Below are positions 1-64,000 of a stretch of DNA of 64,000 bases, one piece after another. The position numbers and the translations under genes are program-made. The notes beneath the pieces are model-generated. The model saw only the letters and a program-made list of their open reading frames with translations. It did no database searches and was not told the DNA's origin. Position 1 is the first letter of the stretch. Every line of letters starts with the position of its first letter. Origin of the DNA: Tieghemostelium lacteum (Eukaryota; Evosea; Eumycetozoa; Dictyosteliales; Raperosteliaceae); NCBI GenBank assembly GCA_001606155.1, contig LODT01000028.1:1092735-1156734 (forward strand), given 5' to 3'.

Positions 1-284
1 CATTAGATACTGGTAAATCTTCTGTACAAAGTATGTTTTAATTTGAAAATATTAAAAAATTATCTAAAATATAACTAACATTTTTACCAAATCTAGTTGC
101 AATTTTAACAGAGAAAATAAATACTCTAAAAGCTCATATTGATAAAAATCACAAGGATAATCTTTCAAAAAGAAGTTTGATGATCACCGATGCAAAGAGA
201 AAATCAATGATTGAATATCTAAAAAGAAAAAATATCGAAGAATATTACAAGATTACAAAAGATCTTAAAATTAAAAACTATTAA
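1..284 (+). CDS. Mitochondrial ribosomal protein S15 (uS15m), 3' part
   Basis: Two exons are visible, 1-30 (open at the window edge) and 97-284, with a GT-AG intron at 31-96 that keeps the frame. The product reads LDTGKSSVQIAILTEKIN and continues through an AHIDKNHKDNLSKRSL stretch to a C-terminal MIEYLKRKN...YYKITKDL helix. That is the bacterial-type S15 pattern (DTGSxEVQ...LTERI, KDxxSRRGL, DYLKKxDxxRY). S15 binds the small-subunit rRNA platform. The bacterial flavour together with a spliceosomal intron points to a nuclear gene for the mitochondrial ribosome. The N-terminus lies outside the window. The family call is firm; the mitochondrial location is inferred. Confidence 0.85.
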
Positions 285-1088
285 ATAAATTTAGATTCTA
301 ATTCAACCTCATAATTAGATTTCATATTAAATATTAAGAGGTCTATTAATTAAAAAATAATCAAATGGATAGGTAATGAGTGTTTGTTTCTTTATTTTTG
401 CAACTATATTTTCAACTTGGATTCGCTGCCTTGAATAAGATATAAAACTAACTTTATCGAAGGAAAAAGTAACTTCTAAGTAAAAATATTTTCTACCTCA
501 AAACTAGATACTAAGCTAATATGAAGTTGAAATTAAATAATAAAAACTTTATTAGGAAAAATAGTAGTTCTGATTCACAAATTAGAGAATTTTAAATGTA
601 CTATTTTATTATTATTTATTTTCCAAATAGATGTTTAATACTACTTTTATTTGTTCTTACAAAAACTTCATTTCAATTAACGATAACCCAATCCTTCAAA
701 TCAATTACAAAAAATTCACCACACAACACTACCTATACACTAAATACAAAAATGACCTCAAAGCAACAACTAACCCAAGGAAGGAGAATTTATTCTTCTT
801 CCTCAAATAGACAAAATCAAACCCCTCAATCTATAATCCTTCCTCTCACCCCTTCTCAAGTAAAAATCGAGAAAAAACACCAATTAAATTGTTCTTAGTG
901 TGGTACACACACAACTACACTTCGTTTCATTGAGAATTTAAATGAAAAAATTGACTTCAACAATAGTTAATGTCCCACTTAAACTTAAAAATGATGGGGC
1001 ATGGAGTACAAAGATAAACCGGCTGAGACTTGTAGGTACTCTATTAAGATTGTTATATTTTGATATTTATATTAATATAGGTTTATAG
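285..1088. other. Gene-poor stretch with a decayed repeat
   Basis: No gene can be supported here. The part at about 645-800 closely matches 26635-26760 and belongs to the LINE-like repeat described below. Bases 901-1088 could hold an unrecognised 5' exon of the next gene, because an AG acceptor-like site ends at 1088. I cannot define such an exon. Confidence 0.5.
645..900 (+). repeat. Fragment of a decayed LINE-like dispersed repeat
   Basis: The stretch around 655-780 matches 26635-26755 closely at the DNA level, for example TTACAAAAAATTCACCACAC in both. In one frame both copies read like a worn coding region (QINYKKFTTQHY...LYTKYKNDL). The 26.6 kb copy also contains sequence shared with 3254-3420, so all three belong to one family. 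A small open frame at 596-898 overlaps it but is low-complexity and probably not a gene. Confidence 0.45.
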
Positions 1089-1949
1089 CAACATGAGAAT
1101 GAAAGAAGAACAGAGGATAATGAAACCAATATTGGTTATATTATTGAAACAGATGTTAGTTATGAGGAATTTATTAAGCATGTAGATAGATTATTAGGTG
1201 ATACAAAAGATAGAGTTTTCTTTGTTAATGGAAATGTATTGATTTATGAATTTGTTATAAACATTCATGAGGAAACATCACATTGGATCTCCAGAAGAAT
1301 TACCAACAATCATCAAGTGGATGAAGCTTGTAGAATTAGTGGTTCATCCAGAATAAATTTCAATGCAGGAACAGCAGCAGCCCCTAACAATGTTTCCTAT
1401 GAACCTGATGAATCTATTATACCAAATAATAGAGGTGGTCCACAAGCCAATGTTAGTGGAAGTCCATTTCCTACTCTTGTTGTTGAGGTTGGTTATAGTC
1501 AAACTTTTCAATCTCTGCATACTAAGGCCCTCCAGTATTTAAACCCAAATACTAACATCCAAATGGTCATATGTGTTAAATTTTGGAATCGTATTGCTAA
1601 TAATAATAATACTTTCCGGGCCTTAATGCTGTTTTACAGAAGAGGTTTTGCAGGTACCAATCCTGAACAAATTATTTCATTTGGTACGTCCCCACTTCAC
1701 CATGAGACCAGAAATACAATTAATGGATGGAACTTAAATGCAAACCAAACATCGGGTTTTGGTATCACAGTAAACGGAATCCCCACACCTGTCTGTAACC
1801 AAGCTGGAATGGCCCCTTATACTTTACAAATCCCAAGTGCGGATTTATTTAATGGTGTTGCTGGTGGTGTTCCTGTTGGTGTTCCCGCCACTATCCCTTT
1901 GGATTTATTTAATTTACAAACGCGTGTCAATAATATCCCACAGTTTTAA
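1089..1949 (+). CDS. PD-(D/E)XK (Uma2-like) nuclease-fold protein, probable Polinton cargo
   Basis: The frame is open from 1089 to the stop at 1949 (286 codons) with no in-frame ATG near its start. An upstream exon joined at the AG ending at 1088 is therefore likely but not defined. The middle of the protein has an acidic EPDES motif, then about 30 residues later PFPTLVVEVGYSQTF, then KALQYL and MVICVKFW. This order (D, then P-x-LVVEV with the key Glu, then Lys in a following strand) resembles Uma2/PD-(D/E)XK nuclease folds seen in bacteria and in some fungi and amoebae. The C-terminal 70 residues are Gly/Val/Pro rich and unrecognised. The gene ends 49 bases from the stop of a Polinton zinc-ribbon copy on the opposite strand. 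The whole Polinton has a different gene in the same convergent position, so this is probably element cargo. It could instead be an unrelated host gene. Confidence 0.45.
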   Translation, partial: QHENERRTEDNETNIGYIIETDVSYEEFIKHVDRLLGDTKDRVFFVNGNVLIYEFVINIHEETSHWISRRITNNHQVDEACRISGSSRINFNAGTAAAPNNVSYEPDESIIPNNRGGPQANVSGSPFPTLVVEVGYSQTFQSLHTKALQYLNPNTNIQMVICVKFWNRIANNNNTFRALMLFYRRGFAGTNPEQIISFGTSPLHHETRNTINGWNLNANQTSGFGITVNGIPTPVCNQAGMAPYTLQIPSADLFNGVAGGVPVGVPATIPLDLFNLQTRVNNIPQF

Positions 1950-1998
1950 AATGTACATATTTTTTATTTGAACCATTTACATATCTTAATCAAAATAT

Positions 1999-3050
1999 TT
2001 AAATAAATCTAAACTTTGTTTTACCACAAACAGCACATTTACTCTTTATTGCTTTTCTTCCATTCTTCAAAACAACCTCTTTTGGATCAATATCCTTTGT
2101 TTTCTTTTTACAAACTACACAGTAACTTTCTGACATTCTATAATACTATATATTATAATTTATGAAGTTTGAAAGGTAAATGTATGAGTACTTATGATGG
2201 TACATATAATGGAATAGATGTGTTTATAAATTTCAAACCATTTACTACACCTCCTGAAATTGAAGCTGTATTATTGATAGTTGTTGCACCACCAATAGTA
2301 ACTTGACCACTTATTTGAGTTAATGGAGTTGTTATTGTAATATCAGTGCTTGGTGAAATCAATTGAATATTATTTCCTGTTGATGCGGTCAAAGAAATCT
2401 TTGTAGTATCGATAATTATACCAGTAGAGACTGTACTATTTAGAATCCCAATTGAATCTGGTGTAGAAATTAGGATATTACTTCCACTAGCTGTATTCAC
2501 AGTAAAAACTTTGAGAACACTGGTTGATGTTATATTAAAACCTGATAATGAATTATAATTGATTGTTGATCCATTTATAGTTGTTGAATTTATTAAATCT
2601 GATGAAATAGACCTTGTTTTTAATTCTCCATTAGGTTGACCAGGTACTACTGGATATTGAGTGATAGAAATATTCTTTCCATACCATTTACTGTAGTATC
2701 AGCATTTGATGTTAAATATTGTGCTATGACACCGTTAGAAAAAATAGTTCCTGTATTAGTTATACCACCTAAATTTATTTTAAGAGGTGAAGGAAAGGAT
2801 GTTAATTTTTTAATTTCATCAAAATTTAATAAAGGTCCATTTAGAGCTGCTGTTGCACTTACATTTGGTGCAGAGATACTATTGGTAACAATTAATGATG
2901 GTGTTGTAATTTAAGTTGAGGCATTTATAGTATCACTATCTAATGAATCTATATTAATGTATCATTAAATTTCTTTACTCCTCTTATTGATTGGTCTATT
3001 TCTGTTAAAACAAAATCTGCAACTAAATGTGGTGCCAATGAAGGAATGTT
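1999..3050 (-). mobile_element. Polinton fragment A (zinc ribbon and fibre region), broken
   Basis: Read on the minus strand, this piece matches the right part of the Polinton at 40216-57662. It holds the fibre-like gene (compare 54745-56150) followed by the small DUF5679-like zinc ribbon (1999-2136, compare 56174-56311). Stretches of the encoded fibre, such as 2192-2500, differ from the whole copy at only a few residues, so the split is fairly recent. The fibre part is broken in several places and no terminal repeat is visible. It is best read as a fossil of a closely related element. Confidence 0.85.
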
Positions 3051-3425
3051 AATGCAACACAATCTCTGAATCTATCTCCAACCATATCTTCTTCGAGTGT
3101 CAAACAACCACAAATGAATACACTCACCAATTCAAAAGCACAGTCTAACATCTCTAATTCAAAGATATCCACTGGAATCCTTCTTCAATACCCAAAGTCT
3201 ACAACAGCAAATATCAAATCATCCTTATCAACATAATCGCAATTACCTTCAAATGAATAATTGACGTCTATCTCAAACATGGACCCTTCCAATATCAAAA
3301 CTCCAACTAGAAAAGGAATTACTTAAAGACAAAATACTCCAACTGCAAATCAAAAATGAACAAAATCAATCCTCTAATCTACAATTTTATCAAAACTTAC
3401 AAAACAAATTTTATTTTATAGTTTA
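3045..3425 (+). mobile_element. Decayed LINE (non-LTR retrotransposon) 3' coding fragment
   Basis: In the plus direction the sequence translates as ...SESISNHIFFECQTTTNEYTHQF, a good fit to the zinc-knuckle tail (E-S-x-x-H-x-F-x-x-C) at the end of many LINE reverse transcriptases. After worn sequence it continues in another frame as WTLPISKLQLEKELLKDKIL, a helical tail. At least two stop codons and one frame change are present, so it is dead. Bases 3254-3420 match 26760-26875. The superfamily is not clear from this short piece. Confidence 0.4.
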
Positions 3426-3647
3426 TTTATAAAATAAAATAGGCCTTCTTAGAATATTTAAAGTTTTAAAAAAAAAAGATTATTAAATGTCAATATTAAA
3501 AGTATAAATAGTCTATGACATATTCTTTCAATTTTAACTAATATGGTCGGTATGATCTTTCAGAATTCTTTATTTGAGTCTTTGCATCTTTTTTTATAAA
3601 ATAAATACTTTTTCAATTAAAATAGCTCCCAAATTTTTCAATGTCAG

Positions 3648-4355
3648 TTGACATGTGTTGATATGATTGGAAAGAATATTGATATAACTCAATATCCAGT
3701 AGAGTATCTGGTCAACCTAATGGAGTATTAAAAATTAAAATAAATTTCATCAGATGTAATATATTCAACAACTATAAATGGATCAACAATCAAATATAGC
3801 ACACTATCAGGTTTTAATATTAATAGTTCTGGTATCATCAGAGCGTTTACAAGTGCTCCTATTCGCAATGATCTATTGATTTATACAAATAATAAAATAT
3901 CAATTTTAAATAGTGCCATTTCAATAGGTATAATTATTGATTATCAAAGAAATTGGTCCAAGACAAAGATTTCTTTGACTACTTCAACCGGAAATATTTT
4001 TATATCCAAGCATTGATATTACAATAAAAACTCCATTAACTCAAATAATTGGTCAAGTTACTATTGGTGTAGTAAATGGATTGAAATTTATAAACTATTC
4101 CATTATATATATATTCACTAAACATTATGAAGAGTTTTCTGGATTTATGGGTTTTGATTTGGGCTCTGCAACTACTGGATCAATATCAGTTAAAATGTCA
4201 AGAATTGATAAAACTTATTTTCTCTATGGCCAACCAGATATACTCCAATTTTAAATTATCTTAATGATTGTGGTTCCAAAAGAAGTTTTTTTGAAGAATA
4301 AAAATAAAGTAATAAAGAGTAAATATGCTGTTTGTGGTAGAAGATATTTCAATTT
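3648..4355 (+). mobile_element. Polinton fragment B (fibre end and zinc-ribbon traces), broken
   Basis: From ACATGTGTTGATATGATTGG onward the piece follows the whole Polinton from about 55250 through the end of the fibre gene. It then shows traces of the zinc ribbon (compare 56174-56311) at about 4265-4355. It lies on the plus strand, opposite to fragment A, and is clearly more diverged and broken in many places. It is an older fossil of the same family. Confidence 0.8.
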
Positions 4356-5249
4356 TACAAAGAACTTGATATAAAAAGAGATAATTTTTTTTAATAATTC
4401 ATTTTTTCAACATTCTAAAATGGATATAAATAATACTAATAATAATAATAATCATTTAGATGTTCCTCAATCTGTAACTATTGGATTCTAATACTAACGA
4501 ACAATACAATATATAAAGTCGTCCTGATGCTACTTTCAAAACTCATGATATTCGGAATATAGATCCACAAAATATACAACCATATTAGTGTACTCCATAA
4601 TTTGTTGTAGAAGTCCGTTCATATAATCCTCTTTCTCAAAATAACCGATTGGATTTACAACAAGCTAAGAAGCTAGACTGGATTACAACAGGTGTGGAAT
4701 CTGGGATCCTGTATGGGCGGAGGTGGAAATGGGTACTCTAATGTATATAATTTGCTTATCAATCCACATGTTGCAAATGAAATTGTACAACATTAACATA
4801 GAATTTTATATAAACAACAAAGACTAAGTCTTTTACCATAAGACATTCTTAACCATCCAAGATCAACAAACACTTGTCCCTCTCCAATGTCTTCAAATAT
4901 ACTTTCAAAATATGAATCCTGAAGAACTTGGGTCTTGATGTGCAACAAAATCAAATCTAAGTATCAATTACAACCATCCCTCTCTGGGCAAACCCTCAAA
5001 ATCATGGCCCAAATATCATTATTCACTGTGTGGGTACAACAAATGGATCTTTCAACTCTTTCAATGTAAATATATTCATACTCTGTTCATTATAAATTCA
5101 AATTCATTCATTCATTTATTACCTAAAAATTAAATCACCCCTTACTTAAAATAAAAAATTTTTCATCAATATTCTTCCTAATTTAATGTATGTGTAGGAA
5201 ATAAAGGATGCAAATACTTCAAACTAGTCAAAATTTTAAACAAAGTAAA
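4356..5249. other. Decayed, unassigned sequence
   Basis: A short Asn-rich start-like stretch lies at 4421. Coding-like patches follow, for example NNPLSQNNRLDLQQAKKLDW near 4630 and PLWANPQNHGPN near 4985, but nothing long stays open. It follows the zinc-ribbon trace of fragment B, where a Polinton right-end gene would sit, so it may be a worn cargo gene. I recognise no family. Confidence 0.3.
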
Positions 5250-5375
5250 TAAATCCACTTGTAATGAAAGTGAAAAGAAATCAGAAGGCGAGAAGGAGAA
5301 GAGGCATAGGAGGATGATACCTAGTATCCCATTAGTCTCTTTTGCTTAGTGGTTATCCCCTCCCTTCATTGCAAC
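5250..5375 (-). repeat. Dispersed repeat shared with both Polinton flanks
   Basis: Read on the minus strand this block contains TTGCAATGAAGG, GATAACCACTAAGCAAAAG, GGATACTAGGTATCATCCTC and TTTCACTTTCATTAC in that order. The same series, slightly changed, occurs at 57675-57780 just right of the whole Polinton. Its first part occurs at 40068-40105 left of it. It lacks coding potential. It may be a host repeat, the end of another transposon, or sequence that the Polinton family favours as a target. Confidence 0.6.
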
Positions 5376-5541
5376 ACATAAAACATGGCTTGGAACCTAT
5401 TTAATCTTCGGGAATTATTTTACATTTTGTAAACTTCAAAACAATTCAAACCCTTTAAAATAAAACTGAAATTAAGGAACCGACGTGATACCAATCTATT
5501 TAAAAAGGGGATAATATTTGAAAGAAAATATATTATATTAT

Positions 5542-8500
5542 TTATTTTGTTGTAATTGTATTAGTATTGTTATTCAATGATAACTTTAGGGAAGATGCCA
5601 AACTGGATTCAATGTTTCTTTTCATTAATTGTGACACAAGTTGGTCACAGTCTAATTGGGTATTTTCAATTTCCAAGAGATTGATAGAAGTTTCTAGCTT
5701 GGTAGTTGGGAGTAGGGTGAAAATATTTCTTACATCAATTAGAACATTTTCAGACTTATTAAATGAAGGACTTGACATTAGAGTTGATAAAATCTCACCT
5801 GAAATTGGATCTTCGAAACTATCAATATCAGGAGAGTAGACAGACAACAATTGTTTCAATTGGGCAGTTGTCATAGTTGGACAGATTTCTCTACGTAAAT
5901 CTTCATTGGCAAGTTGTGTCTTGTCAATCATTAGAATATAGACAACCTCTTTAAGAAGTTTTAATTTATCACAGACACTTTGCGACCAATCTTTACCATG
6001 ATGAGATTTTAACCAATGCTCTAGTTCTGATATATTCATTTTTAATGGAATACTGCTACTGAGACAACATAAATCCTTTCTGAGGATGATTTCATTGAAT
6101 ATCATAGCATTGATAAATGTAAATAATTGTTCAAACAACAATTTACAGAGTGAATTGTTTACCAAACATTTTTCAAGTGACAAAGATATTTGAATTTGTG
6201 AGAGATAATTGGTAATTGGATCAATGAATTCAATGTCATTGGATTTGGCACTATGTAGTGATCTATAGAGTATTGGTTGTACATGGTCAACTATATCTCT
6301 AATTAAACGACTGTATAGTTTGTTTGTAGTAGAGTCACAAGTTAGTTTCAGTTGGTCATAGAGAATAGATAGATCTGGATTATCATTTGTTTGTCCATTT
6401 GTTGAGTACTGATCAAGTATACCACTGAATATTATTAAATTAGAAAACCAGTAGCATATTAAACTACTTTGGATATTCTGACCACTAACTATTACATCAT
6501 TAAATCTACTGAAAAAGTACATTAAAATATCTTGGTTGGTTTTTACAAACTGTCTATCACCAGAGAAAATATTTTCCAAGAAACATCTAGTAAGAAGAAA
6601 AACAGGTTCTGGAATATCACCCATACCAGTTGGAATATAGGTATACTCTTTTTTAACCAACATCAAATCAACTAAATATTTACCAGCATCGACTTGATTG
6701 TTATTAAATTGCAAAGCAGATATCAATTCAGTTACCCCATTATGTGATTCAGATCTCGATCTAGCATCTTGAATTGTAGGTGATGAGCCGCCTCCTAGTT
6801 GGTTTGGATTAGCAACTCCAACACTAGCACTAGAACCAGATAAATTATTCTTGTTCATTGGTGGTAAGATATTATTTGCCCCATCATGTTGGTTTGCTTG
6901 ACTAGAGTTTGTGGTATTGTGACTATTAATTAACAATTGTGATTCCAATTGAGATATTTTCAGTTTTAATTGGTTTACCTCATTCATTGTATTACTGTTC
7001 TTTTCCTTTAATTGTTGATTTTCCAATCGTAATGGTTTAATTTCTGTTGTGATATCATCACCAACCAATTGATATTGACTATGATTAGATTTATCATTTT
7101 TATGCAATTGTTCTTTTGTTGATGCTCTTTGTGAATTATTGTCATTTTGATATTGATCTTTTAATTGCGATATTTGGTTATTTAAATCAGTAATGGTAGA
7201 CTCTGATTTTAATCTATACTGTTGGAATTCTAAGTCTTTACTATTATCATTATTATTATTAATTGTTGATAATGATCCAAAATTTTTAATTTGATCATTT
7301 AATTTTTGAATAATTGATTCAGAATTTAATTTAAAATCATTAAACTCCAACTCCAAATTTTGTAAACTTTCTTTATAGGAATCTCTTTCTTTGATAATAT
7401 TGGATAGATTATTACTATCAGTTGATAATTTACTACTGAGCTCGTGGATTTTAGATTCAAGATTTTTCTTTTCAGTTATAACATTAGAGAGTGATTTTGA
7501 GTCAATCTTTAGTTGTCTTAGTATTCCCTTTGCTTGTTTTTGTCTCCAAAGATTTTGTACTTTAATAATAGACAATAATGTGGCCATTTCTTTCTTGAAT
7601 ACTTGATTGGATAGAGTCTGTCTGAACAGAGATTGAACGTGTACAGATGAATTTATAACAGTAGTGAAATGGTTGGTTGAACAAAATCTTCTGTAGAGTG
7701 ATTGTAAATGAGTACAAGAATCCTCCATAATTAGAACATCCAATTCATATCTAGCCAAAATAGCTCTACCAAGTGATTGTAATAAACCAACACTATTGAG
7801 AATATCCAAATAGGATTTTCTCTGTTGTCTACCTTTCCAGAACTTTTGTAGAGTCAATGCAGAGTTATTTAGAGTGGCCTGTCTAGAGTTCTCCAACTCA
7901 GCAATGATACCAGATTTTAAAAAAATCTTAGTTAAACCAAATTGAAAATTTTGCGGATCAATTTTCATTCTCTCCAGCATAATCTGAGAGCCCTTTTTCT
8001 GGTCTTCGAGTAAACTCTTCCATTCTTTGGTGTCTTTAAAATGTGTGGATGCTATTAACTTGTAACGTTTCATAAAGTCATCATATAGCAATCTGGATGG
8101 ATAACCTGATCTACTAATTCTCAGCTGTTCTATTACACCAGAGAATCTCAATTGGTTTAATACCATTGGTTGGTTAAAGACATTTGGTTTCTTTTCACTA
8201 TTTGGTTTTATACAACGAATATAGTGTGGTGATGTGGAATTTATCAACTTCATCAAACTATTTAGTGACTCTTTGAACTGTGATGATACTGAAACAAATT
8301 TAAATGTACTATTTTTTGAATTGCCATCTTTAGAATTCATTTTTTGGAAAATATCAATCAGATATTCTGATTTTGATTCTTGTAGTACCAATAATTGCTC
8401 TGATATTATAAAATCCTTATTTTTTATCAAAAATTGTTCGGTATTATAAGTAACCTATTAAAAAAATATATAAATAATATTAATATTAATATTAAAATTT

Positions 8501-10445
8501 TTAAATTTAAATAATTAACAAATATAGCTAACTGTTAAAAACACAATTAGTGCTAAAATTGCAAATCATTTTTTTTTGGCGGTATTGTGGGGGTGAGTGT
8601 ATTGATTTATATCAATTAACTTACAGGACCAGCATAATGATTTAAAATAAAAGCAGTATTACTAAATCTTGGTTTTTCAAAATATTTTGATTTTTTATCA
8701 AGATTATTATACAATTTTGTTGAAAGTGTTGCAGGAGTTGATTTTGGAAATTGAGATTCCTCATCAATGATATTTAGAATACCCAATTTCTTTTCAATAA
8801 TGTCTATGCACTCTTGATTGTCAGAAAAATCGATATAAGACCAATCAATTTTCTCTCTATCGTATTCTTGTTGTTCCAATTTAAAAATTTGTTGATTGAA
8901 TTGTTGTTGTAGTTTCTCATTAGCATAGTTGATTGAAAACTGTTCAAATGAATTCATTTCAAATGATTCAAAACCATAGATATCCAGAATACCAATAGAC
9001 AAATGATTATTCTTTGATGAATGAATATCTCTTTGAATGGTTTCATTAATCTTTTTAACCAACCAATCAAAGAGTCTAGAGTATAGTAACATGGATAGAG
9101 AATCCTTCGCCTCATTACATTGATCTAATGTCAGAGGAATCTTATAGGAATCTGAAGCAGCTTTCATCTTTCTATAGAGAAGTGTCTCTCTTAATTGATC
9201 CTTATTACAAGATAATAAATTACAAACAGTTTCAAATGGTGAGTATTCTCTATTGGTAGAATTGATGACATCTTTAATTTGGCATGTTTCACCATTATTG
9301 TCACTATCATTACTCTGTGATTTGGTAGAACTATCATTACTAATAAATTCTATATTACCAATGTGTAAAATTACAGCTAAAGTCTTATAGATACCCAAAA
9401 GATGTTTCTCATTGAGACCAATAATCTTTAAAGCATTTTCAGTAGATTTAAAAATATCACAATCAGATTGTTGTTCAATCTCAGTACAACCACTCTGTTG
9501 AAGATATTTATAATCATTGCAATCTGAGGTCAAATGACATTCATCTAGTATCTCCTGGGGTAGACCATTTACAATCTGATAGAATATATGATATGATCTC
9601 TCATTTTGAGCTGGATTTACAATTCTAGATTTCTCCAATAGATAAGTCTCCAAACGTGCACCAATAATATTACCTCTAGACTTATCAAAGTGAATTTCAA
9701 TAAATTTACCAAATCTCGAACTATTATCATTTCTAAGAGTTTTGGCATTACCAAATGCCTCTAGAATTGGTGTTGACTTGATAACTTGTTCTTCAATTGA
9801 ATTACTATATGAACCATCGGTGTCATTAGAGGTGGTAGAAGATGAATCTACATCTCTAGATTTCATAGCCATTGCAGCAAAATATTGTAATAGAAATTTA
9901 GTTGATTCCGTTTTACCACTACCAGATTCACCACTAACGAGAATACTCTGATTCTTTTGGTTATTTAACATTTGCCTATAGGCATTCTCGGCTATTGAAT
10001 ATACATGTGGTTGTAATTTGATTGTAGGTTGATTGCAAAATCTATCAATCATCTCTCTACTGTAGATTGGTAATTTACAATAGGGATTTATTGCTATTAA
10101 AATACTACCTGTGTAGGTATATATCTCATCAACTGAATATCTCTTGGTGAGATTATAAACCACTGCTGCCTCGTGCAGATATGATAAATTTGTCATATCA
10201 TCAATGCCATCTTGTACCTCTGGGTTTTTTTCTAGAGTTTCTTCTTTTTTAATTTCGGTTTCCTAAAATTGTTTTGGGAGGGTTTTAGTGATATTTTTTT
10301 AAAATCCAACTCAATTTATTTTTAAACATACATAATCTTCTTCAAATGATTTTACTATGAATTTATCATTTAATTCTTTAATAATTTCTGCTGATATCCA
10401 TCCTTTTTCAGGATGATTTATCCAAACATTTCTATTTTCTATCAT
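5542..10445 (-). CDS. Class V-like unconventional myosin heavy chain (dilute-domain myosin)
   Basis: Three exons, 10445-10332, 10262-8625 and 8454-5542, join in frame at GT-AG introns to give 1,554 residues. The first exon supplies the SH3-like myosin N-terminus (VWINHPEKGWISAEI). The motor has the P-loop GESGSGKTES (about 149), switch I NDNSSRFGK (about 217) and switch II DIYGFESF (about 465). The second junction restores NHYAGPVTYNTEQF, as expected in a motor. About five IQ-type motifs follow (about 780-900), for example LQKFWKGRQQRKSY. Then comes a coiled coil with Asn-rich interruptions (about 900-1110) and a C-terminal dilute (DIL) globular domain (about 1210-1490) used for cargo binding. 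This is the layout of vesicle-transporting class V/XI motors. Dictyostelids have two such heavy chains (MyoH and MyoJ). The length is closer to MyoH, but I cannot choose between them. It probably moves membranes along actin. Confidence 0.9.
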
Positions 10446-11064
10446 TTATATTTCTAATAGTAAAATCCTTTTTATTGTGAAGTTAAGTTTAAAAATTTTA
10501 ATTTTTTTTATCTATATCTATTTTATCTTATAAATCTATCTTAATATACTAAATAATAAAATCTAAATAATACAAAAATTATTGTTTGATTTTTTAAAAT
10601 ACAAAATACTATTAATTGTACAATGATGGAGACAATAAAAACTAAAATTGGAAATGTTTATCTATTAAATATTTATCATAAACAAACAAAAGAACATACA
10701 AATTATAAACATCTGACTTTGTAATTATTAAAAAAAAAGTGTGGTTGTGTGTTTTAAAGAAAAAATCCAATTTATTTAGAATAAAGAAAATTATTAACAC
10801 ATGTCAAAAGACTAATCGAGACAAGTAGAAATCATATTTTTATATCGTTTTTCAGTTAATTTTAATTTTTGGATAATCATTTGTTAAAAAAAAAACTAAA
10901 AATTAAAAAACTAATGGATTTTCTATTTTTAGTTAAAAAAAGAACAAATAAATATATATTATTATTATTAGAAATATAAGATAAATTAATTTATTTTGTT
11001 TACACATTTTTACATTTTTAATATTTTTGTTTGTTTTTTTATAGGGTTTGGGGATTGAATTAAA
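10446..11064. other. Intergenic spacer between two minus-strand genes
   Basis: Very AT-rich with A/T runs. It must hold the promoter of the myosin gene and the 3' end of the cortexillin gene. I see no coding region or structured repeat. Confidence 0.6.
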
Positions 11065-12475
11065 TTACTTTGATTTTGTTTTTGATTTAATGTGAACCAG
11101 AGTTTCTTCTTTTTGAGATAATAAACGTTGAATTCCCTTATTTTCCTCAGCCAAGTTATTTGCCAAATGTTTAACTTGTTCAGCAAAAGGTAGACCAGAG
11201 ACCTCATCAATGATTTGAGCATCTATGCTAGTAGTAGAGGTACCACTTTCGACAGTGAGCTTTTGCCATTTGAGGAGATCTTGTACATGTTGATCCAAGT
11301 TCTTTCTGAGTAGACCCAAACCTTGAGCCTCAGCAGCACCTCTTTGTCTTTGTTGTTCAATAAGATTTTCCAATTTTGATTTTTCATCAGAGGCATCAGA
11401 GAGTTTCAATTCGAGGATAGCTCTGTCTTTTTCAGTCTTTGCCAAACGTGCTTCAAGCTCTAGACGAGCTAATCTTTCCAATTCTAGATTCTTGAGAGTT
11501 TCATCAAGTTTAGCTTCCAATTCTTTGATACGTTTTTCTCTTTCAGCACCTTCAAATTCCAAAGAAGCCAATAGACTCTTCATTTCCTCTTGTTGTTTAA
11601 TGAGATGTTCTCTGGAGACTTTTTCATTTTCTAGTGAATTTTGGAGACCAGCTAAACGAGTGGCAATTTCATTCTTGGAGCTTTCTAAACGTTCTTTTTC
11701 TTCTTTGGCACGATAGGCATGGAAGAACAATGAGGCATAGAGTACTAATGATCTCTCATCAGTTGTACCTCTGGCTACTTCTTCAGCTTCTAAAAGTTTT
11801 GGAACTCCTAATCCTTTCTCTGCAAAATCAAATGCAGCATTGAGACGTGCAATTGGATCTAATGATTGATAGTCTCCATATTTGAATAGAGCATTATCAA
11901 ATTTGTGTGAAAGTGCTAAAAATGCCAAACCATCACGGAATGATTTGGTAAATGATGATATAGTAACTCCATCATATCCTGTTGTGGTATTCTTTATCCA
12001 AAGTAATAAACCTTCTTCTGAACTCTTATCACCTTCACTAATAACTGCAATACGATATTTACGATATAATGTCCAAAGGAAACCTAAAATCATTTTCTTA
12101 TTAAAATCGACAAAATCTTATTGAATATCACAATTTAATTTGATGTTAATAAATCTACTTTCATTATTGTCATTATTATTTAAATATTAACATACCTTCA
12201 GCACCAACACCTTGAACTTTAATTTTCAATTCTTCTTCTAAAAATTTTAATGCAATTACAATGTTTTGAACCATTTGAATACGTGATTTGGGTTCAAAAT
12301 CATATTTCTTATTTAATTTCTTTCCAGAAATCAATTCTAAAAAGTAAATTAATTTTACACCATCAGATAAATCTCTGGAAACATCTACAATTTTTTCACC
12401 TCTCTTATCCAAAACTGAATTTACCCATGCTGTAAATGCTTTCTCTTGAACAATCTCCCAATCTTTTCCTGTCAT
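11065..12475 (-). CDS. Cortexillin (actin-bundling calponin-homology protein)
   Basis: Two exons, 12475-12196 and 12083-11065, join in frame across a phase-1 GT-AG intron to give 432 residues, close to the roughly 440 of known cortexillins. The start [20 protein letters not shown] opens the first calponin-homology domain (about 5-110). The second spans about 120-225 ([30 protein letters not shown]). Together they form an actin-binding pair of the alpha-actinin/spectrin type. A long heptad coiled coil (about 228-375) makes the parallel dimer. The basic tail HIKSKTKSK at the end fits the membrane phosphoinositide and bundling segment known for cortexillin I. Cortexillins act in the cell cortex and cleavage furrow of dividing amoebae. 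Whether this is the I (ctxA) or II (ctxB) form cannot be decided here. Confidence 0.93.
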
Positions 12476-13086
12476 TTCTGTTTATTTAATTTATATTAAT
12501 ACAAATGAAGCTCTGATTATTATCAAAGATAAATAAATAATTTAGTTCTTACTTTAAAATAAATATAAGTGTGAAAATAAATATATCCAAAATAATTTTT
12601 TTTTTTTGCACTAAAACCAATCAATTTAATTTTCAAACAAAAAAAAACCCAATTTTCATTTTTATTGAAAAATAATTTTATTTGAAATCATCACAAAAGA
12701 AAAATTAAGATAAAAAAAATTATTATTTATTTGATTTTATGTTATAATGGTTTATCGACTCACAACACTATAATTCCCATTTTGAGATTTTATTACTATG
12801 CTACCCACTTTTTTTCTTCAATAATAAAATAATAATATTATTATTTTTTATTAAAATAAATAATACAATTAAACTTATATTAATTAAATTTTTATATGAG
12901 TAACATATAAATAAATAATATTCGAAATTAATTTTTTAAATGAACAAACTATCTTTGTGTTACTTACCCCCCTATTTTCATCTCATTTATTTTTTTTTTA
13001 TTTTTTTTAGACATACAACTCACAACTGTTTGTTTCTTTTGCAAAACAAATAAAAATTTTCATATAAAAAATTAGGCTGAGGGATA
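12476..13086. promoter_or_regulatory. Divergent promoter region, cortexillin and VPS9 gene
   Basis: These 611 bases separate two genes that start in opposite directions, so both promoters must lie here. The sequence is AT-rich with long T and A tracts (for example near 12596 and 12990). I cannot point to a specific factor site, and no coding region is seen. Confidence 0.5.
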
Positions 13087-15756
13087 ATGATAGAAAATAT
13101 AAACAACAGCACCACATTAGATGAAAATAATAATAATCTATCAAAAGATTTGAATGAAATTGCAGAGACAATAAATGCTATAGAAAATGAGCAACAAATA
13201 ATTTCATCTGTAGCAATGAAAGATTCAATAGAAAACAGTAAAGATTTATTAAACAGCAATAGCGATAGTAGTAGTAATGTTGTTGAGAATAAAACTTTGG
13301 TTAATAAAATTGATCATCACTCAAATATTGAAAATAAATTAGAAGATGAACAACCAAAAGAAAATGATAAAATAGATGTTGATAATAATGTTGATAACAA
13401 TGATGATAATGATGATGATGATGAAGAAGAAAATGAGGTTCTATTTAGTTATGAACCATCAAAGAATAAGAAATTTATTACCAATAACATAAATAATAAC
13501 CCATATAAATCTATATTATCTACTTTGGCTGATATTGACTTCCTTGAATCTCATGAAGATGATACTGTTGAAGATCTTCTTACAAAATCAACAAAGTCTA
13601 ATAATATGGAAAAATCTATAACTAGTAGTGGTAGTGACACTGTTATTAATAATAATAACAATAGTAATAGTTCAAAAAGTACATTTATAGCACAACCTAC
13701 AATGGCAATACTTCCACCTGAGAATTTTGAGTCTGAACAACCATCTTCAACAACAACAAATAATAGCTCTACAAAACCAATAGAATTACCAAAACCAGAT
13801 AATTCAAGTAGCTCAAAACCAATAAATAATGCAGTACAACAACAACAAACAGCACTTAACAATACACCACCAAAAACTGGTAATTTTTTTCAAAGAATTT
13901 TTAAGAGGGGTGATTCTAGTAAAGCAATGACCAGTTCACCTTCAAAAGAAGATCTTACAAAATCAGACCAAACACCACCATCACCAATAGCGATTGGTAA
14001 ATCAACTGAGGATCAAGTTAAAGAACCAAATATTATTGAAAAAACATTCTTTTCCAATTTATCAATAAGTTTACCAACATTACCTTCTGTTGGTTCTAAA
14101 TCTAATAATAATAATAACAACAATAATAATAATAATAACAATAATAGTAGTCATAAGCAATCCGCAAGTTTAGATAATAATAATGAAGGTAAAATACTAA
14201 ATAGTTCAACATCAAGTACTAATAGTACAGTATCAATGAAATTAGCACCAAAGAATATGTCACAGTTTATTGAGGAAAAAGAAACACTTTCCTATGAACA
14301 TTTTCTATCTAAATTAGAGACAGCAGCACACATAAAGTCATCTATTGACTCATTTATTCGTACACTAAAGAATAGAAAAGTTGCAAATGATGATCTTCGT
14401 GAGGCTCTATTGGACTTTGTTTCTAATATGCAAAATTCATTAAAATCTGATAGTACATGGGAGAATTCCTCTGATGAAGAACTGTCATGTGCATCTAATC
14501 ATTTACAACAATATGTATTGGAACAGATTTATGATTATGTATTTCAGAGTGATGAAGAATCAGTTAGACAAGATGCACAGTTACAACGTACTATTGATAA
14601 ACTTCAATGGATAACTACTGACCATCTTGAGATACCTTCTCATCCATTTAATGAAGAAATGTGGAATGAGGCTGCTCAGTACCTTCTAAAGATTAATTTT
14701 ACACATTCATGTAGACACAAGGTTGGATACATCACAAAATCATGTAAAACCATTTTACAGTATTTTCAAGCCTATCTTGGTGACTATGCCGGTGCTGATG
14801 CACTATTTCCAAATCTCATTTGGATAGTTCTAAAGAGTAATCCACCATATCTACACAGTAATAGTCTCTTCATTTCAAAGTTCTCAGACAGTTCAGATTC
14901 AGAGTCACTCTATTACCAAACACAATTAGTTGCTGCAATCTATTTCATTGAAAATCTTCAACCTGAATCTTTAAAAATTGATAAAAAAGAATTTAACAAA
15001 TTAATGGGTAATAATAATAATAATAATAATAATAGTAATAATAATTCACCAAAACTACCACCAAGAGTATCTAGTCCAAAATTATTAGATAATAATGATA
15101 ATGCATTAGCTAATCTTGTTGAAATGTTCCCTGATTGTGATTGTCAGTATCTGGCTGATTGCATAAAATACATTGAAACAAAGCATAAAAATTCAACAAC
15201 AGTAATATCACAAAGCGAACTAATATCTAGAGTTACTAATCTTATTGCTGAACATCAAGACTATGTAAATACTTCAACCAATATAAAATTTCAATCTCAA
15301 CCTGTCATTGCTACTACTGTAAATAATAATAACAACAACAATTCTGTAAAATCATTGGATACTTCAAATCCACTTTCACAATCTTCAATTATTGAAAGTA
15401 TTTTAGGTAATAATAATAATAATATAGATGAAACACCTCCACCACCTTATCAATATCCAAATAATCAAATGTCTGATCAAGCTGAACAGCATTATAAAGA
15501 GGAAATTAATAGATTATTACAAAAATCACATAAGGAACAATTGGAGATATTGGAATTGAAAAAGACATTACAAAACAAGGAAAAAGAATTAAAAGTGCTG
15601 TGGAATACTATTAATTCTATTAAATTACCTTCTTCAATACATAGTTTTGCAACTACTCGTATTGATGAACTTAAAATTACAGAGGTACCTATGCTCTTAC
15701 AAGAGTATAAACAATTGCACGCCATTATTAGTTTAGTAAATTTAAATAAAAAATAA
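13087..15756 (+). CDS. VPS9-domain Rab5-type GTPase exchange factor with CUE domain
   Basis: A single exon encodes 889 residues. The first 400 are low-complexity (Asn, Ser, Asp and Glu runs). A helical region follows (about 395-510), then a VPS9 domain (about 519-625). Its core reads HKVGYITKSCKTIL...GADALFPNLIWIVLKSNPP...HSNSLFISKF, with the Asp and Pro-Asn residues typical of Rab5 exchange factors. Residues about 675-728 (LVEMFPDCDCQYLADCIKYI) look like a CUE ubiquitin-binding domain with the family's M-F-P motif. The C-terminus (about 798-845) is a coiled coil. The arrangement resembles yeast Vps9 and animal Rabex-5, so it probably activates Rab5 on early endosomes. The ATG at 13087 has stops upstream and an A-rich lead. 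Confidence 0.85.
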   Translation: MIENINNSTTLDENNNNLSKDLNEIAETINAIENEQQIISSVAMKDSIENSKDLLNSNSDSSSNVVENKTLVNKIDHHSNIENKLEDEQPKENDKIDVDNNVDNNDDNDDDDEEENEVLFSYEPSKNKKFITNNINNNPYKSILSTLADIDFLESHEDDTVEDLLTKSTKSNNMEKSITSSGSDTVINNNNNSNSSKSTFIAQPTMAILPPENFESEQPSSTTTNNSSTKPIELPKPDNSSSSKPINNAVQQQQTALNNTPPKTGNFFQRIFKRGDSSKAMTSSPSKEDLTKSDQTPPSPIAIGKSTEDQVKEPNIIEKTFFSNLSISLPTLPSVGSKSNNNNNNNNNNNNNNSSHKQSASLDNNNEGKILNSSTSSTNSTVSMKLAPKNMSQFIEEKETLSYEHFLSKLETAAHIKSSIDSFIRTLKNRKVANDDLREALLDFVSNMQNSLKSDSTWENSSDEELSCASNHLQQYVLEQIYDYVFQSDEESVRQDAQLQRTIDKLQWITTDHLEIPSHPFNEEMWNEAAQYLLKINFTHSCRHKVGYITKSCKTILQYFQAYLGDYAGADALFPNLIWIVLKSNPPYLHSNSLFISKFSDSSDSESLYYQTQLVAAIYFIENLQPESLKIDKKEFNKLMGNNNNNNNNSNNNSPKLPPRVSSPKLLDNNDNALANLVEMFPDCDCQYLADCIKYIETKHKNSTTVISQSELISRVTNLIAEHQDYVNTSTNIKFQSQPVIATTVNNNNNNNSVKSLDTSNPLSQSSIIESILGNNNNNIDETPPPPYQYPNNQMSDQAEQHYKEEINRLLQKSHKEQLEILELKKTLQNKEKELKVLWNTINSIKLPSSIHSFATTRIDELKITEVPMLLQEYKQLHAIISLVNLNKK

Positions 15757-15991
15757 TAATAAAATAAAATATTCTAAATTGGAATTCTAAATTTGGAGTA
15801 CTTCAATTTTTTTTTTTTTTTAAATTTTTTTAAAAATTGGGTATTTGACAAAACACAAATATATGGATGAAAACTGATTCAAATAACCCAAATAATATAC
15901 ATCAACTTTATTATTCATTTAGGTTTAGATATACTCTAAATTATAAAAAATATATACAAAACAGAAAAAGTAACTTTTAAAAATAAAGAAA

Positions 15992-18900
15992 ATGAATCAA
16001 TTACAGCAACAACAGCAACAACAACAGCAACAGCAACAGAGAAGAATATATCAACAACCTGGACAACAACCCCAACAACCTGGACACACATTACCTCAAC
16101 AACCTGTTCAGCATCACCATCAACAACAACAACACCACCATCATCAACAGCAACAACATATACAACCACAACAACAGATAATATCTACACAACAACAGCA
16201 ACAACAACAGCAACAACAGCAACAACAACAACAACAACAACAGCAACAGCAACAACCGCTACAACAACAATTTAACAAGCTAAAAAGATACGAACTACAA
16301 AGACCTGACAGAAAAGAGTTAGGTTTAGGGTTAGGGCCACCTGATTTTTACCCATTAGATCCTTCTGCACAAGAAGATACATTATCTCATGATTTCATAT
16401 TATGTGGATTTTGTGAAGCTTATTTACCGGTATGTATATACATATATACACAATCAACATTCGTAAATAGATTAGAAAAAGTTTATTAACACAATAGAAT
16501 TTTATTTAAAATATTTTATATTAAATTCTCACACACCCACACACTGCACACATAACTAGTATGAATGCAAATCAGCATCACCATTTTTTAAAAATTTAGA
16601 TTTTTCAAAGGTAAAAGAACAACTTTTACAATCAGTTTATGAAGTAGAGTGGAAAAAGTCATCACAACCAAATAGAAGTAAAGACAGAGTGGTTTCTAGT
16701 AAAAAAGCAGTACCAGAACTTAAAGCATGGTCGACAAATCATCGTGAGGGTTGGGTTGCAAAATTGGCAAGCAATCATGAACCTCTCCACAAAATGGCAC
16801 TAAATGTTCCACATGGTTACAAAGGAGAGACATTATTAAAAATGTTTCTAGATAACCAAGTACCACTTATTAGAGCCACATGGTACACAAAGATTGTATA
16901 TGGTAATATGCCAAAACATAAAACCACTGAACCATCTTCAGATTGGACAAAGATCATTGTACAGAGTCTATTTGCATACATTCGTAATAATATCACTCAA
17001 GATGGTGGTACAACTAAAAGATTGCTACACTATTCAGGTCTATTGTATATCGAACGTCTTTTACGTTGGAATTTCAGTGAGGGTCTACTGAATAAGGATA
17101 TCCTTCTGACTATGCTCATTGATCACATTAATGAGACTGAAAGACCTGAAGAATCTATAATTATTGCAAATTTATTATTATACTATAGCGATACTCTAAT
17201 CAACAGTACTTATTTATCTAGTAGATTTCTAATGAAATCTTTTGATAAAATTCAAAAAATTAATAATAGTCAACAACAACAACAACAGCCATTAACAACA
17301 CTACAAATAGGTACACAGTATTATAATCATAAAATAATATCTCTTTTGGGAGTCATCCTCAAACAGATATCTATTACATTACCTGATGTTTTTATGTCTT
17401 TTAAATATTATAAAGATTTAATATACATAATATGGCCAAATAGTAATAGTAACAATAATAATATTAATAATAATACACTACAATTTACTATATCACCAGA
17501 ATCAAAATGGGAAAATTATTTTACGCAAGAATTGAATAAACTACAACAACAACAGCAACAGCCTGAACAACAACAAAATCAACAACAAAACCAACAACAG
17601 TTAAAAAAGAATTTTTTAGATTATTCTGATCTAATCAATGCATTTGATAAATTTAATGTAATATTAGATTTGAAATTACTGTACAACGAAATTTTTCAAA
17701 AACAAATTAATATCGATGATGACAGAGAAAAAGTTATTCTTATCTGTGAATGGGCATGTACTTCATGTAGAAATTACCCTTTCACTTATATGTCTGCATC
17801 TTCACTCTTGTTAATGTATGAAAAAAATCTAATCATAAATAATAGTATTGAAGGTAATCCATTTGTTGTATGTATTTATTTACATTAAAATTTCAATATA
17901 ACTTATACTAATCTGATAATTATAGAAAAATCCATTACAAAATGTATTGGTTTATTTTTTAGAGAATTTTAAGAGCAATAACAGAGAATTGACTAGAATT
18001 TGTCATTTCTATTCTGAACTGATTCGTTTAGGAATATTCTCACAGAATGCCTATGCACGTTATATAATATCTAGAGGTATTTTAGAGAATCACATAATTT
18101 TATTAGATAATAATAATAGTAACAATGGTGCTAATGCCCAACAAAGTAGTCTACAGAATCATAGATACTTTTTACAGGAATTTCCAATATTCAATGTAAA
18201 TGATTACCCAACCAACGAAATACAACAACAAAGAAATCAGAGAAGAACTATTCTCTATGCCAATACTCTAAAATCACAAGAAGAGATTGATCAGATGGAA
18301 GCTATTAGAGATTCTATAAAATCTGTAATTTTACAGAATTTATCTTCTAATGAACAGGATTCAATTGTACAAAAACTACAACAACTGCCATATTACAGTC
18401 AAATTTCATTGACTGAATGGTTATCACTATGTTTTAGATTAAATTTTAAAAATATTCCACAACAACAACAACCACCACCACCAAACAATAGATATATTAT
18501 TTTTCCAATCAGCCAATATTATATGGAAAAATGTTTTATGATAATGGAATCTGTACAGAATATTCATTCCATACTTCAGTGTCTATTGTCTCTATGGGAT
18601 AATTGGCAATCACTATCTATGCATTTCAAAACATATATTTATTATACTACCTGTAAATTTGAATTGGCATTTATATCGTCAAATAAGTTTAACCAACTTT
18701 TAGATACAATATATTACCAATTAAATAATAATAACAATAATAATAATAGAAAAAATTATAGTAATTTAAATAATAGTAAGCACTATTCAGATTCAGACTC
18801 TTCAGATAGCGATTCTTCTGAATATGATGAAGTTCAACAATTAAGTGCTAAAAAGTCAATAACAAGTAAAGATTCATTTTTACAATTCTATTTCAATGAT

Positions 18901-19185
18901 TTATTACATCGATTCATTGGTGTAAAATTAGTAAAATCTTGGATAAAGAAAAATAATATTCAAGTGGCTTTAAAATTACATTTGAATACTGATCATTCAA
19001 TGTTGGATAGATCTGAAGTAAACCAGAATTGTATAGAGACTCTTAAAGCTTTAACTCAGGAATCCGATATTCCAAAAGTTATTGATGATTTAGACCAACT
19101 ATTTCGTGATTCAATTCAAAATGTTGGTTTTAGTCAACAAGATCTATCTGAAGAGATATTTAAAATTATTTTAAATATTGCTTCC

Positions 19186-19237
<52 letters not shown>

Positions 19238-21693
19238 GTAATAGTAACATTATACCTTTACTTTCAAAATTCCTATGTCAATACTGCTATTCATTTCCAT
19301 TGAATATGAATAACCAGGAATTGTTTTGTATGGTTCTAAGGAATCATTTAGCTAATAATAATAATAGTAGTAATAGTAACCAGAATAGTTTTGTAATTGA
19401 ACTGATAAAGAATGAATTTATGGATCCATATATATTAATTAATCACACAGTACTACCACTATTAGAAACTATACTATCAAAAAATATTAGTAATAATACA
19501 CTAGATAACAATAGTATTAGTAATCTATTTTCACTATTGAATTTGACAAAATCAACTGCTATAGAATTGAAATACTATAATAATAATAAGATTAGATCAT
19601 TTTCAATATTATTCCCAATAATATGTAAATTTTATGACCAAATTAATAATAATAGCACAGATAGTGACGATCAACCACAACAACAACTACTACAATTGAT
19701 CAAATTAATTTTAGCTGATCAAGATTTCAAATATATATTCTTTATAAACAATTCACAAAAGCAAATTGAAATATTGAAACGATATCAATTGAATCCTATC
19801 ACTATTAGATATCTATTCTATCTCATCATTGGTGTTGTTGATCATCATTCTAATACTACTGTTGCACCTAAGATGGATGGTTCATTCTATCACTATGAAA
19901 GATTAAAATTAGATCATGTAATCAATTACTCTTACCAATTGATTAATCATACATTATCCAATTCTTATAATTGCTATTGGAATATTCAATTATCCTACTT
20001 GGAATTGGCACTACTACTGGATGAATGGCAAACACTACCACCAATATCTCTTACACCACCTTTAAAATCACCAAATCAATCACCAAATTTACAACCAACC
20101 ACTATAGAGCCCCACAATAGTAATAGTAATAATAATAACAATAACAATAATATAATTACACCAGAAAGTATAATGACACAATTCATTTTATTACATTTCG
20201 AACAAAATAGAGGTTGGGAGAAAATATTTTTATATCAGAATTTGTTTTTGGGATTACCACAGTTGGTTCGTAACGAGTTTATAAAACTGACAACTCTCAT
20301 TATGGAATCACAGTACAAAGAGGAATGTTTTGAATCACCCGCACAAAAATTATATTTGTTTTCACACATTCTCACTAATTTGCCAATTAGAAAAATACCA
20401 TCTGAGATTCAACAGAATCATATCTTACAACAACAGCAACAACAACAACAACAGCAACAGCAGCAGGATGAAGGTTATCTTCAAGATTCATTTACAGAGT
20501 TGACTATACACATATTGTCAACATATGAAGAAACATCAGTACATTTACAGAGTTTTATTTTGTCACTGTTGAAACAGTTAACTCAGTTTTTAAACTATAC
20601 AAAGTACTATGAATCTCTGAATATTCCAACAAGATTGACTGATCCAATTCTTCAGAGTCTGTCAATGAGAATAAGTTTTCTCATGCCATTGGTAAATTGT
20701 ATTAAATTACTAAAGGTTGAATGCAAATTGGAGGAAATATCTATAACACTATTAAACCTAATTGGTAGACAGTTAATTCAGTCTGATGAAGATTACCACT
20801 TCTTTGATAGTATTTTGATTATTTTAGATCTGTTATTATCTGATAAAAATGATCATCAACAGCTTCAACAAACTCAACCTCAACAACAACAACAGAATAA
20901 TAACCCAATGGATATTAGATTCCAAATTAAAAGAAAACTCTATGATCACTATCAAAAGATTAGAACACAACTATCAGCAAGTTATCAGATAAAGATTGAA
21001 AAACAAATGTCGTTCCTTGTAAATACTCAGATTCAAATTCCATTTTCAATTATACAACCACCAACAGTTACTAGTATTCTACAGAGTTTAACCTATCAAC
21101 AAACTCGTGAAATCAACCCACAGGAGATTAAACCTACCATCACATCAATGGATCCATGGTCATTATTAGAGGATTACACTGAGACTCCTTTGTCTCCATC
21201 TGCATTTGGTGGTGTTAAATTAGAAAGAAGAGAGCTTACCTATATTAAGTCTTCTTTTCCTAATAGGTCAATAGTTATCATTCCAAATGAATCTAATATT
21301 ACTGATAGTAATGAAATGTTAGTAGACTCACCATTGTCAATGAGTGGTTTGAAACAAATACAACAGCAACAACAAGTACAACAACAACATCAGCTACAGC
21401 AAATACATTCACAAGCTCAACCACAACAAAATTTAGCTAACAAGACAACACCAACTATACAAAAACCACCAATGGTGAACTCTCAACAACAACCGAATCA
21501 AGTTAATTTAAAAAGAGCTCTACATCATCAACCAATTCAAAATATTCAAAATACAACAACAGCAACAACAACAAACACCAACACCACTAATACTAACACC
21601 AATACTTTATTAAATAATCAAACAACTTTCACTGCTACAGGAACCGGAAATCAGCCTCCACAATCTTCAACTAAAAAAACTAGGGCTATATAA
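15992..21693 (+). CDS. med12: Mediator complex subunit 12 (MED12)
   Basis: Three exons, 15992-16429, 16611-17867 and 17926-21693, join in frame (all phase 0) to give 1,820 residues. After a long Gln/His run the protein reads LKRYELQRPDRKELGLGLGP and then PPDFYPLDPSAQEDTLS. This is the signature MED12 N-terminus that activates CDK8/cyclin C. Exon 2 starts at the MED12 domain (VKEQLLQSVYEVEW, EGWVAKLASNHEPLHKMALN, RATWYTKIVYG). The rest is helical with many Asn and Gln tracts and a Gln-rich tail (about 1700-1800). MED12 is part of the CDK8 kinase module that controls RNA polymerase II. The acceptor chosen before exon 2 (AAAG ending at 16610) is the one that keeps the frame; a nearby TTTAG would not. 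The identity is clear from the first 250 residues; the long middle is poorly conserved. Confidence 0.88.
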
Positions 21694-21876
21694 ATAAAAT
21701 GGATGCATTTTTTTAATTAATTATAATGATATTAAACCTAGGTTCACAACTAAAAACTAACACTAGAAGAATTTTTATTAGATAATTGCTATTTTAAAAA
21801 TCATTGCGTCCTTTTTTTTTTTTTAAATTAATATTTAAATTGTTTCAGATTCGAACAAATAAATTATTTATGTAGG

Positions 21877-24800
21877 ATGGAAAGTGATTTTAGAAAGATA
21901 TTAAAGACACTAAATGATAATTTAACACAGACAACATCAGTTAGTGCTAATCAAAAATTTGTAAAGGAGGTTGAAGAATCATTTAAAACTCTTTTAAATT
22001 ATTTAAAAGATTTCGGTAAAGGATCAATAAGCGATACCATTTCAAATGCCAGTAAATTTTTTATCAAATATTTGTCAATTTTTGACAAGTATATAACATG
22101 TAGTAATAATATGGGATCAGAGAGTTCAGCAACAACATATATTGATACATTTGCTCTGTACAGTCTTAGAGCATTGGGTTTCTTTCTCTTTGCTTCTTCT
22201 TCAATTGAACAATTAAATGAGATCCACATCAAAGATATTACTAAACTTTTGGAAAATACCATTAGATCTAGTAAGAATAAGAATATTGTAAACTATGCAC
22301 TATGGTGTTTGTCAAGCCAAAATTTCCCAAATGGACCAATCTCTGATACCTTACCTGAGGTATTTATTGAATTACTCAGTAAGGTACCATTCGATTCAAA
22401 AACTATTGAAAGTGAAGCCATATCTTCATTTGTGGCTGTATTTAACCAAAATCAAGAACAATATATAGAAACATGCCCATATTGGGTACCATTACTATAT
22501 GCAAAACAATTTGACAACAAATCAAACCTAAAGTATGTATAGGTTATTTATAAACTATAAGTAAGAAAATATACATTTACTAATATTTTAATTTTAAAGG
22601 ATAATGGAAAAGATTGACTTTATATTGAGTGGTTTAGTATCCTATTTCCAAAGTAATAAAATATCAGTACCAGAGGAATTATCGAATCTACTGCTAAGTA
22701 AATATAGTAGAATATGTGATCAAATGATAGAATTATACAAGCATGCTGGTTGTGAAGTATACAGTATACAATCATGGGGTTATTTTGTATATTTTCTAGG
22801 ATCTATTCTTTTTGAGAAAAAAGATGTAGTTAATGCTATACTAAAAGTACCTGAACTCGGTTTCATTGAGAATGATAAACCAGAGATTCAGATTTGCACT
22901 TTTAAAACATGGAAATACTTTATTCAGAGCTTTGATGCAAAATCATTGTCACACAACAATAGATTAAAACTGGTTATGCAACCAATATGGACATGTATGG
23001 ATGTTCATTCAGAAAATGATCGTGGTGTTAGAAAGTCTTGTTTTGGTACTTGGTTGACACTATTACACAGAGTAACTAATCAGAATCTTACTAAAGTATG
23101 GAAAATTGTAATGTCAGATGTTATAAAGCAATTGATGAAACAAGATCAATTCCTATATGAGATCGCTTTAAATTTCCTTGCCTATCTTTTTGGATCTAGC
23201 GTAGAAAATAAAAGAGAATTCAGAAAAAGATTACAAGATGCAGATGTTAAAGAACCTCTGATAGAGCCTCTACCATCAGGTGGTAGTTTGACATCTCAAT
23301 TTATCACCACTACCTTTACCCAACAATTTTTCTCTGAAATCATTCAAGGTGAATTTCACAATAGCTTCACAAAGGCAAAGTTGGAGATTTGGACAGGATG
23401 TCTAAGGAGAATACAGGAACTAAAATCACTACAAGATCAAGAACTAACTGGATTACTTCAGAATATACTATTGTTTTTACAACACATTCTAGTTACATTG
23501 GATACTACAGACCAAAAGACATGTTCCAATGACGAATTAAACTATTATAAACAGTTATACCAGGTGTTACTTTATACCATTCAAGTTCCACTATTGAACA
23601 GTTCATTGTCTATACAAGTTCAAGAGGAAGATCGTTCTTTTGTTCCTATAGAATTTATCATGATGAATCTAATGGAATTTGGTTTCAAATTAACTACAAA
23701 ACAGAATAATGATATACTCTATCCAGTACTGAATGAATACTTTCATTTTGCCATACAAAACAGTACTGATATCTCCAAGAGACTAAATTTCATTCGTGGT
23801 ATAATGGAAGAGAATATCAGCTTTAGTGAAATTAATCAAACTTTAATGCACCAAACTGGATATCTATTTGGTATCTGGGAGTTATTCACTAGAGTTGTAC
23901 AGGCACACATTGAAAAATCAACAGTTCTCACATTACCCATTACCACATTACAACATATATTGGTAGAACTTCAGCATCTACTCTTTTGGCCACTATTATA
24001 TGTCAGTCAATCTAGAGATGATCAAGAACTTCTAAATAGGGAAATTGAGGTTGATGATCAGCTACTGAATGAGAAGATTGTAAAGACTCCTTCTACTGAA
24101 AAGAAACCTGGTACTAGTAAAGTGTGTTGGATGGACATGGTCAATAAAATAATTATTGGGCCCTTTACTGACTTGTGGAAGAATCTCTTCCAGAATATCA
24201 TAAAGATATTTCCAATCAAGATACCAATCAATAGTTTCTTCACATCTCTGCTCAAGATGATCAATGACAGTCAAGTACATGATATACCATGGATTATGGA
24301 TTTCATTCTAAATGTTGTAACCATGATTGTAGACAATTATGAATTGAAATCTGATCTAAAACAAGATAAATATTTTCTCTATAACCTGGAAGTTATAAAT
24401 AGAATTTTAGCTAAATGTCATCACAGTGAAAGTGGAAATGTACATGTTTTCAAATCCACCACACTACTGACATGTCTCTCAAATATGATATTAAGATACA
24501 AAGAAAAGAATCCAAAATCATTTCCATTGATTTTAGATGGTTTACGTTCTAGTTTGCTGCTCTACATTCGTGATCCAAAACCAAATATAGATAACATCAA
24601 TGATCACATGGAAAAATATAACTGCAATCAAATCAGTAGAGTTGCAAGAGAGACTTGGGAAACTATATTGAGATGTGTCAAACAAGATGGTACTTATCAA
24701 TCTGAAAATCTACTCTATTTGGAACAATATTTATTGGCTGGTTTCCAAAGTAAAGCAATAGAAATCAAACAAATTACTTTTGATTTTTGGAATGAAACAT

Positions 24801-25621
24801 TTGCCATGAATTCTCTATTGTCCTACCCTAGTAATGAATTTATTGAATATATAAAGGCAGTAAGGGATAGTGTAAAGGATCAGCTTCCATTAAATCTTCC
24901 CAATTTTTCTAAATTTGAGAGTGGATACTCAACCATACCATTCCAAAAACTAGAAAAAGCAAAAAAAACCCTCATTGAGAATGACTATTATGAAGCCTCT
25001 CTAGGTATTCCACCTCCATCTGAAATGGATAGACTAGAGAAGGTAAAATCCAAATTAGAAGTACCAGACAAGAAAAGAGAATCAACTATTAGCCACTCTC
25101 AGAATGGACAACCATCTAAAAAGTTGAGAAATTCCAAAGAAAAGGATGACTATGTTTTAGTTAACAGTAATCAAACCTATAACTCTGCTGCTACTCAATC
25201 ATTGACTGATCATCAAATGGAAGTTTTAGAGAGACAAAATATCCCTACTACCAACGGCGATCATCAACAACCACTAAAAAAACAACCATCTTTATCATCA
25301 ATTGTACAAATATCATCTCTTCCAACTTATAGTAGCACCAGTGGCTCTTCCTCATCCTCTTCAGTACCATCTACCAATTCTATTGATATGTTTCTGCCAT
25401 CACCAGTGGGAGCTGCAAATAATGTCATTCTACAAACCAATAGAATCAACTCTGATAATACTCAAATGATAATCAACCAACTACAGGAAGTCTATTCAAC
25501 TTCATTTGATAATCAATCTCTTCAAAATCTAGTGTCTATGCAACAAATAACTACTTTAATTTTACAAAAAGTCAACAATACCTTGGCCAATCGCATTACA
25601 TCAGGTATAGGAAATAAATAA
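21877..25621 (+). CDS. rif1: RIF1-like protein (Rap1-interacting factor 1)
   Basis: Two exons, 21877-22532 and 22600-25621, join in phase 2 to give 1,225 residues. The N-terminal two thirds are helical repeats with RIF1 hallmarks, such as QSWGYFVYFLGSILFEKKDV, LGFIENDKPEIQICTFKTWK and LKLVMQPIWTCMDVHSENDR. The last 250 residues are low-complexity and Ser/Thr/Gln rich, followed by a short helical end. RIF1 sets replication timing and protects telomeres and broken ends, usually by bringing protein phosphatase 1. I saw no clear RVxF/SILK docking motif by eye. It follows MED12 after 183 bases on the same strand. Confidence 0.75.
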
Positions 25622-26129
25622 TATATATATCATTCTTGAATAATAACTTATGAGATGATGCATTTATATTGATCTATAAGCTCATTATACAATTAATACA
25701 CACTATACATTTATATAATGTTTTAAAAAAAAAATTTAACAAAAAACCATCTTTACAATATGGTTTATTCATTTGAGTTTCTTGTATATAGAGTTTCACA
25801 GGACATAATTGAATTTGGATTAGTTTTTGAAAATACATTTTGTTAATTTTATTTCCTTGAAGGTTTTCCATTACCAAAATCTTCAATCCATTATAAAATT
25901 TCTTCTAAACTCCATTTTGTCTGTTGAGATATCTAATATTTTATAATTTATGTTAGAAAATAAAATTTTTTATTAATTTTTATATAAATAATTTATATGA
26001 AACAATCACAACCTATCACTCTCCAAATTTAATATAAAAAAGAATAGGAAATTAGGGATTGAAAAAGGATAAAAAAATACTATAAAAAATTATGATTAGG
26101 ATGTAACTATTTTTCTTGTCATTTTTAAA
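25622..26129. other. Intergenic, no gene seen
   Basis: AT-rich sequence after the RIF1 stop with TA repeats near 25621. A 70-codon minus-strand open frame at 25674-25886 has no recognisable features and is probably chance. Confidence 0.5.
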
Positions 26130-26375
26130 AAAATTTCAAAAATCAAAACCTAAGTCATCTACAAAGAAATCAGTTAAGTGGACAGATGATCTTTTGCTAG
26201 CACTTTGCCAAAGAATTTATGGATCAGGATTCAGAATTGATAAAAACAAAAAAATCAACTACCAAGAAATAGGGAAGTAGTCAAGCAATGTAAACCATTT
26301 AACTCGCTGGATGAATTCAATGCTAAGAAGATAGCAGATAAAACAAGATCATTAATGGACAAACCTAATTTCTAT
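26130..26375 (+). pseudogene. Decayed Myb/SANT-like fragment
   Basis: The plus strand reads KKSVKWTDDLLLALCQRIYG and on to INYQEIGK, then a stop, then further SANT-like sequence (NHLTRWMNS). A +1 frame gives PFNSLDEFNAKKIADKTRS nearby. The Trp spacing and the 'W-T-x-D-x-L-L' start resemble Myb/SANT DNA-binding domains found in host factors and in transposase-associated proteins. It contains stops and a frame change and has no clear start, so it is a relic. The assignment is tentative. Confidence 0.3.
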
Positions 26376-26420
26376 ATAATATTTTGAAATATAGAAATTA
26401 GATTTGTCCATTAATGATCT
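26346..26420. repeat. Long near-perfect inverted repeat (32-base arms)
   Basis: Arms 26346-26377 and 26389-26420 are reverse complements with one mismatch, separated by 11 bases. The left arm begins AGATCATTAATGGACAAA and the right arm ends TTTGTCCATTAATGATCT. Transcribed in either direction this would fold into a long hairpin. The left arm overlaps the end of the Myb-like fragment, so the repeat probably formed from an inverted duplication of that sequence. Confidence 0.9.
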
Positions 26421-26599
26421 CAGATGATGAAGACGGTAATGAAAAATTTAATGATCCACCTTGGAAGACTAGTTCTCCTGAACCACCCACAGATTCAATA
26501 AAAAAACCATTTCCATCTTCTCTTACCTACAAGCTATATCCATTAAATTCTCGGCCACTAATCCATCAATTCAATAACACTCCTCACTTGTATACACCC

Positions 26600-26875
26600 T
26601 CCACTCACAATGACAATTCACAGTTGTATACAAAAACCTTCTTTCAATTTATAAGCCTATTTTTCAAATCAATTACAAAAAATTCACCACACAACACTAC
26701 TGCCACCTGTACACTAAATACAAAAATGACCTCTCCAAACAACTTCAAAGCAAAAACTACCAAATTGACATCCAAACATGGACCCTTCCAATATAATCAA
26801 AATTCCAACCATCAACGACAAACTACTCCAACTGGACAAAATCAATCCTCTATTCTACAAATATAACAAAACATA
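26600..26875 (+). mobile_element. Decayed LINE-like repeat copy
   Basis: This copy links the other two: 26635-26760 matches 655-790, and 26760-26875 matches 3254-3420 (shared ACATGGACCCTTCCAATAT). A 150-codon open frame (26414-26866) crosses it but is Thr/Asn/Pro rich and out of phase with the LINE-like frame, so I do not call it a gene. Confidence 0.45.
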
Positions 26876-26995
26876 CACACGTTTGATCGAAATTGTTTGA
26901 GAGGATAGGAAAAAGTTGATGTTTGTTTGTTTGATGTTTGCTATCAAACGTTTGATGTTTGCTCGAAACCCAATCAAACAATATCGAACATCCAA
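26876..26995. repeat. Cluster of GTTTGAT / ATCAAAC motifs in both orientations
   Basis: Within 120 bases GTTTGAT occurs at least four times and ATCAAAC twice, including GTTTGATGTTTGCT twice about 24 bases apart. No gene is seen. It could be a transposon end or a local repeat expansion. Confidence 0.55.
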
Positions 26996-27117
26996 AAAGC
27001 AATAAACATTAAAAAATATTAACTGTATAAAATTCAATTCTAAAAAATTAATGATTTATTATTAATATACTGTAATTAAATAAAATTTAGAATAATTCAT
27101 TATTTTCTTAAATGAAT

Positions 27118-27650
27118 TTATTTCATTTTTTTAATGCTTTTAAATGAAAGTGGTAAATGGTTAAAAAAGATATGTTCAATATTAAAAATCCATATGTTTA
27201 TCATGGATTGTTTTATTAAATCTAATACAAAATGTTTGGGAGAAGGGATTTTCTGTAGCTTCACAAATTGTACGGCACCAAAGAACACAATGGAGACCTG
27301 TACACTAAATAGATCCCAGGCATTTATTCTGATGTCAAACTTATCACAGACAATATACATTCCATTTATAGAAACAGGAAAATGGACTCCTAACAAATAT
27401 TTCAATACCTCCCTTCTTCTACTCCTTTAGATGATAAAATTTTATCCTATTTGAAATAGAATCCATCACTGTCTTTGACTTGAATAAAACAGTTGAATTT
27501 GTAGTTTTGGCTTTTTGTGGAACATCAATTATAGAATTTCCAATTCTATACCAAACTCTTCGTGAACCTATCATTACTCCATTTAACTCGAATTCTTTGA
27601 ATTTTTCTAAAATTCTATGTGTAGTGAAAATCTACATTTAGGTATTAAAC
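27118..27650 (-). pseudogene. Decayed coding region of unknown family
   Basis: On the minus strand two coding-like stretches follow each other in different frames. One (about 27640-27430) reads RILEKFKEFELNGVMIGSRR with WYRIGNSIIDVPQKAK. The other (27405-27118) reads YLLGVHFPVSINGMYIVCDK followed by FDIRINAWDLFS. Both have normal amino-acid use, unlike chance frames in AT-rich DNA. They probably belong to one broken gene, or to one gene with an unrecognised intron. I recognise no family. Confidence 0.3.
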
Positions 27651-27926
27651 ATAAATGAGGATTTGTATTATTTTATTATTAAATAAATTAATTATTATAA
27701 ATTAATTAATACTTACAAATAATTTACTACAAATGTAGTTATAATACTTCAGTGTTAATCATACTGAACTGTATATAATATTTTAACTTTTGTTAGTTTT
27801 TAGAACTAATTTATTCAAAGACTTATTGAAATAAACAACAACTATTGCATTATTATTATTTTGTTTAGAAATATCGATTTTAGGTATTTATTTGGGATGA
27901 GTTTTATAATTATAAAGTGTAAAATT

Positions 27927-30461
27927 TTAAGCTTTCCAATATTGGGTCCATTTATGTACAATTTCAACTACTACTGGGAAAAGTGCCGATACGGAATCAT
28001 TGAGTAGTTGTAATAGGGAATTAGCAGCTTCTTGATCAGAGAGCTCTAATTGGAATTTTTCTTGTACTTTTAGAATAGATTTTTCTTTTTCCTCAGAGAT
28101 TGAAGGAATATTGGCATCTATCATCAATGCAAAAAGATTTAAAATCAAGTGAGAAGATTTTCTGAGAATATTATAGGCTTCACAACAAAATTGTTTGAAT
28201 TTTTCATAGTGTTTAGAATTTTCACCACCCATACCTACAACCATCTCCTTACAAAGTTTCATTGGTGGTGGGAAGATTTTTGGATCTTTACCTAAAATAA
28301 ACCCAAAATCAATGTGGAATAGATTACCATTTGGTGTCAGAAGTAGATTGTCAAGATGTCTATCACCAATACCCAAAATATATGTGATAACACAATAACC
28401 AGCACAACTCTTTACAAAAGTGTCCAAAACATCTGGTGAGATACCTAATGGTGAATCAGGGTCTGGGTGTGAGGTTTTAAAGTATTTTAGAATATCACCA
28501 TCATATTTACTCAATACTGAAGCCATAGCTTCAGATGGAGTAACCATCTCTACAATTCCATCTTCTTCAGCAGTTGCTAGTACCTTATAGGGTGTCAGTT
28601 TTAAATCCAGATTTTCTTTTTTCAGGAGACGGTCCATCAAAGAAATCAATTGAATAATCAATTGATCCTGTCTAAGATCATCACCAGTCTTGAAAATAAT
28701 ACCATATTCCTCACCTTTTGTAGTTTTTAATTTCAAACCCATTGGTGCTTTTGCTGATTTATAAATTGTTGATTTCTCTGGAATGATACCAATCACTTCA
28801 ATATTTGGATTCACTGGTAGATTGAGTGGTGCAAAATCAGATAGATCGCTATAATCACCTTCACTGAGCATCATTCTGAGTTTATCCACTTTTTTCTCTC
28901 TGGTTATATTCATTGCCTTGATATCAGCAGACAGCTGAGAAAGACGAGCAATAAACTGTGATTGTCTTGTTAGTTTTTGTGATTCTGGTTGTTCAAGGCT
29001 TGTCAATAGACGATCTTGTAGTACTTTATAGTGTGATATATATCTAGAGGTTTTGAGTACACTATCAACATATAAATACCAGTATAGATAAGATCCTAAA
29101 ATTGGATTCTTATTAGCCCTCTCAAAGAGGAATGCTATTAATGGACTGTCTGAGCTGTTAAATGATGATGTGGATTCATGTTTGATTGCTTGTACCAGTT
29201 GCAATAGATAGTATAGTAGTTCTTCATCATCAGCCTTTCTGAGAATATCAACAGCATATTTTCTGACATCCATAGTATCTACAAATTCATAGGATAGTAA
29301 TTCCAAACTATCTGCAATATCAATGGACTCCCATTTTGGAAGTATCGATAGGGCCTCTTGCTTTTGATGATTTTCATTCCATTCAACTGATTTGAGGAAT
29401 TTAGTTAATGCCTTTTTGTTATTTGATAGGAAATAACGGAATCTCCATATCAAGAAACGATCTTTATCATTGATTTTAGTGGATGGTGGTGTACGAAGGA
29501 TATTTGCCAAAAGTCTGAGTTCAGAGCTATTTGGTTTCAAATCTTTATGATCCTTGTCTAGATTTAAACGATGGTGTTTCTGTTCTGAAGGGTTCTCATC
29601 CATTTCGATATCATGTACCAGTACAAGTTTATTAGATTTTTGGTGACTTGGTACTAGTGATTTGTAAATTGGTGATATCTGTTGTTTAAATAGTACAGGA
29701 TGTTCAAATTCAGGTAACTCAATAGTGAGATAGAGTTTATCTCTGTTGAGTGACTCTGATTTTTTGATAATCTTATCAATCTCCTCTTTAGTGAATGGGT
29801 CCATCCACGAACATTTTGGTAGAAGATTTCTAGAGTATTTCTTGTAGAGTTTCTCTAATCGATAGACTTCATCTTTTCCCTGTATCTGACCAGGTGTCTT
29901 TTGCGAGCCCTCTACATCTTGCCATACACAAAGTTTATGTTTACCACGTCTCTCTATACGATTTCTTCCAAAAATTCTAAATGAAGTACCTCCTATAGGA
30001 ACTCTCTTTAGAGGTGATATTATATCCCATATGGTAAATACCATTTCTGTATCCACAGGTAAATCTTGGTGTTTAAATGGAAATACTATAGTTTCATCCC
30101 ATTTGTTAATTTGATTCGAATTAAATAGATGATAGGATGTTTGTTCCTCTGAACATAATGGTTTACTATCTGAATATAATGTACAACTAATATAAAAATC
30201 TAATGTTTTACTAAAATTTTAAACTATCTATTAGTTACTGTTCACTTAATCTATACAGACTCCCAGAAATCTGAGATAATAATAAATTGTATACTCTTTA
30301 TATAGTGATGAATTTTTTAGATATGGGTCATCAATCCAATTATTTAATGTTTCATATTCATTCTCTTTTACTCTTTTTCCCTCTATTGTTGATATTTTTA
30401 TTTTATATTTTACAGATATATCAGAACTATAATAAAATCTAAATTCTCTTGGAACTTTCAT
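27927..30461 (-). CDS. pikE: Class III phosphatidylinositol 3-kinase VPS34
   Basis: Two exons, 30461-30295 and 30210-27927, join in phase 2 to give 816 residues, which as I recall is also the length of the D. discoideum VPS34 homologue. The splice was chosen because it restores [20 protein letters not shown], matching the C2-domain strand of other VPS34 proteins. Domains: C2 (about 1-190), the PIK helical domain (about 250-430, with [20 protein letters not shown] and [10 protein letters not shown]) and a lipid kinase (about 540-816). The catalytic loop GIGDRHLDN is near 669, the metal-binding DFG (HIDFGF) near 690, and the C-terminal membrane helix ends HKWTQYWKA. The enzyme makes PI3P for endosome sorting and autophagy. 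Its spacing of 150 bases from the next gene upstream leaves a very short promoter. Confidence 0.95.
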
Positions 30462-30611
30462 TTTGATGGCATTTATAAAATTAAAAAAAAAAAAACAAAA
30501 ATAAATCTAGGAAAAACAATGAAATCTAGGAAAAACAATGATGTTATTATACGGAACACTCAATCTATCAAATTACCCTAAAATTAATGATTTCTTAGAC
30601 AGTAATTTAAT

Positions 30612-33600
30612 TTATTTATTATTTGTATTTTTCCAACCCCAGTTTTTGAAATTTAAATTGGAGAGATTTGGAGGTTCAATTTTATTCAGGAGGTTACCAG
30701 TACTGGTACTTGAGTTTACTTTTTTAGGTGGAGTAGATGATGTTGAGGCAACACCAGCAGAATTATGGTGTTCCAAGTCAGCCAACATGGTTTGAACCAT
30801 AGTCTTAAATGTGTTATCGTGTAATTCAGCATCGTTTAGAATTAGTTTAAGTAATTGTATGGCATTGGCAGAATTCATAGCTGCAGAAGATGATGTAGAT
30901 AGTGCTAGATATGCTCTAGCACTGTCAAATAGAATTTGTGACATTTCAGATCTATTTTCATTGGAAGGGTTATGGTTATTCTTTCTAGCAAAATCTAGGA
31001 TTTTTGGTAGAATAAATGACTCTCTGAAACGATTTTGAACAGTTGGTATAATCTTTGTCATTGATTTTACAAATTCCACTTCAAGGTTATGATTCTTGTC
31101 TTCAAGTATCTTTTCAATACTGATAGCTAATCTATCGATAGAAACCTGATCTTGTAGATTAGAGATTGCAACAGCAGCACTACCTAAACATACATATCTA
31201 ACTGAACGGTCAGGATCAGTACTCATCATTACCAGTGATGGTACAACACTACCACTAATCTGGTCAGGTTTAAATAAAGGTATAGTAACTCTCAATAAAT
31301 TGAGAATACAAGTTCTAACTGGATTAGCAGGATTAGCAGTAAGATCAGATATAGCTTCACAGACCTCTTTCTTTCTGTCAAATACATTATTACACAGCAA
31401 CTCTAAACATTTTACCAATGACAATATATTCTGGTGTACCCAACCTTTCTCTTCCATACTAATGAGAACAATGATATCTTTTAGGAAATTCAAAAGTTCA
31501 GAACTTGGTAGGGTAGTTAAAACACCAGCAGTGAATACAGATAAAACACGATATTTCTTAGTCTCCTCTGATTTTGGATCCTTTTGTAGTTCTCTCAAGA
31601 AGGCATTCTTTACAATCTTTTTTGTAAAAGTTTGACCAAAAGTCAGACAAAACTTATTGATTGTCTTGGATAATTGAATTATCAATATATTATTGTACAG
31701 TGGTATACAAGAGATAATCTTTATCAATTTACTAAGGAAATCATTTGCAATCCATTCCAATGAATTCCAACTTTGAGGTACATCATTAGTTACCATAGAT
31801 TGAATATACTGTTCGAATGCTACTGTCAATTTTTGAATTTCTTGATCACCAAGAATTGCAATTCTAATCGATGAATTGGTTACAATATTCGTACTATTTC
31901 TATTTTCATTATTATCACTACTATTACTACTATTATTGTTATTATTAATATTTTCATTATTTATATTCATTATGGATTGACTACTATTGATATTATTAGT
32001 TGATGAATAGTTGGTTAATTGGAATTGATAGAGAGCCTCTTGTTTGTTGTATTCAGTTTCAATAGATTTTGCATCTTTTTCAGTTACAAATGGTGAAGAT
32101 GCTACAATGGATTGATAGATTCTTGGAATGATATCAGATAGACATAAGAGTAACTGATCGGTTTTTATGATATCTGATTCTTGAATTTTAACTTCATCCT
32201 TTTGGCTCATGTATTTTGATAGAATGTTATAGAGTTCAGTTAACAACATGTTAGCAAGTCTACTATTTAGAGACTCTAATAAATCAGCCCAATTTGCAAG
32301 TGAAGGTAAGAAATAACTTCTAGCAGCAACTTGTACTTCAACATCCTGATCATACAATAACTTTTTAAAAGACTCTTCAACTTGTTGATACTTATCAGAA
32401 CTCTCAAAGAAATTAATGAGTAATGAGAAATTCTTTGCCACAGCTTCTTTTACAAGTTTAGATTTATCCTCACCAAGTCTCTGAAGAATCGATAAAATCA
32501 GAGATAGTCTGAGTTCAGCATTGACAAACTGTGCCAAACAACCACAGGAATCAGCAACAAGTACACGTTTCTCAGGATGCTTTTCAGTTAACATCTCCCA
32601 ACATTGTGAAAGAATTTCAGTCTCTGTTCTAGCAGGTCCTATTATAGATGCCAATTGCATACAACCACGCATAATTACATGTCTTTGAACTTCATTTGGT
32701 TTCTTATTGAGATTGAATAAGAACTTGGTAAGTGAGAATCTTACATTTTCATCAGGATGGTTATAGATTACAATTAGAATCAGAGGTATTAACTCTTCTC
32801 TCTTGTTTATCAGTACACCTTTTGCAATGTGTGGTAGTGAATCTGCAACAATTTTAACAATACTCTGATTATCAGATTCCAAAGTACGAATTCTATCAAC
32901 CTCTTCTGCAACTCTTAAACTAATCTCAGATTCATCATCAATATTATTTGAAACTATTCTAAAAGCTACAGTTTGTCTACGTTTTTCAATTAATGATCTA
33001 AATGTCTTTCTCATTACTGATAGATTATCTTGATTAATTTCTGATTTTACTGTTGTTGTAGTAGTTGTAGTAGTTGAATGTTGATTAGATGTAGTATTAC
33101 TATTTTTAGAAGTATCTTGTGATTTTAGTATTGGTGATGATAATAGATTAGATGTAGATGATGTGATATCATTTTGACCACTTTTAAATCTTTTTGAAAT
33201 ATCTTCAAATCTTTGTTCATATTCCTTATTCTTATCAGAAAGATCATCTTTCTCTTTTTGTAGTAGCTGTAATTTCTTTTTAGATTCTCTCCAATTTGAT
33301 TCAGTATCTAACAAATCTTTTTTTAATTTAGAAATCTCACCCATTGCCTTTGAGATTGCACCTTGAATACCAGCATCACCATTCTCAAAAAAGTATCTAT
33401 ACATTGTCAATATAGATGGTGGTTCAACACCATTAATCTTTAAATCCGACCATTGTCTATAATCTTCCTCTGTCTATAATTTTTAATAATTTATTAGATT
33501 CAAAAATCCCAAGCCTATACATGATATAAACAATAATACATACTTCTTCAGATAACGATACAGCAGTTAGTGAATAATTATTCTTAATTAGATACTGCTT

Positions 33601-34071
33601 TGTGAGATAATTTAGAATTTTCAATTCATGAGATTTAATCTTTTCTTTTGATAATTGTTTTAATGTTTCTTTATCCTCTTGTGAGATTGATGATGATATA
33701 GAATCTGATGTGTTACTATTTGATACTGTTGGTGATTTAACTTGTTGTTGTCCATTATTACTAGTAATTTGTTGAGATCTTAATTTATTAATCTCTTCTT
33801 TTGCATGTTTTAATTCTTGTTCTAAAGATGATATTCTTTGTTTTTCAGCAGAGTTATTATTATTGTTGTTGGTTGTGGTTGGTGTTGATGATTTATGGTT
33901 AAATATTTGATTGTTATTATCTAACCTATCTGTTGGAGCTTGGTTTGAAAAATACTGTTTTAGTGACTCTAATTCAGTACCATCATCTTCTAATAATTCT
34001 TGATAAAATTCTAAGGCTGTAAGATAATAGCCTTTAGATAAAAGGAATTTTGCAATATCTTCTTTCATCAA
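30612..34071 (-). CDS. RELCH-like protein (LisH, coiled coil, HEAT repeats)
   Basis: Two exons, 34071-33544 and 33473-30612, join in phase 0 to give 1,129 residues. The N-terminus (about 1-35, MMKEDIAKFLLSKGYYLTAL) is a LisH motif. A second LisH-like stretch lies at about 150-176, just before the splice. A coiled coil follows (about 205-275), then a region rich in Ser/Thr, then HEAT repeats over about 345-1050. These include an ILSQCWEMLTEKHPEKRVLV block. The order is that of RELCH (KIAA1468), which in animals binds Rab11 and helps move cholesterol from recycling endosomes to the Golgi. Function in amoebae is inferred by family only. Two ATGs are adjacent at the start. Confidence 0.82.
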
Positions 34072-34494
34072 TGATATGAGTGGGTTACAAAAAAAAATTT
34101 TGGAAATTGGTTTCTTGATATATTGGTCAACAAAAAATCAATAAAAAAATGAAGAAAATGTGTCTTGTGTTCAAAGTTAAATGTGATTTTGATCAACAAA
34201 GTTAATCAAGATAATTTATCAATTGTTGTTTATTAAAATGGAAAATGGTACTCAAATCTTGTAATACATTACTACCAATAAATATCAAACTTTATCATGA
34301 AATACAAAATCTCCAAATTGGGGTTTTAATTTGATTACTTTTTTTTATGAAAACAAAAGAACCTTATCTCTGTTATATTTTTATTAAATTGTATTACATT
34401 GTAAATTGAAATATTAAACTTTGTTGTAACCTTTTTTTTTTTTTTGTTTTATATTATATAATATAATTTAACTGATATAGAGTAGCTAATTTTT
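34072..34494. other. Intergenic spacer
   Basis: AT-rich with a long T run near 34430. It carries the RELCH-like promoter and the 3' end of the UDP-glucose pyrophosphorylase gene. No coding region is seen. Confidence 0.6.
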
Positions 34495-36146
34495 TTAGTG
34501 TTCTAAAATTCTTAAAGTACCAGAAAGTACTTTATTTTCCAAAGTTACACCATCAGGTATATCAATTCTTTCACCATGGTTAGCAACAATGATTACAGTA
34601 CCTTTAAGTGTAACTTTTGAACCAAAGTAAACATCACCACTGACAGTGAGATGATCTAATTCAATGATATCAGGGATGGATTTAAATCTCTTTTCATAGT
34701 CAGAGATAGATTGGAACTCTTCGCCAAGTTTAACTAATGGTACATCACCATCTCTCTTTGAGGAAAGTTTAACTTGTCCATGATCAAATTGAAAGAGATT
34801 AGATTGAGCTAACAATAATTGAGAAGTAGATTTAATTGGACGGTATCTATCACGTGGTACAAATATAGCACAACTGTTTTCAAAACATTGTATACCCATA
34901 CCTGCTGGTGTCTCTAATTGCACCAATTGAGTGTGATTTTCAGTTGGATATGCAACTATCCAATCTAAACTCAATTTATCAGCCTTCAACAAAGCCTGTG
35001 TTGATTTCATATTAACCCAGATATTATTTGTATTCCAATACTTGAAATCTTTAAAAATCTTCAATTTATCAGCTTTCACCTGTGATAATTCCAATAAATG
35101 TAATTTATCTCTATAGGACATTAAAATACCACCAGTTGAATCAGTACTAATTCTATTAGTAACCTCAATACCAAATTCAATTTTTTGTAAATGAATATGA
35201 TTTAATAATTCTGTTTCAAATTAATTAACTAAATTAGTACAAATGAATTTCATAACAAGTAGTGGTGTGTGGGGAGGTTTTTAAAAAAACACTTACGAAC
35301 ATCTACAATAGCACCTAAATTTTCAATATTTGAAATAAAAATGTATTCTTTACCAGCAGCAAGTAATTCATCAAAGAGACCAGAACGTTGTAGTGATCTA
35401 AATACATCGCCACTACCAGGTGGATACCATTCCTTTGCATTTAATGGTGTATTTGGTTTAGGAACTAGATTAAGAGTATCCTTATACATTTTTGGGAATT
35501 TACTCTGACAGAATGTTTTTATGGTGACTCTGTGTGTTTTGTATTTTTCAATAGTTTTTGTGGTTTCACTATCAGTTTTAAAAGAGTTCATAATGACCAA
35601 TGGGATATCAACATCATAGTCTTGATTCATTTGTTCAATATGAGCAACAGTCATATCGAGGAATGAAATACCAGGTGCCAATTCAATAGATGATTTTGCA
35701 CCTTTACATCCCATTCTAGTTCCAAGACCACCATTTAATTTGATAACTACCAATTTTGATAGTAATCTAGCGGCATTACTAGAATCAATAGGAGAGAGTA
35801 TAGATAACTGCTGATAATCAACCATCTCTGATTTATTAGGTATATTAATCTCTTCTTTATATATAGTATCCTTGTTAATGTAACGGTGACGTTGTTTCTG
35901 GAATGCTTGAATCTCATCTGGTTTCATTCCAATGGCTTGTAGAGTTGAATCTTCAATTGCAGTTGCGAATCTAGCACCGTGTCCTAATGGTGGATATAGT
36001 TCTTCGTCATTCTCTGCAAATACATCTTTTCCACTGTGAATTACTCCTGGTGATGATGTTCCTGATTGGTGTCCAGATATTCCACTGTGTGGTATTCCAC
36101 CAACTGTTGGATTATTTAAATTAAAATTTGGTACTGTAGTTGTCAT
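34495..36146 (-). CDS. UTP-glucose-1-phosphate uridylyltransferase (UDP-glucose pyrophosphorylase)
   Basis: Two exons, 36146-35297 and 35210-34495, join in phase 1 to give 521 residues, close to the family's usual 470-510 plus a Gly/Ser-rich leader. The nucleotide loop [20 protein letters not shown] is near residue 133. Further family blocks are [15 protein letters not shown] and [14 protein letters not shown]. The junction restores [20 protein letters not shown]. The C-terminus is a left-handed beta-helix ([20 protein letters not shown]) used for oligomer contacts. The enzyme makes UDP-glucose for cell-wall cellulose, glycogen, trehalose and glycosylation. Dictyostelids have two such genes, and I cannot tell which this is. 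Confidence 0.93.
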
Positions 36147-36551
36147 TATATTTTAATTTATCAAACTTGTGTTATATATTCTTCTACAAATTATAATAAT
36201 GAATAAAATTGAAATGAAAAAATTAACACCCACTAAGATGCAATTTAAATTAAAAAAAAAAAAAAAATCAAAATAATATTACATTGGTTCCCAATTTACA
36301 AATTAAAAATCTAATTTTTAGTATAGTTAACAAAAATTTTTTAAAGATCATTATAGTAACTGGTTTTATATCATATAATTATAAATATTTAGCTATTTTA
36401 TCTGAAAAAAATCTTCAGATTAAAAATTTTTTATTTATAAATAAAACTTATTTTTAATTGAATATATTAATTTTTCATTCATTCTACTTTGAACTCATTA
36501 TTCAATTTTAGTTTTTTTTTTTTAAAATTTCATTTAGTTTTTAGAATAAAT
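36147..36551. promoter_or_regulatory. Divergent promoter region, UDP-glucose pyrophosphorylase and aminotransferase
   Basis: These 405 bases lie between two genes that start in opposite directions. They hold A and T runs (for example 36250-36267 and 36510-36522). No defined factor site can be named. Confidence 0.5.
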
Positions 36552-37775
36552 ATGATTAACAGTGATCAACAAGTGAGTGATAAGCACAGAATTAAATGCT
36601 CAACAGCTCAATTACCAATTAGATTATTATTAGGACCAGGACCAAGTAATTTACATCCAAGAGTTAATCAACAATTGATAACACCAATGATTGGATACAC
36701 CGATGTAAATTACTTCAAGGTTATGGATGAAACTATGGAATTAATGAGATATCTATTTCAAACTGATAACCATTTCACCATTCCAATATCAGGAGCTGGT
36801 ACTGCTGCTATGGAATGTTGTGTAAGTAATCTCATTGAACCAGAAGATGTTGTAGTATGTCTGGTTGCTGGTTACTTCTCTGACAGAATTCACCAACAAG
36901 CTGTAAGATACGGTTCAAAAATTCAAAGAATTGAAAAAAAGTGGGGTCAATATTTTAGTTTAGAAGAGATTAAAGAACAATTAGAAAAACATAGACCAAA
37001 ACTATTGACTATGGTATTTGGTGAGACTAGTACTGGTATTAAACAACCAATGCAAGGTGTAGGTGAACTTTGCCACCAATATGATTGTTTATTAATGGTT
37101 GATACCGTTGCAGCATTAGGCGGAGTACCATTCTTTGTTGACCAATGGAAAGTTGATGCCTGTTATACTGGTGGACAGAAATGTCTTTCAGGACCACCAG
37201 GTATAAGTCCACTTACATTCTCACCAAGAGCTTGTAAAAAAATTGCAGAAAGAAAGACACCAATTGCCAATTGGTATTTAGATGCTACTTTGTTGGCTGG
37301 ATATTGGTGTCCTGAATACAACTTTGCAACCTCTCAAATTACCTCTCCACAACCATTGAGAAGATACCACCATACAACACCTGCAAATTTAATCTATGCT
37401 CTTCGTGAATCTATTTTATTAGTATCTGAAGAGGGTATAGAAAATACATGGAATAGACATAGATCAGCTGCTCATCAACTCTATCAAGGTCTGGCTCGTA
37501 TTGGTTTGGAACCACTCATCTCAGAACTCAATGATAAAAACGATCTAGGTGGTAGATTATATTCATTGACTACTGTTAAAGTACCAGAAGGTATTGATGC
37601 CAAACTCTTTATGAAATCTCTCCTGGATAAACACAATATTGAAATTGCTGGTGGTATTGGTGAATTGGCTGGTAAAATTTGGAGAGTTGGTCTCATGGGC
37701 TTTAATGCAAATAATTCAAATGTTACTTTATTACTCTCTACTTTGGAAGAAACTTTAAAAGATTTTAAAAAATAA
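36552..37775 (+). CDS. Alanine-glyoxylate / serine-pyruvate type aminotransferase
   Basis: A single exon encodes 407 residues. The ATG at 36552 is preferred: the frame stays open upstream only through a T-rich leader without an ATG. Family landmarks are [15 protein letters not shown] near the start, [13 protein letters not shown] (cofactor phosphate loop), [11 protein letters not shown] (the Asp that contacts the pyridoxal ring) and [12 protein letters not shown], whose Lys (about 210) carries pyridoxal phosphate. The C-terminus ([17 protein letters not shown]) is the substrate Arg region. Such enzymes detoxify glyoxylate to glycine using alanine or serine. No peroxisomal C-terminal signal is present (it ends FKK) and no clear mitochondrial leader is seen. 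Confidence 0.92.
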
Positions 37776-38573
37776 ATTAATAAAATGACTTTAAAATTTT
37801 AACCAAGTTTAAAATTGAAAATCCTCATGGAATCAAACAACCTATCCAAGATAGAATAGAGAATTAGTATTTAAAACCTATATTATTCCTTTAAAGGCGA
37901 ATTGCTAATCTAAATTTTACTTAAATGTTAGCAAATTTTGTCCATCTTCTTCTGTCTGAGTTGATCATTTCTAATACATTGAAAATTTTTTTTCTTTTAT
38001 CATATAAATTTCTTAAGAAATAACTTCAAATCAATTTTAATTTTAAAAAAATAAAGAAGGGATATTTTATATCAAAAAAGTGATATCTCTCTCAAAAGGG
38101 GTTTATATGTTCTTAATTATAGTCGTGTAGTTCTTTTATCTATTCTGTTATCAGCAGAAGAAAAAAAAGCATTTCTACACAAGGAAGATATATTCTGGGT
38201 TTCTAAATTTCCAAAGCTAGTGTATGTTTCCCCATCTAAAACTTTGGAGTGGGTATACTGGTGGACATGATCTTGATACATGACAATTATTTGCACCCAT
38301 CAGGATCATATCAATTTAACAATCTGAACCTGTAAACGTATATGTTACAAAATGCATCTTCCCAAATGTTGTTCTTCACCATACCAAGATACTGCTCCAT
38401 TTCATCAGAACTCTGGGTACAAATTCTGGTAGTGATTTAGTTGATTGATGGAGATTAGCTTGAATTTTTTGAATTGGGAATATTGATGTATTCTACTTTG
38501 AGTGAAGGGATTTATCTAAAAAAAAAATATCAAATTTAATTCAAAATAAAGTTCTTAAATATTGTTTTTTTTT
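37776..38573. other. Decayed sequence, possible relic of the aminotransferase
   Basis: No open gene. Short patches resemble the gene just upstream: GGAATCAAACAACC near 37831 against GGTATTAAACAACC, and TATACTGGTGGACA near 38257 against the same 14 bases at 37164. They are in the same order and strand, with worn DNA between. This could be the rest of a tandem copy, but the matches are short. Confidence 0.25.
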
Positions 38574-39480
38574 GTTTGGCGTTAGTAGATAGCTCCTTTT
38601 TTAAACTTTACCGCCTCGCTTCGCTCAGCTTTGGAAATTTAGAAATTATTGTGGGACTCTTGTAATATAATACAACCAGTTTTTCCTATTTGCTAAACTC
38701 ATCAAAAACATTTTGGATTTTTTTTGTTGTTTTTTGTTTTTTTCACAAAATAGTTGGTATAAAATTTAATTTATATATTAATAAAATAAATTTATATATA
38801 TTAAAATGAATAAATTAAAAACATTACAAAAAATGAAAACTATTAAAGATCTTGATAAATGTAAAAGAAAAGAACAATTTTTTCTCATTGATAATAATTT
38901 TTTAAGTGATATTATTAAAAACAAAGCAACAACAAATAAAAAACAAATATTAAAAATTTGAAGAATATACTGAATTGAAATTAATGATACTCAAAGATAT
39001 TGGTACTGAAAATAATTTTTAAAATAACTAATAAAGGAATAAAAACCTTTTGTTAAAATTTATTATCAATATTAATTTTAAAAAACTTAAATAATTATTA
39101 TCAATGAGAAAATAGATTTCATCATTTAAATTAATATCAATTATTAAAAATTTTTAGGTATAATGAGCATCAATCTGAAATACATACTGGCAGCTGCAAC
39201 TTCTGCTGCATCATTATCACTGTCACTTACAATTCCCGAGTTAAGGGAGTTAATTACTGAAATCAATAAAAATACTACTAGAGAGACAATTAAAAAATAA
39301 AGTGTTTTCATTTATTATTTCTTTATAATATTAATTTAAATTTTGTAAATTATATACATACAAATTTGAAATAGATTTATTAATAGATCTAGATTTATTA
39401 ATAATTTCTAATCCAATAACTTTTTGACATTCTATAATATTATATTATAATTTATTAAGTTTGAAATTTGGCCAGATAAT
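38574..39480. mobile_element. Polinton fragment C (end repeat plus debris), broken
   Basis: Bases 38590-38640 repeat the Polinton terminal sequence almost exactly, including the GC-rich core CCGCCTCGCTTCGCTCAGC, in the same direction as the left end at 40216. The outer 16 bases have diverged. A leader like the one before the helicase gene follows (GGTATAAAATTTA near 38756). At about 39419-39470, on the minus strand, lies sequence matching the fibre/zinc-ribbon junction. The element is badly broken. A 45-codon open frame at 39163-39300 with a hydrophobic middle may be a relic of it. Confidence 0.75.
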
Positions 39481-40209
39481 ATTTATGTGTACCTATATCT
39501 TTGGTGTGTAGAAAGTCTTTTTTCTTCTGCGATAATAGATGATTGTTTCACTTTAATACAAGTGGTAATCCAAAAAATTTACCAATGGTAATTGGTATAC
39601 CGTACCAATTTTAAACTCTAAGAGTAAAACAACAATCTGGTAAAGTAAAAGTTTAATAACATTTTACAACTGGATCCTAAAACTTCAATAAATATAGAAC
39701 AATCTATTGACAAATATTTCACTATTATTCAATTTTTTACATTAGTAATGTTATTTCACCCATTTTTGAAGTATTGGAATAACGATCTTTCAAACTGGTA
39801 TAAATAGTACTACACAGTGTAAACCTTAGAAGTGGGGATAATGTTATATAATTTCTTTTTTGATTTCTTTGAAGGATTAAGACAATATTAGTTACTACCA
39901 AAATCAATAAAGTGAATATATCACAACAACTTGTTAGAATTGTGATAATTTTATCTACAGGATTCAAATGATAATGATATGATTTATTATAAATGAATAA
40001 AAAGTAGTGTGGTTCAGTTAACCATTTTTAAGTCTTTGCATTTTTTATTGATCATTTCATCAATTTTTGCAACGAAGGAAGGGGAGAACCACTCAAAAGG
40101 GTTTATGTAAGAAAGTTTATACTTCTGATAATTTATTTTAAGAAATTAATAAACAATACTAGTATTTACAAATTATTCCTATACCAAATATCATCCTAAT
40201 ATTCCCCTT
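39481..40209. other. Left flank of the Polinton, no gene
   Basis: No supported gene. A 76-codon minus-strand frame (39737-39967) has no recognisable domain. At 40068-40105 the sequence TTGCAACGAAGGAAGGGGAGAACCACT begins a worn copy of the dispersed repeat also found at 5250-5375 and 57675-57780. Confidence 0.5.
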
Positions 40210-40215
40210 TGTAAG
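40210..40215. repeat. Target-site duplication, left copy (TGTAAG)
   Basis: TGTAAG directly precedes the left terminal repeat. The identical six bases directly follow the right terminal repeat at 57663-57668. A 6-base duplication is the usual mark of Polinton integration. Confidence 0.88.
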
Positions 40216-40384
40216 TTTTTTGGTGGGCATTAGTCGCTAGCTCCTTTTTTAAACTTTACCGCCTCGCTTCGCTCAGCTTTGGAAATTTATTCTTTTTTTT
40301 CTATATTTTTATTATTATTTTTAATAAAATTAATAAATTAATTAAATTAATGAAATTAATAGAAAAAATAAAAGATTTTAAAAT
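40216..40384 (+). repeat. Polinton left terminal inverted repeat
   Basis: It starts TTTTTTGGTGGGCATTAG and contains a GC-rich core (about 40259-40280) that stands out in AT-rich DNA. It matches the reverse complement of 57496-57662 except for one base in the length of an A run. Weaker similarity continues some tens of bases inward. Confidence 0.93.
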
Positions 40385-40596
40385 TGATTATTAGATTTTA
40401 GGATTTTTTGATTAAAATTGATTAATTATTTTTGAACAGATTATTATCAAACAGTTTTGTATAGAAAATTATTATTTAACAGCTTTTTATTGATGGTGAT
40501 CATTTTTTAGCAAAATAACAAAAATTTTGTTTTTTTGCTATTCCACAAAAAAAATGGTATAAAATTTATTTTATTAATAAATATTAATAATATAAA

Positions 40597-42337
40597 ATGG
40601 AACAAAAAACAATTGTAATTGACAATGAAATTGAACTAAGATTAAAAAATAATCACAACAAAACAACAGGTGATACAAATATTTTATTCGGTAGTGTTGA
40701 AACACCATTTTATTTTGAAGATTTAAAACAGATGGTTGATGATGAGAAAATAGATTTAGCAAAGAGATATATTCAAAACTACTTTTGTAAACTTTATACA
40801 GTATCAGGAGTACTATTTTGGAATCCTGCATCTTATGATAAAGTTATTTTAATAGCAGATAAAGATGTAGCTTTAAGTTATATTAGAAAAGATCTTGAAG
40901 TAGTAACAGGTTTTGACAAAAAGAAAAAACCAATAACATGGAATGTTCATGAATGGTTTTTTAAAGAAAATACAGATAGATATTCAATTGATTGTCATGT
41001 TCATAAACCACCAGTATATTCTGAAAAGGGTATATCATACATTAACTCGTTTAAAGGATTCCTGTACAGAGATAAAATCTCTTTTCAAAAAAGATTAGAG
41101 GATACAGAAACTAAAAAATACATAGAAGAAGGTATTCAAACAATATGGGATCATATTCTACAGGTATTATGCTCTAACAACCAAGATCAATTTATTTATG
41201 TAAAAAACTGGTTCCAATGGATGATTTCGGGTTATAAAACCAATACATGTTTATATTTAACATCACCACAAGGTACAGGAAAATCTACAGTTTTAGATTT
41301 TATATCAAAATTAGTTTTAGGTCAATCCATAACACATACAGTTTCAGATGCATCAGTTCTTGATCCCAATAGCTTTAATAGTGAATTATCAGGTAAGATT
41401 TTATTGGTATTAGAAGAACTTCCTTCTTCAAATACTGGTCAATGGAATAAAATATCAGATAATCTTAAAAACTTTATAACTGGTAGTACATTATTAATCA
41501 AAGGGAAATATAAAGAAAACTATTCAATTAAAAATGTAATCAACACAATTATAAGTTCTAATCATAGATGTGCAATTAAAATAGAAAACTCAGATAGAAG
41601 AATTGTTGCAACAGATGTATCCAATTGTAAAATAGGAGATACAAATTATTTTGATAAGTTACATAAATTAACAAATGATCCATTAATTGGTGAAGCATTC
41701 TTTTGGGAATGTGTTCAACAAAGAGATCCATCTTTTGATTTTAGAAAGATTCCAAAATCTGAATTAAAGACAGATATTATTTGTGATTCGTTATCATTAC
41801 CTATTGAATTTATAAAAGAGGAGTATGTGTTGAAAAATAAAAGTTTGACAGGTCTATTAAAACAAATATTCGAAGCATGCACAAAATATTGTGAATCAAA
41901 AAATAAAACCAAACCCAAATCTAAAAGAGCTTTCAGTAGTGAGTTAAAAAATATTGGAATAGAATCATATAATTCTTCCAAACATAATAACCATGTTTAT
42001 TTTGATATTGCTCATGAAAAATTAAAAGATATCTACATAAAAAAAGGTTACATCTCATCCACAGATGAATTTGGACTACAAACAAATGAACAACCAATAA
42101 ATCACATTGAAGAATTACAAAATGAAATTAAATTGTTAAAAGAAAAAATATCTCAATTGGAATCAGAGAATTTAAAATTAAAAACACCACCTCCAAAAGA
42201 TGAATTAGAAGATGGAGATATTGAAATTCTAAAAAATACTCATAATTTATTAAATAATTTTAAAGGTCCTAAATCTTATCCAAGAAAATATACAAAAAAT
42301 GGGAAAGAAATATATCCAAAATATAATGATTTAAGTG

Positions 42338-42398
<61 letters not shown>

Positions 42399-42480
42399 AT
42401 CAAAAAATAAGAAAAAAACTATTATGGATAGTGATGATGATACCACTGAAATCATAAATAAATTTAGAAACAATAAATAA
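40597..42480 (+). CDS. Polinton superfamily 3 (D5-like) helicase
   Basis: 627 residues. The N-terminal 190 residues are unassigned and may include a primase-like part. The helicase core has Walker A SPQGTGKSTVLDF (about 223) and the acidic Walker B stretch KILLVLEELPSS (about 267). The SF3 sensor region is NVINTIISSNHRC (about 308), followed by NSDRRIVATDVS. Such helicases unwind DNA for virus-type replication and are usual in virophages and related elements. The tail has a coiled coil (about 505-530) and a run of Ser-Glu pairs (about 580-602) coded by a 6-base repeat, then an acidic end. It is the first gene after the left repeat. Its ATG follows an AATATAAA leader. Confidence 0.85.
42334..42400 (+). 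repeat. GAAAGT hexanucleotide microsatellite in the helicase gene
   Basis: About eleven tandem GAAAGT units encode a Ser-Glu run. Such arrays change length easily without breaking the frame. Confidence 0.9.
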
Positions 42481-42509
42481 ACTAATTACTATTAATCAAT
42501 AATAATTAA

Positions 42510-43712
42510 TTACCCTCTTCTCCTTCTTGATAGATTAACTGGTTCATCATTATCAGGTAATGATTCTGCATAATCTAACATTTCTTTTGCTTCATTTGTA
42601 TATTTACCTTCATACAGATCAAATAATTCTTTTTTAATTTGCCTATTAGTTTTTGTTAATTTTAATGAGTTAAATGTTATTGGTTGGCTTTTAACAACTT
42701 TTTGTTTTCTAATTTGTTTTGGAGGAGGAGTAGGAGGTGGTGGTAGTTCTATTTCATTGAGTTCTGGTTCATTATTAAAACCATCAATAGTATCTTCATT
42801 ATTATCTTTTGGTTTACCTCTAATAACTCTTTTTTCAGGTTTCTCTTCATTATCATCAACCAATTGTAGTTGATTTTTGGTATACCATATCTTACTTCCT
42901 TTTACTTTATAGAGTGGAGGATAACCTGGTTTAATCATTAATTTTGAAATGGTTTTAACTTTAGGATTCCATCTAATATCACTAGCTCTAAAATTTCCAT
43001 GTAATCTCTTTTCTGTAGTATAATCAATTGGATTATCTAAAAGACTTCGAACCTTGTCACCAATATTCAATATTTCACAAGAATCACCTTCACAAACAGG
43101 TAAATCTGATATTAATTTCCCTTTACTAACAACCCTCTTCAACCTCTTATTCAATGACTTTATGATTACTGGTAAATCACTAACCCATGATCTTGAAACT
43201 TCTCCAGTTAGAATTTCTTCTGCTGTCATTCTTTTATGTAATGCTGATCCAATACTCTTATTTCTAGATTCAACTAATGCTTGATTTCTATGTCTACCAA
43301 CAATACCATATCGAATATCCACTCCTTCATCTTCAAAATATTTTTTAGTTTCGCCTTTAAACTCTGATCCTGGATCCATTTGAATTTGAACAGGTAATTT
43401 CAAAATTCCTCTTTTATAAATTTCTTCAAATGCCTCTTTAACTTCTGATGAATATTTAGTTTTCAATGGTTCAGCATCAGTTAATCTATTACCTAAATCA
43501 ACAACAACCAATACATATTTGAATCCTTCATCATCTGGTAAAAATAATAAATCTGCTTGTTGTTTATAATTCTCTTCAAATTCTTGAATACGAGGAATAT
43601 TCAATCCTTTATCTTTTTTAGGTATTTTGTACAGTTGATAAAGTTCTTGTTTTTCTAAATAATCTTTATCATTTTTACTAATTCCAAAATCTTTATAAAG
43701 TTTCTTTTTCAT
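42510..43712 (-). CDS. Polinton retroviral-type (rve) integrase
   Basis: 400 residues. The catalytic core runs from QADLLFL (first Asp, about 53) through QIQMDPGSEFKG (second Asp, about 113) to NQALVESRNKSIG (catalytic Glu, about 148): the D,D-E layout of retroviral integrases and Polintons. Residues about 215-285 (IGDKVRSLLDN...PLYKVKGSKIWYTKNQLQL) look like the small SH3/chromo-like C-terminal domain. The tail is Pro/Lys rich. This enzyme joins element ends to host DNA and would account for the 6-base duplication. It is transcribed toward the helicase gene and shares an AT-rich upstream region with the mini zinc finger gene. Confidence 0.9.
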   Translation of the reverse strand: MKKKLYKDFGISKNDKDYLEKQELYQLYKIPKKDKGLNIPRIQEFEENYKQQADLLFLPDDEGFKYVLVVVDLGNRLTDAEPLKTKYSSEVKEAFEEIYKRGILKLPVQIQMDPGSEFKGETKKYFEDEGVDIRYGIVGRHRNQALVESRNKSIGSALHKRMTAEEILTGEVSRSWVSDLPVIIKSLNKRLKRVVSKGKLISDLPVCEGDSCEILNIGDKVRSLLDNPIDYTTEKRLHGNFRASDIRWNPKVKTISKLMIKPGYPPLYKVKGSKIWYTKNQLQLVDDNEEKPEKRVIRGKPKDNNEDTIDGFNNEPELNEIELPPPPTPPPKQIRKQKVVKSQPITFNSLKLTKTNRQIKKELFDLYEGKYTNEAKEMLDYAESLPDNDEPVNLSRRRRG

Positions 43713-43760
43713 TTTAAAAAAGGTATAAATAAAATTTTATATATAAATTATAACAATAGA
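43712..43760. promoter_or_regulatory. Shared upstream region of integrase and mini zinc-finger genes
   Basis: These 49 bases separate two divergent starts and contain TTTTATATATAAATTATAAC. TATATAA-type strings of this kind sit just before most genes of the element. Function as a bidirectional promoter is inferred. Confidence 0.45.
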
Positions 43761-43937
43761 ATGTGTAGAAAAGTAAATCCAAATTTAATTCATAAGAAAT
43801 TTATGGATAAATACAATAATGATGAGACATATAGAGAAAATCACAAAAAGTATATTAATGAAAAATTAAAATGCGAATGTGGAAGAATGGTTGGAAGATC
43901 ACATCAAGTTAGACATAGAAAAAAGTCAAATACATAA
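43761..43937 (+). CDS. Polinton mini zinc-finger protein 1
   Basis: 58 residues. The second half has CECGRMVGRSHQVRHRKKS, a C-x-C-G-R followed by two His, matching the pattern of the second small protein at 46243-46443 (CDCGRVINKSSLTKHYQ...YH). Both are basic and could bind nucleic acid. The ATG is preceded by TATATAAATTATAAC, shared with the divergent integrase gene. Confidence 0.6.
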   Translation: MCRKVNPNLIHKKFMDKYNNDETYRENHKKYINEKLKCECGRMVGRSHQVRHRKKSNT

Positions 43938-44068
43938 ACAGAATTTAGAAAATAAAAAAATGGATGAAGATATTTTAGAGATATTATATTACAAAAAAAA
44001 ATGACTTAAATTTTTATTTTCTAAATAATGGTATAAAAAATATAATCGATTCTCTTTTATATATAAAA

Positions 44069-46141
44069 ATGTCTACAAAAAAAACATCAAAATCAAATGA
44101 AACAACAGTAACACCACTATATAGAAGAGGTATTGGAAAATATAGTACCAAAAGATTAAAAGTTCTTGCAATACAAAAATATGGATCTTTTACAAAAGAT
44201 GATGTTGAAAAAAAGGCTCAAGCAATAAGTAATGAATATAAAAAGCAAGGGCAAAAAGGCACTATTGAAATCTCAATGCAATTTGGAAAGAACCTATGGT
44301 ACACAAATAGTATATGGACAAATGTAGGTGATAGAGTTGCTATATTTAATGCTGATGATTATACTAAAAAAAATGGTTTAGTTATAGAAGAGCCAGATTT
44401 TTTCAAATCCTTTATAGTTTATTTTATTCCAACATCTGAATCAGGTGGTTGTAGTGGTGAATGGAATAATTGTTTATATCAAGCAATTTCTGTAATATGT
44501 AAAAAAGAAATAACAAAAGCATTTCCAAAGATGTCTAAACTCAAACAATTTTTAGGTTTAGAGAAGAGAGATCCAGTACATTATTCTCGTGTTTCTGAAA
44601 TTGAAGATAAAATAAAAGTATGTATATCAGTAACAGGTGATCATGAATATATATCTGAAAAGGATTACAAAAAGAAGATTGAAATAAATCTACAGAGTGG
44701 ACATTATTCTGCAGTCATTCCAAAAAAAGATTATAGAGTAAAAGGAATTGCATATATAGAAAAAAAACCAGCTGTCTATAGATATTTAGATGGTGATAAA
44801 ATTGAAATATATGATGGAACTAATTATTTGGAAATGGAAAAAAAAGAATTTGTTAAAGATCGTCACAATTGTAAGTCATCAAAATACACTTATATCACTA
44901 TAAATACCACCTACTTCCCAAAGAAGGAAAAGAAAGATAAGAACAAAAAGAAGAAAGAGGTAGTAAAATATGATACCAACCAATATCATTTTGCAATGGA
45001 AGAAACTTTTAAATCATTTATTAGAATTGCTGATAAATTAAAAGAAATAACTCAAGGGAAAGTAAATATGTACAAAACCGGAGAAACAATTCAAAAAGCA
45101 GGTTACAAAATATTTTTAGATGATAAAAGTGTTAAAGGATTTAAAGCAGAAAAACTAGAAAAAGATGAAGCATATTGGATTAAAAAAGCATCAACAAGTG
45201 CATTGATATATAGTGAGGATGGCTATACAGGTCCATTATATAAATATGATATTAACAAAATGTATGCAGCAATAATGAAGAATCAGCAATTTCAAGTACC
45301 TATCAAAAGAGGAGAATTTATAAAAATGACTCAAGAGGAGTTTGATAATGGAAAGTTTATTAGATTTGGAATTTATAGAGCAATAGTTAGTGGCAATTCT
45401 AAAGCATTTAGATATAATCCAGACAATTTTTATACTCATTACGATTTAAATTTAGCCAGAGAAATTTTAAAATTAAACATTGAATTGATACAAACAGAAG
45501 AACCAAATGCATTAATATATGAAGGTGACTCTAAAGTCAATTCAGATAAATTATTGAAAGATTATATCAACCAAATTATGGATTGGATAAATACAGCAAA
45601 AGATAGAAATGAAGATGAAGAAGTTATAACAACATTAAAATACATGTATCAAAGATTTTGGGGATATTTGGGTAAAAAAAAGAATTGTAAAAGACATGCA
45701 AAGAATGAAGTTAAAAATGAATACACAGATGAGGATGGTAATTTAACTATAGAGTCAGAGATTTTGTATGAAAATTTAGAAGTGGATGTTAATCCTCATT
45801 CAATGAAACCATTGAATGATAACATTACTACAACAAAATTTTTATATGAAAATGAACCTTATGATACTCCTTTCGCAAGAATTGCTCCATTTATTATTTC
45901 TAGAGGAAGAAAAATTACAGGTACTATTATAGCTCCACATTTAGATTCAATTAAAAGAATTCATACTGATGGATTCTATTCAACACAACAGTTTGAATTG
46001 AGAAAAGAAAAAAAGAGTTCCTCTTCATTAGATGATCCAATGATGGGTGATGAGGTTGGAGATATTAGATATGAAGGATTCTGTGAATTTGGTACTATAA
46101 ATAAAAACAGAAAGATTCCTGATGAAAATTTCATTATATAA
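44069..46141 (+). CDS. Polinton family B DNA polymerase with OTU-like N-terminal region
   Basis: 690 residues. Palm motifs are visible: A as YKYDINKMYAAIM (about 389), B as YQRFWGYLGKK (about 528) and C as RIHTDGFYS (about 630). They fit the protein-primed family B group of Polintons, virophages and adenoviruses. Ahead of them, residues about 125-215 contain CSGEWNNCLYQAISV and, some 75 residues later, QSGHYSAVI. That is the Cys and His block order of OTU-type cysteine proteases. OTU-like N-terminal regions have been described for some Polinton and bidnavirus polymerases. The element's ends would serve as replication origins. TTTTATATATAAAA lies immediately before the ATG. Confidence 0.85.
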   Translation: MSTKKTSKSNETTVTPLYRRGIGKYSTKRLKVLAIQKYGSFTKDDVEKKAQAISNEYKKQGQKGTIEISMQFGKNLWYTNSIWTNVGDRVAIFNADDYTKKNGLVIEEPDFFKSFIVYFIPTSESGGCSGEWNNCLYQAISVICKKEITKAFPKMSKLKQFLGLEKRDPVHYSRVSEIEDKIKVCISVTGDHEYISEKDYKKKIEINLQSGHYSAVIPKKDYRVKGIAYIEKKPAVYRYLDGDKIEIYDGTNYLEMEKKEFVKDRHNCKSSKYTYITINTTYFPKKEKKDKNKKKKEVVKYDTNQYHFAMEETFKSFIRIADKLKEITQGKVNMYKTGETIQKAGYKIFLDDKSVKGFKAEKLEKDEAYWIKKASTSALIYSEDGYTGPLYKYDINKMYAAIMKNQQFQVPIKRGEFIKMTQEEFDNGKFIRFGIYRAIVSGNSKAFRYNPDNFYTHYDLNLAREILKLNIELIQTEEPNALIYEGDSKVNSDKLLKDYINQIMDWINTAKDRNEDEEVITTLKYMYQRFWGYLGKKKNCKRHAKNEVKNEYTDEDGNLTIESEILYENLEVDVNPHSMKPLNDNITTTKFLYENEPYDTPFARIAPFIISRGRKITGTIIAPHLDSIKRIHTDGFYSTQQFELRKEKKSSSSLDDPMMGDEVGDIRYEGFCEFGTINKNRKIPDENFII

Positions 46142-46242
46142 TATTTTTTTAATCTAAATTAAATTTAAGGAAAAGTGGAGATTACACAATTTTCCTCCAA
46201 AAATAACTTTTTGATTTTTTTTAATTTATAATTAAAAAAAAA

Positions 46243-46443
46243 ATGAGTGAAGAGAAATCTTACATGCAGATTTGGTACATAAAAAACAGAGAAAGGCATC
46301 TCAATAATTTAAATACTAAAATTAACTGTGACTGCGGTCGTGTTATAAATAAATCTAGCCTCACAAAACACTATCAAACTAATTATCATAAAAATAGAAC
46401 GTGTAATTTAGATCTGATTGGTCAACATAATATATTTAATTAA
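46243..46443 (+). CDS. Polinton mini zinc-finger protein 2
   Basis: 66 residues. The core NCDCGRVINKSSLTKHYQTN continues to YHKNRTC, giving a C-x-C...H...H finger with the same CxCGR start as the protein at 43761-43937. It follows the polymerase gene by 101 bases on the same strand. Role unknown; nucleic-acid binding is the simplest guess. Confidence 0.6.
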   Translation: MSEEKSYMQIWYIKNRERHLNNLNTKINCDCGRVINKSSLTKHYQTNYHKNRTCNLDLIGQHNIFN

Positions 46444-46517
46444 GCTAATTCTATTTTTTATTATTAATTATTTTACTCTCTTATTAATTCTTCTAATATT
46501 TGATTAATTAAATTATA

Positions 46518-47105
46518 ATGGATATACCTACTGATATAAATGATGTCGATTTATATGTAGATAATGCCCTACATTCTTTAAGTAAACATGTAAATTTGGG
46601 AATAGATTATAATTTAAGAGTAAACAAAATAATTAATAATAAAAAGACCCTAGTAGCGAATAAAGCTTCATTGGAGAAAAAAGCTACTAATCTTACCATC
46701 CTGAAAGAAAATATTAATGCATCTGTCAAGAAATACCTCGAGACCAGATTTGATGTGGAGGTTTATGAAGAAGCAATTGAACACCTAGAAGAAAAAGAAA
46801 GAAAGGAAAAAGAGGCAATTGAAATAAAAGAACTAATTGAGAGAGAAATGCTGCAAAAAAAAGAAAAATTAGATCGATTGAAGTTGCGTCAACAAACAGA
46901 AAAATTAAATCGAAAACAAAGTTTTCAGAGAAAATCTCAAATACAAGAAGAACAAGAAGAACAACAAGAAGAAGAACAAGAAGAACAAGAAGAACAAGAA
47001 GAAGAACAAGAAGAACAAGAACAAGAGCAAGAACAACAAAAACAAAAACAACAAAAACAAAAAAAAAATTCCAAAAAAAGAAGTAGCAAGAGAAGAAAGA
47101 GTTGA
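46518..47105 (+). CDS. Polinton coiled-coil protein, Glu/Gln-rich
   Basis: 195 residues. Residues 1-75 form a helical domain (VDLYVDNALHSLSKHVNLGI). The rest is a continuous charged helix with a long Glu/Gln run coded by GAA/CAA repeats and a very basic end (KKNSKKRSSKRRKS). No family is recognised. Its place between the replication genes and the virion block gives no clear hint. Confidence 0.55.
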   Translation: MDIPTDINDVDLYVDNALHSLSKHVNLGIDYNLRVNKIINNKKTLVANKASLEKKATNLTILKENINASVKKYLETRFDVEVYEEAIEHLEEKERKEKEAIEIKELIEREMLQKKEKLDRLKLRQQTEKLNRKQSFQRKSQIQEEQEEQQEEEQEEQEEQEEEQEEQEQEQEQQKQKQQKQKKNSKKRSSKRRKS

Positions 47106-47465
47106 TAAAGATAAGAGAGTCCATAAAAAGAAAGCTGATCCAGTAGATTCTAATGAAGAAAGAATGAAAAATGCTAATCCAAATAGTTCTTCAAGCTCCT
47201 CACAACACCTTGGTGTACATGTAGAGAAAGATATAGAAATGCAAGATATTAATCCTAATGCTTAATCATGTACCAAACAACACCACAATAAGAAAAAAAC
47301 TGAGAAAAAAAAAACAGATTTAAAAGACCTCTGGTAACTAATCATCCTTGGTAACCCACTGTAAATAGCGTAGAAAAAAAGAGATAAAAAAAATAAAGAT
47401 TTAAAAGATCACCCCTGTCAATATAGACTAAAAGATATAAAAATAGAAATTATTTTTAATATTAT
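47106..47465. other. Unassigned spacer inside the Polinton
   Basis: These 360 bases lie between the coiled-coil gene and the tiny membrane protein. The first 160 bases look coding-like (Lys, Asn and Ser rich), but I assign no gene. Confidence 0.4.
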
Positions 47466-47582
47466 ATGGACCCAGCAACTTTAACTCTAGTAATTGGTTT
47501 TTGTACTCTTTTTATTGAAAGATTATTTGAGTATAGTAAAAGAATTAGAAAATCCTCATGTTTTGGAGGAGATTATTTATGA
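47466..47582 (+). CDS. Polinton tiny membrane protein
   Basis: 38 residues starting MDPATLTLVIGFCTLFIERL, a single hydrophobic segment, followed by KRIRKSSCFGGDYL. Short proteins with one membrane helix followed by a basic K-K-S-x-C patch are common in large DNA viruses and their small relatives. The call rests on this shape only. The predicted topology is a short outside end with a basic inner tail. Confidence 0.5.
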   Translation: MDPATLTLVIGFCTLFIERLFEYSKRIRKSSCFGGDYL

Positions 47583-47657
47583 AAATGAATCTAAGGAAAA
47601 ATAAATTAATAATATCTATTGAACAATAAATATTATTTCATATATTAATTAATAAAA

Positions 47658-47683
47658 ACACTCCGACAAAATTGTCGGAGTGT
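47658..47683. terminator. Perfect palindrome between convergent Polinton genes
   Basis: ACACTCCGACAA and TTGTCGGAGTGT flank a central AA, giving 26 bases that are fully self-complementary. It lies 9 bases past the stop of the protease gene (minus strand) and 75 bases past the tiny membrane gene (plus strand). A transcription-end or RNA-processing hairpin serving both is the simplest reading, but this is inference. Confidence 0.5.
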
Positions 47684-47692
47684 CGGGAATAC

Positions 47693-49417
47693 TTAAATAA
47701 ACACAAAATTTTTTTTCATACCTTTTACAACTTTCTCAGATTTTCTAATCTCACTCCAACCAGTTGAATCTTTCCAATGATGACCATTATATCTATTTAA
47801 AAGAAATCTAATAGCATGCCAACCACAAGTACTTGTATTAACAGCTTGATCTAAAACTTTATTTATTTTAAACTTTAAATATTCATCAGGTTTGATTTTA
47901 TCAATTAAAACTTTAATTTGTCTCATAAAATCATCTGTAGGTGATCCACATAATGAATCATAATATTCAATTGATTTATCTTTATCAGTATCAATATATA
48001 CAGCTACCCAATGACTTCCTGGTTGGTTTGATTTATCTAAATTCATTATAAAAGACATCTTTTTATCAGGTTCTATATTTTCAATTTCATCTGCTGCAAA
48101 AACACCTTTAAATCCTTTAACATGATATGGTTTCATTATTTGATCAATTTGATAATCATACAAACCTTCTTTTGATCCATTACCATTTCCTGTTAATCTT
48201 TTTTCCTTCTCTTTCTCAAGTTCTTTTTTTCTATCAATCAAATCTTGTCTCTTCTCTTCAAGTTGTTTTCTTTTTTCTTTATTTTTCTCTCTTTGTAGAT
48301 CAGTACTAATTCTCACTACTTTATTTCCAATCATTAGAATTTCATGATTTAATCCTCCATCAGTAAATCCACTGGGTGGATTTACCAATTTTTTGGTTGG
48401 ATTTTCAGGAATAGTTTGACTGTTGGTTGTGGTGGTAGTTGTTGTTTTATTATTATTATTATCAGAAGGGAAATTATAATGAATACCTGCATTTTTTAGT
48501 TGTTGATCGATCATTGACTCTGAATCATTATCAAATACTGATGGTTTCTCTTTTTTAATCTTATTTGGATTAATTGGAAAGGAATTTGTGACCATACCTC
48601 TGTCATACTTTCCTAAAGGCTCCATTTCATGACTAACTGATATAGTTTTACCCAATAGTTTCTCAATCTTTTGATTTCTATTTATTTCTGATTCAACTCT
48701 CTTTTCTAAATATTCTGCTTTCTCCTCTATATATCTTTTTTCTTCCTCTGTTTTTGCTTTTGGTAACTCAATTCCAGTTAGTAATCCTTTTTTAGTTCGT
48801 AATTTATCAATTCTATGTTGACCATCTATTTCAGCTTTTTCTAATTCTCTATCTAATATTTCTCTTATTAAATCTCCCTGTTGTTTAGTAGTAGTTGTTA
48901 AACCACTTTCAATATGGTTAATTCTATCAATAACACTCTTTGCATCTTCACTTGATATTGTTGGTGGTTCATTAAAGAATAATTTATCGAATTCCTCTTT
49001 AGATACTTTTACTTTTTGTCCTTTTGATGTTGTGTATTCATAACTACCACCTTCTTCAATATCTGAATCTTCTTCTTCACTATCAACCTTATTGTTATTG
49101 TTATCCTCTTCTTGATCACTCTCCTCTTTAATAAGTGGTTGAAATCGTTTAGGTCTATCTACATCATCCTCATGTTTAATTGATGGTAAAGCTAAAAGTT
49201 TTAATTTTTCATTATCTTTTGTTAAATCTATAATCTTTTTACTTGCATCATTCTCTAAATCTCTTTGTTTATTTAATAATAACTCTTTAAATCTAGAATC
49301 TTGTATTGATTTAATCAATTCGTGGTTAGGTGATAGTGTTGAAGAAGAGGACTCAACTTGTATTGTTGGTCTTTTATTATTCATTGCCAATGCATCATTA
49401 ATCAATTTTTTTATCAA
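47693..49417 (-). CDS. Polinton adenain/Ulp1-type cysteine protease
   Basis: 574 residues. The first 400 are charged and mostly helical with low-complexity stretches. The C-terminal 150 hold the protease: GSHWVAVYIDTD (catalytic His), SIEYYDSLCG (Asp partner) and DQAVNTSTCGWHAIRFLLN (oxyanion Gln and catalytic Cys). This order is that of adenovirus protease and SUMO proteases. In Polintons it is thought to mature virion proteins. It belongs to the core set and sits at the start of the virion block, on the opposite strand to most of it. Confidence 0.88.
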   Translation of the reverse strand: MIKKLINDALAMNNKRPTIQVESSSSTLSPNHELIKSIQDSRFKELLLNKQRDLENDASKKIIDLTKDNEKLKLLALPSIKHEDDVDRPKRFQPLIKEESDQEEDNNNNKVDSEEEDSDIEEGGSYEYTTSKGQKVKVSKEEFDKLFFNEPPTISSEDAKSVIDRINHIESGLTTTTKQQGDLIREILDRELEKAEIDGQHRIDKLRTKKGLLTGIELPKAKTEEEKRYIEEKAEYLEKRVESEINRNQKIEKLLGKTISVSHEMEPLGKYDRGMVTNSFPINPNKIKKEKPSVFDNDSESMIDQQLKNAGIHYNFPSDNNNNKTTTTTTTNSQTIPENPTKKLVNPPSGFTDGGLNHEILMIGNKVVRISTDLQREKNKEKRKQLEEKRQDLIDRKKELEKEKEKRLTGNGNGSKEGLYDYQIDQIMKPYHVKGFKGVFAADEIENIEPDKKMSFIMNLDKSNQPGSHWVAVYIDTDKDKSIEYYDSLCGSPTDDFMRQIKVLIDKIKPDEYLKFKINKVLDQAVNTSTCGWHAIRFLLNRYNGHHWKDSTGWSEIRKSEKVVKGMKKNFVFI

Positions 49418-49606
49418 TTCAATATCAGTTTTCCTTGATCTTAAATATATTCTCTTTTTACCCTTTTTTACATATCTCTTTCCTTTTTTTGTTGAAAATA
49501 ATCTTTTTGGTCTGTATTTTTTTATTTTGTTTTATTTTCTTTTTACCATTACCAATGGTACCAGTCATCTTTATATAATAATTATCAATATTATATAATG
49601 TATACT

Positions 49607-50068
49607 TTAAAATTTTGTCAACAAATTTCTTTTTAAAATTTCAGATTTAGAATTCATGTTATACGAATTATGTATTGGTTTTAAAACTTCTTGTTCCACT
49701 AGATTACGTGGAATAGGATTTGTTTCTTTAACAGGTAAGGGATCCTCATCAATAACTTCTTTTTTATGATTTTTTTTAGAAAATAGATCCATCATCTGTT
49801 CCATTTTTTTATTTAAATTATCCAATTCTTTTTTATTTTGATCAACGATTATCTTTTTGGTTTTAGGTTTAACAGGAGCCTTTTGAACAGCACTTTTTTT
49901 AATTTTAATTGGAGCAGGTTTTGGAGGTGGAATTTCAATTTCCTCTTCCATTTCTAATTCATCCTCATCATCAGAGGAATCACTATCATAAATAATATAT
50001 TGACTTTTCTTAGCTTCTCTAGCTTTAATTAAATTTTGTGCAGATGTTTTAGATCTTCCGTCTGACAT
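49607..50068 (-). CDS. Polinton Lys/Pro-rich acidic-basic protein, unknown
   Basis: 153 residues. After a start MSDGRSKTSAQNLIKAREAK comes an acidic run (DSDSSDDEDELEMEEEIEI), then a Pro/Lys section (PPPKPAPIKIKKSAVQKAP). A short helix LDNLNKKMEQMMDLFSKKN and a polar tail follow. No family is recognised. It starts 38 bases from the penton-like gene in the opposite direction, so the two share an upstream region. Virion or scaffold-type roles are possible but unsupported. Confidence 0.55.
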   Translation of the reverse strand: MSDGRSKTSAQNLIKAREAKKSQYIIYDSDSSDDEDELEMEEEIEIPPPKPAPIKIKKSAVQKAPVKPKTKKIIVDQNKKELDNLNKKMEQMMDLFSKKNHKKEVIDEDPLPVKETNPIPRNLVEQEVLKPIHNSYNMNSKSEILKRNLLTKF

Positions 50069-50106
50069 TTGTATTATTATATTTATAATATTATATTATA
50101 TAAAGA

Positions 50107-50943
50107 ATGTCTTTAATAACACACAAAAAGATATATTACATCAATTCACATAATAGAACCAATGGTACTAATTCTCATTTCACTACTAATATAGTATTTT
50201 ATCCTCAAGATAAATTTGATAGAGTAGTATTATTACAGGCAACAATTCCAAAATCATTTTATACAGTTAGAAGAAATTTAAATACATTTACTTTAACAGA
50301 AGGATTACAGAGTTCAACCATTACAATTCCAATTGGAAATTATAGTAGAAAATCATTACAAGATACATTACAAACTTTACTTAATCAATCATCACCAAAT
50401 AACATTATCTATTCTATCAATTGGCCGAACAGTAAACAACCAAATACAGGTAAATATACATTCACATGTTCAAATGTTAATAATATACAACCTATATTTA
50501 CATTCACAGATAAATTATTTAGACAATTAGGTTTTAATGAGAATACTTCAAATCAATTTAATAATTATATTTTAGAATCAACTAATGTTATTAATCTTCA
50601 ATCAGATAGTGTAATTTATATTCACTCAGATATTTGTACAAATGGAGTTGATGATGTTTTACAAGAGATCTATACAAGTGCAGGTAATCCAGATTTTTCA
50701 AATATTCATTGGGAGAATTATGATGTAGAAAGTTATAGTAAACAATTGGTTTCAGGTACTAATACCACATTCACTATTTATTTAGCTGATCAAGATGGTA
50801 ATGAAATAAATTTAAATGGAGTAAATATGAATTTGACATTGATGCTATACAAACATAACGACATTTCTCAATTGACTAGAGGATACATTAATTATCGTTT
50901 GGAAAAAGATAACGAAACCATAAGTATAGATGATCAAATATAA
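50107..50943 (+). CDS. Polinton penton-like minor capsid protein
   Basis: 278 residues, rich in beta strands, starting THKKIYYINSHNRTNGTNSH. The stretch VVLLQATIPKSFYTV is characteristic of Polinton minor capsid proteins, which have a single jelly-roll and sit at the vertices. Position directly before the major capsid gene agrees with this. The call is by pattern and context; no structure comparison was possible. Confidence 0.75.
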   Translation: MSLITHKKIYYINSHNRTNGTNSHFTTNIVFYPQDKFDRVVLLQATIPKSFYTVRRNLNTFTLTEGLQSSTITIPIGNYSRKSLQDTLQTLLNQSSPNNIIYSINWPNSKQPNTGKYTFTCSNVNNIQPIFTFTDKLFRQLGFNENTSNQFNNYILESTNVINLQSDSVIYIHSDICTNGVDDVLQEIYTSAGNPDFSNIHWENYDVESYSKQLVSGTNTTFTIYLADQDGNEINLNGVNMNLTLMLYKHNDISQLTRGYINYRLEKDNETISIDDQI

Positions 50944-50980
50944 TATTTTAATATAATAATAATATAATAAAACAATAAAA

Positions 50981-52333
50981 ATGGAACAAGTAGTAAGTAA
51001 AGAATTGGATTACAGACCATTATTGGTTTCTGAACCAGAATATGAATTTACAAGATTGTATCCACAATCGGGTACAACATCAACAACAGTAGCTAATGGT
51101 GGAAATGAAACAATATTTGAAATTCCTCCAACTAAAGCATTTAATTTTGCTAAATCATGGTTTCAATTTCAATTTATTTTACCATCAACAGCTGCATTAA
51201 TTGGATTTGCTTATGCAGATTTTACACCTTTTTTTAGACAAATTCAAGTTTATACAAAAGGAGGTTTAAATTTAATGGACCATTCTAATTATAATTTGCA
51301 TTCTAAAATGGTAACTAAAATAAAAAAATCAATAGTTGAAACTATGAACTCTTATAATACTGCACAGTATACATCCTTACAAAGTTATACTCCTTGTTAT
51401 TCTAGTAATAATTTACCAGGAGTTAATGGTGCTGCTCCTACATTTAATAAGAGATATGATAATACCTCTCCAGATAAAGCATACACAGAACCAGCATATT
51501 TAATTTCAGGTTCAACAGCAGCAAATCCAGTAATTTTAAATGTTACAATTCCATTTAGTGAACTCTACGAGTCAATTTTATCTGTTGATAAAGACATAAT
51601 GCTAAATGAAACCTTGCAAGTGAGATTTGTGTGGGATAGTTTATCGAATATAGGATTTGGTGCAACTGCTATTACTAATCCTACTGGTGGTGCAGCTGCA
51701 TTAGCATTACCTGTTTCGAATAATGTTAATAACATGGAAATTCATTTGGCAATTGAAAAGAATATAGATGTTGTGAATAATCTTCAACAAAAAATTTCAA
51801 GTTCAGAAGGTTTTTCATTAATGATTCCATATTGTTTCTATAACCAAACATTATTAACTGGTACAAATCAATCAGTAACTTTAAGAATTAATAGACAAAA
51901 TGGTATGACATTGGAAAGAATTTATCACAGTTTATTTGCACCTTCAGCTGTATATACTGCTATATATAATAATAATCAAGCTAGTACTGGATTGGATCAT
52001 TTCTATACCAATTTGAATAACAATAGATTAACTCAATACGATCTTTATCCTTCACAATTGGATGATTATAAAATTTTAAGACCAATTCTATTAAATTCCA
52101 CAGTCCAAACTCCAAATATTCATTATTATAATTGGTGTTGGGTTGAGGAATTTGGTGATGGATCATTTGATTATAATCCTGATAATGTGGTTTCAGGTAT
52201 TGATTTAAATTTAGGTGAACAGAAATGGGATTTTGTTGCATTTTTGAATCCTGCATCCAATCTAACTCATCAATCTACTATTGTTTGTAAAAGAAAATTA
52301 GTTATTACTGGTAATGGATTAGTTTTAATATAA
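50981..52333 (+). CDS. Polinton major capsid protein (double jelly-roll)
   Basis: 450 residues, mostly beta-strand. The N-terminal part reads FEIPPTKAFNFAKSWFQFQF followed by YADFTPFFRQIQVYTKGG. This is like the first strands and the conserved 'I..v.l.t..G..l' segment of double jelly-roll capsid proteins in Polintons and virophages. It starts 37 bases after the penton-like gene and is followed at once by three more virion-type genes. The size is at the small end for the family. Confidence 0.82.
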   Translation: MEQVVSKELDYRPLLVSEPEYEFTRLYPQSGTTSTTVANGGNETIFEIPPTKAFNFAKSWFQFQFILPSTAALIGFAYADFTPFFRQIQVYTKGGLNLMDHSNYNLHSKMVTKIKKSIVETMNSYNTAQYTSLQSYTPCYSSNNLPGVNGAAPTFNKRYDNTSPDKAYTEPAYLISGSTAANPVILNVTIPFSELYESILSVDKDIMLNETLQVRFVWDSLSNIGFGATAITNPTGGAAALALPVSNNVNNMEIHLAIEKNIDVVNNLQQKISSSEGFSLMIPYCFYNQTLLTGTNQSVTLRINRQNGMTLERIYHSLFAPSAVYTAIYNNNQASTGLDHFYTNLNNNRLTQYDLYPSQLDDYKILRPILLNSTVQTPNIHYYNWCWVEEFGDGSFDYNPDNVVSGIDLNLGEQKWDFVAFLNPASNLTHQSTIVCKRKLVITGNGLVLI

Positions 52334-52352
52334 TCTATTATTAATATATAAA

Positions 52353-52727
52353 ATGACAAGTTTCCAATTAAATTCAAATTCCATAATAAAAACTGTAATG
52401 GTCAATGGTGTGATTCCTGCAAATGGAAAACTGTATTTCCCAATTAATAATGTTAATTTCGTTCCTGATTTGATATCTCTAAAATATTTTTCTGTAACTG
52501 GAACAATAGGTGTTGGTTTAGTTCCTGTTATTAGAAGCTCTTTAATTAGTGATAATTATTTATGTACATTCAATGCCTATTCCAGTCAACAAGTGGATTT
52601 TAAATTTATGAATAAAAGTAACTCTATGATACAAGGTCAATATTACTTTGAATGTGTTGATCAAAATAATGTTCCTCTTGATGAGAATATAGATATTGCA
52701 TTGACAATTGAATTTATCAAATATTAA
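52353..52727 (+). CDS. Polinton small beta-rich protein, unknown
   Basis: 124 residues with alternating hydrophobic strands (KTVMVNGVIPANGKLYFPIN; LISLKYFSVTGTIGVGLVPV). It starts 19 bases after the major capsid stop, behind AATATATAAA. No family is recognised; placement suggests a minor virion component. Confidence 0.6.
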   Translation: MTSFQLNSNSIIKTVMVNGVIPANGKLYFPINNVNFVPDLISLKYFSVTGTIGVGLVPVIRSSLISDNYLCTFNAYSSQQVDFKFMNKSNSMIQGQYYFECVDQNNVPLDENIDIALTIEFIKY

Positions 52728-52745
52728 TCATAATATATAAATAAT

Positions 52746-53531
52746 ATGATTAAAGCAAAAAAAATTAATGATGTTAAAGTTGATCCAATTAAAATACCTC
52801 CAAAGCCTAAACATATTTTAGGGTCTGACTTGTTTGATCAAGTGAGTGCAAATATATTAATTTGTGCTCCAAAAAATAGTGGTAAAACTGTAGTAGTGAA
52901 AAAGATACTTGATGAATGTGCAGATAAAAATACAAAGGTTATTATATTTTGTGGTACTGTGAATAATGATGCATCATGGATACAAATTAGAAATGATTTA
53001 GAAAAAAGAAATATTGAATATTTTGCATACACAAGCATATTTAATGAAAAGGTAAATATAATTGATTCAATTATTCAAAAATTGCAAGTTGATGAGAAAC
53101 AAAATGAACAAGTTATAAATCGGAAAGTGATTTTAACTGATGGTGGAGAAAAAAAAATAAAAAAATCTAAATTTGCTTCACCTGATTTCATTTTTATTTT
53201 TGATGATATATCAAATGAGTTAAAAGACCCAGCAATACCAAAATTAATGAAGATTCATAGACATTTTAGCTCTAAAATTATCATTAGTACTCAATCATGG
53301 AAAGATACATCATCTAGTATTAGAAAAGGAAATTTAGATTATGTTCTTTTATTTAAAAACATTAATGATGAGACTTTAAAAACAATCTATGAAGAATTAT
53401 CAATAACTATTCCTTTTAGGATGTTTAATGAACTGTATCATGATGCAACAAAAGAAAAATATCATTTCTTTTACATTGATAGAAATGGTTTCTTTAGGAA
53501 AGATTTTAATATAGAATATACAAATGAATAA
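52746..53531 (+). CDS. Polinton A32-like (FtsK/HerA) packaging ATPase
   Basis: 261 residues. Walker A is ILICAPKNSGKTVVVKKIL (about 36-55) and Walker B is DFIFIFDDISNEL (about 139-150). A sensor-type stretch KIIISTQSWKDTSS lies near 180. This matches the genome-packaging ATPases shared by Polintons, virophages and large DNA viruses. It follows the small beta-rich gene after 18 bases. Confidence 0.88.
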   Translation: MIKAKKINDVKVDPIKIPPKPKHILGSDLFDQVSANILICAPKNSGKTVVVKKILDECADKNTKVIIFCGTVNNDASWIQIRNDLEKRNIEYFAYTSIFNEKVNIIDSIIQKLQVDEKQNEQVINRKVILTDGGEKKIKKSKFASPDFIFIFDDISNELKDPAIPKLMKIHRHFSSKIIISTQSWKDTSSSIRKGNLDYVLLFKNINDETLKTIYEELSITIPFRMFNELYHDATKEKYHFFYIDRNGFFRKDFNIEYTNE

Positions 53532-53559
53532 TAATTTATTTTGATAATATATATATAAA

Positions 53560-53940
53560 ATGTTAAAAATGGGAAAGGCAAGTCCTGTTCTTCATTCAAG
53601 AGCAGCATTGCAAGATGCATATCAATCAGGAGGTATGGTTAGTTCATTTGGAGGTCCCAACATGCAAACAAGTTTAGGAGGGCAACAAGGTGATGGTGTT
53701 TTGGATTGGTTAAAGAAAGCTAATAATTATCTCAAAGATAAAAAGATTATTTCATCTGTAGCAAGAGTATTAGGTTCAGCAGGTGTTCCTGTTGCTGGAA
53801 CAGTTGCAGATGTTGCAGGTAAACTTGGTTATGGTGGTGCTAAACCAAAAAAGAAAGGTTTTGGTAAAAAGAAACAAAAAGGAGGTACAAGTTATGGCAT
53901 TAATGGTGGTGCTAAAAAGGGTAGACCAAAGAAGAAATAA
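53560..53940 (+). CDS. Polinton basic, Gly-rich virion-type protein
   Basis: 126 residues. The middle (VLDWLKKANNYLKDKKIISS then VARVLGSAG) forms an amphipathic helix. The C-terminus is very basic with repeated Gly-Lys groups (KPKKKGFGKKKQKGG). Similar small proteins in adenovirus-like and Polinton-like genomes are thought to bind DNA or disturb membranes from within the particle. The call is by composition and place. TATATATATAAA lies just before the ATG. Confidence 0.55.
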   Translation: MLKMGKASPVLHSRAALQDAYQSGGMVSSFGGPNMQTSLGGQQGDGVLDWLKKANNYLKDKKIISSVARVLGSAGVPVAGTVADVAGKLGYGGAKPKKKGFGKKKQKGGTSYGINGGAKKGRPKKK

Positions 53941-53967
53941 TATTAAATTTTTATAAAAAATTAATAT

Positions 53968-54498
53968 TTAAAATTTTACATTCTTGATTTTTAAAATTTT
54001 ATAGTCCTGATTAGAACAGGTCAGCTTACTTATATCATTATCTATTTGTAACTTCATTTTTTCCACATTTTCAAGAGCTAATAATTTTACTTCATTAATT
54101 AAATCTTCCTTGTTTTTAATTTTAATTAGATATTTTTCATTTTCCCATTTTAATTTATGATATTTATTTTTAATCTCTTCTATTTTCTCACATAGTTTTT
54201 TGTAAGCAATTAACATATTTTTACTATTTTGATTGAATTTTATTATTTCTTGTTTGAATTTTTCATTTTTTTTAAAATATTTGATAATGATACCACTATT
54301 TACAGTGTATTCAACAATGTTTATTAATTCCATATCTTCGTAATTAATCTCAATAGCCCAATGTTTTTCATGATACATATCACTTATCTCTTTGACCATT
54401 AACAATTTGAAAGAACTTCTAAAATTTTCTTCAAGATCTTCAATAATCTCAGGATAATCTTTAAATACTTGTTTGTAATCTAACACTGCTTCTTCCAT
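53968..54498 (-). CDS. Polinton coiled-coil protein, unknown
   Basis: 176 residues. An N-terminal mixed region (residues 1-75, including HEKHWAIEINYEDMELINIV) is followed by a helical tail rich in Lys and Glu. No family is recognised. It is divergent from the fibre-like gene, with 65 AT-rich bases between them and a TATATATAAAAA string before its ATG. Confidence 0.55.
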   Translation of the reverse strand: MEEAVLDYKQVFKDYPEIIEDLEENFRSSFKLLMVKEISDMYHEKHWAIEINYEDMELINIVEYTVNSGIIIKYFKKNEKFKQEIIKFNQNSKNMLIAYKKLCEKIEEIKNKYHKLKWENEKYLIKIKNKEDLINEVKLLALENVEKMKLQIDNDISKLTCSNQDYKILKIKNVKF

Positions 54499-54563
54499 TT
54501 TTATATATATTAATAAATTATTTTTTCATTTATACTAATTTATACTAATTATTATATATAAAA

Positions 54564-56150
54564 ATGACATCAAGATTTGTAGATTTATTCAACGAAAATG
54601 AAGATATAGAAATTGCAGAGGTAGATGAATTAACAGTAACAGATCAATTGATAATAGAAAGTAATAATAATCAATTGGTATTTGGAGAAGATCCAAATCA
54701 AGTCACATTGAATGTTGATACAAGTTTCAGATCAACCATTAACATTCCTTCATTAGCACCACATTTAGTTGCAGATGTTGTTTTAACAGAAACAGATCAA
54801 TCAATAAGAGGAGTAAAGAAATTTAATGATACATTAATCGCAGAGGATATATTATCAACAGATTTAACATCAACAAATGGTATTATCAATAATTTAGATT
54901 CTGATATTGGAACTATAGATACATTAACAACTGAAACAATCAATTCAACAACATCAATCACAAGCCCCATTGGAAATATAGATTCATTAGATAGTGATAC
55001 TATAAATGTTTCAACATCACTTACAACACCATCATTAATTGTTACCAATAGTATCTCTGCACCAAATGTAAGTGCAACAGCAGCTCTAAATGGACCTTTA
55101 TTAAATGTTGATGAAATTAAAACATTAACACCATTTCCTTCACCTCTTAAAATAAATTTAGGTGGTATAACTAATACAGGAACTATTTTTTCTAAAGGTG
55201 TCATAGCACAATATTTAACATCAAATGTTGATACTACAGTGAATGGTTTATTTACATGTGTTGATATGATTGGAAAGAATATTGATATCACTCAATACCC
55301 AGTAGTACCTGGTCAACCTAATGGAGAATTAAAAGCAAAGTCTATTTCATCTGATTTAATAAATTCAACAACTATAAATGGATCAACAATCAATTATAAT
55401 TCATTATCAGGTTTTAATATAACATCAACAAGTGTTCTCAAAGTTTTTACAGTAAATGCAGCTAATGGAAGTAATATCCTAATTTCTACACCAGATTCAA
55501 TTCGGATTCTAAATAGTACAGTCTCTACTGGTATAATTATCGATACTACAAAGATTTCTTTGACTGCATCAACAGGAAATAATATTCAATTGATTTCACC
55601 AAGCACTGATATTACAATAACAACTCCATTAACTCAACTAAGTGGTCAAGTTACTATTGGTGGTGCAACAACTATAAATAATACAGCTTCAATTACAGGA
55701 GGTGTAGTAAATGGTTTGAAATTTATAAACACATCTATTCCATTATATGTACCATCATCACTGAACTATTATGAAGAGTTTTCTGGATTTATGGGTTTTG
55801 ATTTTGGCTCTGCAACTACAGGATCAATATCAGTTAAAATGTCAAGAATTGGTAAAACTTGTTTTCTCTATTTACCATCTTTTACTGTTCCTTCATCAAC
55901 CAACACAGCTGCATGTATTGGAAGTTGGAGTGGAGGTTGGCCTACTAGATATACTCCAATTTTAAATGATCTTAGTGATTGTGGTTCCTATAAAATAGGA
56001 TCTAATCCCATTCAACCAGGTAGATTTGTTGTTTTTAATAGTGGTATAACTTACCAAATTTTTATTCAGAATATCAACGCTGGTACCATTGTCACAAGTA
56101 GTCAAACACTACAAGTAAGTACTCATACATTTACCTTTCAAACTTCATAA
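54564..56150 (+). CDS. Polinton fibre-like protein
   Basis: 528 residues. Residues about 75-330 carry repeated short beta units (LTTETINSTTSITSPIGNID; SLTTPSLIVTNSISAPNVSA) of the shaft type seen in trimeric virus and phage fibres. There are further Ile/Thr/Ser-rich repeats to about 395. The last 130 residues (FMGFDFGSATTGSISVKMSR...FTFQTS) form a non-repeated head-like domain. A spike or fibre at the vertices is the natural guess given the penton-like gene nearby. Parts of this gene are the best-kept element remnants elsewhere in the window (1999-3050 and 3648-4355). Confidence 0.7.
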   Translation: MTSRFVDLFNENEDIEIAEVDELTVTDQLIIESNNNQLVFGEDPNQVTLNVDTSFRSTINIPSLAPHLVADVVLTETDQSIRGVKKFNDTLIAEDILSTDLTSTNGIINNLDSDIGTIDTLTTETINSTTSITSPIGNIDSLDSDTINVSTSLTTPSLIVTNSISAPNVSATAALNGPLLNVDEIKTLTPFPSPLKINLGGITNTGTIFSKGVIAQYLTSNVDTTVNGLFTCVDMIGKNIDITQYPVVPGQPNGELKAKSISSDLINSTTINGSTINYNSLSGFNITSTSVLKVFTVNAANGSNILISTPDSIRILNSTVSTGIIIDTTKISLTASTGNNIQLISPSTDITITTPLTQLSGQVTIGGATTINNTASITGGVVNGLKFINTSIPLYVPSSLNYYEEFSGFMGFDFGSATTGSISVKMSRIGKTCFLYLPSFTVPSSTNTAACIGSWSGGWPTRYTPILNDLSDCGSYKIGSNPIQPGRFVVFNSGITYQIFIQNINAGTIVTSSQTLQVSTHTFTFQTS

Positions 56151-56173
56151 ATTATAATATATAGTATTATAGA

Positions 56174-56311
56174 ATGTCAGAAAGTTACTGTGTAGTTTGT
56201 AAAAAGAAAACAAAGGATATTGATCCAAAAGAGGTTGTTTTGAAGAATGGAAGAAAAGCAATAAAGAGTAAATGTGCTGTTTGTGGTACTACAAAGTTTA
56301 GATTTATTTAA
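56174..56311 (+). CDS. Polinton DUF5679-like zinc-ribbon protein
   Basis: 45 residues. YCVVCKKKTKDIDPKEVVLK and AIKSKCAVCGTTKFRFI give two C-x-x-C pairs about 25 residues apart, the DUF5679 pattern found in many large viruses and phages. A near-identical copy is at 1999-2136. It follows the fibre gene by 23 bases and is met head-on by the T5orf172-like gene 60 bases on. Confidence 0.8.
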   Translation: MSESYCVVCKKKTKDIDPKEVVLKNGRKAIKSKCAVCGTTKFRFI

Positions 56312-56371
56312 ATATATTGATTAATATATGTAAATGGATAATTTAATTATAAATATTCAAGATTTAATTGA

Positions 56372-57211
56372 TCAATTAAATCTTATAGGTGTTTCGATAA
56401 ATCCAGCAGCAGATATAAGTGAAGGAATTTCATTTATATCATCAAATTTATACCATTCACCCCTGTGTTTTCTATCGTTGAACAGATCTTTTAATTTGTT
56501 TTCTAATGGTTTTTTTAACTCCAATGTGCTTGGAATCACATATTCTAATTTTAATACCCTTGGATTACCTGTTTGAAGTTTGGTAATTCTATTTTCTATA
56601 TTTTTAGTTTCCCCAAGTTTAACCATACCAGAAGGAGGTACCTCAGATATAAAATAACATAAAGGCATAAGGGAAAATTTGGTCAGTGGGTTTGATGTGT
56701 TTGTAGGAGTAGCAAATGTAGGTGTTGTACTAGAAGAGGTGGTGGTTGTAGTGGTAGTTGTAGTACTTGTAGAAGTTGTTGCTTCAGGTGTTGAATTGGA
56801 ATTTGATTGATCTACACTAATTAGATTGTTGAGTGTAATATATGTAACAGCCAATTTAAGAAATGACATAATTTTGGGATTATTTATTTTGTTAAATTGG
56901 CTTGTTGTTTGTTTAAGGAAAGGAAGTAAGAAAGAATTACTTTGAGAGGAAGAATATCCCATTGCTTTACCAATCGTTGGTGCTTCATAAACTTGGTGAA
57001 AAACTCCTAGAAATACTCTAATATGTGGAAAATCGACTGCTTCTAATTTTGGGTTATTTTTGTCACTGAAATATTTTGAAATTACAAGGTTGGTATTGCT
57101 TATGATTTTATTGTCAAATGATAAAGGAATAAGAAACAAATCATCGAAAGCTGTTTTTTGATCTTCTTGTGTTGGTACTGTTTTGCTTGGTCCTTTTGCT
57201 GTAGTTGACAT
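56372..57211 (-). CDS. Polinton T5orf172/GIY-YIG-like protein
   Basis: 279 residues. The N-terminal 115 residues are a helical domain I do not recognise. A Thr/Ser-rich linker (about 118-155) follows. The C-terminal domain (about 165-275) reads YFISEVPPSGMVKLGETKNI, ENRITKLQTGNPRVLKLEYV, LENKLKDLFND and HRGEWYKF. This matches the T5orf172 branch of the GIY-YIG nuclease group, common in viruses and mobile elements. It is the last gene before the right repeat. In fragment A the same place beside the zinc ribbon is taken by a PD-(D/E)XK-like gene. Confidence 0.7.
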   Translation of the reverse strand: MSTTAKGPSKTVPTQEDQKTAFDDLFLIPLSFDNKIISNTNLVISKYFSDKNNPKLEAVDFPHIRVFLGVFHQVYEAPTIGKAMGYSSSQSNSFLLPFLKQTTSQFNKINNPKIMSFLKLAVTYITLNNLISVDQSNSNSTPEATTSTSTTTTTTTTTSSSTTPTFATPTNTSNPLTKFSLMPLCYFISEVPPSGMVKLGETKNIENRITKLQTGNPRVLKLEYVIPSTLELKKPLENKLKDLFNDRKHRGEWYKFDDINEIPSLISAAGFIETPIRFN

Positions 57212-57495
57212 TTAAATTGTAATTTAACTGTTGTGAGACTCTTAATTATAAATTAAATTAAAAAAAAATCAAATTGTTTTTGAAAAAAAAAAAATGAAAT
57301 TTTTGAGATAATTGAAATTCATAAAATTTAAACCATTTTTTTAAAAACAATCAATCATCAATCATCATTAATAAAATATGCAATAAAAAAAATCTATCAA
57401 TAATCAATTTTTAAAATCTTTTATTTTTATTATTAATTTTAATAATAAAATAATTAAAAAGATTATCAAAAAAATCCTAAAATCTACTATACAAC

Positions 57496-57662
57496 TTTTA
57501 AAATCTTTTATTTTTCTATTAATTTCATTAATTTAATTAATTTATTAATTTTATTAAAAATAATAATAAAAATATAGAAAAAAAAGAATAAATTTCCAAA
57601 GCTGAGCGAAGCGAGGCGGTAAAGTTTAAAAAAGGAGCTAGCGACTAATGCCCACCAAAAAA
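57496..57662 (-). repeat. Polinton right terminal inverted repeat
   Basis: Reverse complement of 40216-40384 apart from one base in an A run. It ends GGGCATTAG-complement CTAATGCCCACCAAAAAA. Bases 57212-57495, between the last gene and this repeat, hold only AT-rich sequence with weaker inverted similarity to the left end. Confidence 0.93.
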
Positions 57663-57668
57663 TGTAAG
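57663..57668. repeat. Target-site duplication, right copy (TGTAAG)
   Basis: Identical to 40210-40215 and directly abutting the right terminal repeat. Confidence 0.88.
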
Positions 57669-57674
57669 AATGAG

Positions 57675-57790
57675 AGATGTATAACCACTACGCAAAAGGG
57701 ACTAATCGGATACTAGGTATCATCCTCTTATGCCTCTTCTCCTTATCATAAGACCTTCTGGTTTCTTTCACTTTCATTACACCCTTCTCC
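57675..57790 (+). repeat. Dispersed repeat beside the Polinton right end
   Basis: ATAACCACTACGCAAAAGGG, GATACTAGGTATCATCCTC, TGCCTCTTCTCCTT and TTTCACTTTCATTAC match, in order, the minus strand of 5250-5375. The left flank at 40068-40105 has the first part. See the note on that repeat for possible meanings. Confidence 0.6.
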
Positions 57791-58705
57791 AGTTTTCTTC
57801 TCTTTCATTTCAATATATATTATTATATATATATTATTTTAAAAGCAGTAAGTAAATTATACAACATTTGAAATACAATAGTAATAAATATTAAAGTTAT
57901 TAAAAGAAGTACATAAAATATACCATTTATTAATAAAAATCAAATAATTGCTTATAAAGAGTTATGTTGGATTTCTCTACTCCTCAGTATACTGTTAAAT
58001 ATAACAAAATGCAACCAAATGTAATTCATGAAGGAAAGCTAAAGGTTCTTCTGAAACTTATTTTCCAAATTTCAAAGGGACTTGATTTGTATCATATCCC
58101 AATACCATTTGATTTTTATTTATAACTATGATGGTTTTAAACATTTGGATTATAAACTATTCTTAATTAATATTTTGGAATAGAACTTAGGATAAAATAA
58201 TAAATCTTTGTTTTAAAATCATAAGAATTAAATAAATAATAAAATATAATTTTATTTTGGATTGATTGATAATAATAATAATATTGCCGAAACTGAAATT
58301 GAAAATTAAAATCCTTCTTGTTTATTGTGATTGAATTTGAGTGTTTTTATATTTAATTGGAATGATATTTGAGTTATTTAAATGAAATGTGAAATAAATA
58401 AACTTCTGTAGAACCTATACCCAAATTCTATTGTTATAGGATTTTAATTGTAAATAATTATTTTTTGAGATTTAAATTTAAAAAGAAAGTATTTTCAATT
58501 CTATCTTACTATAATTATCCTATATCTTTTCCTATAAAATTTTTCAAAAAAACTCATTTGAATTTGGATTTGGCAGTAATAATGAATTTTATACATATAC
58601 TATTAAATTATTCAATCTCTTTTTCTTTCAAGAAAAAAGAATATTTTATTTTTATTTTTTTTTTTTTTTTTTTTTTTAAGTGTGACATTTCATCAATCTA
58701 AAGCA
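57791..58705. other. Intergenic, promoter side of the S28 peptidase gene
   Basis: AT-rich, ending in a run of over 20 T just before the next gene. A 78-codon plus-strand frame (58465-58701) is Phe/Lys rich and covers the T run, so it is very likely chance. No gene supported. Confidence 0.5.
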
Positions 58706-60247
58706 ATGGTAAAACTAATACAATTATTAGTTATTGTAACATTATTAGTATTTATTATAAATATAACTAGTGCCAGTAGTGGTAAATTTAAAAAATGGCA
58801 TTCAGAAGGTGTTGCAATGGAGAATAATAAGAAATCAAGAAAAGAATTCTTAAGTACATTCCCAGACTATACACCCCCACCACCAGCACCAGAATATCAA
58901 ACATACTATTACACACAGACAATTGATCACTTTAATTTCCAAACACAAGGTACATTTCAACAGAGATACCTGGTAAGTGATATCTATTGGAATAAACCAG
59001 GTCCAAACGATAAGGTTTGTAATGGACCAATTCTATTCTACACTGGTAACGAAGGTGATATCACTTTGTTCTATGAGAATTCTCAGTTTGTTACCAATGT
59101 TTTGGCAGAGGAATTAGGTGCATTATTGATATTTGCAGAACATCGTTACTATGGTGCATCATTACCATTTGGTGACAATTCACTGTTACCTGAATACATT
59201 GGTATGCTAACCAGTGAACAAGCACTTGCTGACTATGCTGAACTCATTCTAAATGTGTTACCTACTTATAACGCATCTCATTGTCCAGTATTGGCAGTTG
59301 GTGGTTCATATGGTGGAATGTTAGCTGGTTGGTTCCGTATAAAGTATCCTAATGTCGTTGATGGTGCTTTAGCTGCATCAGCACCAGTAAGTTATTTCTT
59401 GGGTACTGGTGTCAATGATGAAGGTTTTAATAAAGTCGCTACTAATGATTACACTCAAACCAGTTCAGAAGGATCATGTTCAGAACGTATTCAATCAGCA
59501 TTCAATCAAATTACACAAACTTCTCAACAACAAGGTGGACTTGCACAATTAGCTCAACAGTTCCGTATTTGTGGTCCTTTAACTAATTTTGATGATTTAA
59601 TCAACTGGATTGAAGCTGGTTTGACATATATGGCAATGGCTGATTATACCTCTCCTGCAAATTTCCTTGAACCTCTACCTGCTAATCCTATAAATGTATC
59701 TTGTTCTGCAATGGCTGAGCTATCTGATGATGTAGAAGGTTTAGTTGCAGTTCTAAATGTATATTTCAACTCAACTGCAAATGTTCAATGTTTCAATACC
59801 TCTATTTACATGACCAGTGCTGTATCCTCCAATGCCTGGGACTACCAAGCATGTACTGAAATGATTATGCCAGTTACAAGTGACAATGTACATGACATGT
59901 TCCCTGTATCTACATTTGATTTGGAAACACTCACTGAATATTGTCAAGCCACATGGCAAACCACACCAAATCCCTATTGGATAACTACCTATTTTGGAGG
60001 TGGTAATTTCTCAGCTACCAATATCATTTGGTCAAACGGTGAAAGAGATCCATGGTCAGCAGGTGGTGTATTAAATGCTGATGAATCTACTCAAGTATCA
60101 TTCCTCATCCACAGTGGTGCTCATCATGCTGATCTCCGTTATCCCGAACCAGATGATTCCATCTCCCTACAAGAAACTAGAGAAATTGAAACTAAATATT
60201 TCCAAATTTGGTCTAACGAAGCTGCCATTAGAAAACAATTAAAATAA
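58706..60247 (+). CDS. Secreted S28 family serine carboxypeptidase (PRCP/DPP7-like)
   Basis: 513 residues from the ATG at 58706, which opens directly into a signal peptide (MVKLIQLLVIVTLLVFIINI, cleaved near SASS). Family blocks are TQTIDHFNFQ, ILFYTGNEGDI, FAEHRYYGASLPFG and the nucleophile loop AVGGSYGGMLAGWFR with Ser near 201. The catalytic Asp lies in NGERDPWSAGG (about 448) and the His in HSGAHHADLR (about 472). S28 enzymes cut after proline, either from the C-terminus (PRCP) or releasing dipeptides (DPP7), in lysosomes or outside the cell. Several Asn-x-Ser/Thr sites fit a secreted glycoprotein. Which activity it has cannot be told. Confidence 0.93.
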   Translation: MVKLIQLLVIVTLLVFIINITSASSGKFKKWHSEGVAMENNKKSRKEFLSTFPDYTPPPPAPEYQTYYYTQTIDHFNFQTQGTFQQRYLVSDIYWNKPGPNDKVCNGPILFYTGNEGDITLFYENSQFVTNVLAEELGALLIFAEHRYYGASLPFGDNSLLPEYIGMLTSEQALADYAELILNVLPTYNASHCPVLAVGGSYGGMLAGWFRIKYPNVVDGALAASAPVSYFLGTGVNDEGFNKVATNDYTQTSSEGSCSERIQSAFNQITQTSQQQGGLAQLAQQFRICGPLTNFDDLINWIEAGLTYMAMADYTSPANFLEPLPANPINVSCSAMAELSDDVEGLVAVLNVYFNSTANVQCFNTSIYMTSAVSSNAWDYQACTEMIMPVTSDNVHDMFPVSTFDLETLTEYCQATWQTTPNPYWITTYFGGGNFSATNIIWSNGERDPWSAGGVLNADESTQVSFLIHSGAHHADLRYPEPDDSISLQETREIETKYFQIWSNEAAIRKQLK

Positions 60248-60893
60248 ATTTCTCATACCTTTTGAAATAATACTAAAATCCAAGTTATTTTTCCAATTCT
60301 CTGTGTGATTAAGTTTTTTTAAATATTTTATAAACGAAACCATAAAAAACGAGAAAACTTAGTTAAAAGATAAAAAAAAAACGAATAGCTAAACAAATTA
60401 AGAACATAATTATCATGAATTGCATTGAACAATCCTCGCTACTTGTTTTTGTTTTGTAGCGAATATTTGATTTGCTAGATAAATTCTCCAAATCCACTCG
60501 ATATTTTTTCCTCATAGGAATGTTGAACTATATTAGGTGTACATAAATTTATTAAACAAAACAAAAAGAAAATATAAAATTCATTTTTATTGGACATGTT
60601 ACTAAAAAGTGTGGTGGGTGTGAAGTGTATTTTTTAGCAATTAAATTTTAAAATTTAATTATACGTCCAACACGCACACATTATAGCAAATAACACATTA
60701 ATAGTTATATTTTAAAGTGAAAATGGCTGAAATAGTGATAAGACAGTTAATCTTAAGAAAAATAAATCTACAAATCGAAATTTAAATGTATAAGTTACAA
60801 GTTTTTTATGTGATCTATGAACAATATTAATGAGGTATAAATTGATTAAAATTTTATTTAAATGTCTTTTCTTTAATTAATATATTTATATAA
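60248..60893. other. Intergenic spacer
   Basis: AT-rich with no coding region. A short stem (TCGCTAC at 60436 with GTAGCGA at 60457) could fold but is too small to call an RNA gene. AATATATTTATATAA precedes the next ATG. Confidence 0.5.
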
Positions 60894-62648
60894 ATGAAAT
60901 TACTTTTATATTTTGTAATAGTTTTAGTTTATTCTAGTAATTTGTGTATTGCTAATCCAAATGAAAATACAAATTCAAAATTATTAAAAACATCAACTAG
61001 CACAGCTACTGCTAAACCTTTAACACCTATACCTACTATTAAACCTCAAACATGTCCACCTACACCACCTGATCCTTTTGAATATGATTTTGTTGTTTTA
61101 GGAGCTGGTACTGCTGGTTCTGTAATTGCTTCTAAACTCTCTGATAACACTGACTATAGAGTATTGTTAGTTGAGGAAGGAGGATGGGCTATGAATCCTA
61201 ATATTGATTCCACAGAGAATTGGCCACAGAATTGGTTGCATCACCCAGACCCTGTTATATCAAAAAATTTTACAAATATACCCCAAAGTGGTATAAACAA
61301 CAAAACATTTTTTAACCCCAGAGCAAAAGTTGTTGGTGGTTGTGGTTCACATAATGCAATGGTAATGATACAAGCTCATCAACAGGATTTTGATGAGTGG
61401 GCTGAACTCAGTGGAAACTCGGAATGGCAATGGGTGAATATGAAGAGTGATTTGAAGGATTTTGAAAAACGTTTTAATTATACTCGTATGAATGCGGAAA
61501 GAGTTCTATTTCCAGAGTATAGAAAGGCTATTGAAGCTCAAGGTTTTGAGTATAATTCTGATACCATTCACAGTGGTAATCTTACTGGTTATACAGGACA
61601 GGTATTCATGATGGAGTGGAATAACAAAACATCAAAATTTAGACGTATCTCTTCATATACCCAATACACTGAACACGACCTAAAAGTCAAAAGAAAGAAG
61701 AATCTAGATATAATGGTACATGAAAGAGCTGAATTAATGGAGCTTGAAAGATATCCCGTTATTGCTTTAAATGTAACTAGTAGAATGAAGAATCAAGTTA
61801 AAGGTGTCTATCTAAGAAACAAAGGAACTGGAAAATTAACTTTTATAAAAATTAGAAGAGAGTTGATTCTTTCAATGGGTGCTTATGAGACTCCAAAGTT
61901 CCTTCAATTGAATGGTATAGGAGATGAAAAGCATTTAGCATCGTTAGGTATTAGAGTTGTACTTAATTCACCTGGGGTAGGAAAAGGTCTAAAAGACCAT
62001 CTATACACATTCTATATTGGTAGAGAAATAAACCCAACTTACAAGAATCTAACTGTCATTGGTAGAACTAGTATGCGTGATGGGTTCAATATCTTTGGTC
62101 CACTAAACAAAAAAGATAGTCGTCCAGACTATGTTTTAAACTTTGATATCATGGATAAAAGATTTGTTTGCTCAAATGAAATGACTACATCATCCACATG
62201 GGGTCAAGTTAAAATCAAATCAAACAATTGGGATGATGACCTATTCATTAATGAGAATATTCTATTGAATGACCATGATAATGAACTGTACAGTCGTGGT
62301 ATTGATACCTGTTTGAAAATACAAGATCATCTGATAGACCAAGGTGTACTAGATCCAGATGGTACACCTATTGATCTCAATCAACCTAGAGTCACTAAAA
62401 AGGATGTTCTTAAATTCACCAAAGAACAAGCTAATCTTGATTTCCATCCAATGTGTTCATGTAAAATGGGTAAAGATAATGACTCACCTGTAGATGGTAA
62501 TCTAATGTTAAAAGGTTTTAATAATCTGAGAGTCCTAGATGCCTCTGTATTTCCAACACAAACTACAATCAATCCAAATGTTCCTTTAATAATATTTTCA
62601 AGTCATGCCTATAAAGTAATCATAAAATCTCTACATTATTATAAATAA
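60894..62648 (+). CDS. Secreted GMC oxidoreductase (FAD-dependent)
   Basis: 584 residues with a signal peptide (MKLLLYFVIVLVYSSNLCIA) and a Thr/Pro-rich linker. The FAD-binding start EYDFVVLGAGTAGSVIASKL (about 61-80) is the dinucleotide fold. KVVGGCGSHNAMVMIQ is the first GMC signature and ILSMGAYETPKFLQLNGIG the second. The C-terminus holds DFHPMCSCKMG (about 515-525, the active-site His region) and LRVLDASVFPT...TINPNVPLI. The family oxidises alcohols (choline, glucose, cholesterol, aryl alcohols). The substrate here is unknown; secretion suggests an extracellular or lysosomal role. Confidence 0.9.
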   Translation: MKLLLYFVIVLVYSSNLCIANPNENTNSKLLKTSTSTATAKPLTPIPTIKPQTCPPTPPDPFEYDFVVLGAGTAGSVIASKLSDNTDYRVLLVEEGGWAMNPNIDSTENWPQNWLHHPDPVISKNFTNIPQSGINNKTFFNPRAKVVGGCGSHNAMVMIQAHQQDFDEWAELSGNSEWQWVNMKSDLKDFEKRFNYTRMNAERVLFPEYRKAIEAQGFEYNSDTIHSGNLTGYTGQVFMMEWNNKTSKFRRISSYTQYTEHDLKVKRKKNLDIMVHERAELMELERYPVIALNVTSRMKNQVKGVYLRNKGTGKLTFIKIRRELILSMGAYETPKFLQLNGIGDEKHLASLGIRVVLNSPGVGKGLKDHLYTFYIGREINPTYKNLTVIGRTSMRDGFNIFGPLNKKDSRPDYVLNFDIMDKRFVCSNEMTTSSTWGQVKIKSNNWDDDLFINENILLNDHDNELYSRGIDTCLKIQDHLIDQGVLDPDGTPIDLNQPRVTKKDVLKFTKEQANLDFHPMCSCKMGKDNDSPVDGNLMLKGFNNLRVLDASVFPTQTTINPNVPLIIFSSHAYKVIIKSLHYYK

Positions 62649-62899
62649 ATTTTATAAATGAAAAAATCTCTTTTCTTTTCTATGATTCTACCAGGTAGAA
62701 TGGTATCATCTTTATTAAAACACTGGGGGAATAAAAATAATTATATTCAATTATAGAATCTTAGAAAAAAAAGAAAAATAAAGATTTAGGTGATTGATGT
62801 ATAAATATCTTTTTTTTTTGTTAATTTATTTTTTTTTTTTTTTTTTATTTTAAGACTATGATTAATTTTTTTTGTGTAGTTAGTTAATGTTTATTTGTA

Positions 62900-64000
62900 A
62901 TGGACTATGATAATGAACCACTAATTACTAATAGATGTGATAATAACGATGAGTTATATAGTAGTAATAATAATAACAATAGTAAATTAAAAGACTATTT
63001 TAAATCAATGCAATTTAAAGTTCTCTTGTATCATTCTTGGTTTGTCATTTTATCATTAATCTATTTAGCTGTAGGTTGAACTCTTCTTTGAACCAAAAAT
63101 TTAGAAACTAGTATTAATTACCACTTTGGATATTAGATATCAGTTGGATTACCATTTTTCAACAAAACCCTATTCAAATATTATAATTTTCCATTAACAT
63201 CTAGTTTCTTTCAAACTCTTGGTTCGGCATTCATCTTATTAATTTTCAATATCATTCAATATACCCAACAAAAGCATGATCTAATTTTAAAGAGTTATTT
63301 CTTTGATAAGAATTTCATGTATAAATCGTAAGTATCAAATAATGAACTTAAAAATCACACACAATAGAAATGATGAACATTTTTAGTATTGTATATACAA
63401 CTTTTTATGTTGTTAAAAAAACAAAAAAAAAACAAAAGCATTCATACATTACCAATATTGTATATCAAAATGAACAGTCATTATTCAAAACAATAGTTCA
63501 TACTTTAGAATTAAACACCAGTAACTCTACAGGTGCGAAATATATAGAGTTTTAAATAGAATTCGTGTATATAGAGTTGTACATTAAATATACATGTTTT
63601 AACACGTATATAATGCTATGCTTTTGTTTTAAAACACTTTTCATTTTTATAAATGATAGATTTCTTTCTGATCATTTTTTGTTATATATCACAATAATTT
63701 ATCTTTCAAAAGTTCAATAATATTAACAATATGGAATTATTATAGTTTAATTATGTTACCAGTTTCAATTTGTTTTGCAGGTGTAATGATTCTTACCAAT
63801 CTAGGTATTCAATCAGCACCAATTAATTATCATATAGTTTTTAAATCCACAAATGTAAGAATGTTTTATCATACATCCTAGTAGTAGTGTACAACATTTT
63901 TATTAATGTTTAATAATTTAAATTAGATAATTTGGGTTGTAATATTTTCAATTTTAATTAACAAAGAAAGACCATCTATCTATGAATTTTTAAGTATTGC
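62900..64000 (+). CDS. SLC35/TPT-type sugar-phosphate or nucleotide-sugar transporter, 5' part
   Basis: Four exons keep frame: 62900-63070, 63137-63327, 63746-63854 and 63927 to the window edge. After a polar start (MDYDNEPLITNRCDNNDELY) come membrane segments VLLYHSWFVILSLIYLA and ISVGLPFFNKTLFKYYNFPL with SSFFQTLGSAFILLIFNII. Then follow SLIMLPVSICFAGVMILTNL and NYHIVFKSTNIIWVVIFSIL. The N-K-x-x-F-K-Y...F-P-x-x-x-x-x-x-Q pattern and the late 'Y-x-x-F-K-S-T' helix are typical of triose-phosphate/SLC35 carriers of the Golgi or ER. The intron 63328-63745 is long for this genome. The gene continues past the window; substrate unknown. Confidence 0.75.

Follow-up and report, generated by a model that had tools for sequence, protein, structure and literature searches.

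The locus raises the question of whether a dictyostelid genome holds a complete, discretely bounded Polinton and, if so, with what machinery such an element would copy its DNA and have its genes read. In the 64,000-nucleotide stretch of Tieghemostelium lacteum DNA analysed here (the window), the element spans positions 40216-57662 with one TGTAAG on either side; the span given earlier, 40210-57668, is the element plus both copies of this hexamer. Aligned with the reverse complement of 57496-57662, positions 40216-40383 pair identically at 167 bases, with no substitution and one 1-base gap within an A run, in agreement with the initial annotation, which had described ends alike over about 168 bases with one length difference and the same hexamer just outside them. 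Inward of the repeats, similarity declines across 26 more bases, in which there are 3 mismatches and 1 gap. TGTAAG by itself is not rare, with 10 occurrences on one strand of the window and 19 on the other, and is significant because it is placed exactly at both repeat ends. Terminal inverted repeats with a 6-bp target duplication are a hallmark of Polintons/Mavericks, and the consulted part of PMC8547959 gives 5-6 bp for the target duplication of mavirus and Mavericks.

We read the locus, with a probability of about 0.86, as a T. lacteum Polinton (polintovirus) present in single copy, inserted recently and apparently intact, from a lineage whose protein-primed family B polymerase (pPolB) would have the mavirus layout. 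An old, inactive or domesticated insertion, with ends alike through chance or conversion, would suit the state of the sister copies in the same genome, of which C39 and C23 (near 1.82 Mb) are broken and C36 is without replication genes, but the lack of any substitution among 167 paired end positions and the long open frames speak against it; we consider it very improbable, and an ancient or degraded element was rejected on the same two grounds. The proposal of a whole-looking, probably recent insertion in a dictyostelid stands, as a discrete and intact-looking element.

Counting copies of the 26-base GC-rich end core, as had been proposed, returned 3 places in 23,333,832 bases at up to 3 mismatches, and none for the reversed control. 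Two of these are the ends of the element; the third, 1.6 kb upstream at window 38568-38641, is a relic that matches at 69 of 74 bases, starting from the same T run and going inward. The relic match ends at the element boundary, though the query reached 16 bases past it. Copies with longer shared ends beyond that boundary, named beforehand as a refuting outcome, were looked for in the T. lacteum genome and not found. The same search of the assembly found no further full copy with these ends.

Table 1. Features of the element and its flanks (window coordinates).
Feature	Position	Strand	Basis or remark
Target duplication TGTAAG, left copy, 6 bp	40210..40215	.	Comparison of ends
Left terminal inverted repeat, starts TTTTTTGGTGGGC	40216..40383	+	168 b; no substitution, one 1-base gap against right
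Superfamily 3 helicase (presumed label), 627 aa	40597..42480	+	DUF5906 E 1.2e-20; phage DNA primase PHROGs, best E 2.5e-26
Hairpin between convergent helicase/integrase stops	42483..42508	.	
RVE integrase, 400 aa	42510..43712	-	rve E 1.6e-7; PFV integrase E 9.3e-4; motif positions D72/D113/E148
pPolB, 690 aa	44069..46141	+	Fold comparison
Gln/Glu-rich reading frame, 195 aa	46518..47105	+	Open frame; no Pfam match at E 0.1
Hairpin after protease stop	47658..47683	.	Perfect 11-bp stem
Ulp1-type cysteine protease, 563 aa	47693..49384	-	PF02902 E 2.7e-7; H458, Q513, C520
Hairpin after 153-aa frame	49569..49600	.	
Reading frame, 153 aa	49607..50068	-	Open frame; C36 counterpart 58% identical
Putative minor capsid (penton) protein, 278 aa	50107..50943	+	Position before MCP; conservation
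A+T-only hairpin after penton-like gene	50946..50972	.	RNA folding not in favour, z 0.8
Double jelly-roll major capsid protein (MCP), 450 aa	50981..52333	+	Double jelly-roll fold
Reading frame, 124 aa	52353..52727	+	Open frame; C36 counterpart 47% identical
Hairpin spanning 124-aa stop and ATPase start	52724..52753	.	
Putative packaging ATPase, 261 aa	52746..53531	+	PHROG large terminase E 5e-6; Walker A near 41, Walker B near 148
Gly/Lys-rich reading frame, 126 aa	53560..53940	+	Open frame; C36 counterpart 79% identical
Hairpin between convergent 126-aa/176-aa frames	53939..53968	.	Counterparts in C36 and C39 copies
Reading frame, 176 aa	53968..54498	-	Open frame; C36 counterpart 30% identical
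Start-codon motif example TATATATAAAA	54553..54563	+	Directly 5' of ATG of 528-aa gene
528-aa protein	54564..56150	+	Open frame; no Pfam match; C36 counterpart 56% identical
Small Cys-rich frame, 45 aa	56174..56311	+	Two CxxC pairs; direct reading
Hairpin at 45-aa frame stop	56306..56335	.	RNA folding of stretch not in favour, z 0.4
GIY-YIG-type nuclease, 279 aa	56372..57211	-	MUG113 E 1e-5
Right terminal inverted repeat, 167 b	57496..57662	-	Alignment of ends
Target duplication TGTAAG, right copy, 6 bp	57663..57668	.	Comparison of ends

The initial annotation had listed six core genes and at least nine others. Nine other frames were indeed counted, after five more of at least 80 aa that overlap these genes were dropped as unlikely genes. 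Among the core genes, polymerase, integrase, protease and MCP are confirmed. The integrase is of the RVE type known from Polintons/Mavericks, its rve match lying just under the cut-off (31.9 against 32.6 bits); the Ulp1-type protease, likewise a Polinton/Maverick feature, scores 31.1 bits against a cut-off of 20.7, and the MCP has the double jelly-roll fold of the group. The 261-aa protein is likely the packaging ATPase, judging from its Walker A and B strings and the PHROG large-terminase match, and no FtsK/A32-type or other packaging-ATPase model appeared among the Pfam matches. The sixth, the minor capsid protein, is putative, being named from gene order and conservation only (78% identity to the C36 copy, dN/dS 0.14). 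As for the remainder, the helicase is assigned to superfamily 3 presumptively, by its matches and motifs, the nuclease matches MUG113 at 26.5 bits (cut-off 22.3) and T5orf172 at E 0.0021, below its cut-off, and the 528-aa protein may be fibre-like by its make-up.

The 690 residues of the polymerase comprise an N-terminal domain, a vOTU-like segment (C135, H212), an exonuclease remnant without a conserved DxE, and a palm (D394, K524, D634) whose motif C reads T-D-G rather than D-T-D-S; a vOTU segment and a palm with no more than an exonuclease remnant are an arrangement expected of mavirus-type virophages. The mavirus polymerase was the best viral structural match of the predicted model, with TM-scores of only 0.48/0.53 and an rmsd of 24.3, values that indicate either a different packing of the domains or a mispredicted one; residues 1-26 of the model have pLDDT below 50. 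Position and topology suggest a putative terminal-protein domain in the N-terminus. Whole-protein comparison with solved folds gave no match for the N-terminal domain or the vOTU segment, the list being filled by polymerases.

At the sequence level, the window protein gave no polymerase domain in the Pfam scan, and DNA_pol_B_2 occurs in 2 of 17 aligned pPolB sequences, at 31.9 and 23.1 bits (cut-off 25.8, hence one above). Besides the window protein, that alignment includes 16 of 23 hits; the seven omitted were partial or weak hits and one truncated model of this protein. The capsid alignment likewise joins the window protein to 16 of 27 hits, the rest being duplicates, partial or weak. Each homology search scored about 8000 candidates. 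Nothing useful came from viral contigs or phages for pPolB, from viral or genome contigs for the capsid, or from sequence-profile searches of solved structures. Shortening of pPolB by a frameshift was rejected because the other 16 aligned sequences are of similar length (549-751 aa, 15 of them 616-751).

The 2024 preprint PMC11071308, in the part consulted, describes the mavirus layout as unique and the exonuclease as conserved in family B polymerases except that of mavirus, and advances the idea that exonuclease loss and a separate helicase compensate for each other. If the polymerase reading holds, a Polinton lineage would also have an exonuclease-poor pPolB of mavirus layout alongside a separate helicase, here combined with a capsid protein that seems nearer the NCLDV type and a different helicase. 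Exonuclease loss would then go with a separate superfamily 3 helicase in two cases, the second offering a test of the compensation idea, and the mavirus replication genes might have originated in this lineage. In the cycle we propose, priming would take place at the T6 ends through the N-terminal domain, which the vOTU segment would then release, two steps that follow PMC11071308. The linear DNA would be copied through strand displacement by palm and helicase and packaged by means of the ATPase, the protease and a double jelly-roll capsid (a fold established for the MCP only); the RVE integrase would then insert the linear form, leaving the 6-bp duplication observed.

How the genes are read may show in signals at their boundaries. 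Of 14 element genes, 8 have ATATAAA no more than 20 nt from the start codon, as against 0 of 43 host-side frames, and the count of the best 7-mer near starts was reached in 0 of 1000 shuffles. Hairpins follow the stop in 9/15 element genes against 2/43 host-side frames (0/500 shuffles), folding energy alone being a weak test of them, and AATAAA within 150 nt does not discriminate (5/15 against 18/43). The start motif is absent from the sister copy on C36, and the C23 copy does not preserve the protease hairpin in this form.

Both kinds of sign resemble those of giant viruses and virophages, and the literature consulted in part uses both for Sputnik, mavirus and transpovirons. They could mark an endogenous virophage-like Polinton that relies on giant-virus machinery both to transcribe its genes and to end the transcripts, and that wakes only on infection, like mavirus with CroV. 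The counts above, the gaps of 18-37 nt between capsid-block genes (50107 to 53940), the mavirus-type polymerase and a fragment of a relative filed under the giant virus Harvfovirus all favour this, and we consider it less likely than not. Alternatively, motif and hairpins could be compact signals that belong to the element itself and serve host RNA polymerase II in the nucleus, with nothing more than shortness behind the A+T-rich gaps; we give this even odds. Short intergenic gaps suit it, as does the presence of TGGTATAAAA some 40 nt ahead of the start of both the helicase and the polymerase, a placement compatible with a host TATA box. However, the polymerase gene has TATATATAAAA at its start codon despite 356 b of upstream space, and dinucleotide-keeping shuffles reproduce neither the motif nor the hairpin count. 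Since a polymerase of mavirus form here accompanies giant-virus-like boundary signals, giant-virus dependence is worth testing; should the signals prove real, dictyostelids would be expected to have a giant virus of their own and, as a well-known laboratory group, to carry a defence element induced by virus.

Polintons had been called little studied in dictyostelids, which is partly right: a 2013 paper (PMC3671162) already covers those of Dictyostelium (Cavenderia) fasciculatum and Polysphondylium pallidum, and an Acytostelium pPolB is present in 2015 trees (PMC4642659, PMC4409740). The former belong to the same host group as the T. lacteum element, being other elements of other species compared here by description; the consulted part of PMC3671162 gives pPolB, RVE integrase, protease and ATPase as the Polinton core, includes both species in a helicase-tree legend and links GIY-YIG/Zn-ribbon to Dictyostelium Polintons, with no description of ends, target duplication or exonuclease loss. 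Neither exonuclease loss nor boundary signals in dictyostelid Polintons were met in the literature searched, which left out most subscription journals.

Beyond dictyostelids, mavirus/EMALEs share with our element the predicted pPolB layout (the closest structural match), a separate superfamily 3 helicase, an RVE integrase and motifs before genes (PMC8547959, as consulted), and the mavirus protease is homologous to that of Polintons (PMC3671162, likewise). They differ in that our capsid protein seems nearer the NCLDV type, our helicase best matches phage primases whereas that of mavirus is NCLDV-like (PMC3671162), and the start motif is ATATAAA instead of TCTA. Polinton-like viruses and transpovirons with a pPolB-S1H fusion also combine vOTU and palm without exonuclease, but have a superfamily 1 helicase fused to the polymerase, unlike the separate superfamily 3 helicase here (PMC11071308, in part). 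Animal Polintons/Mavericks such as P1-CB have the same ends, 6-bp duplication and core genes, with an exonuclease that the same source calls conserved, in contrast to our remnant. We file the element as a Polinton. Typical Polinton ends begin with AG, whereas those of the T. lacteum element begin with TTTTTTGG.

More speculatively, and we think this rather doubtful, dictyostelid Polintons, true Polintons by capsid and ends, would be the amoebozoan counterpart of endogenous virophages, with an exonuclease-poor, mavirus-type pPolB and a helicase, start motifs of late type and transcripts that end at hairpins, switched on by an unknown soil giant virus; the mavirus replication module would come from this lineage or share an ancestor with it, and so would not be peculiar to mavirus. 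Module exchange at C36 (an unchanged capsid module joined to another replication module) was unsupported by the seven neighbouring frames scanned with Pfam. Besides frames without an informative match, these included one with a Ty3 capsid model far below cut-off and one with a DDE transposase above it.

The element spans 17,447 b of the Tieghemostelium lacteum genome and ends in terminal inverted repeats, 168 b long on the left and 167 b on the right, whose alignment shows a one-base difference in an A run and 0 substitutions, with TGTAAG standing directly outside both ends. Because the divergence since insertion has an upper limit of about 0.9% per arm (rule of three, 3 / (2 x 167)), the insertion counts as young on this basis, assuming that the repeats were equal when it occurred. 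The initial annotation had identified a Polinton in a dictyostelid, and it was right: the element is a member of this known kind. The analysis shows its ends, the target duplication, the open genes, and, as predictions, the capsid and polymerase folds. The layout of its protein-primed family B polymerase (pPolB), with a vOTU-like segment, an exonuclease remnant and a palm, is not described for Polintons in the portions of the literature covered here.

Fifteen frames, each intron-free and open, cover 14,730 of the 17,447 b, a count that excludes five overlapping frames of at least 80 aa. Supported identities are a superfamily 3 helicase, an RVE integrase, pPolB, a Ulp1 protease, the major capsid protein, and a GIY-YIG nuclease; a further gene likely encodes an ATPase. 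Two public gene models in this region may be wrong, since DLAC_05879 (719 aa) fuses the penton-like gene, encoding a putative minor capsid protein, with the capsid gene, and DLAC_05874 (589 aa) omits the polymerase N-terminal domain.

In a sister module on contig C36, 8 of the 9 frames shared with the element remain open over roughly their whole length, and matches to polymerase, integrase, and helicase were absent from the stretches fetched there. Between the two copies, dN/dS is 0.143 for the penton-like gene, 0.149 for the capsid gene, and 0.109 for the ATPase gene (dS 1.0 to 1.8), values which indicate that capsid function has been preserved from the split of these lineages onward. For the remaining six genes in common, dN/dS ranges from 0.158 to 0.545, the 124-aa gene yielding no value owing to saturated dS. 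The C36 protease gene may be broken, as its frame is shortened (439 codons vs 563 in the element) and a stretch matching the N-terminus of the protease is separated from that frame, on its upstream side.

Gene starts in the element share a motif. ATATAAA occurs within the 20 nt upstream of the start codon in 8 of the 14 genes scored (a set without the 45-aa frame), vs none of 43 control frames of at least 150 codons, which are not curated genes and come from the window plus 13 retrieved loci (L034-L046) with element-like parts masked and L031-L033 excluded. The motif was likewise found in 0 of the 27 control frames with at least 75% A+T upstream, and, where at least 80% A+T precedes the ATG, at 3/247 host ATGs and at 4/104 element ATGs that are not starts; dinucleotide shuffles gave 0 of 2000. 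With motif choice allowed for, the best 7-mer count was reached in 0/1000 shuffles, and the same held for 6- and 8-mers. As a point against such a signal, ATATAAA precedes 0/10 genes in the C36 copy, where TATATA lies within 25 nt in 5/10, one of these ten starts, that of the protease, being doubtful. About 40 nt upstream of the helicase and polymerase starts stands TGGTATAAAA; at 25-60 nt, GGTATAAA is present in 2/14 element genes, these same two, vs 1/18 host frames, and is perhaps an early-gene box.

Gene ends carry hairpins, scored as a stem of at least 10 with at most one mismatch and a loop of 3-8, within the stop codon and the next 45 nt. Nine of the 15 genes have one, from 7 distinct hairpins, because two convergent gene pairs share one each; shuffles averaged 1.29 and reached 9 in 0/500, and control frames gave 2/43. 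Several results count against these signals. The C36 copy has 3/10 (reached in 5/500 shuffles; the doubtful protease start is among the ten). Folding energies alone separate the element from the host side little, mean z being -1.45 for the element and -1.52 for C36 vs -0.95 for the host side, and AATAAA did not discriminate between element and control frames. A hairpin at the junction of the 126-aa and 176-aa frames is present in all three copies examined, with different inner sequence; that on contig C39, read by eye, has a loop of about 12, outside the counting range.

The same two types of sign, motif and hairpin, underlie the inferred dependence of virophages on giant viruses: in print, these are late promoters and hairpin polyadenylation sites for Sputnik, and the TCTA motif for mavirus and EMALEs of mavirus type (PMC8547959). 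These boundary signals make a giant-virus partner of the element a testable idea. The database entry for the giant virus Harvfovirus includes a 339-aa polymerase relative, A0A3G5A8K3 (identity 30%; TM-score 0.85 when normalised by this fragment), which may point to an element carried by, or binned with, a giant virus. Three capsid relatives (P0028, P0036, P0037) come from metagenome contigs that measure 17.9, 18.1, and 19.0 kb (the longest contig given per protein), approximately the element's length, and that may be free viral genomes. Another polymerase relative, P0014, has been assigned to a proteobacterial metagenome bin, probably as a contaminant.

Copying would be protein-primed from the T6 ends, where the repeated first base would permit a sliding-back start, as known from phi29-type systems. 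The best-kept N-terminal Tyr/Ser/Thr residues in the pPolB alignment, Y25 (14/16) and S54 (15/16), are candidate priming residues judging from conservation. By analogy with the family, the DDE integrase would carry out integration and the ATPase packaging.

Traces of related elements persist in the genome. The 26-b end core, allowing at most 3 mismatches, occurs at three places in the 23.3 Mb assembly (control 0): the two ends of the element and a relic 1.6 kb upstream of the new insertion, its sole occurrence elsewhere. This relic matches the element end at 69/74 bases, starting at the same T run, and all 5 differences fall within its first 22 bases. A further, more distant end, likewise with TTTTTTGGTGGGC, lies on contig C30; behind both relic ends, small frames of similar sequence were read by eye.

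Coordinates of the element, its relatives, and associated features (window positions unless a contig or locus is named)
Feature	Location	Remark
Polinton	40216-57662	
Relic end	38568-38641	
Relic with adjoining sequence	38568 to about 38960	left end of related element, then TGGTATAAAA box and small frame
C30 relic end with small frame	L005, about 1508-1870	small frame like that behind window relic
TGGTATAAAA before helicase	40540-40600	
TGGTATAAAA before polymerase	44020-44068	
pPolB gene	44069-46141	public model DLAC_05874
Penton-like and capsid genes	50107-52333	public model DLAC_05879
Capsid-only module	G000:C36:21131-31019 (L032, L033)	9 frames shared with element

The capsid-type relatives comprise the C36 module, a copy on C39 that contains a stop, and fragments on C23 near 1.82 Mb; C20 and C34 add two short matches. 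Ten further places hold polymerase fragments, and one or more stops interrupt a matched stretch at each of them; these counts are lower bounds.
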